Below, piece after piece: positions 1 through 49,895 of a stretch of 49,895 nt of DNA. The translations under genes and the position numbers were made by a program. The notes under the pieces were generated by a model that did no database searches, was not told where the DNA came from, and worked only from the letters and a program-made list of their open reading frames with translations. The stretch comes from an uncultured Granulosicoccaceae bacterium (GTDB lineage Bacteria; Pseudomonadota; Gammaproteobacteria; Granulosicoccales; Granulosicoccaceae), in contig CAKZVB010000042.1 of the NCBI GenBank assembly GCA_937922015.1, positions 1 to 49,895 of the forward strand, given 5' to 3'. Numbering within the stretch: the stretch's first letter is position 1; each line of letters opens with the position of its first letter.

Positions 1-169
1 CTTTAAGTTCATGAATTATTCAGGCTAGAGGAGTCGGATATGTTCTATCCGTTACCTTCTACCGTTTGCCCCAGGATCGGACAATACTCTATGACCTGAT
101 CTATTCGATCTAAGCGTTGCGCCACTCAAAAGCTAAAATCGCTGGTCGCCTTGTGAATAACGCGGGCCA
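1..169. other. Left-edge intergenic sequence
   Basis: No convincing gene. It contains a perfect 6-bp inverted repeat, CGGATA (35-40) and TATCCG (46-51), with a 5-nt loop and no T-run, so it is not an obvious terminator. The last part (about 145-169) resembles the sequence flanking the repeat copy at 46734-46923 (on that copy's reverse strand), so it may be an outer part of the same repeat family. Confidence 0.4.
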
Positions 170-359
170 GGAGCCTGCGCTGCAGAACCTCTGCTACTGT
201 GAACGCGCTCTGACAGTCGCCCAGGCAATGGTAATTATCGATCAATTTCGGGGCAATTGAAAAACTATGCGCGTCAAATGATCTTACCATCATTTATTAA
301 ACACACGGGCCCTCGCCATGGCACGTTTTCGCTACGCAGACTTCTGCCGCGCAGGCTCC
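170..359 (+). repeat. Dispersed MITE-like repeat, copy 1
   Basis: A 190-bp copy of an element also present at 10860-11050 and 46734-46923, with part of it at 44869-44931. Its ends are imperfect inverted repeats: GGAGCCTGCGCTGCAGAA on the left and the complement of GGAGCCTGCGCGGCAGAA on the right. The inside is shared with copy 2 at a level easily seen by eye, for example GGGCCCTCGCCATGGCACG near the right end. Reading frames are broken, so it is noncoding. The right end runs into the stop codon of the leftward zincin gene (TAG at 359-361). Confidence 0.85.
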
Positions 360-1855
360 TAGTTATTACAATAGTTTCGACCGGCTTGTTCGAAAGATTC
401 CTCGCCCAGTCTGTTTGCAAAGAAGTCATCTAATTCGGCACTTGGACCAAAAACCTGGCTAACCGCCCATTTGGCACGTTGTGCAACTACAGGGTTGGCC
501 AATCTGTTGCGTACTCCCCATTTTAAAATGAAGTCTGAGCAATTTGGAATAGCGCTGTCCGGGTTGGTATAGAAGCTTACGTTTGTATCAAAATTATATT
601 CGTATTTCAGCATTGTAGAGGCAACAAGGTTGGCGAAATCTTCTTCAATAGTTGTGTGGCTGTACATGCTGATTGCGCCTGATCTCCAAAATAGATTTGC
701 AACTTGTAAAACGTCAATTGAATTGTCTGTGATCACAGTGTTTCGGTCCGGATCAAATGCGAGTGCAATTTTGTTCAGCGTACTTGAGGTGTTGGGGTAA
801 ATTGTCTGGATTTCGTAGGACGGACGATCGCCATATATCGTATAGATAGCATCAAAGATGCTGGCAGCGTAGTTCATGTTTGCAAATGATGGTAGTGGTG
901 CGAAGTCTGCAGCGTGTGCCAGTTCATGGTACAACACCTGATTGCTTGCGAAAAAAACCTCATTGAATGAACGGTTGTTGAAATAATTTGACTGGGCAGA
1001 GAGTGAGAAGTCAGTGCTGCTACCCGATGCTGAATACAGAGTTACAGCGTTGAAGTCCAGACCCGTGTTCGGATCAATTTTTCCCTGTCGTTCAAGGGCT
1101 ATTGTATCCTTCTCTGCTTTAGTTAACCAAAGGTAGTCCGGGTCCACCCAGATAGCAGCATTTACAGGCCAATAGTAGGAGCGTTCAGTTTCACCGGCGA
1201 TTACGATTGCGCTGGTGTAGCGAAACATAACAAGTAGTGATGACGGAGCCAGTGACAGGATTTGCCTAAAGCGTTCCCCCATCCAGTCCTGACTCACGAC
1301 GACTCGATCCATGATTTGATCAACAGAGGGAGTCACGCTGACCATGCCAAGGAATGGGATCTCGTTCATCAGGCAAGAGTCATTGGGCCGGGTAACCAGT
1401 ACGCACCTTTTTATCATGGCCGAATAAGGGCTGTTAATGTTATATGGATAGAGTGAACTGTTTTGCTCAACCGCTGTTTCTGTGCCAACAACACAGCTTT
1501 GACTGTTTTCCCATCCAAAACCGTCACCATCAGGGTCTGATGCTTTGCTAATGCAGGTTGGTTTTCCGCTGGTAGCAGTTGAGTTACCGGATACGATGCA
1601 ACTTTGGTTGTTTTCCCATCCGAATCCATCGCCATCAGGGTCCGAAGTTGAACTTTTACAAGCTGGCTTGCTGCCGGTTGAGCGAGTGTTTGTTGCTACT
1701 ACGCAGCTTTGATTGTTTTCCCAGCCGAAACCATCAGCATCGGGGTCGGACGCTGCGGAATTGCAGGTGGGTAGTGCCGCATTGGCAGACATAGGGCTGA
1801 TGAGCAGTGCCCCGGTAGTTAACAATAGCCCTATAAACAGATTTGTTTTTGCCAT
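359..1855 (-). CDS. Secreted zincin-like protein with three CBM10-like repeats
   Basis: The start is placed at the ATG at 1855, with GGAG upstream; an in-frame ATG at 1891 would add 12 residues. A signal peptide (MAKTNLF..., ending near SANA-ALP) indicates export. Three tandem repeats of about 35 residues follow (residues ~30-125), each with a Cys, an Asp-rich SDPDGDGFGWENNQSC core and a second Cys. This resembles the GWGWENNQSC signature of family 10 cellulose-binding modules, with an added DPDGDG segment that could bind Ca2+. The remaining ~370 residues carry YHELAHAADF (~residues 309-318), a zincin HExxH site, and EEDFA about 90 residues later that could supply a third ligand. It may be a polysaccharide- or biofilm-associated metallopeptidase. 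The peptidase family is not recognised, and activity is inferred from the motif alone. The stop codon borders repeat copy 1. Confidence 0.75.
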   Translation of the reverse strand: MAKTNLFIGLLLTTGALLISPMSANAALPTCNSAASDPDADGFGWENNQSCVVATNTRSTGSKPACKSSTSDPDGDGFGWENNQSCIVSGNSTATSGKPTCISKASDPDGDGFGWENSQSCVVGTETAVEQNSSLYPYNINSPYSAMIKRCVLVTRPNDSCLMNEIPFLGMVSVTPSVDQIMDRVVVSQDWMGERFRQILSLAPSSLLVMFRYTSAIVIAGETERSYYWPVNAAIWVDPDYLWLTKAEKDTIALERQGKIDPNTGLDFNAVTLYSASGSSTDFSLSAQSNYFNNRSFNEVFFASNQVLYHELAHAADFAPLPSFANMNYAASIFDAIYTIYGDRPSYEIQTIYPNTSSTLNKIALAFDPDRNTVITDNSIDVLQVANLFWRSGAISMYSHTTIEEDFANLVASTMLKYEYNFDTNVSFYTNPDSAIPNCSDFILKWGVRNRLANPVVAQRAKWAVSQVFGPSAELDDFFANRLGEESFEQAGRNYCNN

Positions 1856-2092
1856 GCAGGGTACTCCGGTAAAACGTGGCGAAATGAGCATTCGACTCTA
1901 AGATGTCGGGAAAAATGTTGCAATAAACCTTACCTCATTTCTCGGCAGTGATTGCAGTTATTTGTTTTGATGTTGATGTTATTAAGCTGTTGGTTATTTG
2001 TGCTTCCTTTGAACGATCTGAACTTTAGAAAATTCTTCCTTAGTGGTTACTCATCTTTCAATTGAAATAAATTTCTTTGCCCTGCTTCTGTC

Positions 2093-2136
2093 GTCAACTA
2101 AAGTTGACAGAACTATTGTCGTCAACTATGGTTGAC
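2093..2136 (+). promoter_or_regulatory. Two palindromic operators overlapping a promoter of the HTH-ClpN unit
   Basis: There are two 16-bp palindromes 28 bp apart, GTCAACTAAAGTTGAC (2093-2108) and GTCAACTATGGTTGAC (2121-2136). Each sits in a longer direct repeat, TGTCGTCAACTA (2089-2100 and 2117-2128). A perfect -35, TTGACA, lies in the first palindrome (2104-2109). After a 17-bp spacer, TATGGT (2127-2132, 4 of 6 matches) lies in the second. Transcription would start near 2139, the A of the start codon. Autorepression by the HTH protein is inferred. Confidence 0.7.
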
Positions 2137-2138
2137 GC

Positions 2139-2357
2139 ATGCCTGATAAGAAATCACTTCCATCTGCGGACAAACCTGAAGAGGCGCTTGCAGCCGTTGT
2201 TGCGCTGCGTCACATGGCAGACCAGCTGGAAAGAAAAGCAGTTAAAGCTGCAATAGGGCAGGGATGGAGCTGGTCAGAGGTGGCGGAGGCATTGGGTGTA
2301 AGCAAACAGGCAGCGCATAAACGTCACGCGGCCTTGATCAAGAGTTCAAAAGGCTAG
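2139..2357 (+). CDS. Small helix-turn-helix DNA-binding protein, likely autoregulator
   Basis: This is a 72-residue protein, basic at its end. The segment WSEVAEALGVSKQAAHKRHA (residues ~47-66) reads as a helix-turn-helix of the sigma-70 region 4 / small Xre-like type. The N-terminal 40 residues are predicted helical (EEALAAVVALRHMADQLERKA) and may mediate dimerisation. The ATG lies 3 bp after an operator palindrome, there is no Shine-Dalgarno sequence, and the predicted transcription start coincides with the ATG, so the mRNA may be leaderless. The next gene starts 9 bp after its stop and encodes a ClpA/B N-domain protein. Small HTH genes paired with Clp_N genes are known to me mainly from actinobacteria. 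Repression of its own operon is inference from the paired palindromes. Confidence 0.75.
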   Translation: MPDKKSLPSADKPEEALAAVVALRHMADQLERKAVKAAIGQGWSWSEVAEALGVSKQAAHKRHAALIKSSKG

Positions 2358-2366
2358 GGGATACAG

Positions 2367-2873
2367 ATGTTCAAAAGAGTCCGGCTTCGTTTACGGGATA
2401 TGAAAACTATCAGTAAGCTGATAACAGGTGCTGATAAGCATGCGAATAGTTTTGGTGAGGAGAAGCCCGGGGCTGAACATTTTGTACTTTCAGCATTGAA
2501 TTTGCCGGATGGCAGTGCCAGTAGAGTATTTCAAAAATTCGGCATAGATTCGGATAAATTTCGCGAGGCGATAAAGGAGCAATACCGTATAGCGTTGACA
2601 TCCGTAGGTATAGACCCGCAAGTTGTGGAGATTGATCCAGAGCCATTTCAATCTGAAAAGATCTTTAAAAGTTCACAACCGTCCGGTGTAGAGTTGATGA
2701 AATCACTGCACGCACTAAAGGAGCAGGACAAAGATCGACCATTGTCGGGTGCGCACGTTATTGCTGTAGTTGCCAGCCAGGAATTTGGTGTAACAGCCCG
2801 GGCATTAAAGGTGTTAGGGGTTGATCGGGATGATTTATCCAATGCGCTTAGAGAGGAGCTTAAGTCGATTTAA
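2367..2873 (+). CDS. Stand-alone ClpA/ClpB N-terminal-domain (Clp_N) protein
   Basis: This 168-residue protein has the two-repeat fold of the Clp N-domain but no AAA+ module. Repeat one spans about residues 12-75 (GAEHFVLSALNLPDGSASRVFQKFGID resembles the EHLLLALL...ALGID pattern; only part is typical). Repeat two spans about 100-165 (SGAHVIAVVASQEFGVTARALKVLGVD). AGGGGA is 5 bp upstream of the chosen ATG; a second ATG at 2400 is possible. It is translated with the HTH gene 9 bp upstream. Clp N-domains bind adaptors and substrates of ClpAP/ClpCP/ClpB, so this protein may act as an adaptor, decoy or substrate receptor. That role is inferred. Confidence 0.75.
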   Translation: MFKRVRLRLRDMKTISKLITGADKHANSFGEEKPGAEHFVLSALNLPDGSASRVFQKFGIDSDKFREAIKEQYRIALTSVGIDPQVVEIDPEPFQSEKIFKSSQPSGVELMKSLHALKEQDKDRPLSGAHVIAVVASQEFGVTARALKVLGVDRDDLSNALREELKSI

Positions 2874-2948
2874 AGCCAAGTCGTGGTCTGCCCGTCAACG
2901 AAGGAATACTCCTGTGACCAGCCGGAATACACATACAGGGTGTGAGAA

Positions 2949-3557
2949 ATGAACGAAGAGAGATGGAATAGATTAATGACAGCCGCAGGTCTTGCGCAGT
3001 CTTCAAGTTGTTTTCACTCACTGCTTGCTGCGTATTCTGAAAAGCATCGACACTACCACACGGTGAGCCATATTGACGCGATGCTCGGAAATCTTGATGC
3101 TGCAGGGGAACTGGCAGCCAATCCCTGTGAGATAGAGATAGCCATCTGGTTTCATGATGCGATATACAAACCGTTTTCAAAAACCAATGAACATGATAGT
3201 GCCGACTGGGCACAGGACTTTTTAAGCAAGGCCGGATACAACGGGAAAGGGATCGACACAATTCACGGATTAATAATGGCTACACTGCATGGCAGCAAAT
3301 TGGTGACAGCAGATGAAGAGCTAATTGTAGATATAGATCTTTGTATTCTCGGTGCTGAAGAAGAAATTTACGATCAATTCGAGGTGAATATACGAAAAGA
3401 GTACCGCTTAGTACCAAAGCCGCTGTACAAGAAAAAACGAAAAGAAATTCTCAATATGTTTTTAACCAGAGATCGAATCTACAATACCGAACAATTTTAT
3501 GATCTATATGAAAACAGTGCCAGAGCCAATCTTAGTCGAACAATAGCGACCCTTTAG
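2949..3557 (+). CDS. HD-superfamily metal-dependent phosphohydrolase-like protein
   Basis: This 202-residue protein is of the COG4339 type. It carries the signature HYHTVSHIDAML (residues ~36-47) followed by IAIWFHDAIYKP (~67-78), which supplies the His-Asp pair. A later IHGLIMATLHG (~98-108) and VDIDLCILG (~120-128) add His/Asp residues expected for metal binding. The length is usual for this family. The substrate is unknown; family members are annotated as predicted HD hydrolases of nucleotides or phosphoesters. It follows the ClpN gene by 75 bp on the same strand and may share its transcript, but the gap makes this uncertain. Confidence 0.8.
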   Translation: MNEERWNRLMTAAGLAQSSSCFHSLLAAYSEKHRHYHTVSHIDAMLGNLDAAGELAANPCEIEIAIWFHDAIYKPFSKTNEHDSADWAQDFLSKAGYNGKGIDTIHGLIMATLHGSKLVTADEELIVDIDLCILGAEEEIYDQFEVNIRKEYRLVPKPLYKKKRKEILNMFLTRDRIYNTEQFYDLYENSARANLSRTIATL

Positions 3558-3708
3558 ATGTTGCCCTTTTAAAGCTAAGCTGACCTGGCGACATATCATG
3601 AAAAATCATGACCCGGTTGCGACGACATGATGTGCCTGGTACATTTTTCCGCAAAGCGCTACAGCGCTGTTATCCCAAACAAAGCGGCCACTCTACAAAA
3701 CAAATAGC

Positions 3709-3736
3709 AAAAAAAAGGCGCTACAAGTAGCGCCTT
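3709..3736 (-). terminator. Rho-independent terminator of the BMP transporter operon
   Basis: A perfect 9-bp stem, AAGGCGCTA (3715-3723) with TAGCGCCTT (3728-3736), encloses a 4-nt loop. Read leftward it ends in a run of eight T (3709-3716 on this strand are A). It lies 25 bp after the stop of the substrate-binding protein gene. Confidence 0.9.
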
Positions 3737-3760
3737 CTAACTGCAAAATATCTCAACCCA

Positions 3761-4858
3761 TTACTTCGGCAATGACCCCTCAATCCCTTTAACATACCAA
3801 TCCATAGAAACAAGCGTAGGAAAATCTGTCAGGTGCTTTCCATCACCGGCACAATCTTCCGCCAGGGTATCGTCCTGCTTATAGACAGGGCATGGAAAGG
3901 AATGTCTCTCGCCTGAACGCAGGCTTTCCTGCAGTGCTTTGGCTTCTGCTACCAGATCTTCAGGTAGGTTACCGTAAGAGGCAAGTTCAACCATTCCAAC
4001 GCCGTTGCCAGCACCGTCTTTCGAGAGTCCCCACCAGGTATCTGTTTGTGCCCAGGTGCCATCCAGTACTGCGGCCACGCGGTCTATGTAGTAGCTGTCC
4101 CAGTTATCGACAATAGATACAAGGTGACTGGTTTCACCAAAGCGCGACATGTTGGATGCCTGACCAAATGCATACACACCGGGGTGTTTTTCTGCAATTG
4201 TCATGGCCGCGGGGCTATCGGTGTGTTGAACAATGATGTCAGCACCTGCGTCGATAAAAGCTTGTGCGGCTTCTGCTTCTTTGGCCGGGTCGAACCAGGT
4301 GAAAACCCATTTTACATCTACTTTTGCGTCCGGGTTGTGCTTTGCCAGTTCCATTTGAAACGCGTTGATGCCGCGAACCACTTCCGGGATAGGGAAAGAG
4401 GCAATGTAACCAATCTTGTTGGTCTTGGTCATTTTTGCTGCGAGTAGTCCCTGTACTACTCGACCCTCATAGAAGCGTGCGGAAAACGTTGATACGTTGT
4501 CTGACTCGCGTTTGAATCCAGTAGCGTGTTCGAATTTAACATCCGGGTACTGTTTGGCCACTTCGTTTGTGGCGTCCATAAATCCGAAAGAAGTCGTGAA
4601 GATAAGGTCGTGACCGGTCTCTGCCAGTTGCGTGATTTGTTTTACGGCCTCTGCACCTTCTGGTACGTTTTCGATAAAGGTGGTTTCTACCTTGTCGCCG
4701 AATTCTTTTTCGATCGCCAGGCGACCGATGTCGTGACGATAAGTCCAGCCCAGATCCCCTACTGGACCTACATAGATGAATCCGACTTTGGTTTTATCGG
4801 CGTGTGCGGCTCCACCCAGTAGCAGGGTAGCGGCGGTAGCGAGTAGTAGTTTTTTCAT
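3761..4858 (-). CDS. BMP-family ABC transporter substrate-binding protein
   Basis: This 365-residue protein has a clear signal peptide (MKKLLLATAATLLLGGAAHA, cleaved before DKTK). The mature start KVGFIYVGPVGDLGWTYRHD is the hallmark of the BMP/Med/PnrA family of periplasmic nucleoside-type receptors. Other family features are TTSFGFMD (~residues 88-95), a repeated IGYIASFPIPEVVRGINAF and the IIVQHTDSPA segment. Family members bind purine nucleosides, and some relatives bind other small solutes, so the ligand cannot be fixed here. It is the last gene of an ATPase-permease-permease-receptor operon and is followed by a strong terminator. The start is supported by the signal sequence. Confidence 0.9.
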   Translation of the reverse strand: MKKLLLATAATLLLGGAAHADKTKVGFIYVGPVGDLGWTYRHDIGRLAIEKEFGDKVETTFIENVPEGAEAVKQITQLAETGHDLIFTTSFGFMDATNEVAKQYPDVKFEHATGFKRESDNVSTFSARFYEGRVVQGLLAAKMTKTNKIGYIASFPIPEVVRGINAFQMELAKHNPDAKVDVKWVFTWFDPAKEAEAAQAFIDAGADIIVQHTDSPAAMTIAEKHPGVYAFGQASNMSRFGETSHLVSIVDNWDSYYIDRVAAVLDGTWAQTDTWWGLSKDGAGNGVGMVELASYGNLPEDLVAEAKALQESLRSGERHSFPCPVYKQDDTLAEDCAGDGKHLTDFPTLVSMDWYVKGIEGSLPK

Positions 4859-4890
4859 GTTGCGCGTTTTCTCTGTTGTGTCCGGTGCGG

Positions 4891-5871
4891 TCAGGACGGT
4901 GGATTAAATAGTTTACCAAGGGAAGCGGGTGCGCTTTGGCGTATTGTGCCCGGGCTGCGCGAAATAATGACCAGTACAAGTATCGTAAAAACATACGGTG
5001 CGGTGGTCAGCAGCGTTTTCCATTCAAGTTGCCAGTCAGGGAATAAGTTGTCGAAGCGCAGTTCTGAGGCCCAAAGCAGTCCGAAGATGTAGGCACCACA
5101 CAAGACTCTCAGCGGTTTCCATGTGCCGAACAGTATAAGCGCCAGCGCCAGCCAGCCTTTACCAACGGTGACGCCTTCTTTCCAGTCTACGTGCACCAGT
5201 ACGATGAATGCGCCGGCAAGGCCTGCCATCGCGCCACCGAACAGTATGCAGTAAAAACGTATCTTTGGAACGTTATAACCCAGCGCATAAGCGCTGTCAT
5301 GGTTTTCGCCTACTGCGCGGATAACCAGTCCTGTGCGTGTTCGCTGCAGCACGTACCAGATGGCTGGCACCGCAATTAGTGACAGCCATACGAGTAGATC
5401 CTGGCCCAGTATCTGCGGGTGATCGGCGACTTGTACTGAGGTGTAGTTTACGCCCAGAAAATTACTGCCCAGGGAGTTACTTAGGCCGGCACCGAGGATG
5501 CTCAGGCCCAGCCCGACGGCAACATGGTTTGCTCTAAGACCCTGGGTGAGAAAGCCGAACACGGCGGCGAGCATTGCACCGGCAGCGGCGGCGGCCAGCA
5601 GTGCCACCAGGTAGTCTGCAAAGGTGAAAATGCGTTCCTCTTTCTGGCAGAAGCCGGGAATTAGTTCTTCGAGGCAGGTGATACTTTGCATATTGTAGGC
5701 GGCAATATATCCGAACAGCGCACCGATCAGCATCATGCCCTCGACTCCCAGATTTAATACCCCGGACTTCTCAACGACAAGCTCACCAAGGGCTGCGAGC
5801 AACAATGGTGTGGCGAGTAAGACAGCAGCCGTGAGCAGCTTTAATAAAAATGCCAGTGTGTCTGGGCTCAT
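4891..5871 (-). CDS. ABC transporter permease, BMP/nucleoside type, second subunit
   Basis: This 326-residue, strongly hydrophobic protein has about 8-9 membrane spans. It carries the branched-chain-like permease signature GELVVEKSGVLNLGVEGMML (~residues 26-45) and LRANHVAVGLGLSILGAGL. These are typical of the YufQ/NupC-type partner that forms a heterodimer in the inner membrane. Its ATG overlaps the stop of the upstream permease gene (ATGA at 5868-5871), so the two are translationally coupled. It pairs with the gene at 5868-6968 to form the channel for the solute delivered by the BMP receptor. Confidence 0.9.
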   Translation of the reverse strand: MSPDTLAFLLKLLTAAVLLATPLLLAALGELVVEKSGVLNLGVEGMMLIGALFGYIAAYNMQSITCLEELIPGFCQKEERIFTFADYLVALLAAAAAGAMLAAVFGFLTQGLRANHVAVGLGLSILGAGLSNSLGSNFLGVNYTSVQVADHPQILGQDLLVWLSLIAVPAIWYVLQRTRTGLVIRAVGENHDSAYALGYNVPKIRFYCILFGGAMAGLAGAFIVLVHVDWKEGVTVGKGWLALALILFGTWKPLRVLCGAYIFGLLWASELRFDNLFPDWQLEWKTLLTTAPYVFTILVLVIISRSPGTIRQSAPASLGKLFNPPS

Positions 5872-6968
5872 GAGGTTGCCTGTTTTTTTACGGCCGGTGA
5901 GCTGGTTAATTTTATGCGGTATTGATCAAGCATTGCGGTGCTTAAGAAAGCGAAAAGTGCGGTGACTTCTATGAGGTCTGCGACTGAGTCATCGACACCA
6001 AGTGATGCCTGTATATAAGAGGCCCCTACGTTCACGTAGGAGATCATGAACGCGGCGAGAAGAATGCCGATAGGATGGAGTCGGCCAAGAAAGGCGATGA
6101 CGATGGCTGCAAAGCCGAAGTTTTCGAGGTAGTTTTCTGCCTGTATCAATTTACCGGTTTCTGCAGTGAGGTACACAGCGCCGGCCAGTCCGGCCATGGC
6201 ACCGGAAATTAAGAACGAAAGCCATACGGTATTGTCTGGTGAAAACCCTGCGAAGCGTTCAGCGCGAGGGGTGTGTTGTGCGACACGTAAACGATAACCC
6301 AGCAGAGTGAACAGTAAAATGATCGCCAATAGCGTGAAGGCTGCAAATAGTATTAGCAGGCCGCTATGTAATTCAGTGCCTGAAATAAAGGCTTCGGGTC
6401 GAATGCTATCAGCCATCGGGTAAGTCTCTGCCTGGCCGGCTTTCGGGTCGCCTTTCCATGGTCCGATACACAGATAGGTCAGTATGTGGCTGCCGATGTA
6501 GACCATCATCAAAGAGGTTAATAGCTCATTGGTATTGCAGGTGATACGCAATGCGGCAGGAATAAGTGCCCAGAGACATCCGCCGATCACACCTGCCAGC
6601 AATATAAACGGCAGTGCCCACAATCCATCCGGGCTGCCAAGTGCTAAATAGCCGGCGTAGGCGGCTATTGAGCCCAGTGCGAACTGACCTTCAGCACCTA
6701 TGTTCCAGACATTGGCTTTAAAGCCGACGGCCAGGCCGATGGCAATCACTGACAAATAGGCAGTTTGTTGAAATACCAGTCCGAACTGAACTTCTATTCG
6801 TCGTCCCTGCCAGGGGAAGGTCAACATTTGCCAGATCGCGTCGGCGGGTCTGTCGCTCATGACGAGTAGCACCAACAAAGATATGCAAGCTGTGATCGCC
6901 AGTGCAATTGCACTTGAGCGCAGGCTTGTCCACAGGGTGATGTCAGGTCTGGGTTCGAGTGTGAACAT
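5868..6968 (-). CDS. ABC transporter permease, BMP/nucleoside type, first subunit
   Basis: This 366-residue polytopic inner-membrane protein is of the YufP type. Its signature region is FKANVWNIGAEGQFALGSIA (~residues 83-102), and ISGAMAGLAGAVYLTAETG follows near residue 255. A cytoplasmic N-terminus precedes the first span. It starts one base after the ATPase gene (TGA, C, ATG) and overlaps the next permease by four bases, so this is a tightly coupled operon. Length and order match known nucleoside importers of this class. Confidence 0.9.
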   Translation of the reverse strand: MFTLEPRPDITLWTSLRSSAIALAITACISLLVLLVMSDRPADAIWQMLTFPWQGRRIEVQFGLVFQQTAYLSVIAIGLAVGFKANVWNIGAEGQFALGSIAAYAGYLALGSPDGLWALPFILLAGVIGGCLWALIPAALRITCNTNELLTSLMMVYIGSHILTYLCIGPWKGDPKAGQAETYPMADSIRPEAFISGTELHSGLLILFAAFTLLAIILLFTLLGYRLRVAQHTPRAERFAGFSPDNTVWLSFLISGAMAGLAGAVYLTAETGKLIQAENYLENFGFAAIVIAFLGRLHPIGILLAAFMISYVNVGASYIQASLGVDDSVADLIEVTALFAFLSTAMLDQYRIKLTSSPAVKKQATS

Positions 6969-6969
6969 G

Positions 6970-8487
6970 TCAGTGTGCGGGCTCTGTATGGCTACCGGTC
7001 ATTGCCAGCCCCAGAGCCTCTATTGTCCATTCATTAATAGCGCGGGCTGAACCCAGGGTGCCGTGATGTAACACAGCCAGTCGGTCTGAAATTTCCAGTA
7101 GCTCGTCAAGGTCCTGACTGACGATCATTATTGCCGAGCCGTTGGCTGCCAGAGCCATCAGTGCCTGACGAATTCTAACTGCTGACAGCGCATCGACCCC
7201 CCATGTGGGCTGGTCAATAATCAGTACCGCGGGTTGTTTGATAATCTCCCGCCCGACGACAAACTTTTGCAGGTTGCCACCTGACAGGTTTCTGGCCGCC
7301 CTGTTAAGGCCCGCGTGGCGAACATCGAATTGATCGCATACCTTTTTTGCGATGTCTGTCAGGTAGCGCTTTTTAACCAGTCCGTGTCTGGTGGCTTCTG
7401 GGTTTGATAGATTAGTAAGCAGTGTATTGTCTATCAGATCCATGTACGGTACCGCGGCGTGACCCAGCCGTTCTTCAGGGACAAACATGGCATTGTGCGC
7501 GCGGCGTTTGTTGGGACCGAGGCGGCCGACTGGAACATTGTCTATCGTTATGGCGCTGTGTTGTCTGCAGAGGGTCTCGCCACTGAGTGTTGCAAATAAT
7601 AATTCCTGACCGTTGCCCGCGACACCGGCAACGCCGAAAATTTCGCCGCCGCGTAGTTGCAGATTTTCGATGTGCAGTTTTTGTTCGTCGGCCTGCACGC
7701 TGAGTTTCCGTACGGCGAGTCTTGTCGGTCCGATATCACGTGACTGGCGTGAGGTTGTGATGTCGCGACTGCCAAGCATTTGTTCGGCAATTGATTCAGC
7801 GCTGCTGGTACGGGGGTCGCAACTGCCAACTACCTGGCCGGCCCGTAGTATGGTTGCGGCGTCGCACAGCGCGCTGACTTCTTTGAGTTTGTGACTGATA
7901 AATATAATGCCGTGTCCTTCATCGGCCAGTTTTCGCAGTGTGCCGAAAAGTTGCTGTGCTTCTTGTGGTGTCAGTACCGAGGTAGGCTCATCGAGAATAA
8001 GCAGTTCGGGAGTCAGCAGCAACGCACGCAATATTTCAATGCGCTGGCGTTCACCCGCTGACAGTTCGAAAACGGCGCGGCGTGGTTCGACATCGAGTCC
8101 GAAACGCGTAGCGACTTCCAGAATTTTCTTTTCCAGCTTTACACCCTGAATAGCCCCTTCAATGCTGAAGGCGATATTCTCGGCGACGGACAGACCCTCG
8201 AACAGGGCGAAGTGCTGATGCACCATGCCGATGCCCAGCGCTCTGGCAGCCTTGGGGTTGGTGATGTTGCAGGGCTTGCCTTTCCAGTAGATCGCGCCGC
8301 TGTCCGGTTGTTGCAGGCCGCAGATTATTTTCATCAGAGTGGACTTGCCAGCACCGTTTTCGCCCAGCAGGGCGTGGATCTGTGACGGCTTTACGCTGAA
8401 ATTTATGTCCCTGTTTGCAGCGACACTGCCAAATGACTTGCTGATATTTTCAGTTTGGATTAGCGGCGTGGTGCGTGCGTCAGTCAT
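6970..8487 (-). CDS. ABC transporter ATP-binding protein, duplicated ATPase, BMP/nucleoside type
   Basis: Two ATPase halves lie in one chain of about 505 residues, as in YufO and sugar-type importers. Half one has Walker A GENGAGKST, the signature LSAGERQRIEI and Walker B LLILDEPTS. Half two has a degenerate Walker A (GVAGNGQELL), the signature LSGGNLQKFVV and VLIIDQPTWGVD with Gln in place of the catalytic Glu, which is normal for this family. The start is placed at ATG 8487 (MTDARTTPL); the longer frame from 8607 adds 40 residues unlike the family. It is the first gene of the importer operon. It is read divergently from xsc, with a CRP-type palindrome about 300 bp upstream. Confidence 0.9.
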   Translation of the reverse strand: MTDARTTPLIQTENISKSFGSVAANRDINFSVKPSQIHALLGENGAGKSTLMKIICGLQQPDSGAIYWKGKPCNITNPKAARALGIGMVHQHFALFEGLSVAENIAFSIEGAIQGVKLEKKILEVATRFGLDVEPRRAVFELSAGERQRIEILRALLLTPELLILDEPTSVLTPQEAQQLFGTLRKLADEGHGIIFISHKLKEVSALCDAATILRAGQVVGSCDPRTSSAESIAEQMLGSRDITTSRQSRDIGPTRLAVRKLSVQADEQKLHIENLQLRGGEIFGVAGVAGNGQELLFATLSGETLCRQHSAITIDNVPVGRLGPNKRRAHNAMFVPEERLGHAAVPYMDLIDNTLLTNLSNPEATRHGLVKKRYLTDIAKKVCDQFDVRHAGLNRAARNLSGGNLQKFVVGREIIKQPAVLIIDQPTWGVDALSAVRIRQALMALAANGSAIMIVSQDLDELLEISDRLAVLHHGTLGSARAINEWTIEALGLAMTGSHTEPAH

Positions 8488-8926
8488 TCGGCAAACATTG
8501 ACCGGGTTGCGAATGAAGGATCTGGAATCTAATGGTTTAAACCTCACGATTGATAACAGCTGATTATACGGAAAAAATGGTTTGATTGGTGCAGCATGTC
8601 GCCACATGGCTTTTTTAATGAGTCGGGTTGCCGCTACGTATTTTCCTGTCGCTTTCGGGTGGGACTGTTGTTGCGTAAATTTGGTGAAATACCGGGCAGC
8701 CTGTTTACGACGAGCCAGTGTTGCTGCTTGTGAAAAATCGCAGGAATTCTATAGGTTTAAGCGCTAACAACTCTAACTTCATCTCAACCTGTGAGTCTAT
8801 TCACAGACATATGTCAGCGGTGTGAAGCCGGCTACGCTGGCATTACACAGCTTGTCATCTGGCACTTGTGATTTGCGCGCTCAAAACAGACTATATACGC
8901 ATTGTCAACAATTGGACTAACTATCA
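8488..8926. other. Divergent promoter region between the BMP importer and xsc
   Basis: This 439-bp region has no gene I can support. Short open frames in it lack any family resemblance. It holds the CRP-type site at 8790-8805 and, directly after it, a 10-bp palindrome GACATATGTC (8806-8815). It must carry the promoters of both flanking transcripts. I could not pick a convincing -35/-10 pair by eye. Confidence 0.6.
8790..8805. promoter_or_regulatory. CRP/Vfr-type binding site
   Basis: TGTGA-GTCTAT-TCACA is a perfect match to both half-sites of the CRP consensus TGTGA-N6-TCACA, extended by one pair to CTGTGA...TCACAG. Its centre is about 129 bp before the xsc start codon and about 310 bp from the importer ATPase start. 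A role in carbon-source control of xsc, the importer or both is inferred. Confidence 0.65.
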
Positions 8927-10705
8927 ATGAAAATGACCACTGAAGAGGCCTTTGTAAAGGTTTTACAACGGCATGGAATCGAACACGCGTTTGGCATTAT
9001 CGGATCTGCCTTTATGCCGATTTCAGATTTGTTTCCGGAAGCCGGAATTACCTTCTGGGATGTCGCGCACGAGACCAACGGTGGTTTGATCTGCGATGGT
9101 TACACCCGTGCAACCGGTAAAATGGGTATGGCGATAGCGCAGAACGGCCCCGGTGTTACCGGCTTTGTTACCGCCATCAAGACAGCTTACTGGAACCACA
9201 CGCCAATGTTGCTGGTAACGCCACAGGCCGCCAATAAAACTATCGGGCAGGGTGGTTTTCAGGAAGTCGAGCAAATGGCGATGTTTGCCGACATGGTTTG
9301 CTATCAGGAAGAGGTCCGTGACCCGACCAGAATTGCAGAAGTCCTGAATCGAGTGATTACAAAAGCATGGCGCGGCAGTGCGCCGGCGCAGATAAATGTA
9401 CCTCGTGATTTCTGGACGCAGGTAGTCGACATTGAAATGCCACAAGTTGTCGAACTTGAGCGACCAGCCGGTGGTGTCAACGCGATTGCAGAAGCGGCGG
9501 CACTATTATCGGAAGCGAAATTCCCGGTCATCTTGTCCGGAGCCGGGGTAGTAATCGGTGATGCGATCAATGACTGTGCAGCACTTGCAGATCGCTTAAC
9601 AGCGCCGGTATGTTGTGGATATCAGCACAACGATAGTTTCCCTGGCTCTCACCCGATGGCGGTCGGACCACTGGGGTATAACGGCAGTAAGGCTGCCATG
9701 GAATTAATCGCAAAGGCCGATGTAGTACTGGCACTTGGTACCCGGCTCAACCCGTTTTCCACCTTGCCGGGCTACGGTATAGATTACTGGCCGAAAGACG
9801 CGAAGATTATTCAGGTCGATATCAACTCTGATCGTATCGGACTGACCAAGAAAGTCTCTGTCGCCATTTGTGGCGACGCGAAGATGGTTGCTCAATCGCT
9901 GCTGGCACAACTTTCGTCAACTGCAGGGGAAGCAGGACGCCAGGAAAGACAAGACCTGATTCGAACCACCAAGTCCGGCTGGTTGCAGACCTTGTCCAGC
10001 ATGGATCATGAAGACGATGATCCGGGTACCACCTGGAACGCTGACAGTCGTAGCCGTGATCCTGACCGCATGTCTCCAAGAATGGCATGGCGTGCTATTC
10101 AAATGGGTATGCCTGAGGAAGCGATTATCTCCAGTGACATTGGTAACAACTGTGCGATAGGAAACGCCTATCCGACCTTCGAAAAAGGTCGCAAGTATCT
10201 GGCACCCGGCCTGTTTGGCCCTTGTGGTTATGGCTTTCCGTCAATCATTGGCGCAAAGATAGGCTGTCCTGATACACCCGTGGTAGGTTTTGCTGGTGAT
10301 GGTGCGTTTGGAATCTCCATGAGTGAGATGTCTTCAATTGGCCGCGAAGAGTGGCCGGCGATCACCATGGTTATTTTCCGCAACTATCAGTGGGGTGCGG
10401 AGAAGCGTAATACAACGTTGTGGTACGAAGATAACTTTGTAGGCACCGAGCTTGATCCGCATTTGAGTTATGCCAAAGTGGCTGATGGTTGTGGTTTAAA
10501 AGGCGTCGTAGTTAGAACCATGGATGAATTAACCGACACCCTGAGTGCCGCGTGTAAGGCGCAGGCTGACGGTGTGACTACCTTCATTGAAGTGGTGCTT
10601 AATCAGGAGCTGGGTGAGCCGTTCCGTCGCGATGCGATGAAAAAACCGGTGAAGGTGGCGGGCATTGACCCGGCAGACATGAAGCCGCAGACCGGTGCTC
10701 TGTAG
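8927..10705 (+). CDS. xsc: Sulfoacetaldehyde acetyltransferase
   Basis: This 592-residue thiamine-diphosphate enzyme, as long as known Xsc, converts sulfoacetaldehyde plus phosphate to acetyl phosphate and sulfite. That is the desulfonation step of taurine and related C2-sulfonate degradation. Family marks are GIIGSAFMPISDLFPEAGI near the N-terminus, GGFQEVEQM (~residues 106-114), and the ThDP site GDGAFGISMSEMSS followed by NYQWGAEKRNTT near residue 485, where WGAEKxN separates Xsc from acetolactate synthases. The usual partners (Tpa, TauR, Pta, taurine transporter) are absent nearby, so the source of sulfoacetaldehyde is not shown here. A CRP-type site lies upstream and a strong terminator follows. 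Confidence 0.93.
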   Translation: MKMTTEEAFVKVLQRHGIEHAFGIIGSAFMPISDLFPEAGITFWDVAHETNGGLICDGYTRATGKMGMAIAQNGPGVTGFVTAIKTAYWNHTPMLLVTPQAANKTIGQGGFQEVEQMAMFADMVCYQEEVRDPTRIAEVLNRVITKAWRGSAPAQINVPRDFWTQVVDIEMPQVVELERPAGGVNAIAEAAALLSEAKFPVILSGAGVVIGDAINDCAALADRLTAPVCCGYQHNDSFPGSHPMAVGPLGYNGSKAAMELIAKADVVLALGTRLNPFSTLPGYGIDYWPKDAKIIQVDINSDRIGLTKKVSVAICGDAKMVAQSLLAQLSSTAGEAGRQERQDLIRTTKSGWLQTLSSMDHEDDDPGTTWNADSRSRDPDRMSPRMAWRAIQMGMPEEAIISSDIGNNCAIGNAYPTFEKGRKYLAPGLFGPCGYGFPSIIGAKIGCPDTPVVGFAGDGAFGISMSEMSSIGREEWPAITMVIFRNYQWGAEKRNTTLWYEDNFVGTELDPHLSYAKVADGCGLKGVVVRTMDELTDTLSAACKAQADGVTTFIEVVLNQELGEPFRRDAMKKPVKVAGIDPADMKPQTGAL

Positions 10706-10729
10706 CGTCTACTTTCCCATGTAGTAAAC

Positions 10730-10758
10730 AAAAAAGCCCTGCACTGCAGGGCTTTTTT
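10730..10758 (+). terminator. Terminator after xsc
   Basis: The stem GCCCTGC (10736-10742) pairs with GCAGGGC (10746-10752) around a 3-nt loop. Six A precede it and six T follow, so it can work in both directions. It starts 25 bp after the xsc stop. Confidence 0.92.
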
Positions 10759-10859
10759 GTCTTACTGCCCGGAAACACAAATAAACTGGGTGTCTGTCGC
10801 AAATTCGGTTCACAACTCAGCTGAATAATGCTGGCTCGAATTGAGATTGATACACCCCG

Positions 10860-11050
10860 GGAGTCTGCGCTGCAGAACCTCTGCTACTGCGAACGCGCCC
10901 TGACGGTGCGCCCAAGGCAACGGTAATTATCGAGCATTTTCGGGGCAATTGAATAACTATGCGCCTCAAATGATCGTACCGTCATTTAATAATGACAAGG
11001 GCCCTCGCCATGGCACGTTCTCGCTACGAGACTTCTGCCGCGCAGACTCC
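10860..11050 (+). repeat. Dispersed MITE-like repeat, copy 2
   Basis: A 191-bp copy with the clearest ends: GGAGTCTGCGCTGCAGAA at the left and the complement of GGAGTCTGCGCGGCAGAA at the right (17 of 18 positions agree). It has the same orientation as copy 1 and is inverted relative to copy 3. It lies between the xsc terminator and a TPR gene, about 60 bp before that gene's start, so it could affect that promoter. Its frames are closed by stops, so it is noncoding. Confidence 0.87.
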
Positions 11051-11110
11051 AGGCTCGTGTTTGGTGCTGACAGATGGCAGAATTAGGTTTTCTGTTGTTT
11101 GAGGTGCGTT

Positions 11111-11854
11111 GTGCCAATTCTTATCCTGTCTACCCTCGTTTCAATTCTCGCCATTGCCCATGTGATTAAAACCGGGCGCAGTTCGTTGTGGATCATGGTG
11201 CTGTTTTCACTGCCGGTGGTGGGTGCTTTGGCCTATTTTGTAGTGGAAATACTGCCCGGGCTCAGTTCTGGGCAGGGTGGCAGAAAAGTCGCCCAGTCGG
11301 TGGATAAAGTACTTAATCCGAATAAAACGCTGGAAGAGGCAAAACGTGATTTTGAAATTTCTGACACCGTCGAAAACGCCTGCAATCTTGCAGATATTTA
11401 TGTAGAGCGTGAGCAATTTCAGCAAGCTGCCGGTCTGTACCGGGGAGCGTTGACGGGATTGAATGAACACAACCCGGATATCCTGCGCAAGCTGTCGCAG
11501 TGTGAATTCGAGGCGGGTAATTTCAGTGAAAGTCGTGTCTTGCTGGATCGTTTGATCGAAAAGAATCCTCACTATAAAAGTCAGGACGCGCACCTTCTTT
11601 ATGCCAGATCTTTACACGAGTTGGGTGATGTAGCGGCTGCATCTGAAGAGTACGAGGCTTTGATAAAGTACTACACCGGACCAGAGCCAGCGTATCACTT
11701 TGCGATATTGATGAAGTCTGCGGGTGACATGGCTCGTGCCGGTGAATTGTTTTCGGGTATTGTGAAAAAGGCAGAGCTGTCACCAGCGCACTATCGAAAG
11801 ATGCACCGGCACTGGATTGATCTTGCTGAAAAAGAATTGTCAGCAGGCGTCTAA
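11111..11854 (+). CDS. Membrane-anchored TPR-repeat protein
   Basis: The start is set at GTG 11111, with GAGG six bases upstream (11101-11104); TTG at 11099 is in frame but lacks a Shine-Dalgarno sequence. The first ~50 residues hold two membrane spans, the second (SSLWIMVLFSLPVVGALAYF) resembling the N-terminal phospholipase-D-type (PLDc_N) membrane segment. The rest (~residues 80-240) is TPR-like helical repeats: AGLYRGALTGLNEHNPDILRK, RVLLDRLIEKNPHYK and AASEEYEALIKYYTGPEPAY. Such proteins are scaffolds, here on the cytoplasmic membrane; the partner is unknown. Its nearest upstream element is repeat copy 2. Confidence 0.8.
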   Translation: MPILILSTLVSILAIAHVIKTGRSSLWIMVLFSLPVVGALAYFVVEILPGLSSGQGGRKVAQSVDKVLNPNKTLEEAKRDFEISDTVENACNLADIYVEREQFQQAAGLYRGALTGLNEHNPDILRKLSQCEFEAGNFSESRVLLDRLIEKNPHYKSQDAHLLYARSLHELGDVAAASEEYEALIKYYTGPEPAYHFAILMKSAGDMARAGELFSGIVKKAELSPAHYRKMHRHWIDLAEKELSAGV

Positions 11855-12198
11855 TTAATTAAGTTGGTGGTGTTTGGTTTATATTCGGCGGCTGCCGACT
11901 GGGGAAACCGCTTCAATCAGTTGCGCTAAATACATAAAAATGTCTTATGGCTTTTGATTATCTTAACCGGAGACAGCGGCGTGTGCAGTCGCCGCCCGCG
12001 GGCAGACAATATTCTTGCTGCTTTTCTAAAGCTAAAAGATTTTTTGCCGCCACTTCACATAATCACCGGTTTCTGTGATGACGGCACGTATTTTTAGTGA
12101 CCTGATCGCTATTTCACGGACAATGGCTTTTCTGCGGAAATTTCTGTAAAAGCTGTGTTCGCGCTTATGATTAATATCCATGCCCAGGGTTAGTTCCA
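11855..12198. other. Intergenic region before the STAS gene
   Basis: No gene is visible. It has a perfect 10-bp palindrome GCCCGCGGGC (11994-12003) next to a short inverted repeat CGGCG...CGCCG just upstream. I see no clear T-run or consensus promoter, so its purpose is unknown beyond separating two genes. Confidence 0.4.
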
Positions 12199-12528
12199 AT
12201 GTTGATTCTTACCGAGCAATTTAATGGCACGCTGCTGATTCAATTGAAGGAAGAAAAGTTGATGGCTCATGTGGCCGCGGATTTTCGCACCGAAGTTGCA
12301 GAAATTGTCGCTGCGGGTAATCATCATTTGATTCTTGATCTTAGCGCCGTGCGCGTTCTCGACAGTGGTGGGCTGGCCTGTCTGGTGACGATCAAGAAGA
12401 TGGTTGGCAAGGAAGGAAGTCTGGCGCTGTGCAGTCTGACTGAACGAGTGGAGCGCGTCTTTAAGTTGACCAGAATGGATACCGTGTTTGATATTTTCGA
12501 TGACACGGAGTTGGCACTGGCGGCATAG
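12199..12528 (+). CDS. STAS-domain protein, anti-sigma-factor-antagonist type
   Basis: This 109-residue protein is a single STAS domain. The segment LILDLSAVRVLDSGGLACLV (~residues 45-64) carries the DSxGL-like loop, here DSGGL, whose Ser is the usual phosphorylation site of SpoIIAA/RsbV-like proteins. LALCSLTERVERVFKLTRMD follows as in the family. It probably works in a partner-switching pathway with an anti-sigma kinase and phosphatase, but neither lies in the window, so its partners are unknown. It stands alone, with the parvulin gene converging on it. Confidence 0.85.
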   Translation: MLILTEQFNGTLLIQLKEEKLMAHVAADFRTEVAEIVAAGNHHLILDLSAVRVLDSGGLACLVTIKKMVGKEGSLALCSLTERVERVFKLTRMDTVFDIFDDTELALAA

Positions 12529-12606
12529 CAGGCCGTTTAGGATGCGGTGAAAGTGCTGTTATCGTTGTGCATTTTTACGTGCAGGTATTGTCCGGGACTT
12601 GAAACC

Positions 12607-12633
12607 AATGTGGCCACTAATCATGGCCACATT
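12607..12633. terminator. Inverted repeat between convergent genes, possible terminator
   Basis: A perfect 10-bp stem, AATGTGGCCA (12607-12616) with TGGCCACATT (12624-12633), has a 7-nt loop. It sits between the 3' ends of the STAS gene and the leftward parvulin gene. The T-tail is short on both strands, so termination is plausible but unproven. Confidence 0.55.
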
Positions 12634-12650
12634 TGTTGAGAACCTACTTC

Positions 12651-13448
12651 TTAGAGGCGCTCGATTGTTGCCGCGTCGTGCAGGGTTCGAACGTATTCCT
12701 CGACCTTGGTACGCAAGATCATATTGCCGATTTGGTCTTTCAGCGCTTCAAATGGCTGAGGCTCTTTGCTACGTGTATCTACCAGCTTAATGATGTGAAA
12801 GCCGAATTGAGTTTTCACCGGGGCGGTGCTGTGTTTTCCGGTTTCCATAGCGGCGACAGCTTGTGAAAATTCGGGAACCATACTTCCTGCATCAAACCAT
12901 CCCAGGTCGCCACCGTTTGGCCCAGACGGTCCAGTGGAGTATTTTTTTGCTGCTTCGGCGAAGTCTGCGCCGCCATCCAGCTCGGCGATAATCTCTTTTG
13001 CCTTTTCCTCGTCTTCAAGAAGAATGTGGCTTGCGTTAAATTCTTTTGCTTCAGCCAGTGCGATTTGCTTTTCGTATTCAGCCTTCAACGCTTCGTCGCT
13101 GGTATCAATCTTACTGGTGAAGTCAGTTAGAAGCGCGTTGGCCAGAACCCGTGCATGCATGATTTTCATTTCAGCGGCCATGGCCGGAGATTTGTCCAGT
13201 CCAAGCTCTATGGCTTGCTGGCGCATTAATTCGAGGCTGACCAGTTCGTCGACTACCTGTTCATCGGTGGCATTTTGCCCGCGCGCTTTGAATTGCTCTG
13301 ATTGTGTATCGCGTTCTATTTCGGTTATGGTTTCACCGTTTACGATGGCGACGGTGGGCGAATCACCCTCGTCGGCGTGTGCGATTGAAAGGGGGATTGT
13401 GCTGATCACAGCTGCGCTGAGCAGTGTGGCGACGAGGCGATGTGACAT
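12651..13448 (-). CDS. Periplasmic parvulin-type peptidyl-prolyl isomerase
   Basis: This 265-residue protein has a signal peptide (MSHRLVATLLSAAVISTIPLSIAHA, then DEGD). An N-terminal helical chaperone part (residues ~30-125) begins with VAIVNGETIT, the usual opening of SurA/PrsA-like proteins. The parvulin domain (~residues 135-235) has FNASHILLEDEEKAKEI, GGDLGWFDAGSMVPEFSQAV and FGFHIIKLVDTR, all family motifs. It should assist folding of exported or outer-membrane proteins. It is a small PpiC/PrsA-like protein rather than SurA, which has two isomerase domains. Confidence 0.9.
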   Translation of the reverse strand: MSHRLVATLLSAAVISTIPLSIAHADEGDSPTVAIVNGETITEIERDTQSEQFKARGQNATDEQVVDELVSLELMRQQAIELGLDKSPAMAAEMKIMHARVLANALLTDFTSKIDTSDEALKAEYEKQIALAEAKEFNASHILLEDEEKAKEIIAELDGGADFAEAAKKYSTGPSGPNGGDLGWFDAGSMVPEFSQAVAAMETGKHSTAPVKTQFGFHIIKLVDTRSKEPQPFEALKDQIGNMILRTKVEEYVRTLHDAATIERL

Positions 13449-14059
13449 GTAATAAATTACCTTAAGTTTTGTGGTTGAGTTGCGATTGGATACGCTGTGG
13501 GAATCAGACTCTGTAACGATCAGGTTTTATCCGCAGCAATTTCACTGGCAGCAGCCCGGATAATCTGTCAGCTGAAAATCCTCAATTCACAGGAATCTTT
13601 CCTTTTTACGAACCAATGTTAAATCTGGATGGATCGGGCCCATTCCTGTGAAAACAAATTTCTGCTCGATAGTCTCGTTCCGGAATCGCGATGGAAATGG
13701 ACTTTGTCCGGTTAAAAATAGAATAGATAAGCCGATAAGGCCAAAATTTTTACTATCAGAGGATGTCCGGCCCAGGATGCCTGTGTGACAAATGTGAACA
13801 ATGGCACGCAGGGCTATCCAGGATTTCCCGCTGGAGTAAGATGGGATTGTAAAACGAATTTGCCGTGAATACCTGTTTTGGTTGTGTGAGCAAACGAGCA
13901 GACCGGCTGCAGCGTTCGGGGCATTATCCCGGACTTCAGCCAGCGGCATCGCCTATACGCTATTAAGTTGAGTTGCCAAACTCAGCGAGCACGCGCATAT
14001 TGATCACCTTCAGGCCAGCTATCACTTAATTGTGGTTGTTTCTGCACAAAGATTACATC
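13449..14059. other. Large intergenic region between the divergent parvulin gene and yciO
   Basis: About 610 bp with no gene I can support. A 120-codon leftward open frame (13587-13949) exists, but its product shows no domain, signal or periodicity and it has no evident ribosome-binding site. The region must carry promoters for both flanking genes. It could hold a small RNA or a decayed gene; nothing decisive is visible. Confidence 0.4.
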
Positions 14060-14680
14060 ATGAGTCAGTTATTCGAAATTCACCCGGAAAACCCGCAGCC
14101 CCGCCTGATCGGCCAGGCCGCTGGGATCCTGCGCGACGGAGGGGTGGTTGTGTACCCCACAGACTCCTGCTACGCAGTAGGGTGCCTGCTGGACAACAAA
14201 AACGGTGTCGAGCGTATCTACCGGTTGCGAAATCTGGCCAAGGGCCACCATATGTCGATGATGTGTAGCGATTTATCGTCAATAGCAGTTTACGCCAAGG
14301 TGGATAATCGCGACTACAGATTGCTTAAATCCATGACGCCGGGGCCCTACACGTTCATTCTCAAGAGCACAAATGAGGTACCCCGGCGGTTTTTGCATCC
14401 GAAAAGAAAGACTATCGGGGTGCGGGTTCCTGACAACAACATCGCACAGGCACTGTTAGCGGAGCTCAACGAGCCGATGATGAGCACCACGTTATTGTTA
14501 CCTGGTGATACTTTTCCACTGAATGATGCACAAGAGATCCAGGAAAGGGTAAAATCAGCAGTTGATCTGGTCATCGATGGCGGTGCCTGTGGTCTTGAAG
14601 AGACGTCTGTTATTTCCCTCGAAGAGCCTGAGGTTCTTGTTATACGAGAAGGAAAGGGAGACACGAGTTTGCTGCAGTAG
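14060..14680 (+). CDS. yciO: YciO/Sua5/YrdC-family protein
   Basis: Starting at ATG 14060, it gives a 206-residue protein of the YrdC fold; a TTG 30 bp upstream is in frame but would add residues unlike the family. Typical marks are GGVVVYPTDSCYAVGC (~residues 28-43), IYRLRNLAKGHHMSMMCSD, and TPGPYTFILKST followed by KRKTIGVRVPDN. YciO is a paralogue of TsaC/Sua5, which makes threonylcarbamoyl-AMP for tRNA t6A; its own activity is weak or unclear. It starts a rightward group with scpA and scpB, as in other gammaproteobacteria. Confidence 0.9.
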   Translation: MSQLFEIHPENPQPRLIGQAAGILRDGGVVVYPTDSCYAVGCLLDNKNGVERIYRLRNLAKGHHMSMMCSDLSSIAVYAKVDNRDYRLLKSMTPGPYTFILKSTNEVPRRFLHPKRKTIGVRVPDNNIAQALLAELNEPMMSTTLLLPGDTFPLNDAQEIQERVKSAVDLVIDGGACGLEETSVISLEEPEVLVIREGKGDTSLLQ

Positions 14681-14725
14681 CACGATGTAGCAAATACACT
14701 AAGTTTTTAGCGAGAGCCAGTATTT

Positions 14726-15634
14726 ATGGCAGAAAACGAGGCGGATGCCGCCCCGCAACTGGCCACTCAGCCGGATATGGAATTACCGGTCGCTGTGGTA
14801 CTCGGAGAACCATACTCCGATGCACCAAAAGATCTGTATATCCCCCCGGACGCACTTGAGGTTTTCCTTGAAACCTTTGAAGGTCCGCTCGATCTGCTGC
14901 TGTATCTGATCAAACGCCAGAATCTGGACATTCTGGATATCCCCGTTGCCGCCATTACCCAACAGTACATGCAGTACATTGCGGTGATGGAGATGATGAA
15001 AATGGAGCTGGCAGCAGAGTACCTTGTGATGGCTGCCATGCTGGCGGAGATAAAATCCCGCCTGCTGCTGCCGCGCCCTGAAGAAGACACCGATGAAGAT
15101 GACCCGCGCGCTGAACTGATCCGCAGATTGCAGGCGTACGAACAGTTCAAGACCGCGGCAGAAGATCTGGATAATCTGTCGCGTATGGAACGTGATGTAT
15201 TTGAGGCTGGTGCCGGTCTGCCTGTGCTTGAAAATCGACAGCCACTGCCTGACATCACTCTCGAGGAGATGCTGGGTGCATTTCGAAGTGTAGTGATGCG
15301 TGCAAATCTGCATCAGCACCACAATATTAAGCGTGAATTTCTCTCCGTGCGTGAGCGCATGTCCAATCTGCTTATGATTTTGCAAGAGCAGGGCGAGGTT
15401 GAATTTCTCTCGCTGTTCACTGTCGAAGAGGGGCGTGCAGGTTGTGTAGTAACCTTCTTAGCGATGCTCGAGCTCTGTAAAGAGTGCCTGCTTGAGATTG
15501 TGCAGGAAAAACCGTTTGCTCCTATTCGAATCCGGCAGGCAACACAAAGAGCGACTAACGAAAGAATACGTTTTGAAGACGATCCGGGTGCCGATGCTGA
15601 GTCCGGGAATGATCCCGATGATAGTTACAACTGA
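14726..15634 (+). CDS. scpA: Segregation and condensation protein A
   Basis: This 302-residue kleisin subunit of the SMC-ScpAB condensin acts on the nucleoid. The N-terminal SMC-binding region begins with FEGPLDLLLYLIKRQNLDIL (~residues 50-70), the strongest family signature. LAAEYLVMAAMLAEIKSRLLLPRP (~residues 94-117) follows, and the C-terminal winged-helix part is FLAMLELCKECLLEIVQ. A ~45-residue acidic, Ala-rich N-terminal extension precedes the conserved part. The gene is 45 bp after yciO and 28 bp before scpB, so the three probably form one transcript. Confidence 0.95.
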   Translation: MAENEADAAPQLATQPDMELPVAVVLGEPYSDAPKDLYIPPDALEVFLETFEGPLDLLLYLIKRQNLDILDIPVAAITQQYMQYIAVMEMMKMELAAEYLVMAAMLAEIKSRLLLPRPEEDTDEDDPRAELIRRLQAYEQFKTAAEDLDNLSRMERDVFEAGAGLPVLENRQPLPDITLEEMLGAFRSVVMRANLHQHHNIKREFLSVRERMSNLLMILQEQGEVEFLSLFTVEEGRAGCVVTFLAMLELCKECLLEIVQEKPFAPIRIRQATQRATNERIRFEDDPGADAESGNDPDDSYN

Positions 15635-15662
15635 ATATTCACTAATCAAAAGGTTTGTGTAA

Positions 15663-16340
15663 GTGGAACAGTCACAAATAAAAAAAATTGTTGAAGCGGC
15701 ACTAATGGCAGTGGACAAGCCGCTTACCCTTGTGCAGCTTCACAGGCTATTTACCGGTGAAGAAGAAAAGGTAGAGCGTGCTGATGTAAATAAAGCGCTG
15801 GTTGATTTGCAGGAAGAATACCAAAGTAGGGGTGTCAGCATCGTTGAGGTGGCCAGTGGTTTCCGGGTGCAGATAGATCAGGAGGTATCGCCATGGATAT
15901 CGCGTCTGTTTGAAGAACGCCCGCCACGTTATACACGTGCATTGCTGGAGACACTGGCATTGATTGCTTACCGTCAGCCCATCACACGCAGCGAAATTGA
16001 AGAAGTTCGTGGCGTGTCAGTAAGTACAAACATTATTAAAACCCTGCTGGAACGTGAGTGGGTTCAGGTGGTTGGACACAAAGAGGTGCCTGGCAGACCA
16101 GCGATGTATGCAACAACCAAAGAATTTCTGGATTACTTTAACTTGCGACGCATTGATGAATTACCGCCACTAAGTGAGCTGACAGACCTTGACAGCATTA
16201 CACTGGATACGCAGCTTGAAATGGCAATTCCACGCACTGACGGTGAGCAGTCTGATGGCGAACCTGAAGGTGAGGTGATGGCGGCAGAAGCTGGTGACGA
16301 GATAGCGGATACCAGTGTCGGGAACATAACTATTCATTGA
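15663..16340 (+). CDS. scpB: Segregation and condensation protein B
   Basis: This 225-residue protein starts with GTG at 15663. It has two winged-helix domains of the SMC-ScpAB complex. Family marks are IVEAALMAVDKPLTLVQL at the N-terminus and the central stretch ALLETLALIAYRQPITRSEIEEVRGV (~residues 95-120; only part is typical). GRPAMYATTKEFLDYFNL closes the second domain. The last ~40 residues are acidic, Glu/Ala/Gly-rich and probably unstructured. It lies directly after scpA; the rluB gene that often follows in this group is missing. Confidence 0.95.
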   Translation: MEQSQIKKIVEAALMAVDKPLTLVQLHRLFTGEEEKVERADVNKALVDLQEEYQSRGVSIVEVASGFRVQIDQEVSPWISRLFEERPPRYTRALLETLALIAYRQPITRSEIEEVRGVSVSTNIIKTLLEREWVQVVGHKEVPGRPAMYATTKEFLDYFNLRRIDELPPLSELTDLDSITLDTQLEMAIPRTDGEQSDGEPEGEVMAAEAGDEIADTSVGNITIH

Positions 16341-16424
16341 TAGCGCCGATGGGATTCAATTGGTTAAGCGGTACCTTATTGAGTGCTGTATTGATGTCAG
16401 CGTTGATTTGATCGGGCGCGCTGA

Positions 16425-16628
16425 TTAAGTGTAGGCAAAATGCCAGAATAGATAAGCTACGCTGCAGATAACCAGTCCTGCGCTCCACACCATTAACCAT
16501 GTTTGCTTGCCGTACCTGGCGAGAATAAACAACACAATTCCAATCAGTAGCGACAAGCCTACTGTGTAAGCCAGCATGCCCGGTGAGGTTTCGGTGTACG
16601 GCAGGCCGGTGGTTTCTTCGTATCGCAT
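16425..16628 (-). CDS. Small two-span membrane protein
   Basis: This 67-residue protein has two hydrophobic segments (~residues 18-38, LAYTVGLSLLIGIVLFILARYG, and ~43-62), joined by a short basic loop (RYGKQ). No family is recognised. It starts 14 bp after the msrB stop on the same strand, so it is probably co-transcribed and may work with or beside MsrB, but no function can be given. Confidence 0.6.
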   Translation of the reverse strand: MRYEETTGLPYTETSPGMLAYTVGLSLLIGIVLFILARYGKQTWLMVWSAGLVICSVAYLFWHFAYT

Positions 16629-16642
16629 ATGATCCAGTCCCG

Positions 16643-17035
16643 CTAGTCTTCAGTGGGGTCGAATTTTAACGAGGCTGAATTAATACAGTAGCGTAAACCG
16701 GTAGGTTGCGGGCCATCGGGAAATACGTGTCCCTGGTGAGCGCCACACTTTCCGCAATGCACTTCGGTTCGTGTCATCCCCAGGGACGAATCGACGATCT
16801 CTTCGATATTTTCCGGTACCGCGACTTCATAAAAGCTGGGCCAGCCACTTCTTGAGTCGTACTTGGTGTCTGAATCGAACAAGTGGGCATTGCACACGAC
16901 GCAGTGGTATTGGCCTTTTGCTTTGTTGTCGTTGTATTCGCCGGTAAATGCGCGCTCGGTACCATGACCCTGTGTCACCTGATATTGTATATCGGTAAGG
17001 CGTTCACGCAGTTCTTTGTCGTCTGGTTTGTTCAT
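16643..17035 (-). CDS. msrB: Peptide-methionine (R)-S-oxide reductase
   Basis: This 130-residue protein is full length for cytoplasmic MsrB, which reduces methionine-R-sulfoxide in proteins with thioredoxin as donor. The zinc site is two CxxC pairs, CVVC (~residues 45-48) and CGKC (~94-97). The signature SRSGWPSF lies at residues ~61-68, and the catalytic Cys is in [11 protein letters not shown] near the C-terminus. The reducing motif [18 protein letters not shown] is intact. A small membrane-protein gene follows. Confidence 0.96.
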
Positions 17036-17158
17036 CTTAGTTATCCTGAATCGTTTGCAGTTGCACTGCGGTGGTGTGTGACGTGCGCCAGGTCTCGCGC
17101 TTGAATTTTTGCTCAGACAATTCCACTATAACCGGGACGAATAAATTGTTGCAGCCAG

Positions 17159-17794
17159 ATGACTAATCCACCTTCTTCCAAGAAAGCACAAGCAAGAGCC
17201 GCCAATAAAAACTCGTCTGATAGTAAGGCAGATTATACCTGCAACTCGGAGCCTCCGGCCGATGATCCTATGGAATTATTTCGCAAAGCGGTTGGTGAGG
17301 TGAAACCAGTACCCAACGACCGCGTCGGTGATACCCGTACGCCACCCCCACCCAGACCGCGCCAGTTTGAACTGGACGAAAAGGCAGTAATGCACGATGC
17401 CATGAGCGACGATCGTGATCCCGATGAACTGGACACAGGGGAGCATTTGAACTGGGCGCGCGAAGGCGTGCAAAAACGCGTAATGCGCAAGCTGCGTAAC
17501 GGCTATTACTCAATTCAGGCAGAACTTGATCTGCATGGCATGACCGTTAACCAAGCGCGTACTGCCATGCAGATGTTTATCGCTGAAGTCACGGCACTGC
17601 ACGGCAGCTGCTGCGTGCGAATCATTCACGGCAAGGGCCGCAAGTCCGCCACTGATGCACCGATTCTGAAACCTTTCACGTCTTCGTATTTACGGCAACG
17701 CAGAGATGTGTTGGCTTATTGTTCAGCCAAATCGTCGCACGGCGGAACCGGAGCTGTGTATGTACTTTTGAGAGCTGGTCGAGTGGTGGATTGA
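17159..17794 (+). CDS. Smr-domain (MutS2 C-terminal type) endonuclease-like protein
   Basis: This 211-residue protein has a disordered, Ser/Pro/Asp-rich N-terminal half of about 115 residues and a C-terminal Smr domain. The Smr marks are ELDLHGMTVNQAR (~residues 121-133), RIIHGKGRKS (~155-164) and GGTGAVYVLLR at the end. This is the SmrA/SmrB (YdaL/YfcN) arrangement of stand-alone Smr proteins. Homologous Smr domains cut RNA or branched DNA, and SmrB acts on mRNA at stalled ribosomes; which applies here is not visible. A terminator follows 34 bp after the stop. Confidence 0.9.
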   Translation: MTNPPSSKKAQARAANKNSSDSKADYTCNSEPPADDPMELFRKAVGEVKPVPNDRVGDTRTPPPPRPRQFELDEKAVMHDAMSDDRDPDELDTGEHLNWAREGVQKRVMRKLRNGYYSIQAELDLHGMTVNQARTAMQMFIAEVTALHGSCCVRIIHGKGRKSATDAPILKPFTSSYLRQRRDVLAYCSAKSSHGGTGAVYVLLRAGRVVD

Positions 17795-17827
17795 GCGACG
17801 GTAAAGCTGACAGGTGGGTGGATGTCG

Positions 17828-17860
17828 AGGCAACGCCAAAAAGGCGTTGCCTGTTTTTTT
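17828..17860 (+). terminator. Terminator after the Smr-domain gene
   Basis: A perfect 10-bp stem, AGGCAACGCC (17828-17837) with GGCGTTGCCT (17843-17852), has a 5-nt A-loop and is followed by seven T (17854-17860). It lies in the short gap before the convergent acs gene. Confidence 0.93.
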
Positions 17861-17874
17861 ACTACTGAGCGCTA

Positions 17875-19818
17875 CTAAGCCTTGTTGCCATCACGATTTT
17901 CAACCAGATCATCAACCACTGCCGGATCGGCAAGAGTTGAAGTGTCGCCCAGGCTGTCGATTTCGTTTTCGGCAATTTTGCGCAGTATCCGCCGCATGAT
18001 TTTTCCGGAGCGTGTTTTCGGCAAACCCGGTGCCCATTGAATCACGTCGGGGCTGGCGATTGGTCCGATCTCTTTGCGCACGTGTTGCACCAGCTCTTTG
18101 CGCAGCTCATCGGTTGCTTCGGTGCCGACCATAAGCGTTACGTAGGCGTAGATACCCTGACCTTTGATATCGTGCGGGTAGCCGACCACTGCCGCCTCGG
18201 CGACCAGATCATGAAGCACCAGTGCACTTTCCACTTCAGCGGTGCCCATGCGGTGACCTGACACGTTGATAACGTCGTCAACACGACCGGTAATCCACCA
18301 GTAACCGTCTTCATCGAGGCGCGCGCCGTCGCCGGTAAAATAGTAACCGGGGTACATTTTAAAATAGGTTTCATGGAAGCGATCGTGATCACCGTAGACC
18401 GAACGCATCTGTCCGGGCCATGGGCGTGTGATGACCAGATTCCCTGACCCCGGGCCTTCCAGCAATTGTCCCTGTTCGTCCATTAGTGCCGGTTGTATGC
18501 CGAAAAACGGCTTGGTTGCTGATCCCGGTTTCAAAGGTATGGCACCAGGCAGCGGCGAGATTAATATGCCGCCGGTTTCAGTTTGCCACCAGGTATCGAC
18601 AATGGGGCAGCGCTCATCGCCGACGACCTTGTGATACCACTCCCACGCTTCCGGATTGATTGGCTCGCCAACCGAACCCAGTAATCTTAAGCTGCTGCGT
18701 GAATGTTTTTTAACAGGCTCGTCGCCCTGCGCCATCAGTGCTCTCAGTGCTGTGGGCGCGGTGTAGAAGGTATTGACCTGATGCTTGTCGATGATCTCCC
18801 AGAATCGTCCGGCGTCCGGGTAGGTGGGAACCCCTTCGAACATCAGCGTGGTTGCTCCGTTCGCTAACGGACCGTAAACGATATAGGAATGACCGGTGAC
18901 CCAGCCGACATCTGCGGTACACCAGTAGATATCCCCGTCGTGATAGTCGAACACGTATTTGTGAGTCATGGCGGCGTACAAAATATAGCCACCGGTAGTA
19001 TGCAGCACGCCTTTGGGTTTGCCGGTGGACCCCGAGGTATACAAAATAAACAGCGGATCTTCGGCGGCCATTTCTTCTGCGGGGCAGTTGCTTGAACCTG
19101 CTTCTACCAATTCGTGATACCAGACATCACGTCCGTCGTTCCAGCCAGTGGGCTCACCGCCACGTTTGACCACCACCATCTTGCGCACGCTCGGGGTGTC
19201 TTCACAGGCTTTATCAGCGTTGGTTTTAAGGGCGACTTTTTTACCGCCACGCAGACCCTGATCGGCGGTAATGACGACCGAACACTCAGAGTCATTAATG
19301 CGATCGCGCAGTGCGTCCGGTGAGAAACCACCGAAAACCACCGAGTGCACAGCACCGATGCGGGTACATGCCAGCATTGCGACCGCGGCCTCCGGGATCA
19401 TCGGCATGTAAATACAAATGCGATCGCCCTTTTTCACACCCAGGCCTTTCAGCGCGCTTGCGAACTGGCAGACTTCGGTGTGCAGCTCGCGATAAGTAAT
19501 TTTTCGCTGCTCGTTTGGATCGTCACCTTCCCAGATAATCGCTGTCTGGTCGCCGCGGGTTTCGAGATGCCGGTCCAGGCAGTTATGAGCCACATTGACC
19601 TTTGCTCCCTCGAACCATTTTATTTCGGCTTTGTGGTAGTCCCACTCCTGAACGGTGTCCCAGGGGGTGAACCAGTCGATGAATTCATTGGCTTGCTCTG
19701 CCCAAAAATCGTCCGGCTGGTCAATAGAGCGAGCGTACATCTGCTCGTATTTTTCCTCATCAATCCACGCGTTGCTGGAAGCTTCAGCGCTTACTGGATA
19801 GGTTTTGGATTCTGACAT
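17875..19818 (-). CDS. acs: Acetyl-coenzyme A synthetase (acetate-CoA ligase, AMP-forming)
   Basis: This 647-residue protein is full length for Acs. It adenylates acetate and transfers it to CoA, feeding acetyl-CoA to the TCA and glyoxylate cycles. Marks include the AMP-binding P-loop [18 protein letters not shown] (~residues 260-277) and [10 protein letters not shown] (motif A5). The late motif [21 protein letters not shown] is followed by the C-terminal [18 protein letters not shown] (its Lys is the usual acetylation site). No pta-ackA or actP lies nearby. Its role beside xsc, whose product is acetyl phosphate, is only suggestive. Confidence 0.96.
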
Positions 19819-19900
19819 TCAGGCGCTCCGTGGGCGGTTCTGTTATCTAAATAGTTCAATGGACGTGAAAGATATGGTGACAGGAGGGTTTGGTCAACCG

Positions 19901-20794
19901 TTAAGTGGCTGATTCGTTGTCCAGGCGTGAATTCTGACGGTCGGGAATGCGATTCCGTTTCCATTGTGATACGGCTTTCTCCAAAAACCCGGCGACTGAC
20001 ACACATTCCGGCAACGGCTGCTGACCGAGGAATTCCCAGGCTTGCTGCAGATTTCCCAGAGCATTGTGGTTATCCAGCGGCTGGGCTCCTGTTTGTTTGC
20101 TGAGTTTGCGGCCATCACCGGACTCGACGATCGGCAGGTGCAGATAGGCCGGAGTCGGGTAGCTTAACAGCTGTTGCAGGGCAATCTGGCGTGCTGTGTT
20201 GTCCAGAAGGTCTGCGCCGCGCACCACGTGAGTAACGCCCTGCAGGGCGTCGTCGACGACAACAGCAAGCTGATAGGCATACCAGGGGCCTCTGCGTCGC
20301 ACGATAAAGTCACCCAGGGTACGGGCGACATTGTCACAGCAGTTGCCGGCGGCAATGTCATTAAAACAGATTTCCTGCTCGTGGATTTTTACGCGCAGAG
20401 CGGCATTTTGCTCATCGAGGCCTTTGTCCCGGCAGTATCCCGGGTAGGCGTGCGAGCCATCAGCGGCCAGTGCGCGTAAATGCTTGCGGGTGCATTCACA
20501 GGCGTACAAAGCGTTTTTATTGCGGAGCGTTTGCAGCGCGAGTTCGTAGTGCTGAGCGCGCGTGCTCTGGAATACAATTTCTGCGTCCCAATGAAGTCCG
20601 TGTGCACTGAGGCAGTCGATAATTTCGGTACTGGCGCCAGCCACTTCACGCGGTGGGTCGATGTCCTCTATACGCAGCAACCACTGCCCTTTGTGGTATC
20701 GGGCGTCTACCCAGCTGGCCAGTGCTGATACCAGCGAGCCGGCGTGCAGCGGGCCGGTGGGTGAGGGTGCGAAACGTCCGGTGTAGCCTGACAC
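19901..20794 (-). CDS. gluQ: Glutamyl-Q tRNA(Asp) synthetase
   Basis: This 297-residue protein is a truncated GluRS without the anticodon-binding domain. It attaches glutamate to queuosine of tRNA-Asp. FAPSPTGPLHAGSLVSAL (~residues 7-24) carries the HIGH-type motif, CECTRKHL with YPGYCRDK supplies the zinc cysteines, and GRKLSKQTGA is the KMSKS-type motif. It follows dksA by 84 bp on the same strand, the standard gammaproteobacterial dksA-gluQ order, so it is probably read through from dksA. Confidence 0.95.
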   Translation of the reverse strand: MSGYTGRFAPSPTGPLHAGSLVSALASWVDARYHKGQWLLRIEDIDPPREVAGASTEIIDCLSAHGLHWDAEIVFQSTRAQHYELALQTLRNKNALYACECTRKHLRALAADGSHAYPGYCRDKGLDEQNAALRVKIHEQEICFNDIAAGNCCDNVARTLGDFIVRRRGPWYAYQLAVVVDDALQGVTHVVRGADLLDNTARQIALQQLLSYPTPAYLHLPIVESGDGRKLSKQTGAQPLDNHNALGNLQQAWEFLGQQPLPECVSVAGFLEKAVSQWKRNRIPDRQNSRLDNESAT

Positions 20795-20878
20795 GTGTGG
20801 TTTGTTAGCGAAGCAAGAGCATCAGAGCGATGCCCTTGCATGTAGCTGGACTGGAATTTGGCGATGAATCGCGATGCT

Positions 20879-21586
20879 TTAAGCGATTTGCTTTTCTCTG
20901 ATTTCTTCCAGTGTTTTGCATTCGATGCACATATTTGCGGTAGGGCGTGCTTCCAGTCTGCGAATACCTATTTCCACGCCGCAACCATCACAGTAGCCAT
21001 AGTCTTCTTCGTCCAGCTTGGTCATGGATTCATCGATCTTCTTGATCAGTTTTCGTTCACGGTCACGCGTGCGAAGTTCCAGACTGAATTCTTCTTCCTG
21101 GGTGGCCCGGTCGTTTGGATCCGGGAAGTTGGTGGCGTCGCTTTTCATGTGTCCGACAGTTCGGTCGACTTCGCGCATAAGCGAAACTTTCCAGTCCAGC
21201 AGTATTGCACGGAAATGCTCTACCTGTTCCGGGCTCATGTATTCTTCGCCCTTGGATGTTTTGTACGGAACAAAGGTTTTAAACTGTCCGCTGCCAGTTG
21301 TTGGAATGGTGCCGGCAATGGCGCTAGCCTTTGCTTTCGGCTTGACAGCGGCTTTTTTCGCCGTTGCTTTTTTTGCTACTGCTTTTTTTGCGGTAGTTTT
21401 TTCCGCTACCGCGGTGGAGTCTGTGGATTTTGCAGCTGTCACTTTTTTCGTTACCCTTTTTTTCTTAGGCGCAGTCGTAGCAGGTGCCTTTTTCGCGGCC
21501 CTTTCCTTTACTGCGGTCTCACCGGTGGACTTAGCTGCTTTTGCAACCGTTTTGCTTTTTGCAGCAGTTTTCTTTTTGGCGGCCAT
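20879..21586 (-). CDS. dksA: DksA RNA-polymerase-binding transcription factor with an H1-like N-terminal extension
   Basis: The protein has 235 residues against about 150 in E. coli. The last ~145 align closely with DksA: the coiled-coil with [19 protein letters not shown] (~residues 154-172, catalytic tip D156/D159/A161) and a four-Cys zinc finger (C199, C202, C220, C223). The extra first ~88 residues are Lys/Ala/Thr-rich with repeated AAKK, AKKA and VAKKA blocks, like histone H1 or AlgP/HU-type tails, so they may bind DNA. DksA with ppGpp adjusts rRNA and amino-acid promoters. The ATG at 21586 opens the extension with no sign of frameshift. It sits upstream of gluQ. Confidence 0.93.
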
Positions 21587-21693
21587 ATCTACTCACCTTG
21601 TCCAAAATCGAAGCCGCACGTTTCTACCAGAAAAGTACAGCGAAGGCAAATAAAGTAAACAATTTCTGTGACGTGTAGTCCAGCCTTAAGCCG

Positions 21694-23070
21694 TTATGAG
21701 GACTCGGTTTTTGCCGGTTTCGCCGAGTCTAAACTTGTCACCTTTGCGCCAATTTGGCCTTTTGCCAGCCTGACTTTGATCTCATCACCCGCGCTTAATT
21801 CAGTTGTATTTGCAACCACAGAACCGTTCTTTGTTTGCACAATGGCATAGCCCCGAGCGAGTGTATTTAGCGGGCTGATTGCCTGTAGTGCCCGCTGACT
21901 CCCGGTCAGCGTCAGGCGCGCGCTGTTGAGCTTTGTAGTCAGGCCGCTGATCAGTCGATTCTCAAGCTTTTGAAGGCTGTCGCGGCGTCGGGCCAGCTGA
22001 TGTCGAGGGCTAAGATTCTCAAGTCGCTTGTGCAGGTAATGTCGATTGCTGCGGGCCTGAGACAGTGCGTTTTGCATCAAACGCTGCAACCGCATGTCAA
22101 GTTCATCGCAGCGTTGCGCACGTTGTCGAAGGCGATTGCTGGGATGGTGATTGGCCAGTCTGCGCTGTAACTGAGAAAGCCGTGACTGCTTGTCTTTGTT
22201 GCCCTGCAGAAAATATCGCCCCAGACGGCGCTGCAAGGTCGTTAGATGGATTCGCAGTTCTGTTTGATCGGGGCTGCAGATTTCCGCGGCAGCAGATGGC
22301 GTGGGCGCGCGCAAATCGGCCGTGAGGTCAGCGATGGTGTAGTCGACCTCGTGGCCAACGCCGCTGATAATTGGCAGGGTCGACGCAAAAACTGCCCGGG
22401 CAACTTTTTCTTCATTAAACGCCCACAGGTCTTCCAATGAACCTCCACCTCGAATTAGCAGTAATACATCACATTCGGCGCGGCGGTTGGCCAGCTGGAT
22501 CATGCGCACTATTGATGGAACAGCGGTGTTTCCCTGCACCGTCGCCGGATAGACAATCACCTGTGCGGAAGGATATCTGCGGCGCAGAACATTCAGGGCA
22601 TCCTGCACTGCCGCACCGGTGGGCGAGGTGATCAGACCGATGTTGATCGGAAATTGCGGAATGGCTTTTTTGTGTTCGGGATCAAAAAGACCTTCGGCGT
22701 GCAGGCGTTTTTTATTTTCTTCGAATTTCTGCTGTAGCGCGCCGGCACCGGTCTCCATCATTCTGTCGACCACCATCTGGTAGTCGCCGCGTGCTTCATA
22801 GATTCCCAGCCGACCCCGGCACAACACTTTTTGGCCGTCGGTGGGGGTAAAGTCTATGCGTCGGTTGTCGTTGCGAAACATCGCACAGCGAAGTTGCGAT
22901 TTGCTGTCTTTAAGTGAAAAGTAAATGTGGCCGGTACGTGCCCGCATCGTGTTGGAGAGTTCGCCCTCTACCCAGATCGACCCGAATTGGGTGTCCAGTA
23001 ACCATTTTACTTCGCTATTTAGTTCACTAACTGTAAAAACCTGATCAAGCGCCAGCGGAATTTGTTGCAT
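21694..23070 (-). CDS. xseA: Exodeoxyribonuclease VII large subunit
   Basis: This 458-residue protein is full length. Together with XseB it degrades single-stranded DNA from both ends. The N-terminal OB-fold region is VSELNSEVKWLLDTQFGSIWVEGELS (~residues 14-39; only part is typical). The catalytic domain includes NIGLITSPTGAAVQDALNVL, LLIRGGGSLEDLWAFNEE and SGVGHEVDYTIADLTADLRAPTPSAAAE. A long coiled coil follows, as in the family. It is divergent from guaB; xseB is not in the window. Confidence 0.96.
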   Translation of the reverse strand: MQQIPLALDQVFTVSELNSEVKWLLDTQFGSIWVEGELSNTMRARTGHIYFSLKDSKSQLRCAMFRNDNRRIDFTPTDGQKVLCRGRLGIYEARGDYQMVVDRMMETGAGALQQKFEENKKRLHAEGLFDPEHKKAIPQFPINIGLITSPTGAAVQDALNVLRRRYPSAQVIVYPATVQGNTAVPSIVRMIQLANRRAECDVLLLIRGGGSLEDLWAFNEEKVARAVFASTLPIISGVGHEVDYTIADLTADLRAPTPSAAAEICSPDQTELRIHLTTLQRRLGRYFLQGNKDKQSRLSQLQRRLANHHPSNRLRQRAQRCDELDMRLQRLMQNALSQARSNRHYLHKRLENLSPRHQLARRRDSLQKLENRLISGLTTKLNSARLTLTGSQRALQAISPLNTLARGYAIVQTKNGSVVANTTELSAGDEIKVRLAKGQIGAKVTSLDSAKPAKTESS

Positions 23071-23180
23071 AAAGCCATTGTCCGAATGAAATGCTGCAGA
23101 ATATCTGGGAATAAACCGAATTAAGGCAGTTAATCAATTTACCTGACAGCGGTCAAACCGTATAATGGGGTGCACGGTAG

Positions 23181-24671
<1,491 letters not shown>

Positions 24672-24831
24672 AACGAGTGAGAATGCAGTGAGTGCTGCAT
24701 AACGTTCTATATTATTCGTAAGTGGCGCACGAGGGGCTGCAGTTGTGCCTGGATACGCGACCCGAAGTCTTAACAGGTGCACGTTGCAGTACACTTGTTC
24801 CTTTCCTAACTACGGTTACTGACCTGACTCT

Positions 24832-26406
24832 ATGTCCGACATTCATCAACATAAGATTTTAATTCTTGATTTTGGATCGCAGTTTACGCAGCTTATTGCA
24901 AGGCGTGTCCGTGAAGCAGGTGTCTATTGTGAGATCTATGCCTGTGATGTGGATGCGCAGCGCATTAGTGAATTTGCACCGCGTGGAATTATTCTGTCCG
25001 GCGGACCCGAATCCGTAACCGCTGCAACCAGATATCCTATTGCAGATATCGTCTTTGAATTAAAGGTCCCTGTTCTTGGTGTTTGTTATGGCATGCAGGC
25101 AATGGCTTCCTATTTTGGCGCTGAGGTGGTCAATGCAGATCACAGTGAGTTTGGTTATGCAACTGTGAGGGCGCGAGGCCATTCAGTTCTGCTGCGCGAT
25201 ATACAGGATCGAGCAAACGATGAAGGACACGGATTGCTTGATGTATGGATGAGTCATGGTGACCGCGTTGAGTCAGTGCCTGAAGGCTTCAAGCTGATAG
25301 CCAGTACAGACAATGCACCTGTCGCGGGTTTTGCCGATGAGGCTCGTAAATTATATGCCCTGCAATTTCACATTGAAGTAACCCATACCAGACAGGGTGC
25401 GGCCATTATTAATCGTTTCGTTGGCGAAATTTGTGAATGCAACACCGACTGGCGGCCCGCTGGCATCGCTGAAAATTGTATAAGCCAGGTGCGCGAGCAG
25501 GTTGGAACAGACTCAGTGTTGCTTGCGTTGTCCGGTGGCGTAGACTCATCGGTGGTCGCGGCAATTCTGCATCGTGCTATCGGTGAAAAATTGACTTGTG
25601 TATTTGTCGATACGGGCTTGCTGCGCCATGCAGAGGGTGACCAGGTAATGGCCACCTTTGCAGAGTCTCTGGGGGTGAACGTCATACGAGTCGATGCGGA
25701 AGACGAATTTCTGCAAGCTCTTGCGGGTGAGAGTGACCCGGAACAGAAACGCAAAGTTATTGGTGGTCTGTTCATAAAGATTTTCGAAAGAGAAGCCCGT
25801 CAGCTGGATGGAGTCCGCTGGCTGGCACAAGGCACCATCTACCCGGATGTGATTGAATCTGCGGGCAGCGCGACCGGCAAGGCGCATGTGATTAAGTCAC
25901 ATCATAATGTCGGTGGTCTGCCGGCAGACATGCAACTTAAGCTGGTGGAGCCATTGCGCGAGTTATTTAAAGACGAAGTACGTGCAGTGGGTCGCGAACT
26001 CGGATTACCAGCGACAATGATCGACAGACATCCGTTTCCCGGCCCGGGTCTGGGTGTTCGTATACTTGGCGAGGTGACTAAACCATTTGCACAAACGCTG
26101 CGCGCTGCTGATCAGATATTTATTGAAGAGCTGCGCAGACATGATCTGTATCAAAAAGTGTCACAGGCATTTGCAGTGTTCTTACCCGTTAAGTCTGTAG
26201 GTGTGACTGGCGATGGTCGCCGCTATGCGCATGTGATCAGCCTTAGGGCGGTAGAGACCACAGACTTCATGACAGCAAACTGGGCGCACTTGCCCTACGA
26301 CTTTCTCGATCTTGTTTCAAGACGAATAATTAATGAGATAGAAGAGGTCTCGAGGGTTGTTTATGACATTTCCGGTAAGCCGCCAGCCACTATTGAGTGG
26401 GAATAA
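24832..26406 (+). CDS. guaA: GMP synthase (glutamine-hydrolysing)
   Basis: This 524-residue protein is full length. The N-terminal class I glutamine amidotransferase has [20 protein letters not shown], the nucleophile Cys in GVCYGMQAM, and [11 protein letters not shown] carrying the His-x-Glu pair. The ATP-pyrophosphatase domain starts with [20 protein letters not shown]. The C-terminal dimerisation part ends with PATIEWE, a family hallmark. It converts XMP to GMP and completes the guaB pathway. Confidence 0.97.
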
Positions 26407-26449
26407 GGCGGGCTGAGTCAATTTTCTGTGCCAGTCATAGTTTTTTTTC

Positions 26450-26733
26450 GATTTGTTAATAAAACCGGTAACGGCGGCAGCTTACCGGCTAAACCGCATA
26501 AGTATGCGGATGGGTAGCCATCAATATCAGCTGGTTTTGCTTTTAAGCGAGTTCGGAATACAGCTTGCTTACATTTTTTTTTCCATTTTCCCAATGTTGA
26601 ACTATAAATCTAAGGGTACTGCGAGTACTTGTCGTCTTTCAGTAAAAAGAAGCGGCTAACAGCTTCCCAATACGTCACCGGGTGACTAATGGGCGAACAG
26701 TAACTTAATAAAAAAACTGGGAATATCCTAAAA
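26450..26733 (+). ncRNA. Structured 5' leader of the OmpA-like gene (candidate riboswitch-like element)
   Basis: Five inverted repeats lie in a row in the 327-bp gap. H1 is CCGGTAA (26465-26471) with TTACCGG (26482-26488), overlapping a GNRA-type mini-hairpin CCG-GTAA-CGG. H2 is CCGCATA (26494-26500) with TATGCGG (26503-26509). H3 is GATGG (26509-26513) with CCATC (26518-26522). H4 is GAAGC (26649-26653) with GCTTC (26662-26666). H5 is GTCAC (26674-26678) with GTGAC (26682-26686), within an outer CCCA/TGGG pair. The stretch around 26481-26518 resembles the 3' half of a GEMM-I (c-di-GMP) riboswitch, but its usual first half is not evident. A regulatory role is inferred. Confidence 0.35.
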
Positions 26734-27831
26734 ATGAAAGTAAAAATATCCCTCGTCGCCGCGCTCATTAGTACCGTATTGGGCGCGCCAGTAATGGCCG
26801 ACGAACATGCAAGCGAATTTCACAAGAAACTTTATCTTGGCGGCGGTGCCGGAAAGTCCAACTTGTCTCCAGAGATAGAGGACGGTGTCGAGCTGGAAGT
26901 GACGGAAGAAGAAAGCGACGGCTCGAAGCTGTTCATCGGGTGGGATTTCTCACCTCGTTGGGCAGTTGAGTTTGGCGCCGCTGATCTGGGTGAAGCCGAG
27001 ATCAACAGCACCGGCACTGGTACTGAGTCAGGTACCATGGAGTATGAAGTGATGGACCTGAGTTTTCTCTACCACTTCTTTAACCTCGGCGGCTACGACA
27101 ATCTGGTTGCGCGGCGTGGGCTCGGTGCTTTTGTTAAGGGCGGCATCGGCACCATGGACAACGAGAGTAACCTGGACTTCACTCGTAAGAACGATGCTCA
27201 TCTGATGGGTGGTGTGGGTGTTGAGTACGGTACCAAAATGGGTCTTGCGCTACGCGGTGAGATCGAAGCGTTTGATAAAGACGCGATGTTGGCATCAGTC
27301 GGCTTGTTGTGGAGATTCGGCAAAGGCGCGGGTTCTGGCGATCATGGTGGATTATTCTCCAAGATGGATCCATCCAAAATGATGGATACAGCGTCAGCTG
27401 ATGATGGCGACGCAGACGGTGTACCAGATAGTCTTGATGATTGTCCTGATTCTCCTGAAGGCGCAGCGGTTACTGCAACCGGCTGTGAGATCTTCGGCGG
27501 CGTGCTGGACGGCGTGTTGTTCCAGAGCGGTTCAGATGTGCTGACAGATTCTGCTCAGGTTGTATTGAACGATGCGGCAGATCTGCTGCTGCAGCATCCG
27601 GACACGACCGTTGAGGTCCAGGCGCACACTGACAGCCAGGGTGATTCTGATTACAATCTAGACTTGTCCAAGAAGCGTGCGCTGGCGACAGTCCGCTACC
27701 TGATGTTGCGTGGTGTGCCTTCTGAGCAGTTGCTGGCTCGTGCCTTCGGTGAGTCAAAACCTATCGAGAGCAATGACACTAAAGAAGGCCGTCAAGCCAA
27801 TCGTCGTGTAGAGTTTCATATGACGAAGTAA
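26734..27831 (+). CDS. OmpA-family outer-membrane protein with TSP3-like linker
   Basis: This 365-residue protein has a signal peptide (MKVKISLVAALISTVLGAPVMA, then DEHA). Domains in order are an N-terminal OmpA-type beta-barrel (~residues 25-195: KLYLGGGAGKSNL, a WDFSPRWAVEFGAADLG strand, closing VGLLWRFGKG), an acidic TSP3/calcium-binding-like linker (DDGDADGVPDSLDDCPDSP, ~228-246), and an OmpA C-terminal peptidoglycan-binding domain (~255-365: VEVQAHTDSQG, LSKKRALATVRYLM, ANRRVEFHM). It is a structural porin or anchor between outer membrane and peptidoglycan. It has a long structured leader, unusual for a plain ompA. Confidence 0.9.
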   Translation: MKVKISLVAALISTVLGAPVMADEHASEFHKKLYLGGGAGKSNLSPEIEDGVELEVTEEESDGSKLFIGWDFSPRWAVEFGAADLGEAEINSTGTGTESGTMEYEVMDLSFLYHFFNLGGYDNLVARRGLGAFVKGGIGTMDNESNLDFTRKNDAHLMGGVGVEYGTKMGLALRGEIEAFDKDAMLASVGLLWRFGKGAGSGDHGGLFSKMDPSKMMDTASADDGDADGVPDSLDDCPDSPEGAAVTATGCEIFGGVLDGVLFQSGSDVLTDSAQVVLNDAADLLLQHPDTTVEVQAHTDSQGDSDYNLDLSKKRALATVRYLMLRGVPSEQLLARAFGESKPIESNDTKEGRQANRRVEFHMTK

Positions 27832-27882
27832 AATAGTCCCATCGGACAGCTTACAACTGCAGCGTGCAGTTGTTACACTTCG

Positions 27883-27917
27883 AGCCGTGTGGCGGAATTT
27901 CCGCGACACGGCTTTTT
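27883..27917 (+). terminator. Terminator after the OmpA-like gene
   Basis: A long stem pairs AGCCGTGT (27883-27890) with ACACGGCT (27906-27913). An inner GCGGA/TCCGC pairing (27892-27896 with 27900-27904) extends it, and a run of five T ends at 27917. It lies 52 bp after the stop. Confidence 0.88.
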
Positions 27918-27938
27918 CATGTCTGAGATGGGAAAACG

Positions 27939-28463
27939 TTGAATATTTACCAATATTGCGCAAATCTTAAGCAGCCCGTTTGGCATGCGGCTGCAGGTCT
28001 TCTGCTGGTGTCCCTGGTTAGTGCATGTGCCACGGTCCGGGAGGATGGTCAAACTGACCAGCAAGCCCTCATTGCTGAGAGGCTCGATGCCTATATTCTT
28101 GATGAGGGTGATATTCGCCACGACATCAAAGATGAAGATGTGGCAAAGCTGTGGCAGGAGTCGGAAATTCACCGCCGCAAGGGCGATCTCGACAGTGCGA
28201 TGGAACGCTTGCAGCAAGCCCTGGCAATTACTCCGCGAGACGCTGTTTTATGGAGCCGGGCCGCCGAGTTCGCGCTTGAATTAAATTCGAGCCTGCGCGC
28301 GGAAAACTATGCGGCCAAATCAAATTTCCTGACCGCGCTGGGTAACCGGCCACTGCGTTACCGCAATTGGTTAATAATCCAGCGCTCGCGCGAGAGTCGT
28401 GGCGATCTGCTGGGTGCCCGGGATGCTGAAATCGAATCGACAAAGCTCAACGGCGGAAGGTAG
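27939..28463 (+). CDS. TPR-like lipoprotein
   Basis: This 174-residue protein is read from a TTG (27939), with GGGA about 7 bases upstream; no ATG is available in frame before the mature part. It has a lipoprotein signal (LLLVSLVSAC, Cys at ~30) and then a mostly helical region. That region contains TPR-like helices: KLWQESEIHRRKGDLDSAMERL, ALAITPRDAVLWSRAAEFAL and SLRAENYAAKSNFL. It is probably anchored to a membrane from the periplasmic side. It lies 84 bp before the helicase gene; function is unknown. Confidence 0.7.
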   Translation: MNIYQYCANLKQPVWHAAAGLLLVSLVSACATVREDGQTDQQALIAERLDAYILDEGDIRHDIKDEDVAKLWQESEIHRRKGDLDSAMERLQQALAITPRDAVLWSRAAEFALELNSSLRAENYAAKSNFLTALGNRPLRYRNWLIIQRSRESRGDLLGARDAEIESTKLNGGR

Positions 28464-28547
28464 GGTAGCGCAACGTGCAAACGTTACGAATGAAAGTTTG
28501 TCATTTGTATCCCCCTAATATGCCGACTCACTTCAAGGTGCAATATA

Positions 28548-30536
28548 TTGTCTGTCGATCAGCAACAAGGCCAGTCGGAAGGTCACGGCAGTAGCTCTGT
28601 AACCATCGTTACAGAGCCAGGTAGTGTTGCTGAAGTTCTGGGTAATGACGGCCCGTTTGCGGACAACAAACCGGGATTTCGTGCGCGCTCAGAGCAGCAG
28701 GAGCTGGCGATGGCAATTGATAAATGCATTGCCGAAAATAATATTCTTGTCGGGGAAGCAGGCACTGGAGTGGGTAAAACCTTTGCCTATCTGGTACCGG
28801 CACTGACCTGTGGCAAGCGGGTAATTCTATCAACCGGCACCCGACACCTGCAGGATCAGCTGTTTCACACGGACTTACCAGTCGTGAAGCGCGCGTTGCG
28901 ACGTCATCCGAAAGTAGCCTTGCTCAAAGGCCGCGCCAACTACCTGTGCAGGCGGCGGCTTGAAATGGCCATGCACAATCCGGCGCTGCGAGATCCGACA
29001 CTGTCTGCCCAGCTTGCGCAGATCAGAAACTGGGCAGGCCAGACCGACACTGGCGATATTTCGGAAGTGCTGGAAGTGCCCGAGTCTTCCCCGGTTTGGT
29101 CGTATGTAACATCGAGTGATGATTTTTGCAGTGATCACAATCCCGAAGACATGCCCGGTTGTTTTGTCACTCGTGCGCGCAAGAGAGCGATGGAGGCGGC
29201 CATTGTGGTGGTCAATCATCATCTTTTTTGTGCAGATCTGGCGTTGAAGGAGGGGTCGTTCGGGGAAATCCTGCCGGAAACGGATGTGGTAATCATCGAT
29301 GAAGCGCATCAGCTGCCGGATACCGCTGCCATTTTTTTCGGCCGCAGGCTAAGCAGTCGCCAGTTGTTCGACCTCGCGCGTGACAGTCATGCAGAATTTC
29401 TCTCCGAAGCGCCGGATGTGGTTGAAATAAAAGATCGCTCCGAGGCTCTGGAAAAATCCGTGCGTGATTTTCGTTTGTCACTTGGCCTGGGACAAAGGCG
29501 AGATGCGTGGGGGGCGGTAGAGTCGCAGACCACAGTGACGGCAGCGCTTGAACTTATGCGCGACTCGCTTGAGTTGTTGTTCGAACCTCTCGATGCGGCC
29601 TCTGTGCGTGGCAAAGGTCTTGAGAGTTGCAGGCGTCGTTGTCTGGCACACATGGAAGTGCTTGAGTCCTACACGGATAGTCGTGATGAGACGTACATCC
29701 ACTGGTTCGAAACGTATCGAACCGGTTTTAGCCTGAATCTCACCCCGCAAAATGTTGCCGAACCCTTTTCAAGTGCATTGTCACAGCTCAAGTGTTCCTG
29801 GGTGTTTACCTCGGCCACACTTGCGGTTAACGATAGTTTTGAACATTTTGAATCGCAGCTGGGTATTGAAGAGTGCAATGAGATTCAGGTTGACAGTCCG
29901 TTCGACTACAAAAAAAATGCAATGTTGTATCTGCCAGCCAATATGCCGGCACCGCAGGAGAGTACATTTGATGCGGCGGTGCTCCGGATATCTCTGGAGG
30001 TAGTTGCAGCCAGTAAGGGGCGGGCTTTTATTTTGTTTACCAGCCACCGCGCACTTGAACTTGCAGCTGCAGAAATGCGCAGAAGCTGCCAATACCCGGT
30101 GCTTGTTCAGGGGCAAATGCCCAAGCGTGAGCTGGTTGATGCGTTTCAATCAATGGGCAATGCTGTGTTGCTTGGTACCAGTAGTTTCTGGGAAGGCGTT
30201 GATGTGCGTGGTGACGCCTTGTCCTGTGTGATTATTGACCGGTTGCCGTTTGCCTCACCGGGAGATCCTGTGTTGCAGGCGCGCATTCAAGGCTTGCAAA
30301 AGAATGGTAAAAATGCCTTTATGGATTATCAATTGCCCAAGGCGGTGCTGACGCTAAAACAGGGAGTAGGGCGTTTAATTCGCGACGTCAATGATCGCGG
30401 CGTACTGGTGATTTGTGATCCGAGATTGCAAACTAAAGAGTATGGAAATACCTTTCTCAGCAGTCTGCCCGATATGCGAATTGTGCAAAAACCGGAAAGC
30501 GTTGAGCGTTTCTTTGAAATCGAAAATCATGAATAA
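28548..30536 (+). CDS. yoaA: DinG-family ATP-dependent DNA helicase, YoaA-like
   Basis: This 662-residue protein starts at TTG 28548, with AAGGTG 7 bases upstream. It is an iron-sulfur XPD/Rad3-type superfamily 2 helicase. Walker A is GEAGTGVGKTFAYL (~residues 66-79), and DEAH-box Walker B is IIDEAHQLPD. The Fe-S-region cysteines appear in NYLCRRRL, DDFCSD and PGCFVTR. Motifs V and VI are GTSSFWEGVDVRGD and LKQGVGRLIRD. YoaA acts in replication-fork repair with the HolC clamp-loader subunit. It is followed by tsaB after 60 bp, the same pairing as in enterobacteria. The N-terminal ~45 residues before the helicase core are not conserved. Confidence 0.92.
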   Translation: MSVDQQQGQSEGHGSSSVTIVTEPGSVAEVLGNDGPFADNKPGFRARSEQQELAMAIDKCIAENNILVGEAGTGVGKTFAYLVPALTCGKRVILSTGTRHLQDQLFHTDLPVVKRALRRHPKVALLKGRANYLCRRRLEMAMHNPALRDPTLSAQLAQIRNWAGQTDTGDISEVLEVPESSPVWSYVTSSDDFCSDHNPEDMPGCFVTRARKRAMEAAIVVVNHHLFCADLALKEGSFGEILPETDVVIIDEAHQLPDTAAIFFGRRLSSRQLFDLARDSHAEFLSEAPDVVEIKDRSEALEKSVRDFRLSLGLGQRRDAWGAVESQTTVTAALELMRDSLELLFEPLDAASVRGKGLESCRRRCLAHMEVLESYTDSRDETYIHWFETYRTGFSLNLTPQNVAEPFSSALSQLKCSWVFTSATLAVNDSFEHFESQLGIEECNEIQVDSPFDYKKNAMLYLPANMPAPQESTFDAAVLRISLEVVAASKGRAFILFTSHRALELAAAEMRRSCQYPVLVQGQMPKRELVDAFQSMGNAVLLGTSSFWEGVDVRGDALSCVIIDRLPFASPGDPVLQARIQGLQKNGKNAFMDYQLPKAVLTLKQGVGRLIRDVNDRGVLVICDPRLQTKEYGNTFLSSLPDMRIVQKPESVERFFEIENHE

Positions 30537-30596
30537 CGTCTTTTATGTTTTATCAGCCGGCGCTGATTTCTGTGGCAATGCAGTGGTGCGTTCGCT

Positions 30597-31283
30597 GTGA
30601 ATATTGTTGCACTGGATACTGCAACAGAGGCCTGCTCAGTCGCTTTGCTGTGTGGGGGCGAAGTCCAGTCCCGCTATCAGGTAGCGCCGAAAATACATGC
30701 AAAAGTATTGCTGCCGATGCTTGATGAGCTAATGGCCGAGGCGCAAATTGGACCACAACAACTGGATGCCGTGGCATTCGGTCGTGGTCCTGGTGGCTTC
30801 ACCGGTGTGCGAATAGCCACTGCGGCGGCGCAGGCAATTGCGCTGGGTGCAGACATACCGGCAGCACCGGTATCGACTCTTGCAGCAATCGCATTACGTG
30901 CAAATCGTGAGGGTGGTTGTAAAAAAATTGCGGTGGCGATAGATGCGCGCATGAGTGAAGTGTACTGGGGAGCTTATCTGGCCGGGTCGGCAGAACCGAC
31001 GCTGGTTGGTATAGAATGCGTTTGCGCGCCTGACCAGGTGCCGGCGCTTGAGGGCGACTGGAAAACTGCAGGTACCGGTTGGCAGGTATGGCCTGATCAG
31101 CTTTTGGCAGCCAGCGGTGTGCAGGTTACCAATGATACCGATCCGTTTCCCCATGCCCTGGATATACTGAGTATCGGCGGTGAAATGATAAAACAAGGTC
31201 GTGGCGTCGCAGCCGAGTCTGCATTGCCTGTTTATCTGCGTGACAATGTGGCGCGTACTGAAGCACAACGCAAAGCCATCTAA
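30597..31283 (+). CDS. tsaB: tRNA threonylcarbamoyladenosine modification protein TsaB
   Basis: This 228-residue protein starts with GTG at 30597. It is a degenerate ASKHA-fold scaffold of the TsaBDE complex that makes t6A37 in tRNAs reading ANN codons. Marks are MNIVALDTATEACSVAL at the N-terminus, KIHAKVLLPMLDELM, and AVAFGRGPGGFTGVRIATAAAQ (~residues 59-80; only part is typical). It is next to the YoaA-like helicase and could be co-transcribed with it. Confidence 0.95.
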   Translation: MNIVALDTATEACSVALLCGGEVQSRYQVAPKIHAKVLLPMLDELMAEAQIGPQQLDAVAFGRGPGGFTGVRIATAAAQAIALGADIPAAPVSTLAAIALRANREGGCKKIAVAIDARMSEVYWGAYLAGSAEPTLVGIECVCAPDQVPALEGDWKTAGTGWQVWPDQLLAASGVQVTNDTDPFPHALDILSIGGEMIKQGRGVAAESALPVYLRDNVARTEAQRKAI

Positions 31284-31369
31284 TTTTTAAGATCTGTTTT
31301 AATCAGGATTGTTTTAGTCGTATTGCGTGGAACATCCCGGATCTAACTTTAAACCCGGAGGAATCAGTG

Positions 31370-32176
31370 GTGAATACAGTGCAACTGGACGATCAACAGA
31401 TCAAAACATTTCAGGACAACGGCGTTGTGCTGATTCGTGGTTTGTTTAAAGACTGGATAGAGCCTTTGCGCGCCGGTATTGACCACAATATGAAGCAGCC
31501 TGGTGAATACGGAAAAAATTACACTCAGGATGGGCAGAGCGGACATTTCTTTGGTGACTACTGTAACTGGCAGCGAATACCTCAGTATCGTGACTTTCTG
31601 TTCAACTCACCTGCCGCCGAGGTCACTGCACAACTGGTAGGGTCTGACACGATTAGAATTTTTCATGAACACGTTTTAGTCAAAGAACCCGGTACTACCC
31701 AGAAAACACCATGGCATCACGATCAGCCGTATTATTGCGTGGACGGCAAACAGTTATGTAGCTTATGGATACCACTTGATCCGGTCGCACAGTCAGTCTG
31801 TCCGGAGTTTATTGCCGGTTCGCATCAGTGGGGTAAGTTCTTTGTGCCAACAAAATTCACCGGCGCACAGTATCAGCGCGAGGATGAGCAGTTATCAGTC
31901 ATGCCTGACATAGACAATGAGCGTGATGACTACGATATCCTGTCCTGGAGCCTTGAACCGGGTGATTGCATTGCGTTCCACTATCTGACCGTACACGGTG
32001 CGCCACAGAACCTCAGTGATCAAAGACGCAGGGCTTTTTCGGCCAGATTGATGGGTGATGATGCAGTTTTTGCGGAAAGAGGAGGAGAGATATCTCCACC
32101 GTTTCCAGGTATCGAGAAGAAATTGTCTCCCGGTGCGCCCATGGATGCTGAAGAGTTTCCTGTTGTCTATGGCTGA
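31370..32176 (+). CDS. Phytanoyl-CoA dioxygenase (PhyH) family protein
   Basis: Read from GTG 31370 it gives 268 residues; GGAGGA lies 7 bases upstream, and a second GTG 3 bp earlier is too close to it. This is a Fe(II)/2-oxoglutarate dioxygenase fold. TPWHHDQPYY (~residue 116) carries the HxD metal ligands, CIAFHYLTVHGAP the distal His, and RRRAFSARL the Arg that would bind 2-oxoglutarate. The size fits small bacterial PhyH proteins, whose substrates range widely, so none is proposed. It is near tsaB but 86 bp separates them. Confidence 0.85.
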   Translation: MNTVQLDDQQIKTFQDNGVVLIRGLFKDWIEPLRAGIDHNMKQPGEYGKNYTQDGQSGHFFGDYCNWQRIPQYRDFLFNSPAAEVTAQLVGSDTIRIFHEHVLVKEPGTTQKTPWHHDQPYYCVDGKQLCSLWIPLDPVAQSVCPEFIAGSHQWGKFFVPTKFTGAQYQREDEQLSVMPDIDNERDDYDILSWSLEPGDCIAFHYLTVHGAPQNLSDQRRRAFSARLMGDDAVFAERGGEISPPFPGIEKKLSPGAPMDAEEFPVVYG

Positions 32177-32315
32177 ATGCTGGCTTCCGGTTTGCTTGCG
32201 TTGCTGCTTTTCGAAGCGGCAGGTAAGCCTGAGGCGAAGCGCGCCACATGATTAAATCACAGGTGTTTAGAGCAGGCGGGCAGGCACGCTGATGTTGTTG
32301 CCGTTGCAGCGTAAT

Positions 32316-33038
32316 TTATTTTTTCGCTGTTGATACAAGTATTTGTTTTCGCCTCGCCTCTGGAAGTTTTTCTATTGCATAGCGCAGCATGGTGCGTGGC
32401 ATCGTGGCTGAATTTTTTTTAATAAACGCCAGCAGGCGTTTTTGATTGCGTTTTCCTGCTTCTCTTAACATCCAGCCCGTCGCTTTGTGCATCAGGTCCT
32501 GATCGTCATCCAGTCTTAGTTGTGCATATCGGAATGTGTCATCCAGATCATTTTGATGGATGTAATAGAAAGTAGACATCATCGCGATGCGCCTGTCCCA
32601 CAGGCTTTTGGCGTTGATCATTTTATCCAGTCGGCTGCGATCTTTATCATAGTGCCAGGCACCGCTGATGTAATGGGCGGAGGAATCCACCAGGTCCCAA
32701 TTGTTTATATGCTTTTTTAATTTGAAGAATGTTGTAACAATAGTTTTTTTGGTTTTTTCGTCACCGCGCTGATAGTGGTTGACCATTGCAATAAGCGCGA
32801 ACAAACGGATTTCATGCCATTCGTTTTGCAATAATAGTCCCATGTCTGATATTGATAGTGCGCCGCGAAGTTGTTTTTCCAGCTGTCGGATTTGCGGTAC
32901 ACGAATGCCTAGAAATTGATCGCCTTCAGAATATTCACCCGGTCCGGTTTTAAAGTACCGGACCGCTTTGGCTGCGTGTTCTTTGTTGGCTAACGCTTTC
33001 AGTTGTCTGGTAGCTGCTGCTGCATTGACACTGGCCAT
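32316..33038 (-). CDS. DNA alkylation repair enzyme (AlkD-like HEAT-repeat protein)
   Basis: The start is placed at ATG 33038 (MASVNAAAATRQ), giving 240 residues; the longer frame from 33092 overlaps the upstream gene and adds unlike residues. It is an all-helical AlkC/AlkD-type protein. FLGIRVPQIRQLEKQL (~residues 44-59), LQNEWHEIRLFALIAMV (~70-86) and NNWDLVDSSAHYI (~113-125) are characteristic, with W and D of NWDLVD at the active cleft. It probably removes bulky alkylated bases. It is the last gene of the leftward dap group, 7 bp after the YffB-like gene. Confidence 0.88.
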   Translation of the reverse strand: MASVNAAAATRQLKALANKEHAAKAVRYFKTGPGEYSEGDQFLGIRVPQIRQLEKQLRGALSISDMGLLLQNEWHEIRLFALIAMVNHYQRGDEKTKKTIVTTFFKLKKHINNWDLVDSSAHYISGAWHYDKDRSRLDKMINAKSLWDRRIAMMSTFYYIHQNDLDDTFRYAQLRLDDDQDLMHKATGWMLREAGKRNQKRLLAFIKKNSATMPRTMLRYAIEKLPEARRKQILVSTAKK

Positions 33039-33045
33039 GGAATGA

Positions 33046-33399
33046 CTACCCCAAATTGAGCAATGCGGAGTAGTCGTCTTTTGAAAAACCAATAAGTAGT
33101 TTGTTACCGCTTTTCAGTATCGGGCGTTTAATCATCGCCGGATGCTGACACAGAAGTGCGGCGACGTTTGACTCTGTGGTTGCGGTTTTGGTTTTATCAT
33201 CCAATTGACGCCAGGTAGTGCCGCGTTTGTTAAGAACGTTTTCCCAACCCAGCTTATCAATAAATGTCTGAATGGCTTTCTCGTCAATACCGTCGACTCT
33301 GTAGTCGTGGAATTGATATTCCACCTCGTGTTCATCGAGGTAGCGACGCGCTTTTTTAATCGTGTCGCAATTCTTGATACCGTAGAGTGTGCTGGCCAT
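33046..33399 (-). CDS. yffB: ArsC/Spx-family thioredoxin-fold protein, YffB-like
   Basis: This 117-residue protein has the thioredoxin-like fold of the ArsC family. The opening [22 protein letters not shown] is the YffB signature, with a single Cys at ~11 and no CxxC or CX5R arsenate motif, so true arsenate reductase activity is doubtful. IKRPILKSGNKLLIGF closes the fold. Its ATG overlaps the dapD stop (TAATG). In gammaproteobacteria this gene type commonly sits beside dapD or dapE, for reasons unknown. Confidence 0.88.
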   Translation of the reverse strand: MASTLYGIKNCDTIKKARRYLDEHEVEYQFHDYRVDGIDEKAIQTFIDKLGWENVLNKRGTTWRQLDDKTKTATTESNVAALLCQHPAMIKRPILKSGNKLLIGFSKDDYSALLNLG

Positions 33400-34229
33400 T
33401 AGTCGATAGTGCGCAGTAGTTCATTGATACCAACCTTACTGCGGGTTTTTTCGTCGACACGTTTTACTATGACCGCGCAGTAGAGGCTGTACTTACCATC
33501 GGCCGATGGCAGATTACCCGACACGACAACCGAGCCGGCAGGAACGCGACCGTAGAGTACCTGGTCGTTTTCGCGATCGTAGATTTTTGTGCTTTGTCCG
33601 ATGTAGACACCCATGGAGATAACCGCGCCCTCTTCGACAATCACACCTTCCACCACTTCAGATCGCGCGCCGACAAAACAGTTGTCTTCGATAATGGTTG
33701 GTGAGGCTTGTAGTGGCTCCAGAACTCCACCGATACCGACGCCGCCGGATAGATGTACGTTTTTACCTATCTGCGCACAGGACCCTACAGTGGCCCAGGT
33801 GTCGACCATGGTGCCGCTGTCGACGTAGGCGCCTATGTTTACATATGACGGCATGAGTACGGTGTCACTGGCGACAAACGATCCTTTACGCGCAACCGCG
33901 GGCGGTACAACCCGAACCCCGGAGGCGGCGAATTGTTCTGCGGTGTAGTTTGCGTATTTTGAGTCGACCTTGTCGTAGAACTGCGTGTATCCACCGGCAC
34001 TCATCGGCTCGTTGTCGCGAATTCGGAATGACAGTAACACCGCCTTCTTTAGCCATTCATTGACCACCCAGTCTCCAACACCACGGCGCTCTGCAACTCT
34101 TGCCTGGCCGGAATCGATAAGCTCGATGGCCTGATCTACTGCTGCTTTGGTGTCCGCGTCGACTGTGGATGGGGTTATCTCAGCGCGGCGTTCAAAGGCA
34201 TCGTTAATAATTTGTTCAAGATCTGACAT
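33399..34229 (-). CDS. dapD: 2,3,4,5-tetrahydropyridine-2,6-dicarboxylate N-succinyltransferase
   Basis: The start is placed at ATG 34229 ([10 protein letters not shown]), giving 276 residues, the normal DapD length; an in-frame ATG at 34271 adds 14 residues. It succinylates tetrahydrodipicolinate in the lysine/meso-diaminopimelate pathway. The left-handed beta-helix is seen in repeated hexapeptides ([37 protein letters not shown]; only part is typical). [17 protein letters not shown] precedes it. It follows dapC in the same direction after 117 bp. Confidence 0.95.
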
Positions 34230-34346
34230 GTTGTTTCTCGTGGAAAATTTGGAAAACGGAGTAAAGCCCAATACGGGTTCATATTATCGTTATTTGGTGA
34301 ATTAGTCCTGCGAATATTGGGACAAATTTACCTGACGGATGCTCAA

Positions 34347-35546
34347 TCAGCTGTCGCTCAGGCAGTCTACTATTCGACTCGCGGCCTCAGTGCATTGCTC
34401 GATCGGGGCGACCAGCGCTATTCTGATGTGTTGATCACCGGGGTTGAGTTGACGAGCCTCGCGCGACAGGTAGCTGCCCGGAAGTACTTTTACGTTTTTT
34501 TGTTGCAGCAATTTGCGCGTGAAGCCGGTGTCGCTTTGTTCAAGGTTCGGCCAGAGAAAAAAGCCCGCATCAGGTTGTGTGGTATTGAGCGCTGCTGAGA
34601 CAATCTCAAGAACAGCACTGTACTTTGCGCGGTACAGGCTGCGATTTTCAATCACGTGTTTCTCGTCCTGCCACGCAACTGTGCTGGCGGTGTCTGTATG
34701 CACTGGCATTGCGCAGCCGTGATAGGTGCGATACAACAGAAAGGCTTTCAGTATGTCTTTGTCCCCGGCGACAAAACCGGAACGCAGGCCCGGAAGGTTG
34801 CTGCGTTTCGACAGGCTGTTGAACACGATACATCTTTTAAATGAATCGTTACCGATGGCCGCTGCCGCCTGTAACAAGCCGGCGGGTTTATTTTGTTCAT
34901 CCGGATAGATCTCTGAATAACACTCGTCGCTGACGATCAGGAAGTTATATTTTTCAGCCAGGTTTAACAGTTGCTGCAAGGTACTCTGTGGTATCACTGC
35001 ACCGGATGGATTTCCGGGAGTACACAAGTAAATAAGCTGGCATTGCTTCCAGATGTCTTCATCAATTGAGTCGAAATCCGGTTGATAGTTGTGCGCAGCA
35101 GGCGTGTTGTAAAACCACGGCTGGGCGCCTGCCAGCAGTGCAGCGCCTTCGTATATTTGATAGAAAGGATTTGGCATCAGGATGAGCTTTTTTGATGACG
35201 ATTGATCGAACAAACATTGTGCAATCGCAAATAATGCTTCACGCGTGCCATTGACCGGCAATACATTTTGATCTGCGTTCACCGAGCCTGGCGGCAAATT
35301 GAATCGTGAACTAACCCATTGAGCTATAGCCGTTCGTAAAGCTGCACTGCCGGGTGTCGGCGGATACTTGACAACACCGGACAAACTATTTTGCAGTGCC
35401 TCAAGCACGAATTGCGGCGGCTGATGTTTTGGTTCGCCGATCGACATATCAATAGGTGAAAGATCTGCCGGTGCGACCAGGTCAGCGCACAGTTCTTTTA
35501 AGCGCTGAAACGGATAAGGCTGTAGTGCTGCAAGATTCGGGTTCAT
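34347..35546 (-). CDS. dapC: N-succinyldiaminopimelate aminotransferase
   Basis: This 399-residue PLP-dependent fold-type I aminotransferase is of the DapC type. It uses glutamate to aminate N-succinyl-2-amino-6-oxopimelate. IDMSIGEPKHQPPQFVLEAL (~residues 32-51) is the DapC opening, YLCTPGNPSGAVIP and VSDECYSEIY are the mid motifs, and NSLSKRSNLPGLRSGF (near residue 247) contains the PLP Lys. It is preceded by uraH with only 2 bp between, and dapD follows, so the pair catalyses successive succinylase-branch steps. Confidence 0.93.
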   Translation of the reverse strand: MNPNLAALQPYPFQRLKELCADLVAPADLSPIDMSIGEPKHQPPQFVLEALQNSLSGVVKYPPTPGSAALRTAIAQWVSSRFNLPPGSVNADQNVLPVNGTREALFAIAQCLFDQSSSKKLILMPNPFYQIYEGAALLAGAQPWFYNTPAAHNYQPDFDSIDEDIWKQCQLIYLCTPGNPSGAVIPQSTLQQLLNLAEKYNFLIVSDECYSEIYPDEQNKPAGLLQAAAAIGNDSFKRCIVFNSLSKRSNLPGLRSGFVAGDKDILKAFLLYRTYHGCAMPVHTDTASTVAWQDEKHVIENRSLYRAKYSAVLEIVSAALNTTQPDAGFFLWPNLEQSDTGFTRKLLQQKNVKVLPGSYLSREARQLNPGDQHIRIALVAPIEQCTEAASRIVDCLSDS

Positions 35547-35548
35547 GG

Positions 35549-35896
35549 TCAGCTGCCGCGATAGGTTGAATAACCAAATGGCGACAACAACAGCGGTACA
35601 TGATAATGCTGATGTGGATTGTTGATGCCAAAGCGAATGATCACGATGTCCAGAAATAAGGGTTCTTCGGAGCTTGCACCGTTAGCCCTGAAGTAGTCGC
35701 CGGCGTGAAAATGCAGTTCGTGGATGCCGGGTTTGAGCGTACCGGGTTCGATCAGCGGGGTATCTGTTCTGCCGTCTCTGTTGGTGGTGAAATCCGCTAC
35801 GGCTTTTTTCAGGTCTCCGGTGAATAGTTCGATTTTTACGTTGGCCGCGGGAGCGCCGCGACTGGTGTCAAGGATATGAGTTGAAAGGCCTGCCAT
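35549..35896 (-). CDS. uraH: 5-hydroxyisourate hydrolase (transthyretin-like)
   Basis: This 115-residue protein is of normal length. It hydrolyses 5-hydroxyisourate, the product of urate oxidation, to OHCU. It starts LSTHILDTSRGAPAANVKIEL (~residues 4-24; only part is typical), contains FHAGDYF and HYHVPLLLSPFGYSTYRGS, whose YRGS end is diagnostic for HIUase over vertebrate transthyretin. No other urate-pathway gene lies in the window. It is fused transcriptionally (2-bp gap) to dapC, an odd partner. Confidence 0.95.
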   Translation of the reverse strand: MAGLSTHILDTSRGAPAANVKIELFTGDLKKAVADFTTNRDGRTDTPLIEPGTLKPGIHELHFHAGDYFRANGASSEEPLFLDIVIIRFGINNPHQHYHVPLLLSPFGYSTYRGS

Positions 35897-36034
35897 TGCG
35901 AGTTCTTACGTGACTGGAGTTTTCAATTATAAACGCAAAACCGTTGTATGATGTTGATTTAAATAAACGCCCGCAAATCTTAGCAGTTGTCATGAAGGGT
36001 GAGCGTCGGTTAATTTCTCAGCTGAAGGTTGTCC

Positions 36035-37525
36035 ATGAATAAATCAGTTTGCAAGTGCATAGTTTGCGGTGTCTGTTTTTCTCTCTCTGTTATTGCAAAT
36101 AAACCGGCGACTGCTCAACTGCTTGATATATTTAGCGATGACGAAATTCTGGAGAATATCGGCACGGCGCTTGGCTGTGATCTGAGTAGTCGTTTAAAGG
36201 CTGACATGATGGTCAATCCGCTGTTTGAATTCGATGGTGCGCAATGCAGTGCGGTTATACCCACAGAAACCGGCGCTTATTACACCGACCCCGCATGCAC
36301 CAATTCGATCGATTTCCGCAAAACGGGACAGCAGCAGTTTTGCGCAGAGGCGCTGGATAAGGAAAATCTCGGTCACGGCGATGCTGACACAGACGGGCAA
36401 TGGACAAGATCCCCCGGTACTGCTTATGACGTTGGTGCTGCCACGCTTGACGGCCTGTATCAACCCTATCGCACCAGTGTTGCTTTTCAAACCCATAACA
36501 CCGGGCGTGGCCAGTGCCGTCTTGCTATGCGTATCTATAAAAATGATTTACGCGACGGTCAGGCACAGTTGAAGCCAATGATCGCACTGCACGGTGGCAG
36601 CTGGAGCAGTCGTGGTTTCGGAACCTTTGGAATAGAGTCTGCCGTTGCCAGGTACACGGCACAGGGGTTTGTGGTTTTTGCGCCGTTTTATCGTTTACTT
36701 GACGATCGCGAGGGAGGTGCGTGCAATGGTGCCACGCTGTCGCAGATTACGGCAGACGTTGATTATGCATTGGCGTGGGTTGAAAACAATGCTCAAAGTT
36801 ACGGAGCTGGCGGCAGACCAGTGGTATTCGGTCAGTCGGCCGGAGCGCACCTGGCGTTGTCGTTGTCTGTAAATCATTCCTCCAGGGTTGCTGGTGCTCT
36901 GCTGTTGTACCCGCCGACGGATTTTACGGATTTTATATCAATGGTCAGGGTGGGGGACTACACCAACGAGGAAGGGCTGGGGATTCTGGCGAAAGTGCTC
37001 GGGCAGGATGCCGCTTCGTATGATCTGGCTGATTCTCCGGTGCCGGAGAATTCGTTTCCTGCGATCGTCGCAGATAGTCCTTCGGGCTACCCGCCGATGT
37101 TAATCATGCATGGGCAGGCAGATGAACTGGTTCCCGCGCGACAATCAATCCGTCTGTGTAATGCGCTGGCGGGCAGGGAATTGAATCAAGCCGTGGACAA
37201 CAGTAACGCGCTGTACCATCGTGTAGATTGTGGTGTCAGTAGTGAGTTGCATCTTTTTACACAAGGCAATCATGCATTGGACATTTGCCTGTCATCGGAC
37301 GATCTATTGTCGTCTACCTGTTTATCCGGCAGTGCAGAGAGCCGAGAACTGGTGGCCGATCAATTGCGGCACAGTAGTCGTTGGGCGGCTGGTGTTAGCT
37401 CGCCCGTTAGTGCCGGTGGTGGTCAGTTATCACCGGTAGCTGTCACGATGTTGCTGGTGATTTTCCTGCTCTGCTGCTGGCGAGGAAGTTACGCCCGATT
37501 AGTAAGTGTTGATCACAACAGTTAA
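36035..37525 (+). CDS. Secreted alpha/beta-hydrolase (esterase/lipase-like) with C-terminal membrane tail
   Basis: The start is placed at ATG 36035, with AAGG six bases upstream; TTG 36029 is less likely. It gives about 496 residues with a signal peptide (MNKSVCKCIVCGVCFSLSVI...ATAQ). The hydrolase fold shows ALHGGSW (oxyanion hole, ~residue 185), FGQSAGAHLA (nucleophile elbow GQSAG, ~266-270) and MHGQADELVP, which would give the acid Asp. GNHALD may carry the catalytic His. The tail has a Gly-rich GGG, a hydrophobic stretch VAVTMLLVIFLLCC, then R-rich residues, like a GlyGly-CTERM/rhombosortase-type anchor. Its substrate is unknown. The 3' end overlaps the convergent L,D-transpeptidase gene by 27 bp. 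Confidence 0.82.
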   Translation: MNKSVCKCIVCGVCFSLSVIANKPATAQLLDIFSDDEILENIGTALGCDLSSRLKADMMVNPLFEFDGAQCSAVIPTETGAYYTDPACTNSIDFRKTGQQQFCAEALDKENLGHGDADTDGQWTRSPGTAYDVGAATLDGLYQPYRTSVAFQTHNTGRGQCRLAMRIYKNDLRDGQAQLKPMIALHGGSWSSRGFGTFGIESAVARYTAQGFVVFAPFYRLLDDREGGACNGATLSQITADVDYALAWVENNAQSYGAGGRPVVFGQSAGAHLALSLSVNHSSRVAGALLLYPPTDFTDFISMVRVGDYTNEEGLGILAKVLGQDAASYDLADSPVPENSFPAIVADSPSGYPPMLIMHGQADELVPARQSIRLCNALAGRELNQAVDNSNALYHRVDCGVSSELHLFTQGNHALDICLSSDDLLSSTCLSGSAESRELVADQLRHSSRWAAGVSSPVSAGGGQLSPVAVTMLLVIFLLCCWRGSYARLVSVDHNS

Positions 37526-39190
37526 CCCTGTTGATGACAATGCCTCCAATTCTGCTTCCGCGTATTTTGGTTTGCTGGTCTTGAGCTGCCTCTGGGCGTT
37601 TTTGTCAAAGCCGTAAATGTCGTCGCGAAAGTGAGTCCGGCCATAGTCATCTACCCACGCTGTCTGGTAAGTCATATGTACCGGCAGCGGGGTTCGCAAG
37701 TTAACTTTTTTGGTGCGCTCACCTACTAGTAAATTTTCAATTTCCTGCCTCGACATGCCGTCTGCTTCCAATAAAAGCGTGGCCAGTTTATGTGGCTCTT
37801 CTAACCTTACACAGCCGTGACTGAAAGCTCGCTGAGATTTGGAGAATAGTGATTTTGCATTGGTGTCATGCATGTATACGCTATAGCGATTCGGAAACAT
37901 GAATTTCAGACTACCAAGCGCGTTGTCACGGCCAGCCAGTTGGCGAACCCGATAGTTCGAGACAAAATAGTCGGGATCGAGGCTAACGTTTGAGGCGGCA
38001 ACGACAGCGTTATCACTGCGCTGGCGAATTTCAAAATTGTTTTTTCTGAACCACCCCGGGCGAGCGGATTCCTTTTCCAGTAGCTCGTAGGCGATGCTTT
38101 TTGGCACATACCAGCTCGGGTTAAATACCAGGTGTTCCAGTGTATCTGAAAATACAGGCGTTTTGTTCTCTGGCTTGCCCACTATGACTTTCATACTTGT
38201 GGCGACAGCACCACCAATATTAACGTCTAAATCGTAGCCGGCGGTGTTGACAAGGATATTCGAATAACCAAGGTCACGCGGTAGCCATCGCCATCGATCA
38301 ATATTCGTTTGCAGCTGAGCTATTCGAGTACTCAGGGGCACGTTTAATTGCCGAATTGTTTGGGCGCCGAGTATACCGTCCGCATCAAGCCCGTGACGCA
38401 ATTGAAATTCCTTTAAACCATCAACTAACATGTCGTCGAATTCTGTGGTGTTAAAAACACCGGCAGAGTGCAGGTCGCCAGAGACCAGCAGACGCTCACG
38501 TAAAATCGGTACTCGATCACTGGTATCTCCGGGCTTTAGAACGCGGCCCGTGGGGATGTCTCGCCAGCCGCCGGCGCTCTGCAAAGCCTGGTGGTGCCGC
38601 AGTGTGTGCAACAAGTTACTGTAGCGAGGATGATGTGGTTGTAGCTGTTTGAGGGTTTCCTGAAACGATCTGTTTCCCGTGAAAAACTCATTTATCATTG
38701 TCGCAGAGTCGAACTTTGCTTTCCTGCGCTTCCATGCGGTCTGAGAACCGGGTGGTTTCAGTATGCCATGTGCCAGATCATCAAAGTAGCTGTAAAGAGA
38801 GTCTGTTAATACCAGCTCGAATTGCAGCAATTGATCGGCGTCCGGATTAGCTGCCAGTTGGTGCAGCAAGCGCCCCAGATATTTAGTTGGTTCAAGGCCC
38901 ATCTCCTGGGAATCCAGAAGTTTCCGGGAAATTGATTTACTGGTATAAGTAGTAGTGCCGCCTGAGCTCCATAGTGGAGCAAAGCCACGCGCAGCATAGA
39001 TGCGTTCGATCGCTTGCGGGTTTTTAAGATTAATACCCTTAAAAGAAAAACCGTTAACATCGGTAAAGGCGCGCTTTATTGAGTCTGAATCAAAATTAGT
39101 TCTGCTCTGGGCCGCTGATCCTAAGGCGCAGGTAAGCGCCATTGCAACAACCGTTTTTGAAGTATTTAATAGGAATTTCCGCCGCTTCAT
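37499..39190 (-). CDS. L,D-transpeptidase of the YcbB/LdtD type
   Basis: The start is placed at ATG 39190 (MKRRKFLLN..., about 563 residues), though an ATG at 39199 is in frame and neither has a clear Shine-Dalgarno sequence. The N-terminal KRRKFLLN plus hydrophobic stretch is an export signal. Domains are an N-terminal scaffold (~residues 40-210), a peptidoglycan-binding region with FQLRHGLDADGILGAQTIRQL (~265-285), and the YkuD catalytic domain with YMHDTNAKSLFSKSQRAFSHGCVRLEEP, its Cys near residue 460. It should make 3-3 peptidoglycan cross-links in the periplasm. It has no operon partner. Confidence 0.92.
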   Translation of the reverse strand: MKRRKFLLNTSKTVVAMALTCALGSAAQSRTNFDSDSIKRAFTDVNGFSFKGINLKNPQAIERIYAARGFAPLWSSGGTTTYTSKSISRKLLDSQEMGLEPTKYLGRLLHQLAANPDADQLLQFELVLTDSLYSYFDDLAHGILKPPGSQTAWKRRKAKFDSATMINEFFTGNRSFQETLKQLQPHHPRYSNLLHTLRHHQALQSAGGWRDIPTGRVLKPGDTSDRVPILRERLLVSGDLHSAGVFNTTEFDDMLVDGLKEFQLRHGLDADGILGAQTIRQLNVPLSTRIAQLQTNIDRWRWLPRDLGYSNILVNTAGYDLDVNIGGAVATSMKVIVGKPENKTPVFSDTLEHLVFNPSWYVPKSIAYELLEKESARPGWFRKNNFEIRQRSDNAVVAASNVSLDPDYFVSNYRVRQLAGRDNALGSLKFMFPNRYSVYMHDTNAKSLFSKSQRAFSHGCVRLEEPHKLATLLLEADGMSRQEIENLLVGERTKKVNLRTPLPVHMTYQTAWVDDYGRTHFRDDIYGFDKNAQRQLKTSKPKYAEAELEALSSTGLTVVINTY

Positions 39191-39413
39191 AGTGATCATT
39201 TTTTTTATTTTTTTAGTTATTGGACGGTTAAAACTTCCGTCTCATCGATCGTGGTAGCAGGACGGGTATCGGCGCGGCTGCAAAACCTTGAGGTGTAGAC
39301 TTATAAAGTTTTGCTAGGAATTGCCTGAAGTGAAGTGTCAAGTTGCTTGTAAATAAAACAGAAACTGTTACAACAAGAGGCGTGCTGTTGATGGATTTTG
39401 AGTTTACAAGCCC

Positions 39414-40430
39414 GTGAATTATGTGACCATGTTGGGAAAAAAATGGCATCTGCAACCAGGTTTGCAGGTGTTGATTCTTCGTTCTGAGCTGGCCACATTG
39501 GGGGCATGTGGAAACAAACAGTACAAACTGGCCAATAATATTACGCAGCTAAAAGAACGTGGTTGTAAGGCGGTTTTAAGCTTTGGCGGAGCGTGGTCAA
39601 ATCATCTTCACGCACTTTCGGTACAAACGCGGTTACAAGGGATGGAATTTGTCGGCATAGTTCGTGGCGATGCAGGTGTGAGCAATGAGCTGTTAACCGC
39701 CGCACGTCGTAATGGCATGCGCCAGGTCAACATTTCGCGTGCTGATTATCGACTACGACATGACCCTGACTACTGTCTGCGATTGTGTTCAGATTATCAT
39801 TGTGATCACTGGCTGCCTGAGGGTGGCTCAAACGACGCGGCGGTTGACGGGTGTAAAGAAATACTGAGGTTAACGGGTAGCGTGGCGCAACCACCTGATG
39901 TAATCGTAGTGGCAGTGGGCACCGGGGCAACACTGGCGGGTATCGTTTGCAGCGCTGATAAAACTCAATCTGTTATTGGTTTGCCTGTGGTTCGCGATCC
40001 TTCAGTAGATGAGAAGATTGCCAGATGGATTGAGCAGGATGCCATTCGGCAGGGGACTGATGTCGCGGCTTTCGCAAACTGGCGATTAGCTGATCCATTG
40101 AAGCCCGGCTACGGCAAGGCAGACCCGGCACTAATAGAATTTATTTTAAAAATTTACGACGACACCGGAATCGTGCTTGATCCGGTCTATACGGGCAAAG
40201 CGCTGAAGCGCATTCTGGCGGCTGACTTTACGGACGAACTGCCCCCCGACACACGAATGGCTTTTGTTCATACTGGCGGGCTGATGGGCAACTTCGGTTT
40301 CAGGAAACAGTTTCTACAAGCTGGCAGTACTGAACTGGTAGAGCGTTACTTCGCTTCTGTTAATGGATTACTGGAATCTGGTATTACCTGTCCAGAAACA
40401 AAGGCTGCTGCGAATCGCTCAGGCGAGTGA
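39414..40430 (+). CDS. PLP-dependent ACC-deaminase/D-cysteine-desulfhydrase-family enzyme
   Basis: This 338-residue protein starts at GTG 39414 with a weak Shine-Dalgarno sequence. It is a fold-type II PLP enzyme. LRSELATLGACGNKQYKLANNI (~residues 23-44; only part is typical) holds the PLP Lys in GNKQYK-like context. LSFGGAWSNHLHALSV is the phosphate/substrate loop, and VAVGTGATLAGIV is the Gly-rich PLP-phosphate loop. Candidates are D-cysteine desulfhydrase or 1-aminocyclopropane-1-carboxylate deaminase; the sequence cannot decide. It stands alone. Confidence 0.85.
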   Translation: MNYVTMLGKKWHLQPGLQVLILRSELATLGACGNKQYKLANNITQLKERGCKAVLSFGGAWSNHLHALSVQTRLQGMEFVGIVRGDAGVSNELLTAARRNGMRQVNISRADYRLRHDPDYCLRLCSDYHCDHWLPEGGSNDAAVDGCKEILRLTGSVAQPPDVIVVAVGTGATLAGIVCSADKTQSVIGLPVVRDPSVDEKIARWIEQDAIRQGTDVAAFANWRLADPLKPGYGKADPALIEFILKIYDDTGIVLDPVYTGKALKRILAADFTDELPPDTRMAFVHTGGLMGNFGFRKQFLQAGSTELVERYFASVNGLLESGITCPETKAAANRSGE

Positions 40431-40539
40431 TCTCTCACGGGCCACAAAAAGTTATGCTAAGAGTGACTGGGCGCTGTTGCAGGCAAACTACACCGGCCTG
40501 TGTGATTCTTGTCAGGCCGCTGTTTCCGGATGGCACAGG

Positions 40540-40833
40540 TTAGTCCCCGCGTTGTCCGGCATCGTTGACAAATTCTTCGCGTAGTTGGCGGTATTTGTCA
40601 AAGTCCTGAAAATAGGATCGGTCACAGGCAGTAAAAGCAACCTGGTCTACCTGCTCGTTTATGCATTCGGCGGCACGCAGGTAGCCGTAGGTAATCTTGT
40701 ACAGCGTTTCTCGATACGGAATATTGGCGGAGGAGGCGCAACTGCACAGGACGCTGCAGGATGCTGCGCTGAGGCAGATTCTTTTAAGCAGGCCGGGGCT
40801 GATGCCAAATCCGCAAACCTTTATTATTTTCAT
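40540..40833 (-). CDS. Small lipoprotein-like protein
   Basis: Read from ATG 40833 it gives 97 residues with a signal-like N-terminus (MKIIKVCGFGISPGLLKRI...), then SCSVLCSCASS, where one of the Cys could be the lipidated residue. The mature part (~60 residues) is IPYRETLYKITYGYLRAAECINEQVDQ..., of no family I recognise. It lies alone between two rightward genes, with the opposite strand. Its conserved-looking lipobox argues for a real gene, but it could be a chance frame. Confidence 0.5.
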   Translation of the reverse strand: MKIIKVCGFGISPGLLKRICLSAASCSVLCSCASSANIPYRETLYKITYGYLRAAECINEQVDQVAFTACDRSYFQDFDKYRQLREEFVNDAGQRGD

Positions 40834-41051
40834 TAGTAGTTTGCGATGCTGGTGTTGGTGGCAACATACGAGAGTTATCAGCATACAATTGTTACTAAAT
40901 GTATAATTGAATGTGAAATTGGTTAATATTACCGATGATTTTCTGTTTGGTAATTGTGAGTGGTGAAAGACAGCTGCAAATACGCTATGTTGATCGGCTG
41001 TTTTGACTAATGATAAATGGTACTAACAGTCCATAGTACAGGATATTTATA

Positions 41052-41711
41052 ATGAATCGATCGTCCGGAAACCTGCTGTTGTTTTTTGTTGTGCCCGTTG
41101 TATTGTTGCTCAGTAGTTGTGCGTCCACTTATTATAATGCGTGGGAGAAAGTCGGCTACCACAAGCGGGATATTCTGGTCAGTCGGGTTGAAAATACCCG
41201 CGACTCACAGCAGGACGCGCAAGTAGAATTTAAAGATGCTCTCGAGCAGTTCGGTTCTATCGTGACGTTACAGAACACCGATTTGGCGCGGGCCTATGAA
41301 AAGCTGAGTGCTGAATACGAAGACAGTCAGGAAGCAGCACAGGAAGTCACTGATAGAATAGACAGCGTTGACGGGGTAGCCACTGCGCTGTTTAAAGAGT
41401 GGCAAACTGAAATCGAGCAATTTACCAACGCTGATTACAAGCGCAGCAGTACTGCACAATTGCGCCAGACCCGGTCGCGTTATGACGGAATGTTATCAAG
41501 TATGCGCAAGTCAGAGGCGAGCATGAAGCCGGTTCTCGATACGTTTCGCGACAATGTTCTGTTTCTCAAGCACAACCTTAACGCTCAGGCGATTGGTTCA
41601 CTGAAAGGTGAGTTTGCCTCCCTGCAGGATGATATTGCCGTACTGATTCGTGAAATGAACCGATCAATCGCCGAATCGGATAAGTTCATTGCCGACTTGC
41701 GCAGTAGCTAG
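41052..41711 (+). CDS. DUF2959-family lipoprotein
   Basis: This 219-residue protein has a lipoprotein signal (LLLFFVVPVVLLLSSC, then ASTYYNAWEKVGYHKRDILVSRV), the opening typical of DUF2959. The rest is long alpha-helix with coiled-coil character (EDSQEAAQEVTDRIDSVDGVA, DTFRDNVLFLKHNLNAQAIGSL). Function is unknown; it is a periplasmic or outer-membrane lipoprotein. It is 115 bp before an outer-membrane barrel gene, so both may be envelope partners. Confidence 0.88.
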   Translation: MNRSSGNLLLFFVVPVVLLLSSCASTYYNAWEKVGYHKRDILVSRVENTRDSQQDAQVEFKDALEQFGSIVTLQNTDLARAYEKLSAEYEDSQEAAQEVTDRIDSVDGVATALFKEWQTEIEQFTNADYKRSSTAQLRQTRSRYDGMLSSMRKSEASMKPVLDTFRDNVLFLKHNLNAQAIGSLKGEFASLQDDIAVLIREMNRSIAESDKFIADLRSS

Positions 41712-41826
41712 ATTCCGGCCCTTTGTTATAAGCCCCGGTTGAACTATTCCGAGTGTTGCCGATAACTTTAGTAGTGACAGTGCCCGGCAACTGGATCGGG
41801 CAGCCAGATCAAACTAAGAGAACAAA

Positions 41827-42615
41827 ATGATGCGCTCCTTTGGAATTCGTGCAGGTAGAAAGTTGTTGGCGACGGTGCTTGTTGTTTCAGCCTCGGCAGC
41901 AGCGCCCCTGGCGTCTGCGGACACCTTATTCGGACTTTTCGCAGGTGCCAGCATGTGGAAGCCGGAGTTGAAGGGTACGTTTGGACAGTCTAGCGATGCT
42001 TTTGATTCTTCCGGCGACTTTGACGGTGGCGATTCAGATACTCGTTCGTTGTACGTGGCGCTTGAACATTTTATTCCGCTGGTACCGAATCTAATGATCC
42101 GTACCACGCCTGTTGGCTGGACTGGAAACTCAGACGAAGCCTCCGGTACTCTGGGCGGGTTAATAACGCTCAGTGGTGAAGTATCTGCCGAAATGGATGT
42201 CGATATGCAGGACGCGACCTTTTACTACGAGTTGCTGGATAACTGGGTATCGCTTGATGTGGGCCTGACCGCCAGACGGCTTGATGGTTTTCTGGTAGCA
42301 ACTGAGACAACCACACAGAATACTGATCGTGTTGAATTGAGCAGTACTATCCCGATGATTTACGGCCATGCGCGTTTTGATTTACCCTTTAGCGGTTTGG
42401 CAGCGGGCGTGCGTGCTAACGGGATTGGTTTTAAAGACAGCACGCTGGTGGATATGGAAGCCTACCTTCACCTTGAGGTTGATTTACTGCCAGCCGTCGA
42501 TTTTGGTATTCAGGGTGGGCTACGTCGCCTGAGTCTTGATATTCAGGATTTAGACGATTGGAGCTCAGATGCCAGTCTTGACGGGGCCTATGTTGGATTG
42601 ACAGCTCACTTTTAG
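41827..42615 (+). CDS. TIGR04219-like outer-membrane beta-barrel protein
   Basis: This 262-residue protein has a signal peptide (MMRSFGIRAGRKLLATVLVVSASAAAPLASA, then DTLFGLFAGASMW). DTLFGLFAGASMWKPELKG and FIPLVPNLMIRTTPVGW are the family marks I recognise. The C-terminal half alternates strands (AYLHLEVDLLPAVDFGIQGGLRRL) and the protein ends in F, the usual barrel insertion signal. An ATG at 41830 is one codon inside. Function is unknown. It follows the DUF2959 lipoprotein. Confidence 0.85.
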   Translation: MMRSFGIRAGRKLLATVLVVSASAAAPLASADTLFGLFAGASMWKPELKGTFGQSSDAFDSSGDFDGGDSDTRSLYVALEHFIPLVPNLMIRTTPVGWTGNSDEASGTLGGLITLSGEVSAEMDVDMQDATFYYELLDNWVSLDVGLTARRLDGFLVATETTTQNTDRVELSSTIPMIYGHARFDLPFSGLAAGVRANGIGFKDSTLVDMEAYLHLEVDLLPAVDFGIQGGLRRLSLDIQDLDDWSSDASLDGAYVGLTAHF

Positions 42616-42680
42616 CTGACCATCGCCCAAGCAACCCCCGCATCGACATATGTTTTTGCGTCAGATACAACGCGGCTGTT

Positions 42681-44369
42681 TCACTGCTGTTTGTGTATCA
42701 GAGTTCTGCCTCGATCCAGAGTCAAGCTAAGTAGTATGACAGGGATAAGTCCGGTCAATACGATAAGCAAAGCGGCGAGTGCACTCTGTTCTATTAACTC
42801 ATCAGAAGCCAGTTGATAGACGTGAGTCGCCAGTGTGTCGAAGTTAAACGGACGCAACAGCAATGTGGCTGGCAGTTCTTTCATGCAATCGACAAACACC
42901 ACCAGTAACGCTGTCAGAATGCCGCTGCGCATAAGCGGTATGTGGACATGCCAGAGCATAGTAGAGGGCTTTTGGCCCAGAGATCGTGCAGCCATATCCA
43001 TGCTGGGGGTGATTTTAGCGAGGCTTGATTCTACTGATCCGAACGCGACAGCGAGAAAGCGCACGACATAGGCAAAAATGATAACGAATACCGTGCCGGT
43101 GAATAGAAGTCCGGTAGAGACGTTAAAGTAATCACGCATAAAACTGTCTATGGTGTTGTCCAGCGCTGCAAAGATGATCAGTATTCCTATCGCCAGCACA
43201 ACGCCCGGCAGTGCATAGCTGGTGCTGGCAAGTCGGGTGCAGGCCTGCAATAACCTGCTTTTTTTAATGCGCGCACTGTAAGCCAGGAAGACGCCAAGGC
43301 CGACAGCAATGACGGCAGCGACAGCCGATAGTAAAAGACTGTTGGTCGCGGTTTCCCGGAATTCTTCGGTCCATGATATTTCAAAGTATCTGATCGAGTA
43401 GTCTGTAAGAATAATAAACGGAATGATAAAGCCCAGAAATATCGGGATCGCGCAGCAAAGAAATAGTATTGCGTTTTGCCACCCCGTTACCCGTACCCGT
43501 TGCATGCTGCGGAAACGACTGGATGTCGGCAGGAACTGTTTCTGATGTTTTCGACCAAAGCGTTCAAGAAATAGCAGCAGCAATACGAACATCAGTAACA
43601 GGCACGAGATTTGGGCGCCACCGCTTAAGTTGCCCATGTTTTGCCAGACATCAAAAATACCCGCGGTTAGCGTATGCACGGCAAAGTAATCGACAGTACC
43701 AAAATCGTTTAAGGTTTCCATCAGCGCCATAGCCACCCCCACTGCAATTGCGGGGCGTGCCAGCGGTAAAGAAATTGTAAAAAAACTGCGGCCTTTTGGT
43801 TGTCCCAGCACCCGTGCGGCTTCAAGCAATGAGGCGGATTGTTCCAGAAATGCAGATCGTGCCAGCAGATACACGTAGGGGTAGAGCACTAACACCATCA
43901 TTATTGTTGCACCGCCCAGTGTGCGGATCTTTGGAAAGTAATAATCAGCTGCGGATTGCCAACCAAAAATAGAGCGCAACATGGATTGGACAGGGCCGGA
44001 GAATTCAAGCAGCTCGGTGTAAACAAAAGCGATTACATAGGCAGGTACGGCAAACGGCAGTAACAAAGCCCACACAAAAACGCGGCGGCCGGTGAAATCG
44101 TAGTGAGTGACCAGCCATGCGGTTGAGACGCCGATTACCAGCGTGCCGAGGGCAACACCGGCCATCAGCACAAGGGTGTTGAATACATAGTGCGGCAACA
44201 CCGTGGATATCAGGTGCGGCCAGACGTTTTCAGTCGGAAACAACGCCAGCCTGGCCACGGCGAACAGCGGCAGGCAGATCATCAGAGCGATCAGGATGGC
44301 AATCACGGTGCTGAATTCCGTGCGGTTTCTCCTGGTTGCCTGACTGGCGATAACGTCGGTTGAGCTCAC
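42681..44369 (-). CDS. Iron(III) ABC transporter permease, FbpB/HitB-like
   Basis: This 562-residue, roughly 12-span inner-membrane protein carries two permease halves in one chain, as in FbpB of the ferric-iron uptake family. LLLPFAVPAYVIAFVYTELLEFSG (~residues 97-120; only part is typical) and RLASTSYALPGVVLAIGIL are the paired family segments. Each half has an EAA-type loop (LLEAARVLGQPKGRSFFTISLPLARPAI; AARSLGQKPSTMLWHVHIPLMRSGI). A Fur-box-like palindrome lies 75 bp upstream, so iron control is likely. Neither the ATPase nor the binding protein is adjacent in the window. Confidence 0.9.
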   Translation of the reverse strand: MSSTDVIASQATRRNRTEFSTVIAILIALMICLPLFAVARLALFPTENVWPHLISTVLPHYVFNTLVLMAGVALGTLVIGVSTAWLVTHYDFTGRRVFVWALLLPFAVPAYVIAFVYTELLEFSGPVQSMLRSIFGWQSAADYYFPKIRTLGGATIMMVLVLYPYVYLLARSAFLEQSASLLEAARVLGQPKGRSFFTISLPLARPAIAVGVAMALMETLNDFGTVDYFAVHTLTAGIFDVWQNMGNLSGGAQISCLLLMFVLLLLFLERFGRKHQKQFLPTSSRFRSMQRVRVTGWQNAILFLCCAIPIFLGFIIPFIILTDYSIRYFEISWTEEFRETATNSLLLSAVAAVIAVGLGVFLAYSARIKKSRLLQACTRLASTSYALPGVVLAIGILIIFAALDNTIDSFMRDYFNVSTGLLFTGTVFVIIFAYVVRFLAVAFGSVESSLAKITPSMDMAARSLGQKPSTMLWHVHIPLMRSGILTALLVVFVDCMKELPATLLLRPFNFDTLATHVYQLASDELIEQSALAALLIVLTGLIPVILLSLTLDRGRTLIHKQQ

Positions 44370-44443
44370 GGAGTGTTTTAGCTGTGTGGTGGGGGCAGAC
44401 GGAGCATTAGCTATTATTCTTATTCAAACCAAATGTAGAGATT

Positions 44444-44463
44444 AATGCGAATTATTCTCATTT
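44444..44463. promoter_or_regulatory. Fur-box-like operator
   Basis: AATGCGAATTATTCTCATT is a 9-1-9 near-palindrome resembling the Fur consensus GATAATGATAATCATTATC. It sits 75 bp upstream of the start of the iron permease gene at 44369 and about 130 bp upstream of the small rightward frame at 44592. Fur repression of the permease under iron sufficiency is inferred. Confidence 0.7.
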
Positions 44464-44591
44464 GCAATAGCAATTAGCGTCATTTAAAAAACACAAAGCC
44501 GTGTACTCTTCGGATTTATGATCTTTGTCTCAGATTCTTTACAGTAAAAATGGAACAATATGTAATGCAAAGTTTACAAGAGGAAGAGGTA

Positions 44592-44810
44592 ATGCAATCT
44601 ATCCGAAAAATGCAAAACCGTAAGGAAAACCCGACAGGTGAGCTGATACTGTCGCGTGGATCAAGTTTCCCCCGGATACAGAACGTCCCGGATTCATTCG
44701 ATTGCGATTTTAGTCTGGTGCCTGTTGACGACCATAGTTTGCAGGCAGATTCAGCTGAGCGCCGGGTTATCGGTAAAAGAACCTCGTTACAAGACTTCAC
44801 TTTCGAGTAG
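44592..44810 (+). CDS. Short uncharacterised open frame, possible iron-regulated small protein
   Basis: An ATG at 44592 follows AGGA with 7-bp spacing and gives 72 residues (longer starts at 44550 and 44565). The product MQSIRKMQNRKENPTGELIL... is hydrophilic and has no family I recognise; the frame ends with LQDFTFE. It lies downstream of the Fur-box-like site on the divergent side. It is weakly supported and might be chance. Confidence 0.3.
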   Translation: MQSIRKMQNRKENPTGELILSRGSSFPRIQNVPDSFDCDFSLVPVDDHSLQADSAERRVIGKRTSLQDFTFE

Positions 44811-44868
44811 TGTTTCGGGGCAATACACCGGTTGGCGACAAGACTGTCCACCGGCAACTACCTGACCA

Positions 44869-44931
44869 GGAGTCTGCGTGGCGGAGGCTCTGCAACTGCA
44901 GGCCGCGCTGACGGTGCGCCCAAGACGATGG
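44869..44931 (+). repeat. Dispersed MITE-like repeat, partial copy 4 (left end only)
   Basis: GGAGTCTGCG and the following ~60 bp, including GCGCTGACGGTGCGCCCAAG, match the left part of copy 2. The rest of the element is missing. It lies just past the stop of the leftward Mth938-domain gene (TAG at 44938-44940), with the lost right end toward that gene. Confidence 0.75.
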
Positions 44932-44937
44932 CTCTGG

Positions 44938-45306
44938 CTAGAACACGATCACTGCAGCGCCGACATTGCGATCTTCCGACACCAGCAGGTTATAGGTTCT
45001 GCATGCCGCCGCTGTGTCCATGATATCCAGTTGAATTTGTTTTTGCATCAGGGCTCTGCGCAGCTCTACCGATGGAAAATCCTGTTCGGCGCCGGTGCCG
45101 AGAATGATTATGTCGGCCCGACGTTCGATAAACGGTTCGAAGTCGTCGACTTTCAGTTCATTGACATTTTTGATATTCCATTCCTGCAGGCTATCGGGAA
45201 AAATTAGCAGGCTGCTGTGGTGAGGCTGTTCGTTAACCGTTAATGCCCCGTTTCCATAGTTACTGAAAACGTATTTGCCTTGCGGGTCGTCCAGGGAAAA
45301 TTTCAT
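44938..45306 (-). CDS. Mth938-domain (DUF498/NDUFAF3-like) protein
   Basis: The start is placed at ATG 45306 (MKFSLDDPQGK), giving 122 residues; a TTG four codons upstream is also in frame. It is a single Mth938-like domain: FSNYGNGALTVNEQPHHSSLLIFPD near the N-terminus (only part is typical), ADIIILGTGAEQDFPSVELRRAL (~residues 65-87) and the end RNVGAAVIVF. The relative NDUFAF3 helps assemble mitochondrial complex I, but bacterial function is unsettled. It is divergent from hom, with repeat copies outside both genes. Confidence 0.88.
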   Translation of the reverse strand: MKFSLDDPQGKYVFSNYGNGALTVNEQPHHSSLLIFPDSLQEWNIKNVNELKVDDFEPFIERRADIIILGTGAEQDFPSVELRRALMQKQIQLDIMDTAAACRTYNLLVSEDRNVGAAVIVF

Positions 45307-45399
45307 GTTTTCGTTCAATTGCTGTGACCTTGGTTATAATAGCCTGCACAGATCGCTTGGCCTATCCCCATGGGCAGATCTCTTCACTCAATATAAGAG

Positions 45400-46734
45400 A
45401 TGTTTTCGGAGCTGGACAGTAAATTGAATCCCGTAAAAGTTGGTTTTATAGGCTTTGGCACAGTCGGACAAGGTGCCGCTGCCGTGATGGTCAGAAATGC
45501 GTCAGAGATTAGTCGTCGGGCAGGGCGGGATATCATCGTAAAGTCTGCCGCAGTGCGCGATATTAGTCGTCAACGAGCGCCGGAGCTGTGTGAGATAGCT
45601 CTCACTGCAGATGCCTGTGAAATAGTGAACGACCCTGACATCGATGTCATTGTTGAAGCGATGGGTGGGGATGAGCCGGCACGAACGCTATTGCTGCAGG
45701 CCATTGCGAATGGCAAGCATGTGGTGACGGCCAATAAGGCACTGATTGCCGTCTACGGAAACGAGATCTTTGAAGCCGCACGTGAGCATAGCGTCAGTGT
45801 GGCTTTTGAGGCCGCGGTAGCGGGTGGTATACCGGTGATAAAAACCATCAGGGAAGGTCTGGCCGGAAATAAGATCCAATGGCTGGCTGGCATTATCAAT
45901 GGCACCAGTAACTATATTCTGACTGAAATGCGGGACAAGGGCCGTGACTTTGCCGATGTCCTGGCGGAAGCGCAGGCGCTTGGTTATGCCGAAGCCGATC
46001 CGACCTTTGATGTTGAAGGTATCGACGCTGCGCATAAGTTGACTATTCTGGCGTCCATCGCGTTCGGCATACCTCTGCAGTTTGACAGTGTATATACAGA
46101 AGGCATCAGTCATATCACTCAGGAAGACACCGCCTTTGCCCAGGAGCTTGGTTACCGGATAAAACATTTGGGGCTGGCCCGCGACACCGGCAATGGCATC
46201 GAGTTGCGTGTGCACCCGACGCTTATTCCTGAACGACGGCTTATAGCGAACGTTGACGGTGTCATGAATGCGGTTCTTGTACAGGCAGATGCAGTAGGAC
46301 CGACGCTCTATTATGGTGCCGGCGCCGGGGCTGAGCCAACAGGATCAAGTATTGTGGCAGATGTGATGGATGTGGTTCGTGTGGCCAGTGCTGCAGTAGA
46401 TAACAGAGTTCCTTCTCTGGCGTTTCAGCATGATGCCTTGAATCAATCACGCACCGTTGTCAGCAATGAATTTGAGACGTCGTACTATCTGCGAATTCTG
46501 GCCGAAGACAAGCCGGGTGTGATGGCGGATGTCACTCGTATTCTGGGTGATGAAGCAATTAGTATTGAGGCAATCATTCAAAAAGAACCGGCAGATGGCA
46601 CAAGTAAAGTGCCGGTCATCCTGCTGACCAGAAAAATTGTCGAGGGTGCTATGGAGAGAGCTATATCGAAGATAGAAGAGCTCGATTCAATTGAAGGCTC
46701 TGTCACCAGAATCAGGGTGGAAAGCCTGGGCTAG
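45400..46734 (+). CDS. hom: Homoserine dehydrogenase
   Basis: This 444-residue, stand-alone (monofunctional) enzyme of aspartate-family biosynthesis reduces aspartate semialdehyde to homoserine. VGFIGFGTVGQGAAAVM (~residues 14-30) is the NAD(P) site, VTANKALIAVYG and AGIINGTSNYILTEMRDKG are the catalytic-domain signatures, and EADPTFDVEGIDAAHKLTILA follows. A C-terminal ACT domain (SYYLRILAEDKPGVMADVT, ~residues 358-376) is the usual threonine-sensing part. thrC, the usual next gene in gammaproteobacteria, is missing. Its TAG stop lies at the very start of repeat copy 3. Confidence 0.96.
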   Translation: MFSELDSKLNPVKVGFIGFGTVGQGAAAVMVRNASEISRRAGRDIIVKSAAVRDISRQRAPELCEIALTADACEIVNDPDIDVIVEAMGGDEPARTLLLQAIANGKHVVTANKALIAVYGNEIFEAAREHSVSVAFEAAVAGGIPVIKTIREGLAGNKIQWLAGIINGTSNYILTEMRDKGRDFADVLAEAQALGYAEADPTFDVEGIDAAHKLTILASIAFGIPLQFDSVYTEGISHITQEDTAFAQELGYRIKHLGLARDTGNGIELRVHPTLIPERRLIANVDGVMNAVLVQADAVGPTLYYGAGAGAEPTGSSIVADVMDVVRVASAAVDNRVPSLAFQHDALNQSRTVVSNEFETSYYLRILAEDKPGVMADVTRILGDEAISIEAIIQKEPADGTSKVPVILLTRKIVEGAMERAISKIEELDSIEGSVTRIRVESLG

Positions 46735-46923
46735 GAGTCGGCTTGGTAGAAGTCTGCGTAGCGAGAAAGTGCCATGGCGAGGGCCCTTGTCTTAATAAAT
46801 GATGGTACGATCCTCAGAGGCGCATAGTTATTCAATTGTTCCGAAAATGATCGATAATTACCATCACCCTGGCGCACCGTCAGGGCGCGTTCGCAGTGGC
46901 AGAGGCTCTGCCGCGCAGACTCC
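46734..46923 (-). repeat. Dispersed MITE-like repeat, copy 3
   Basis: A 190-bp copy in the opposite orientation to copies 1, 2 and 4. Its sequence on the reverse strand runs GGAGTCTGCGCGGCAGA... to ...GCCGACTCC; the end next to hom is diverged (GGAGTCGGCTTGGTAGAA). One frame is open through the copy, but copies 1 and 2 have stops there, so this is not read as a gene. The flank to about 46951 also resembles the flank of copy 1. Confidence 0.85.
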
Positions 46924-47022
46924 CGGCCTGTGTTATTCATAAGGCGGTCGGGGAAATAAACTCTTATGCAGGCCAGCCGGCCGCTCAGCCTGAATTGATC
47001 TCAGACCGATTGCGGATTGAGG

Positions 47023-47457
47023 TCAGTTCAGTAATTTATAATCGACGCTGAGCGCCAGTGTTAGCTGGTTTTTAATCTCCTGTGCTTTAGCTGCCTTGTA
47101 GGGCACCGCGTCCGCTGCCCCCCAGATCGGCGCAGGCCAGGCCTTATCTGTTCTGAAGCGCGCAACATGATGAATATGCAGCTGTGGCACCACATTACCT
47201 AACGCTGCGATGTTTAGTTTTTCCGGAGTAAACAGCGCTTCCAGCACATCGCAAAGTGCATTGGATTCCTTCAGCAGAAGTTGCTGATCCCCGGGGCTGA
47301 GTTTATACGCTTCTCTAATGTTGTTTCTTCTGGGTACCAGAATTGTCCATGGATAGTTGCTGTCATTAGCCAGTAACAGGCGGCACAGTTCCAGATCAGC
47401 TATGGGTATGGTATCGGCAGCGAGTTGAGGGTGAAGGGTAAAGTCAGTCGATTGCAT
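47023..47457 (-). CDS. HIT-family hydrolase-like protein
   Basis: This 144-residue protein is of the histidine-triad family. The triad segment VPQLHIHHVAR (~residues 90-100) supplies the His-x-His-x pattern of nucleotide hydrolases/transferases, preceded by ILVPRRNNIREAYKLSP. Family members act on AMP-derivatives, but the substrate here is not known. It lies 26 bp after the truncated haemoglobin gene on the same strand and probably belongs to the same leftward transcript. Confidence 0.88.
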   Translation of the reverse strand: MQSTDFTLHPQLAADTIPIADLELCRLLLANDSNYPWTILVPRRNNIREAYKLSPGDQQLLLKESNALCDVLEALFTPEKLNIAALGNVVPQLHIHHVARFRTDKAWPAPIWGAADAVPYKAAKAQEIKNQLTLALSVDYKLLN

Positions 47458-47483
47458 TAGTATCAGGTCAGTTTAAAGAGAGT

Positions 47484-47885
47484 TTACTCTGTATTGATCA
47501 GGTGATCGGCCGTGCGATAAAAGTTCGATTTCAGCTGCATCAGTAGCACAGGATCGTCAATTTGTTCTTCCAGAGCCTGGTTCATACATTGTAGCCAGTG
47601 GTCTCTGGCATCGGCATCAATACTAAAGTGGGCATGTCGCATGCGTAAACGGGGGTGACCTCTGTTTTGAATATACAGTGACGGGCCGCCCAGAAAACCA
47701 CTTAAAAACTCAAATAGTTTTTGCCTTGAGTCTGTCAGGTCGGCCGGATGCATCTCGCGTATAATTTTTGCCTCAGGGTCGTGATCCATTAGATCGTAGA
47801 AGCGATCAACAAGCGTGCGAACCCCGATCTCTGCGCCTATTTTCAGGTAGGGGCTGTGTGGCAATGGTGGTTGTTCATCACTCAT
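47484..47885 (-). CDS. Group II truncated haemoglobin
   Basis: This 133-residue protein is of normal length for trHbO-type globins, which bind haem and O2 or NO. FYDLMDHDPEAKIIREMHP (~residues 29-47) opens the family pattern, and FLGGPSLYIQNRGHPRLRMRHAHF carries the group II signature, with the proximal His in RHAHF (~82-86). Its ATG overlaps the acpS stop (TAATG), so translation is probably coupled. A role in NO or oxygen chemistry is inferred. Confidence 0.93.
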   Translation of the reverse strand: MSDEQPPLPHSPYLKIGAEIGVRTLVDRFYDLMDHDPEAKIIREMHPADLTDSRQKLFEFLSGFLGGPSLYIQNRGHPRLRMRHAHFSIDADARDHWLQCMNQALEEQIDDPVLLMQLKSNFYRTADHLINTE

Positions 47886-48265
47886 TAAACGCGCTCAAGA
47901 ATGACGTTGGCGATTGCATAGTCTTTTTCATCTGCAATGCTGACGTGCATCGAATTGATGCCCATTTCCTTACACAGTGTCTCGGCTTGTCCGTCTGCTT
48001 TGAGGATCGGTTTGCCGTGCTCGTTGTGTACGACATAGAAATGACGTAACAAAACGCTGCGTGCCTGCCCGGTGCCAAGTGCTTTTGTGGCGGCTTCTTT
48101 GACCGCGAAACGCTTGGCTAAAAATCGCGCCGGATACTTGGTTTCCCGGTATTCTGCAAGTTCTTTTTCGTGCAGTACGTGTTGTGAGAAACGTTCTCCG
48201 CGTTTTTCATGAATAGCTTCGATGCGGGAGACTTCAACAAGATCGATACCGGTACCAATAATCAT
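47885..48265 (-). CDS. acpS: Holo-[acyl-carrier-protein] synthase
   Basis: This 126-residue protein moves 4'-phosphopantetheine from CoA to ACP. IIGTGIDLVEVSRIEAI (~residues 2-18) has the Mg-binding Asp, and RFLAKRFAVKEAATKALGTG (~47-66) the catalytic Glu and Lys. Its ATG overlaps the pdxJ stop (ATGA at 48262-48265), the common pdxJ-acpS coupling. Confidence 0.96.
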   Translation of the reverse strand: MIIGTGIDLVEVSRIEAIHEKRGERFSQHVLHEKELAEYRETKYPARFLAKRFAVKEAATKALGTGQARSVLLRHFYVVHNEHGKPILKADGQAETLCKEMGINSMHVSIADEKDYAIANVILERV

Positions 48266-49017
48266 GATGACGTGTGTTGTCTTGCTTCAAGCATCAGGCG
48301 GCGCATTTGTTGAACTGCTTGTGGCAAGCCGCAAAACATGGCATCTGCAATTAGCGAGTGACCGATGTTAAGTTCGTGTATCTGAGGTATTCTCGCTATC
48401 GGCACGACATTGTAGCGGGTGAGACCATGACCTGCATTTACCTTGATGCCCAGGCTTACAGCGTACGCGGCGGCATTGGCAAGCTTGGTCAGTTCTTTTT
48501 GTTGTCCGGCAGCGGTGCGAGCCTCAGCGTAGCTTCCGGTGTGCAGTTCGATGAACGCAGCACCGGCTTTGGCGGTGGCGTCTATCTGCGCTTCACTGGG
48601 GTCTATGAATAATGAAACACGAATGTCGTTGTCTGCCAGTTCACCGCACATGGTGGTTAAGGCGTTGGCGTTGCCGGCAACATCCAGACCACCTTCGGTG
48701 GTAAGTTCTTCACGTTTTTCCGGCACAATGCATACATCCATTGGTTTTACACGCAATGCTATTTCAAGCATCTCGGCGGTGGCTGCCATTTCAAAGTTGA
48801 GCTTGGTCTGTGTGCAGGCTGCAAAACGATCGATATCTTCGTCTTGTATGTGGCGGCGGTCTTCACGTAAGTGCATGGTTATGCCGTCAGCGCCAGCCAT
48901 CTCTGCCTGTAGCGCTGCGTGTACCGGATCGGGGTAGCTTACACCTCTTGCCTGGCGGATGGTGGCAACGTGGTCGACGTTTACGCCTAACAAAATGGGT
49001 TTTGGTTGAGTTGGCAT
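48262..49017 (-). CDS. pdxJ: Pyridoxine 5'-phosphate synthase
   Basis: This 251-residue TIM-barrel enzyme is full length. It condenses 1-deoxyxylulose-5-phosphate and 3-amino-2-oxopropyl phosphate into pyridoxine phosphate. LLGVNVDHVATIRQARG (~residues 9-25), GADGITMHLREDRRHIQDED (~39-58), VSLFIDPSEAQI and VNAGHGLTRYNV are all PdxJ signatures. acpS follows in coupled fashion. Confidence 0.96.
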   Translation of the reverse strand: MPTQPKPILLGVNVDHVATIRQARGVSYPDPVHAALQAEMAGADGITMHLREDRRHIQDEDIDRFAACTQTKLNFEMAATAEMLEIALRVKPMDVCIVPEKREELTTEGGLDVAGNANALTTMCGELADNDIRVSLFIDPSEAQIDATAKAGAAFIELHTGSYAEARTAAGQQKELTKLANAAAYAVSLGIKVNAGHGLTRYNVVPIARIPQIHELNIGHSLIADAMFCGLPQAVQQMRRLMLEARQHTSS

Positions 49018-49146
49018 TGGCTCTCGTCAATCCTCAGGTGAATTTTCTCTACCGATTCATCATACACCAGTGCATCGCATTGAGAATACCGCAGCGTGGA
49101 CTGGAGTCGGTGAAGATCGGAACAACAACACGCGGTCATCAGTCTG

Positions 49147-49623
49147 CTATGGCTCATCCTCGGGATTTAGTATTGCATGTCCCTCTATGCGCAGTCTTAC
49201 TCTTAACAGTCTAAAGCTGTCGGTGTTGACAGCGTCAAACGGAATAATGAATTTCTGCAGCCGCTGGTTTTCGACCTGCAGAGAGATAATGACCAGCCAG
49301 CGTGACAGGAAGTTTATGGAGTTCAGGTGGGCGGTGTGTTGATTGTCCTGCGTTTCGATAAGCCAGACGTTTCCCGCCCGCCAGATCAGTTGTGTGTGTT
49401 TGAGTGCGATGCTGCCGTTATACCCAAGGCTTGCGGCGACTAAGATCGCGATAATTATTTTTAACGCCACCGGTATGGCTGCAAGGCTGACAGCCACAAA
49501 AGCGAGAATGTGCAAAGCCAGGATGCCGGTAAGGTACAGGCGCGACGGCCTAAGCGTCAGTGATAAGGGTATCGCGGATTTTGCGAATGATGGGGTTGTA
49601 GATTGATGTGGGGTCAGGTTCAT
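49147..49623 (-). CDS. YgfX-like membrane protein
   Basis: This 158-residue protein has two adjacent membrane spans (~residues 30-75: LYLTGILALHILAFVAVSLA and IIIAILVAASLGYNGSIA) and a soluble C-terminal part with NVWLIETQD and SFRLLRVRLR. Its place just after sdhE, overlapping that gene by 74 bp, and the layout of a short N-terminus plus two spans fit YgfX (CptA), the SdhE partner that in E. coli affects cell shape. Sequence similarity is weak to the eye, so the call rests on position and topology. Confidence 0.6.
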   Translation of the reverse strand: MNLTPHQSTTPSFAKSAIPLSLTLRPSRLYLTGILALHILAFVAVSLAAIPVALKIIIAILVAASLGYNGSIALKHTQLIWRAGNVWLIETQDNQHTAHLNSINFLSRWLVIISLQVENQRLQKFIIPFDAVNTDSFRLLRVRLRIEGHAILNPEDEP

Positions 49624-49846
49624 TGATCAGCCCCATGATTTCCGGGTCCTGTTCCTGAAGCAAAGCTTGAAACAGTCGCTGTTCCTGCGGTTCTGCAGCA
49701 TCGAAGTGATGCTGCAGATAGGTGGTCATTGCAGTGTCGAGCTCTTTCATGCCGCGACGACAAAGCCATTTCAAGCGAGACCGTTCAGCGTCTGTGAGTG
49801 CTTGATCAGAGATTTTTCTGCACCAGCATTTTCTTGGTGTCAGCAA
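49550..49846 (-). CDS. sdhE: FAD assembly factor SdhE
   Basis: This protein has up to 98 residues; the ATG at 49846 lies inside the sdhB 3' end, so the true start may be later, though only a TTG within SRLKW is otherwise available. RLKWLCRRGMKELD carries the strictly conserved RGMxEL(D) motif of SdhE, and FDAAEPQEQRLFQALLQEQDPEIMGLI follows as in the family. It helps flavinylate SdhA. It is directly after sdhB, the usual place. Confidence 0.9.
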   Translation of the reverse strand: MLTPRKCWCRKISDQALTDAERSRLKWLCRRGMKELDTAMTTYLQHHFDAAEPQEQRLFQALLQEQDPEIMGLINEPDPTSIYNPIIRKIRDTLITDA

Positions 49847-49895
49847 TCGCCTGCGCAGGGTTCAGACCTTTCGGGCAGACCGTTGCACAGTTCAT
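49806..49895 (-). CDS. sdhB: Succinate dehydrogenase iron-sulfur subunit, 3' end (partial)
   Basis: The gene runs leftward off the right edge of the window. The last 29 codons read MNCATVCPKGLNPAQAIADT...QKNL and stop at TGA (49806-49808). CxxVCPKGLNPxxAI is the C-terminal [3Fe-4S]/[4Fe-4S] ligand motif of SdhB, which carries electrons from SdhA to the quinone site of complex II. Confidence 0.93.
   Translation of the reverse strand: MNCATVCPKGLNPAQAIADTKKMLVQKNL

Follow-up and report, generated by a model that had tools for sequence, protein, structure and literature searches.

The stretch of DNA analysed here, referred to as the window, comprises 49,895 nucleotides from an uncultured Granulosicoccaceae bacterium, and carries three full copies (190 or 191 bp, 84-90% identity) and one truncated copy of a dispersed element bounded by terminal inverted repeats. 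In each full copy the strand that folds, which bears the motif of the hairpin described below, is the one opposite to the orientation of the copy. The features are as follows:

145-170, + strand: end of a second CTAG-bounded repeat family (T2), whose ends differ from those of the element; it adjoins copy 1
170-359, + strand, folded (motif-bearing) strand -: copy 1, 190 bp; flanks CCAG on the left and CTAG on the right
170-187, + strand: terminal inverted repeat of copy 1, of type GGAGYCTGCGCKGCAGAA; partner at 342-359, - strand
10860-11050, + strand, folded strand -: copy 2, 191 bp; flanks CCGG on the left and CAGG on the right, neither an exact CTAG
44869-44931, + strand: truncated copy comprising a single 18-bp end, with 3 mismatches, and a portion of the 3' arm; CCAG precedes it
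46734-46923, - strand, folded strand +: copy 3, 190 bp; flanks CTAG on the left and CCGG on the right

The minus-strand ORF at 359-1891 (510 aa, with CBM_10 domains) has its TAG stop inside the right CTAG of copy 1; copy 2 lies between a sulfoacetaldehyde acetyltransferase gene and an ORF for a TPR protein; and the intact homoserine dehydrogenase gene at 45400-46734 is provided with its TAG stop by the left CTAG of copy 3. Reading and alignment bear out the three full copies and the fragment reported in the first-pass annotation, the pairwise alignments giving 172 identical positions between copies 1 and 2, 160 between copies 1 and 3, and 169 between copies 2 and 3, over 190-191 positions. The same annotation had called the element noncoding, with a reading frame interrupted in two copies; this is a fair description, because one frame stays open for 63 codons in copy 3 and for no more than 52 codons in copy 1 and 49 in copy 2, and the copies display no sign of coding. 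The element is thus short, multi-copy, bounded by terminal inverted repeats and free of genes, as MITEs are.

The 18-bp end occurs six times in the window with up to three mismatches, against 0.03 expected and a maximum of one in 100 shuffles, and a search for further copies with at most one mismatch yielded 168 matches in the organism's own genome and none for the pattern read backwards, so that the wide genomic spread suspected from the window is indeed observed. Among the 102 own-genome matches with enough flanking sequence, 61 adjoin an exact CTAG and 32 more CCAG, CTGG or CCGG, and many copies have CTAG on both sides. Mobility is documented by one nested locus in a draft assembly of Massilia aquatica (L096), where one element lies within a second, identical one and is flanked by CTAG left and right; removal of the inner element and one CTAG leaves an outer element of 162 bp, identical to the inner one at 162 of 162 positions. 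The target site, where the first-pass annotation could not settle a duplication, is CTAG, a 4-bp duplication of CTAG and a 2-bp duplication of TA being indistinguishable from sequence. A palindromic target was also considered through the inverted symmetry of the flanks of 84 elements, of which five reached a score of at least 8, the null having a mean of 1.8 and a maximum of 6; since these five include elements with T2 on both sides (L171, L022), the nested copy and a possible assembly fold-back (L011), no general rule of this kind is indicated. Plasmids and phages gave no blastn match to the element, and no viral contig held the exact 18-mer.

Insertion sequences (ISs) of the IS1182 family with the same ends at CTAG are found in other genera, namely in Aquincola and in Janthinobacterium, with a single mismatch in one of the ends in the latter; these loci are among the matches listed from a contig scan of genomes for the 18-bp end. 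At one locus (L107), an IS1182 match (NF033551, 370 bits) lies between two exact ends at CTAG, both therefore identical to those of the element; at two others (L058, L076), also at CTAG, one end is exact and the other carries one mismatch. In addition, a shortened IS lies between two exact ends (L116), and partial IS1182 genes adjoin one exact end at five loci (L074, L048, L088, L064, L053). A parallel case with other ends occurs in a genome (G117) where a full IS1182 ORF lies between GGAGGCTGTCCGAGAA ends (L297), flanked by ATAG rather than CTAG, and where the ends of a hairpin element are near-identical to those of this IS. The element differs from such ISs in having no transposase. For comparison, a table row for ISPse1, of the IS1182 family, reads 1653, 16/16 and 4, which we read as the values for length, inverted repeats and duplication (PMC3281130).

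No IS1182 transposase gene was found in the organism's own genome, and no partner IS with matching ends was found there or in 13 congeners; six of the 14 genomes of the genus contain IS1182 matches. The six intact IS1182 genes of the genus lack an element-type end (up to 5 mismatches) in the right orientation; four of these copies, in three congeners, have other inverted ends, and two gave none. It is of note that metagenome-assembled genomes (MAGs) lose repeated ISs. The possibility that the interior of the element is itself a piece of an IS was rejected, since a covariance model detects no hairpin within any of the IS1182 copies at the 39 loci searched, two of which have a hairpin element nearby. 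Taken together, copy number, matched terminal inverted repeats, CTAG flanks, the nested copy and ISs with the same ends elsewhere support the MITE-like reading proposed at first.

The folded intergenic repeat offered as its alternative holds true alongside it. The interior, of approximately 125 nt, forms a hairpin that is long and irregular. Its three internal loops are conserved (AGC-GA opposite GCA-G; GAG opposite GGCC; and UUUGAGGCG...AACGA), and its apical stem is AUAG/CUAU. In an alignment of 21 of the elements found (A2; A3 likewise holds 21), 90.1% of cells are paired and 32 of 38 pairs have changed on both sides; none of 500 shuffles scored as high, in a test that relatedness among sequences inflates, and pairing falls to 30-41% when the alignment is slid. 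The elements omitted from A2 and A3, out of 42 with a length of 159-166 and a motif score of at least 5, include L038, L059, L096, L122 (weak motif) and L072. Strand comparisons, for which orientation was assigned by motif and not by energy, covered 76 elements, those of the 90 in which the motif is clear, and the motif strand gives the stabler fold in all 76, as it does in all 29 of a second set. G.T outnumbers A.C on this strand by 192:7 over all elements, by 24:1 in 12 divergent representatives and by 47:11 in the second set, the sign tests treating related elements as independent. The preponderance of G.T and the invariably stabler motif strand argue that one strand is selected to fold. 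Among 90 elements that share the ends, 8 are devoid of the motif, so the transposase is seemingly independent of the hairpin.

A covariance model of the interior alone, applied across phyla under stricter filters, matched 47 of 299 genomes of Pseudomonadota, 7 of 297 of Acidobacteriota and 8 of 296 of Bacteroidota (own or centre genome included). One locus was read from each of 29 of the 46 other Pseudomonadota genomes matched, and these 29 have different terminal repeats, mostly at CTAG-like sites, around the same hairpin. Bacteroidota had been chosen as a negative control for the model and did not prove negative, hence matches near E values of 1e-4 to 1e-6 are of uncertain specificity; of the eight loci read there, three (L345-L347) carry, at one or both sides, ends that match or approach the IS1182-like CTAG type, and five have other inverted ends or weak scores. 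By the model, one Acidobacteria MAG contains at least 95 copies and Tamilnaduibacter salinus DSM 28688 contains 33. An alignment of 44 rows, none of them used for the model (A4), was drawn from loci L266-L294 (28 of 29, without L277, in which a single end is recognisable), from 4 of the 20 loci in Acidobacteriota and from all 8 in Bacteroidota, and includes two partial minus-strand matches, one of which is the opposite strand of an element already present (L326). It is 88.7% paired, with 33 of 37 pairs changed on both sides and none of 500 shuffles as high; in both alignments the interior thus covaries as a functional structured RNA would. Unpaired loop letters are conserved across phyla and paired letters vary. 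A search with 4227 Rfam models over the window and 15 loci gave no above-threshold match at any element, the matches at an element being sub-threshold ones (L266, MIR7504 at 32.4 bits against a threshold of 83; and MIR7807). The same search recovered a true tRNA at L077, away from the element.

The explanation that best accommodates these observations as a whole, and which we hold with considerable confidence, is that of an IS1182-group MITE inserting at CTAG, with selection for single-strand folding in its interior. A DDE transposase of IS1182 type, supplied in trans and the putative mover in the organism's own genome, would recognise the 18-20-bp terminal inverted repeats, and insertion into CTAG would leave CTAG on both sides of the element; where the target is a gene's own C-TAG end, the protein would stay intact, since CTAG contains the amber codon TAG, and 24 of the 93 own-genome ends whose type is known occupy such a position. 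The interior, folding with a defined polarity, would act as an RNA to the benefit of the element and not of the gene beside it; it might, for example, engage a conserved factor of the host, active in RNA handling or transcription, so that insertions become tolerable or mobilisation is raised.

The folded strand is probably RNA, and polarity does not by itself prove this, because G.T pairs better than A.C in single-stranded DNA as well. The fold could accordingly matter as DNA, on a strand extruded during replication or transfer, with the hairpin as a protein substrate in the manner of REP/TnpA-REP, IS200/IS605 or attC. The strand polarity would suit such a role just as well, strand-specific processing is described for REP hairpins that have conserved mismatches (PMC8266576), and the structure of MRSC-65-2 may be relevant in DNA form (PMC11109978). 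However, the ends and the duplicated CTAG point to a DDE transposase working on double-stranded DNA, the elements are much longer than the REPs described for E. coli in the former source, and a replication-strand preference was rejected in Tamilnaduibacter salinus DSM 28688, where the count by 20-kb GC skew only is 11:14 (of the 33 copies, 28 were examined and 25 lay within the sequence stretches covered). We consider this reading somewhat unlikely.

Still less likely is that the element is an ordinary MITE, a functionless inverted-duplication palindrome whose covariation stems from palindrome upkeep by hairpin-templated correction and from common descent. MITEs often have long palindromes, and the elements are clearly related by descent; palindrome upkeep is strand-blind, yet G.T exceeds A.C in both the divergent representatives and the second set, and loop letters that do not pair have been kept while paired ones changed. 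A further reading is a regulatory or stabilising RNA used by the host at gene ends, such as a REP/BIME-like 3' UTR element: 34 of 180 typed ends fall exactly on a gene's TAG stop, copies 1 and 3 included, and in the organism's own genome the ORF closest to the element faces it more often than it faces away (31:16 on one side, 27:17 on the other). Nevertheless, a sense-strand role at stop codons was rejected, as the folded strand has no significant bias toward sense there (21:13, p 0.23) nor, over all genomes, relative to neighbouring genes (50:41 and 44:41). Moreover, CTAG is scarce in the window (13 against 62 expected), and three other CTAG sites there likewise end ORFs, so that the target rule alone may place elements at stops. 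A host function of this type is very improbable.

The IS1182-group MITE with a selected fold is a member of a MITE superfamily that carries a conserved single-strand structure. The persistence of its shape on one strand, while letters and ends changed, suggests that the hairpin itself does something. MITE interiors are usually regarded as filler; here it is the interior that has outlived the ends, one and the same strand-specific hairpin being enclosed by differing terminal repeats in Pseudomonadota, in Acidobacteriota and in some Bacteroidota. As a tentative and rather doubtful extension, there may be a transposon-borne RNA class: miniature elements of the IS1182 type, spread over three or more phyla, would share a single conserved structured RNA working together with the transposase or with a host factor of universal occurrence, so that DDE transposition, or tolerance of the element, would be RNA-dependent; the ends would be replaceable and the RNA conserved. 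The element in any case offers a testable case of a selected, structured nucleic acid within a selfish element, one that a covariance model is able to find.

A literature search turned up no description of the element in the material consulted, and a search by end sequence yielded papers on clinical resistance isolates. The element resembles known systems in several respects. MITEPsy1 of Pseudomonas syringae is a mobile sequence of 100 nt with 18-nt inverted repeats and a 4-nt duplication, CTAG or YTAA, and is thought to derive from ISPsy2 (PMC3189936); the element is likewise a short MITE with 18-nt inverted repeats at CTAG, whereas MITEPsy1 differs in its length and end sequence, and a conserved fold goes unmentioned in the portion of that source consulted. 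MRSC-65-2 (PMC11109978) and the element both have one long stem that covaries, both reach dozens of copies in a genome and occur in diverse phyla, and both sometimes lie near a transposase gene. The conserved MRSC-65-2 repeat UYCCGG, however, occurs in none of 76 elements on either strand, and in the second set of 29 it occurs at least once on some strand in five and twice on the folded strand in none, a distinction that applies to MRSC-65-2 only and does not cover the 249 other mobile or repeat sequence candidates of that source. E. coli REPs, given in PMC8266576 as sequences of 29-37 nt associated with an HUH transposase, do not match the size of the element, which measures 160-191 bp, has inverted repeats and is flanked by CTAG at either end; nonetheless, the element is like the REP/BIME system with TnpA-REP in being dispersed, in forming a hairpin with conserved mismatches and in having one privileged strand.

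The element and a second CTAG-bounded repeat, T2, occupy the following positions of the window:

170-359, element, full copy 1
10860-11050, element, full copy 2
46734-46923, element, full copy 3
44869-44931, element, truncated copy
12-28 and 145-170, T2 repeat (ca. 242-275 bp, ends CTAGCCYGSATTATTCAYRAGG; also at loci L165-L172)

Reading and alignment of the window confirmed the positions that the first-pass annotation had assigned to the three full copies and the partial one, and the 18-bp end, with up to three mismatches, occurs six times in 50 kb against 0.03 expected. Its proposed spread through the genome (G000; 5.03 Mb, 332 contigs, 80.6% complete, with the window as contig G000:C42) was likewise upheld, by 168 end matches with at most one mismatch, against 0 for the reversed pattern. 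A DNA search of the same genome listed 40 scored matches among 169 first-look candidates. The copies read there are chiefly of 162, 175-178, and 190-192 bp, and several contigs end inside copies. Compared to the 162-bp class, those of 178 and 191 bp carry added sequence in both stem arms that still pairs by eye, which suggests simultaneous growth of the stem on its two sides. Among 57 genomes, the DNA search matched the element's own genome, 11 of 13 congeners, and 1 of 22 members of the same family, with 0 of 21 same-class genomes matching; the exact 18-mer end is present in named genomes in at least 112 stretches, most of them, to judge by genome titles, from Acidobacteriota, Beta- and Gammaproteobacteria, and none of the viral contigs carries it.

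The layout of the element is CTAG-GAGYCTGCGC...GCGCAGRCTC-CTAG. Among 102 own-genome ends with enough flank, CTAG is exact in 61, followed by CCAG (18), CTGG (7), and CCGG (7). Most flanks other than CTAG are of these three forms, which correspond to transitions at the middle bases, and a change from CTAGG to CCAGG would fit very-short-patch repair. CTAG is rare in the window (13 found vs. 62 by Markov estimate). In Massilia aquatica (L096), one element is nested in the apical CTAG of another, and the outer element minus the inner one and one CTAG leaves 162 bp, identical to the inner at 162/162 positions; judged by sequence, duplication of CTAG and of TA at the target would look alike. One copy near a contig end (L011, G000:C50) has flanks that mirror each other as a perfect inverted repeat for 30 nt or more, possibly an assembly fold-back. 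Of 37 own-genome elements, 14 share a CTAG with an adjoining T2, a repeat with 73 end matches in the own genome; L171 has the order T2-element-T2. At L035, in a chromosome of Acidobacteriota, an element likewise adjoins a T2-like end.

At three loci (L107, L058, and L076), end pairs approximately 1.53-1.54 kb apart enclose a transposase of the IS1182 type. That of L107, between two exact ends, reaches 370 bits (cut-off 270). The other two are each 66% identical to it, and at both of these loci one end is exact while its partner has one mismatch. A shortened IS1182 transposase gene lies between two exact ends at L116, and partial ones adjoin one exact end at L074, L048, L088, L064, and L053; in G095 a fragment adjoins an end of the window's type. 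Genome G117 carries a full IS1182 whose ends are of the same kind as those of its own hairpin element, but this IS1182 is flanked by ATAG; fragments adjoin ends similar to this type in G068, G330, G276, and G318. The initial reading as a MITE is well supported, with IS1182-type transposases as movers. The suggested search for an insertion sequence with matching ends succeeded at L107, L058, and L076 but not within the own genus, where six intact IS1182 genes from three congeners had other inverted ends (four) or gave none (two); for this reason, we infer the mover in the own genome.

Copies 1 and 3 each lie flush against the TAG stop codon of an ORF; at copy 3 this ORF is a homoserine dehydrogenase that is full-length and intact. 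Such abutment holds for 24 of 93 typed ends in the own genome (by side of the folded strand, which bears the conserved loop motifs, 15/47 at 5' and 9/46 at 3'), and for 34 of 180 when other genomes are included. Nearest own-genome ORFs point toward rather than away from the element on both sides (31:16 and 27:17), indicating that elements lean to gene 3' ends. The folded strand showed no preference relative to neighboring genes over all genomes (50:41 and 44:41), nor by GC skew (11:14), and selection thus seems to act on the element rather than on the neighboring gene.

Elements with dissimilar stem sequence mostly keep a length near 160-163 bp and have short motifs in common approximately 27 nt from their ends; in the named-genome scan, 22 of 36 elements reach a motif-pair score of at least 10, against a shuffled-interior rate of 0.0017. 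In an alignment of 21 interiors (A2), 90.1% of interior cells are paired and 32 of 38 pairs change on both sides; 0 of 500 shuffles reach any of five measures, and sliding the partner lowers pairing to 30-41%. Since relatedness of the elements inflates the shuffle test, the slide and strand-polarity tests weigh more. A second alignment (A4, 44 rows, none used to build the covariance model R1 yet all fitted to its structure) is 88.7% paired, with 33 of 37 pairs covarying. Rfam searches of the window and 15 loci gave no family above threshold at an element.

Every one of the 76 motif elements has its stabler fold on the motif strand, which exceeds the complement by a mean of 16 kcal/mol (window copies 1 to 3: -83.0/-73.1, -92.3/-79.7, and -76.4/-66.4). 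Counted at isolated non-Watson-Crick sites whose neighboring pairs are predicted for both strands, G.T outnumbers A.C by 192:7 overall and by 24:1 in 12 representatives below 80% identity (p 1.5e-6, sites taken as independent). Upkeep as a double-stranded palindrome should give no such bias, and the excess speaks against it; there is good support for an interior selected as a single-stranded structure, and we infer that the folded strand is RNA rather than single-stranded DNA, as we do whatever role it has. Two elements of a Myxococcales MAG (L087 7357-7516 and L091 6210-6369) share the 18-bp ends without the hairpin motif, one strand folding approximately 30 kcal/mol better; Massilia-type (150-151 bp) and Thermoanaerobaculum elements also combine these ends with absence of the motif.

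R1, built from element interiors alone, had matches at E <=1e-4 in 47 of 299 genomes in the phylum, counting the own genome; a single family outside the own class (f51) accounts for 39 of the 47. It also matched 7 of 297 genomes in the phylum to which an Acidobacteria genome belongs, including the latter, and 8 of 296 in that of a Chryseobacterium. Of the 29 loci read in other genomes of the phylum, 27 have terminal inverted repeats with at least 14/20 matches, and C[CT][AG]G stands at 24 of the 5' and 22 of the 3' ends, the end sequences being other than the window's (GGAGGCTGTCCGAGAATA, GGAGTCTGTCGGACTTAA, GCAGCCTGTCGGCCTTAA); the motif strand folds better in 29/29, with G.T:A.C at 47:11. 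Of six Acidobacteriota loci examined, four have window-type ends and two have ends of the other types. At L348 and L349 (Bacteroidota), the inverted repeats that enclose the matches have an entirely different sequence (TGAACTCGTTTAAACTTTT type) and the site is not CTAG; there the hairpin perhaps rides on another IS group.

R1 copies per genome (18 genomes, at most 150 candidates scored in each; 0 in six, among them Chryseobacterium, a Myxococcales, M. fuscus, and Aquincola)
Acidobacteria jk18x1bzbins.39: 95
Dokdonella: 34
Tamilnaduibacter salinus: 33
Gammaproteobacteria Milos-ODIII6: 22
Acidobacteriota bin529 chromosome: 11

No description of this element was found in the literature searched. 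The closest published idea found is the MRSC class (PMC11109978), whose named example differs from the element in its conserved repeat.
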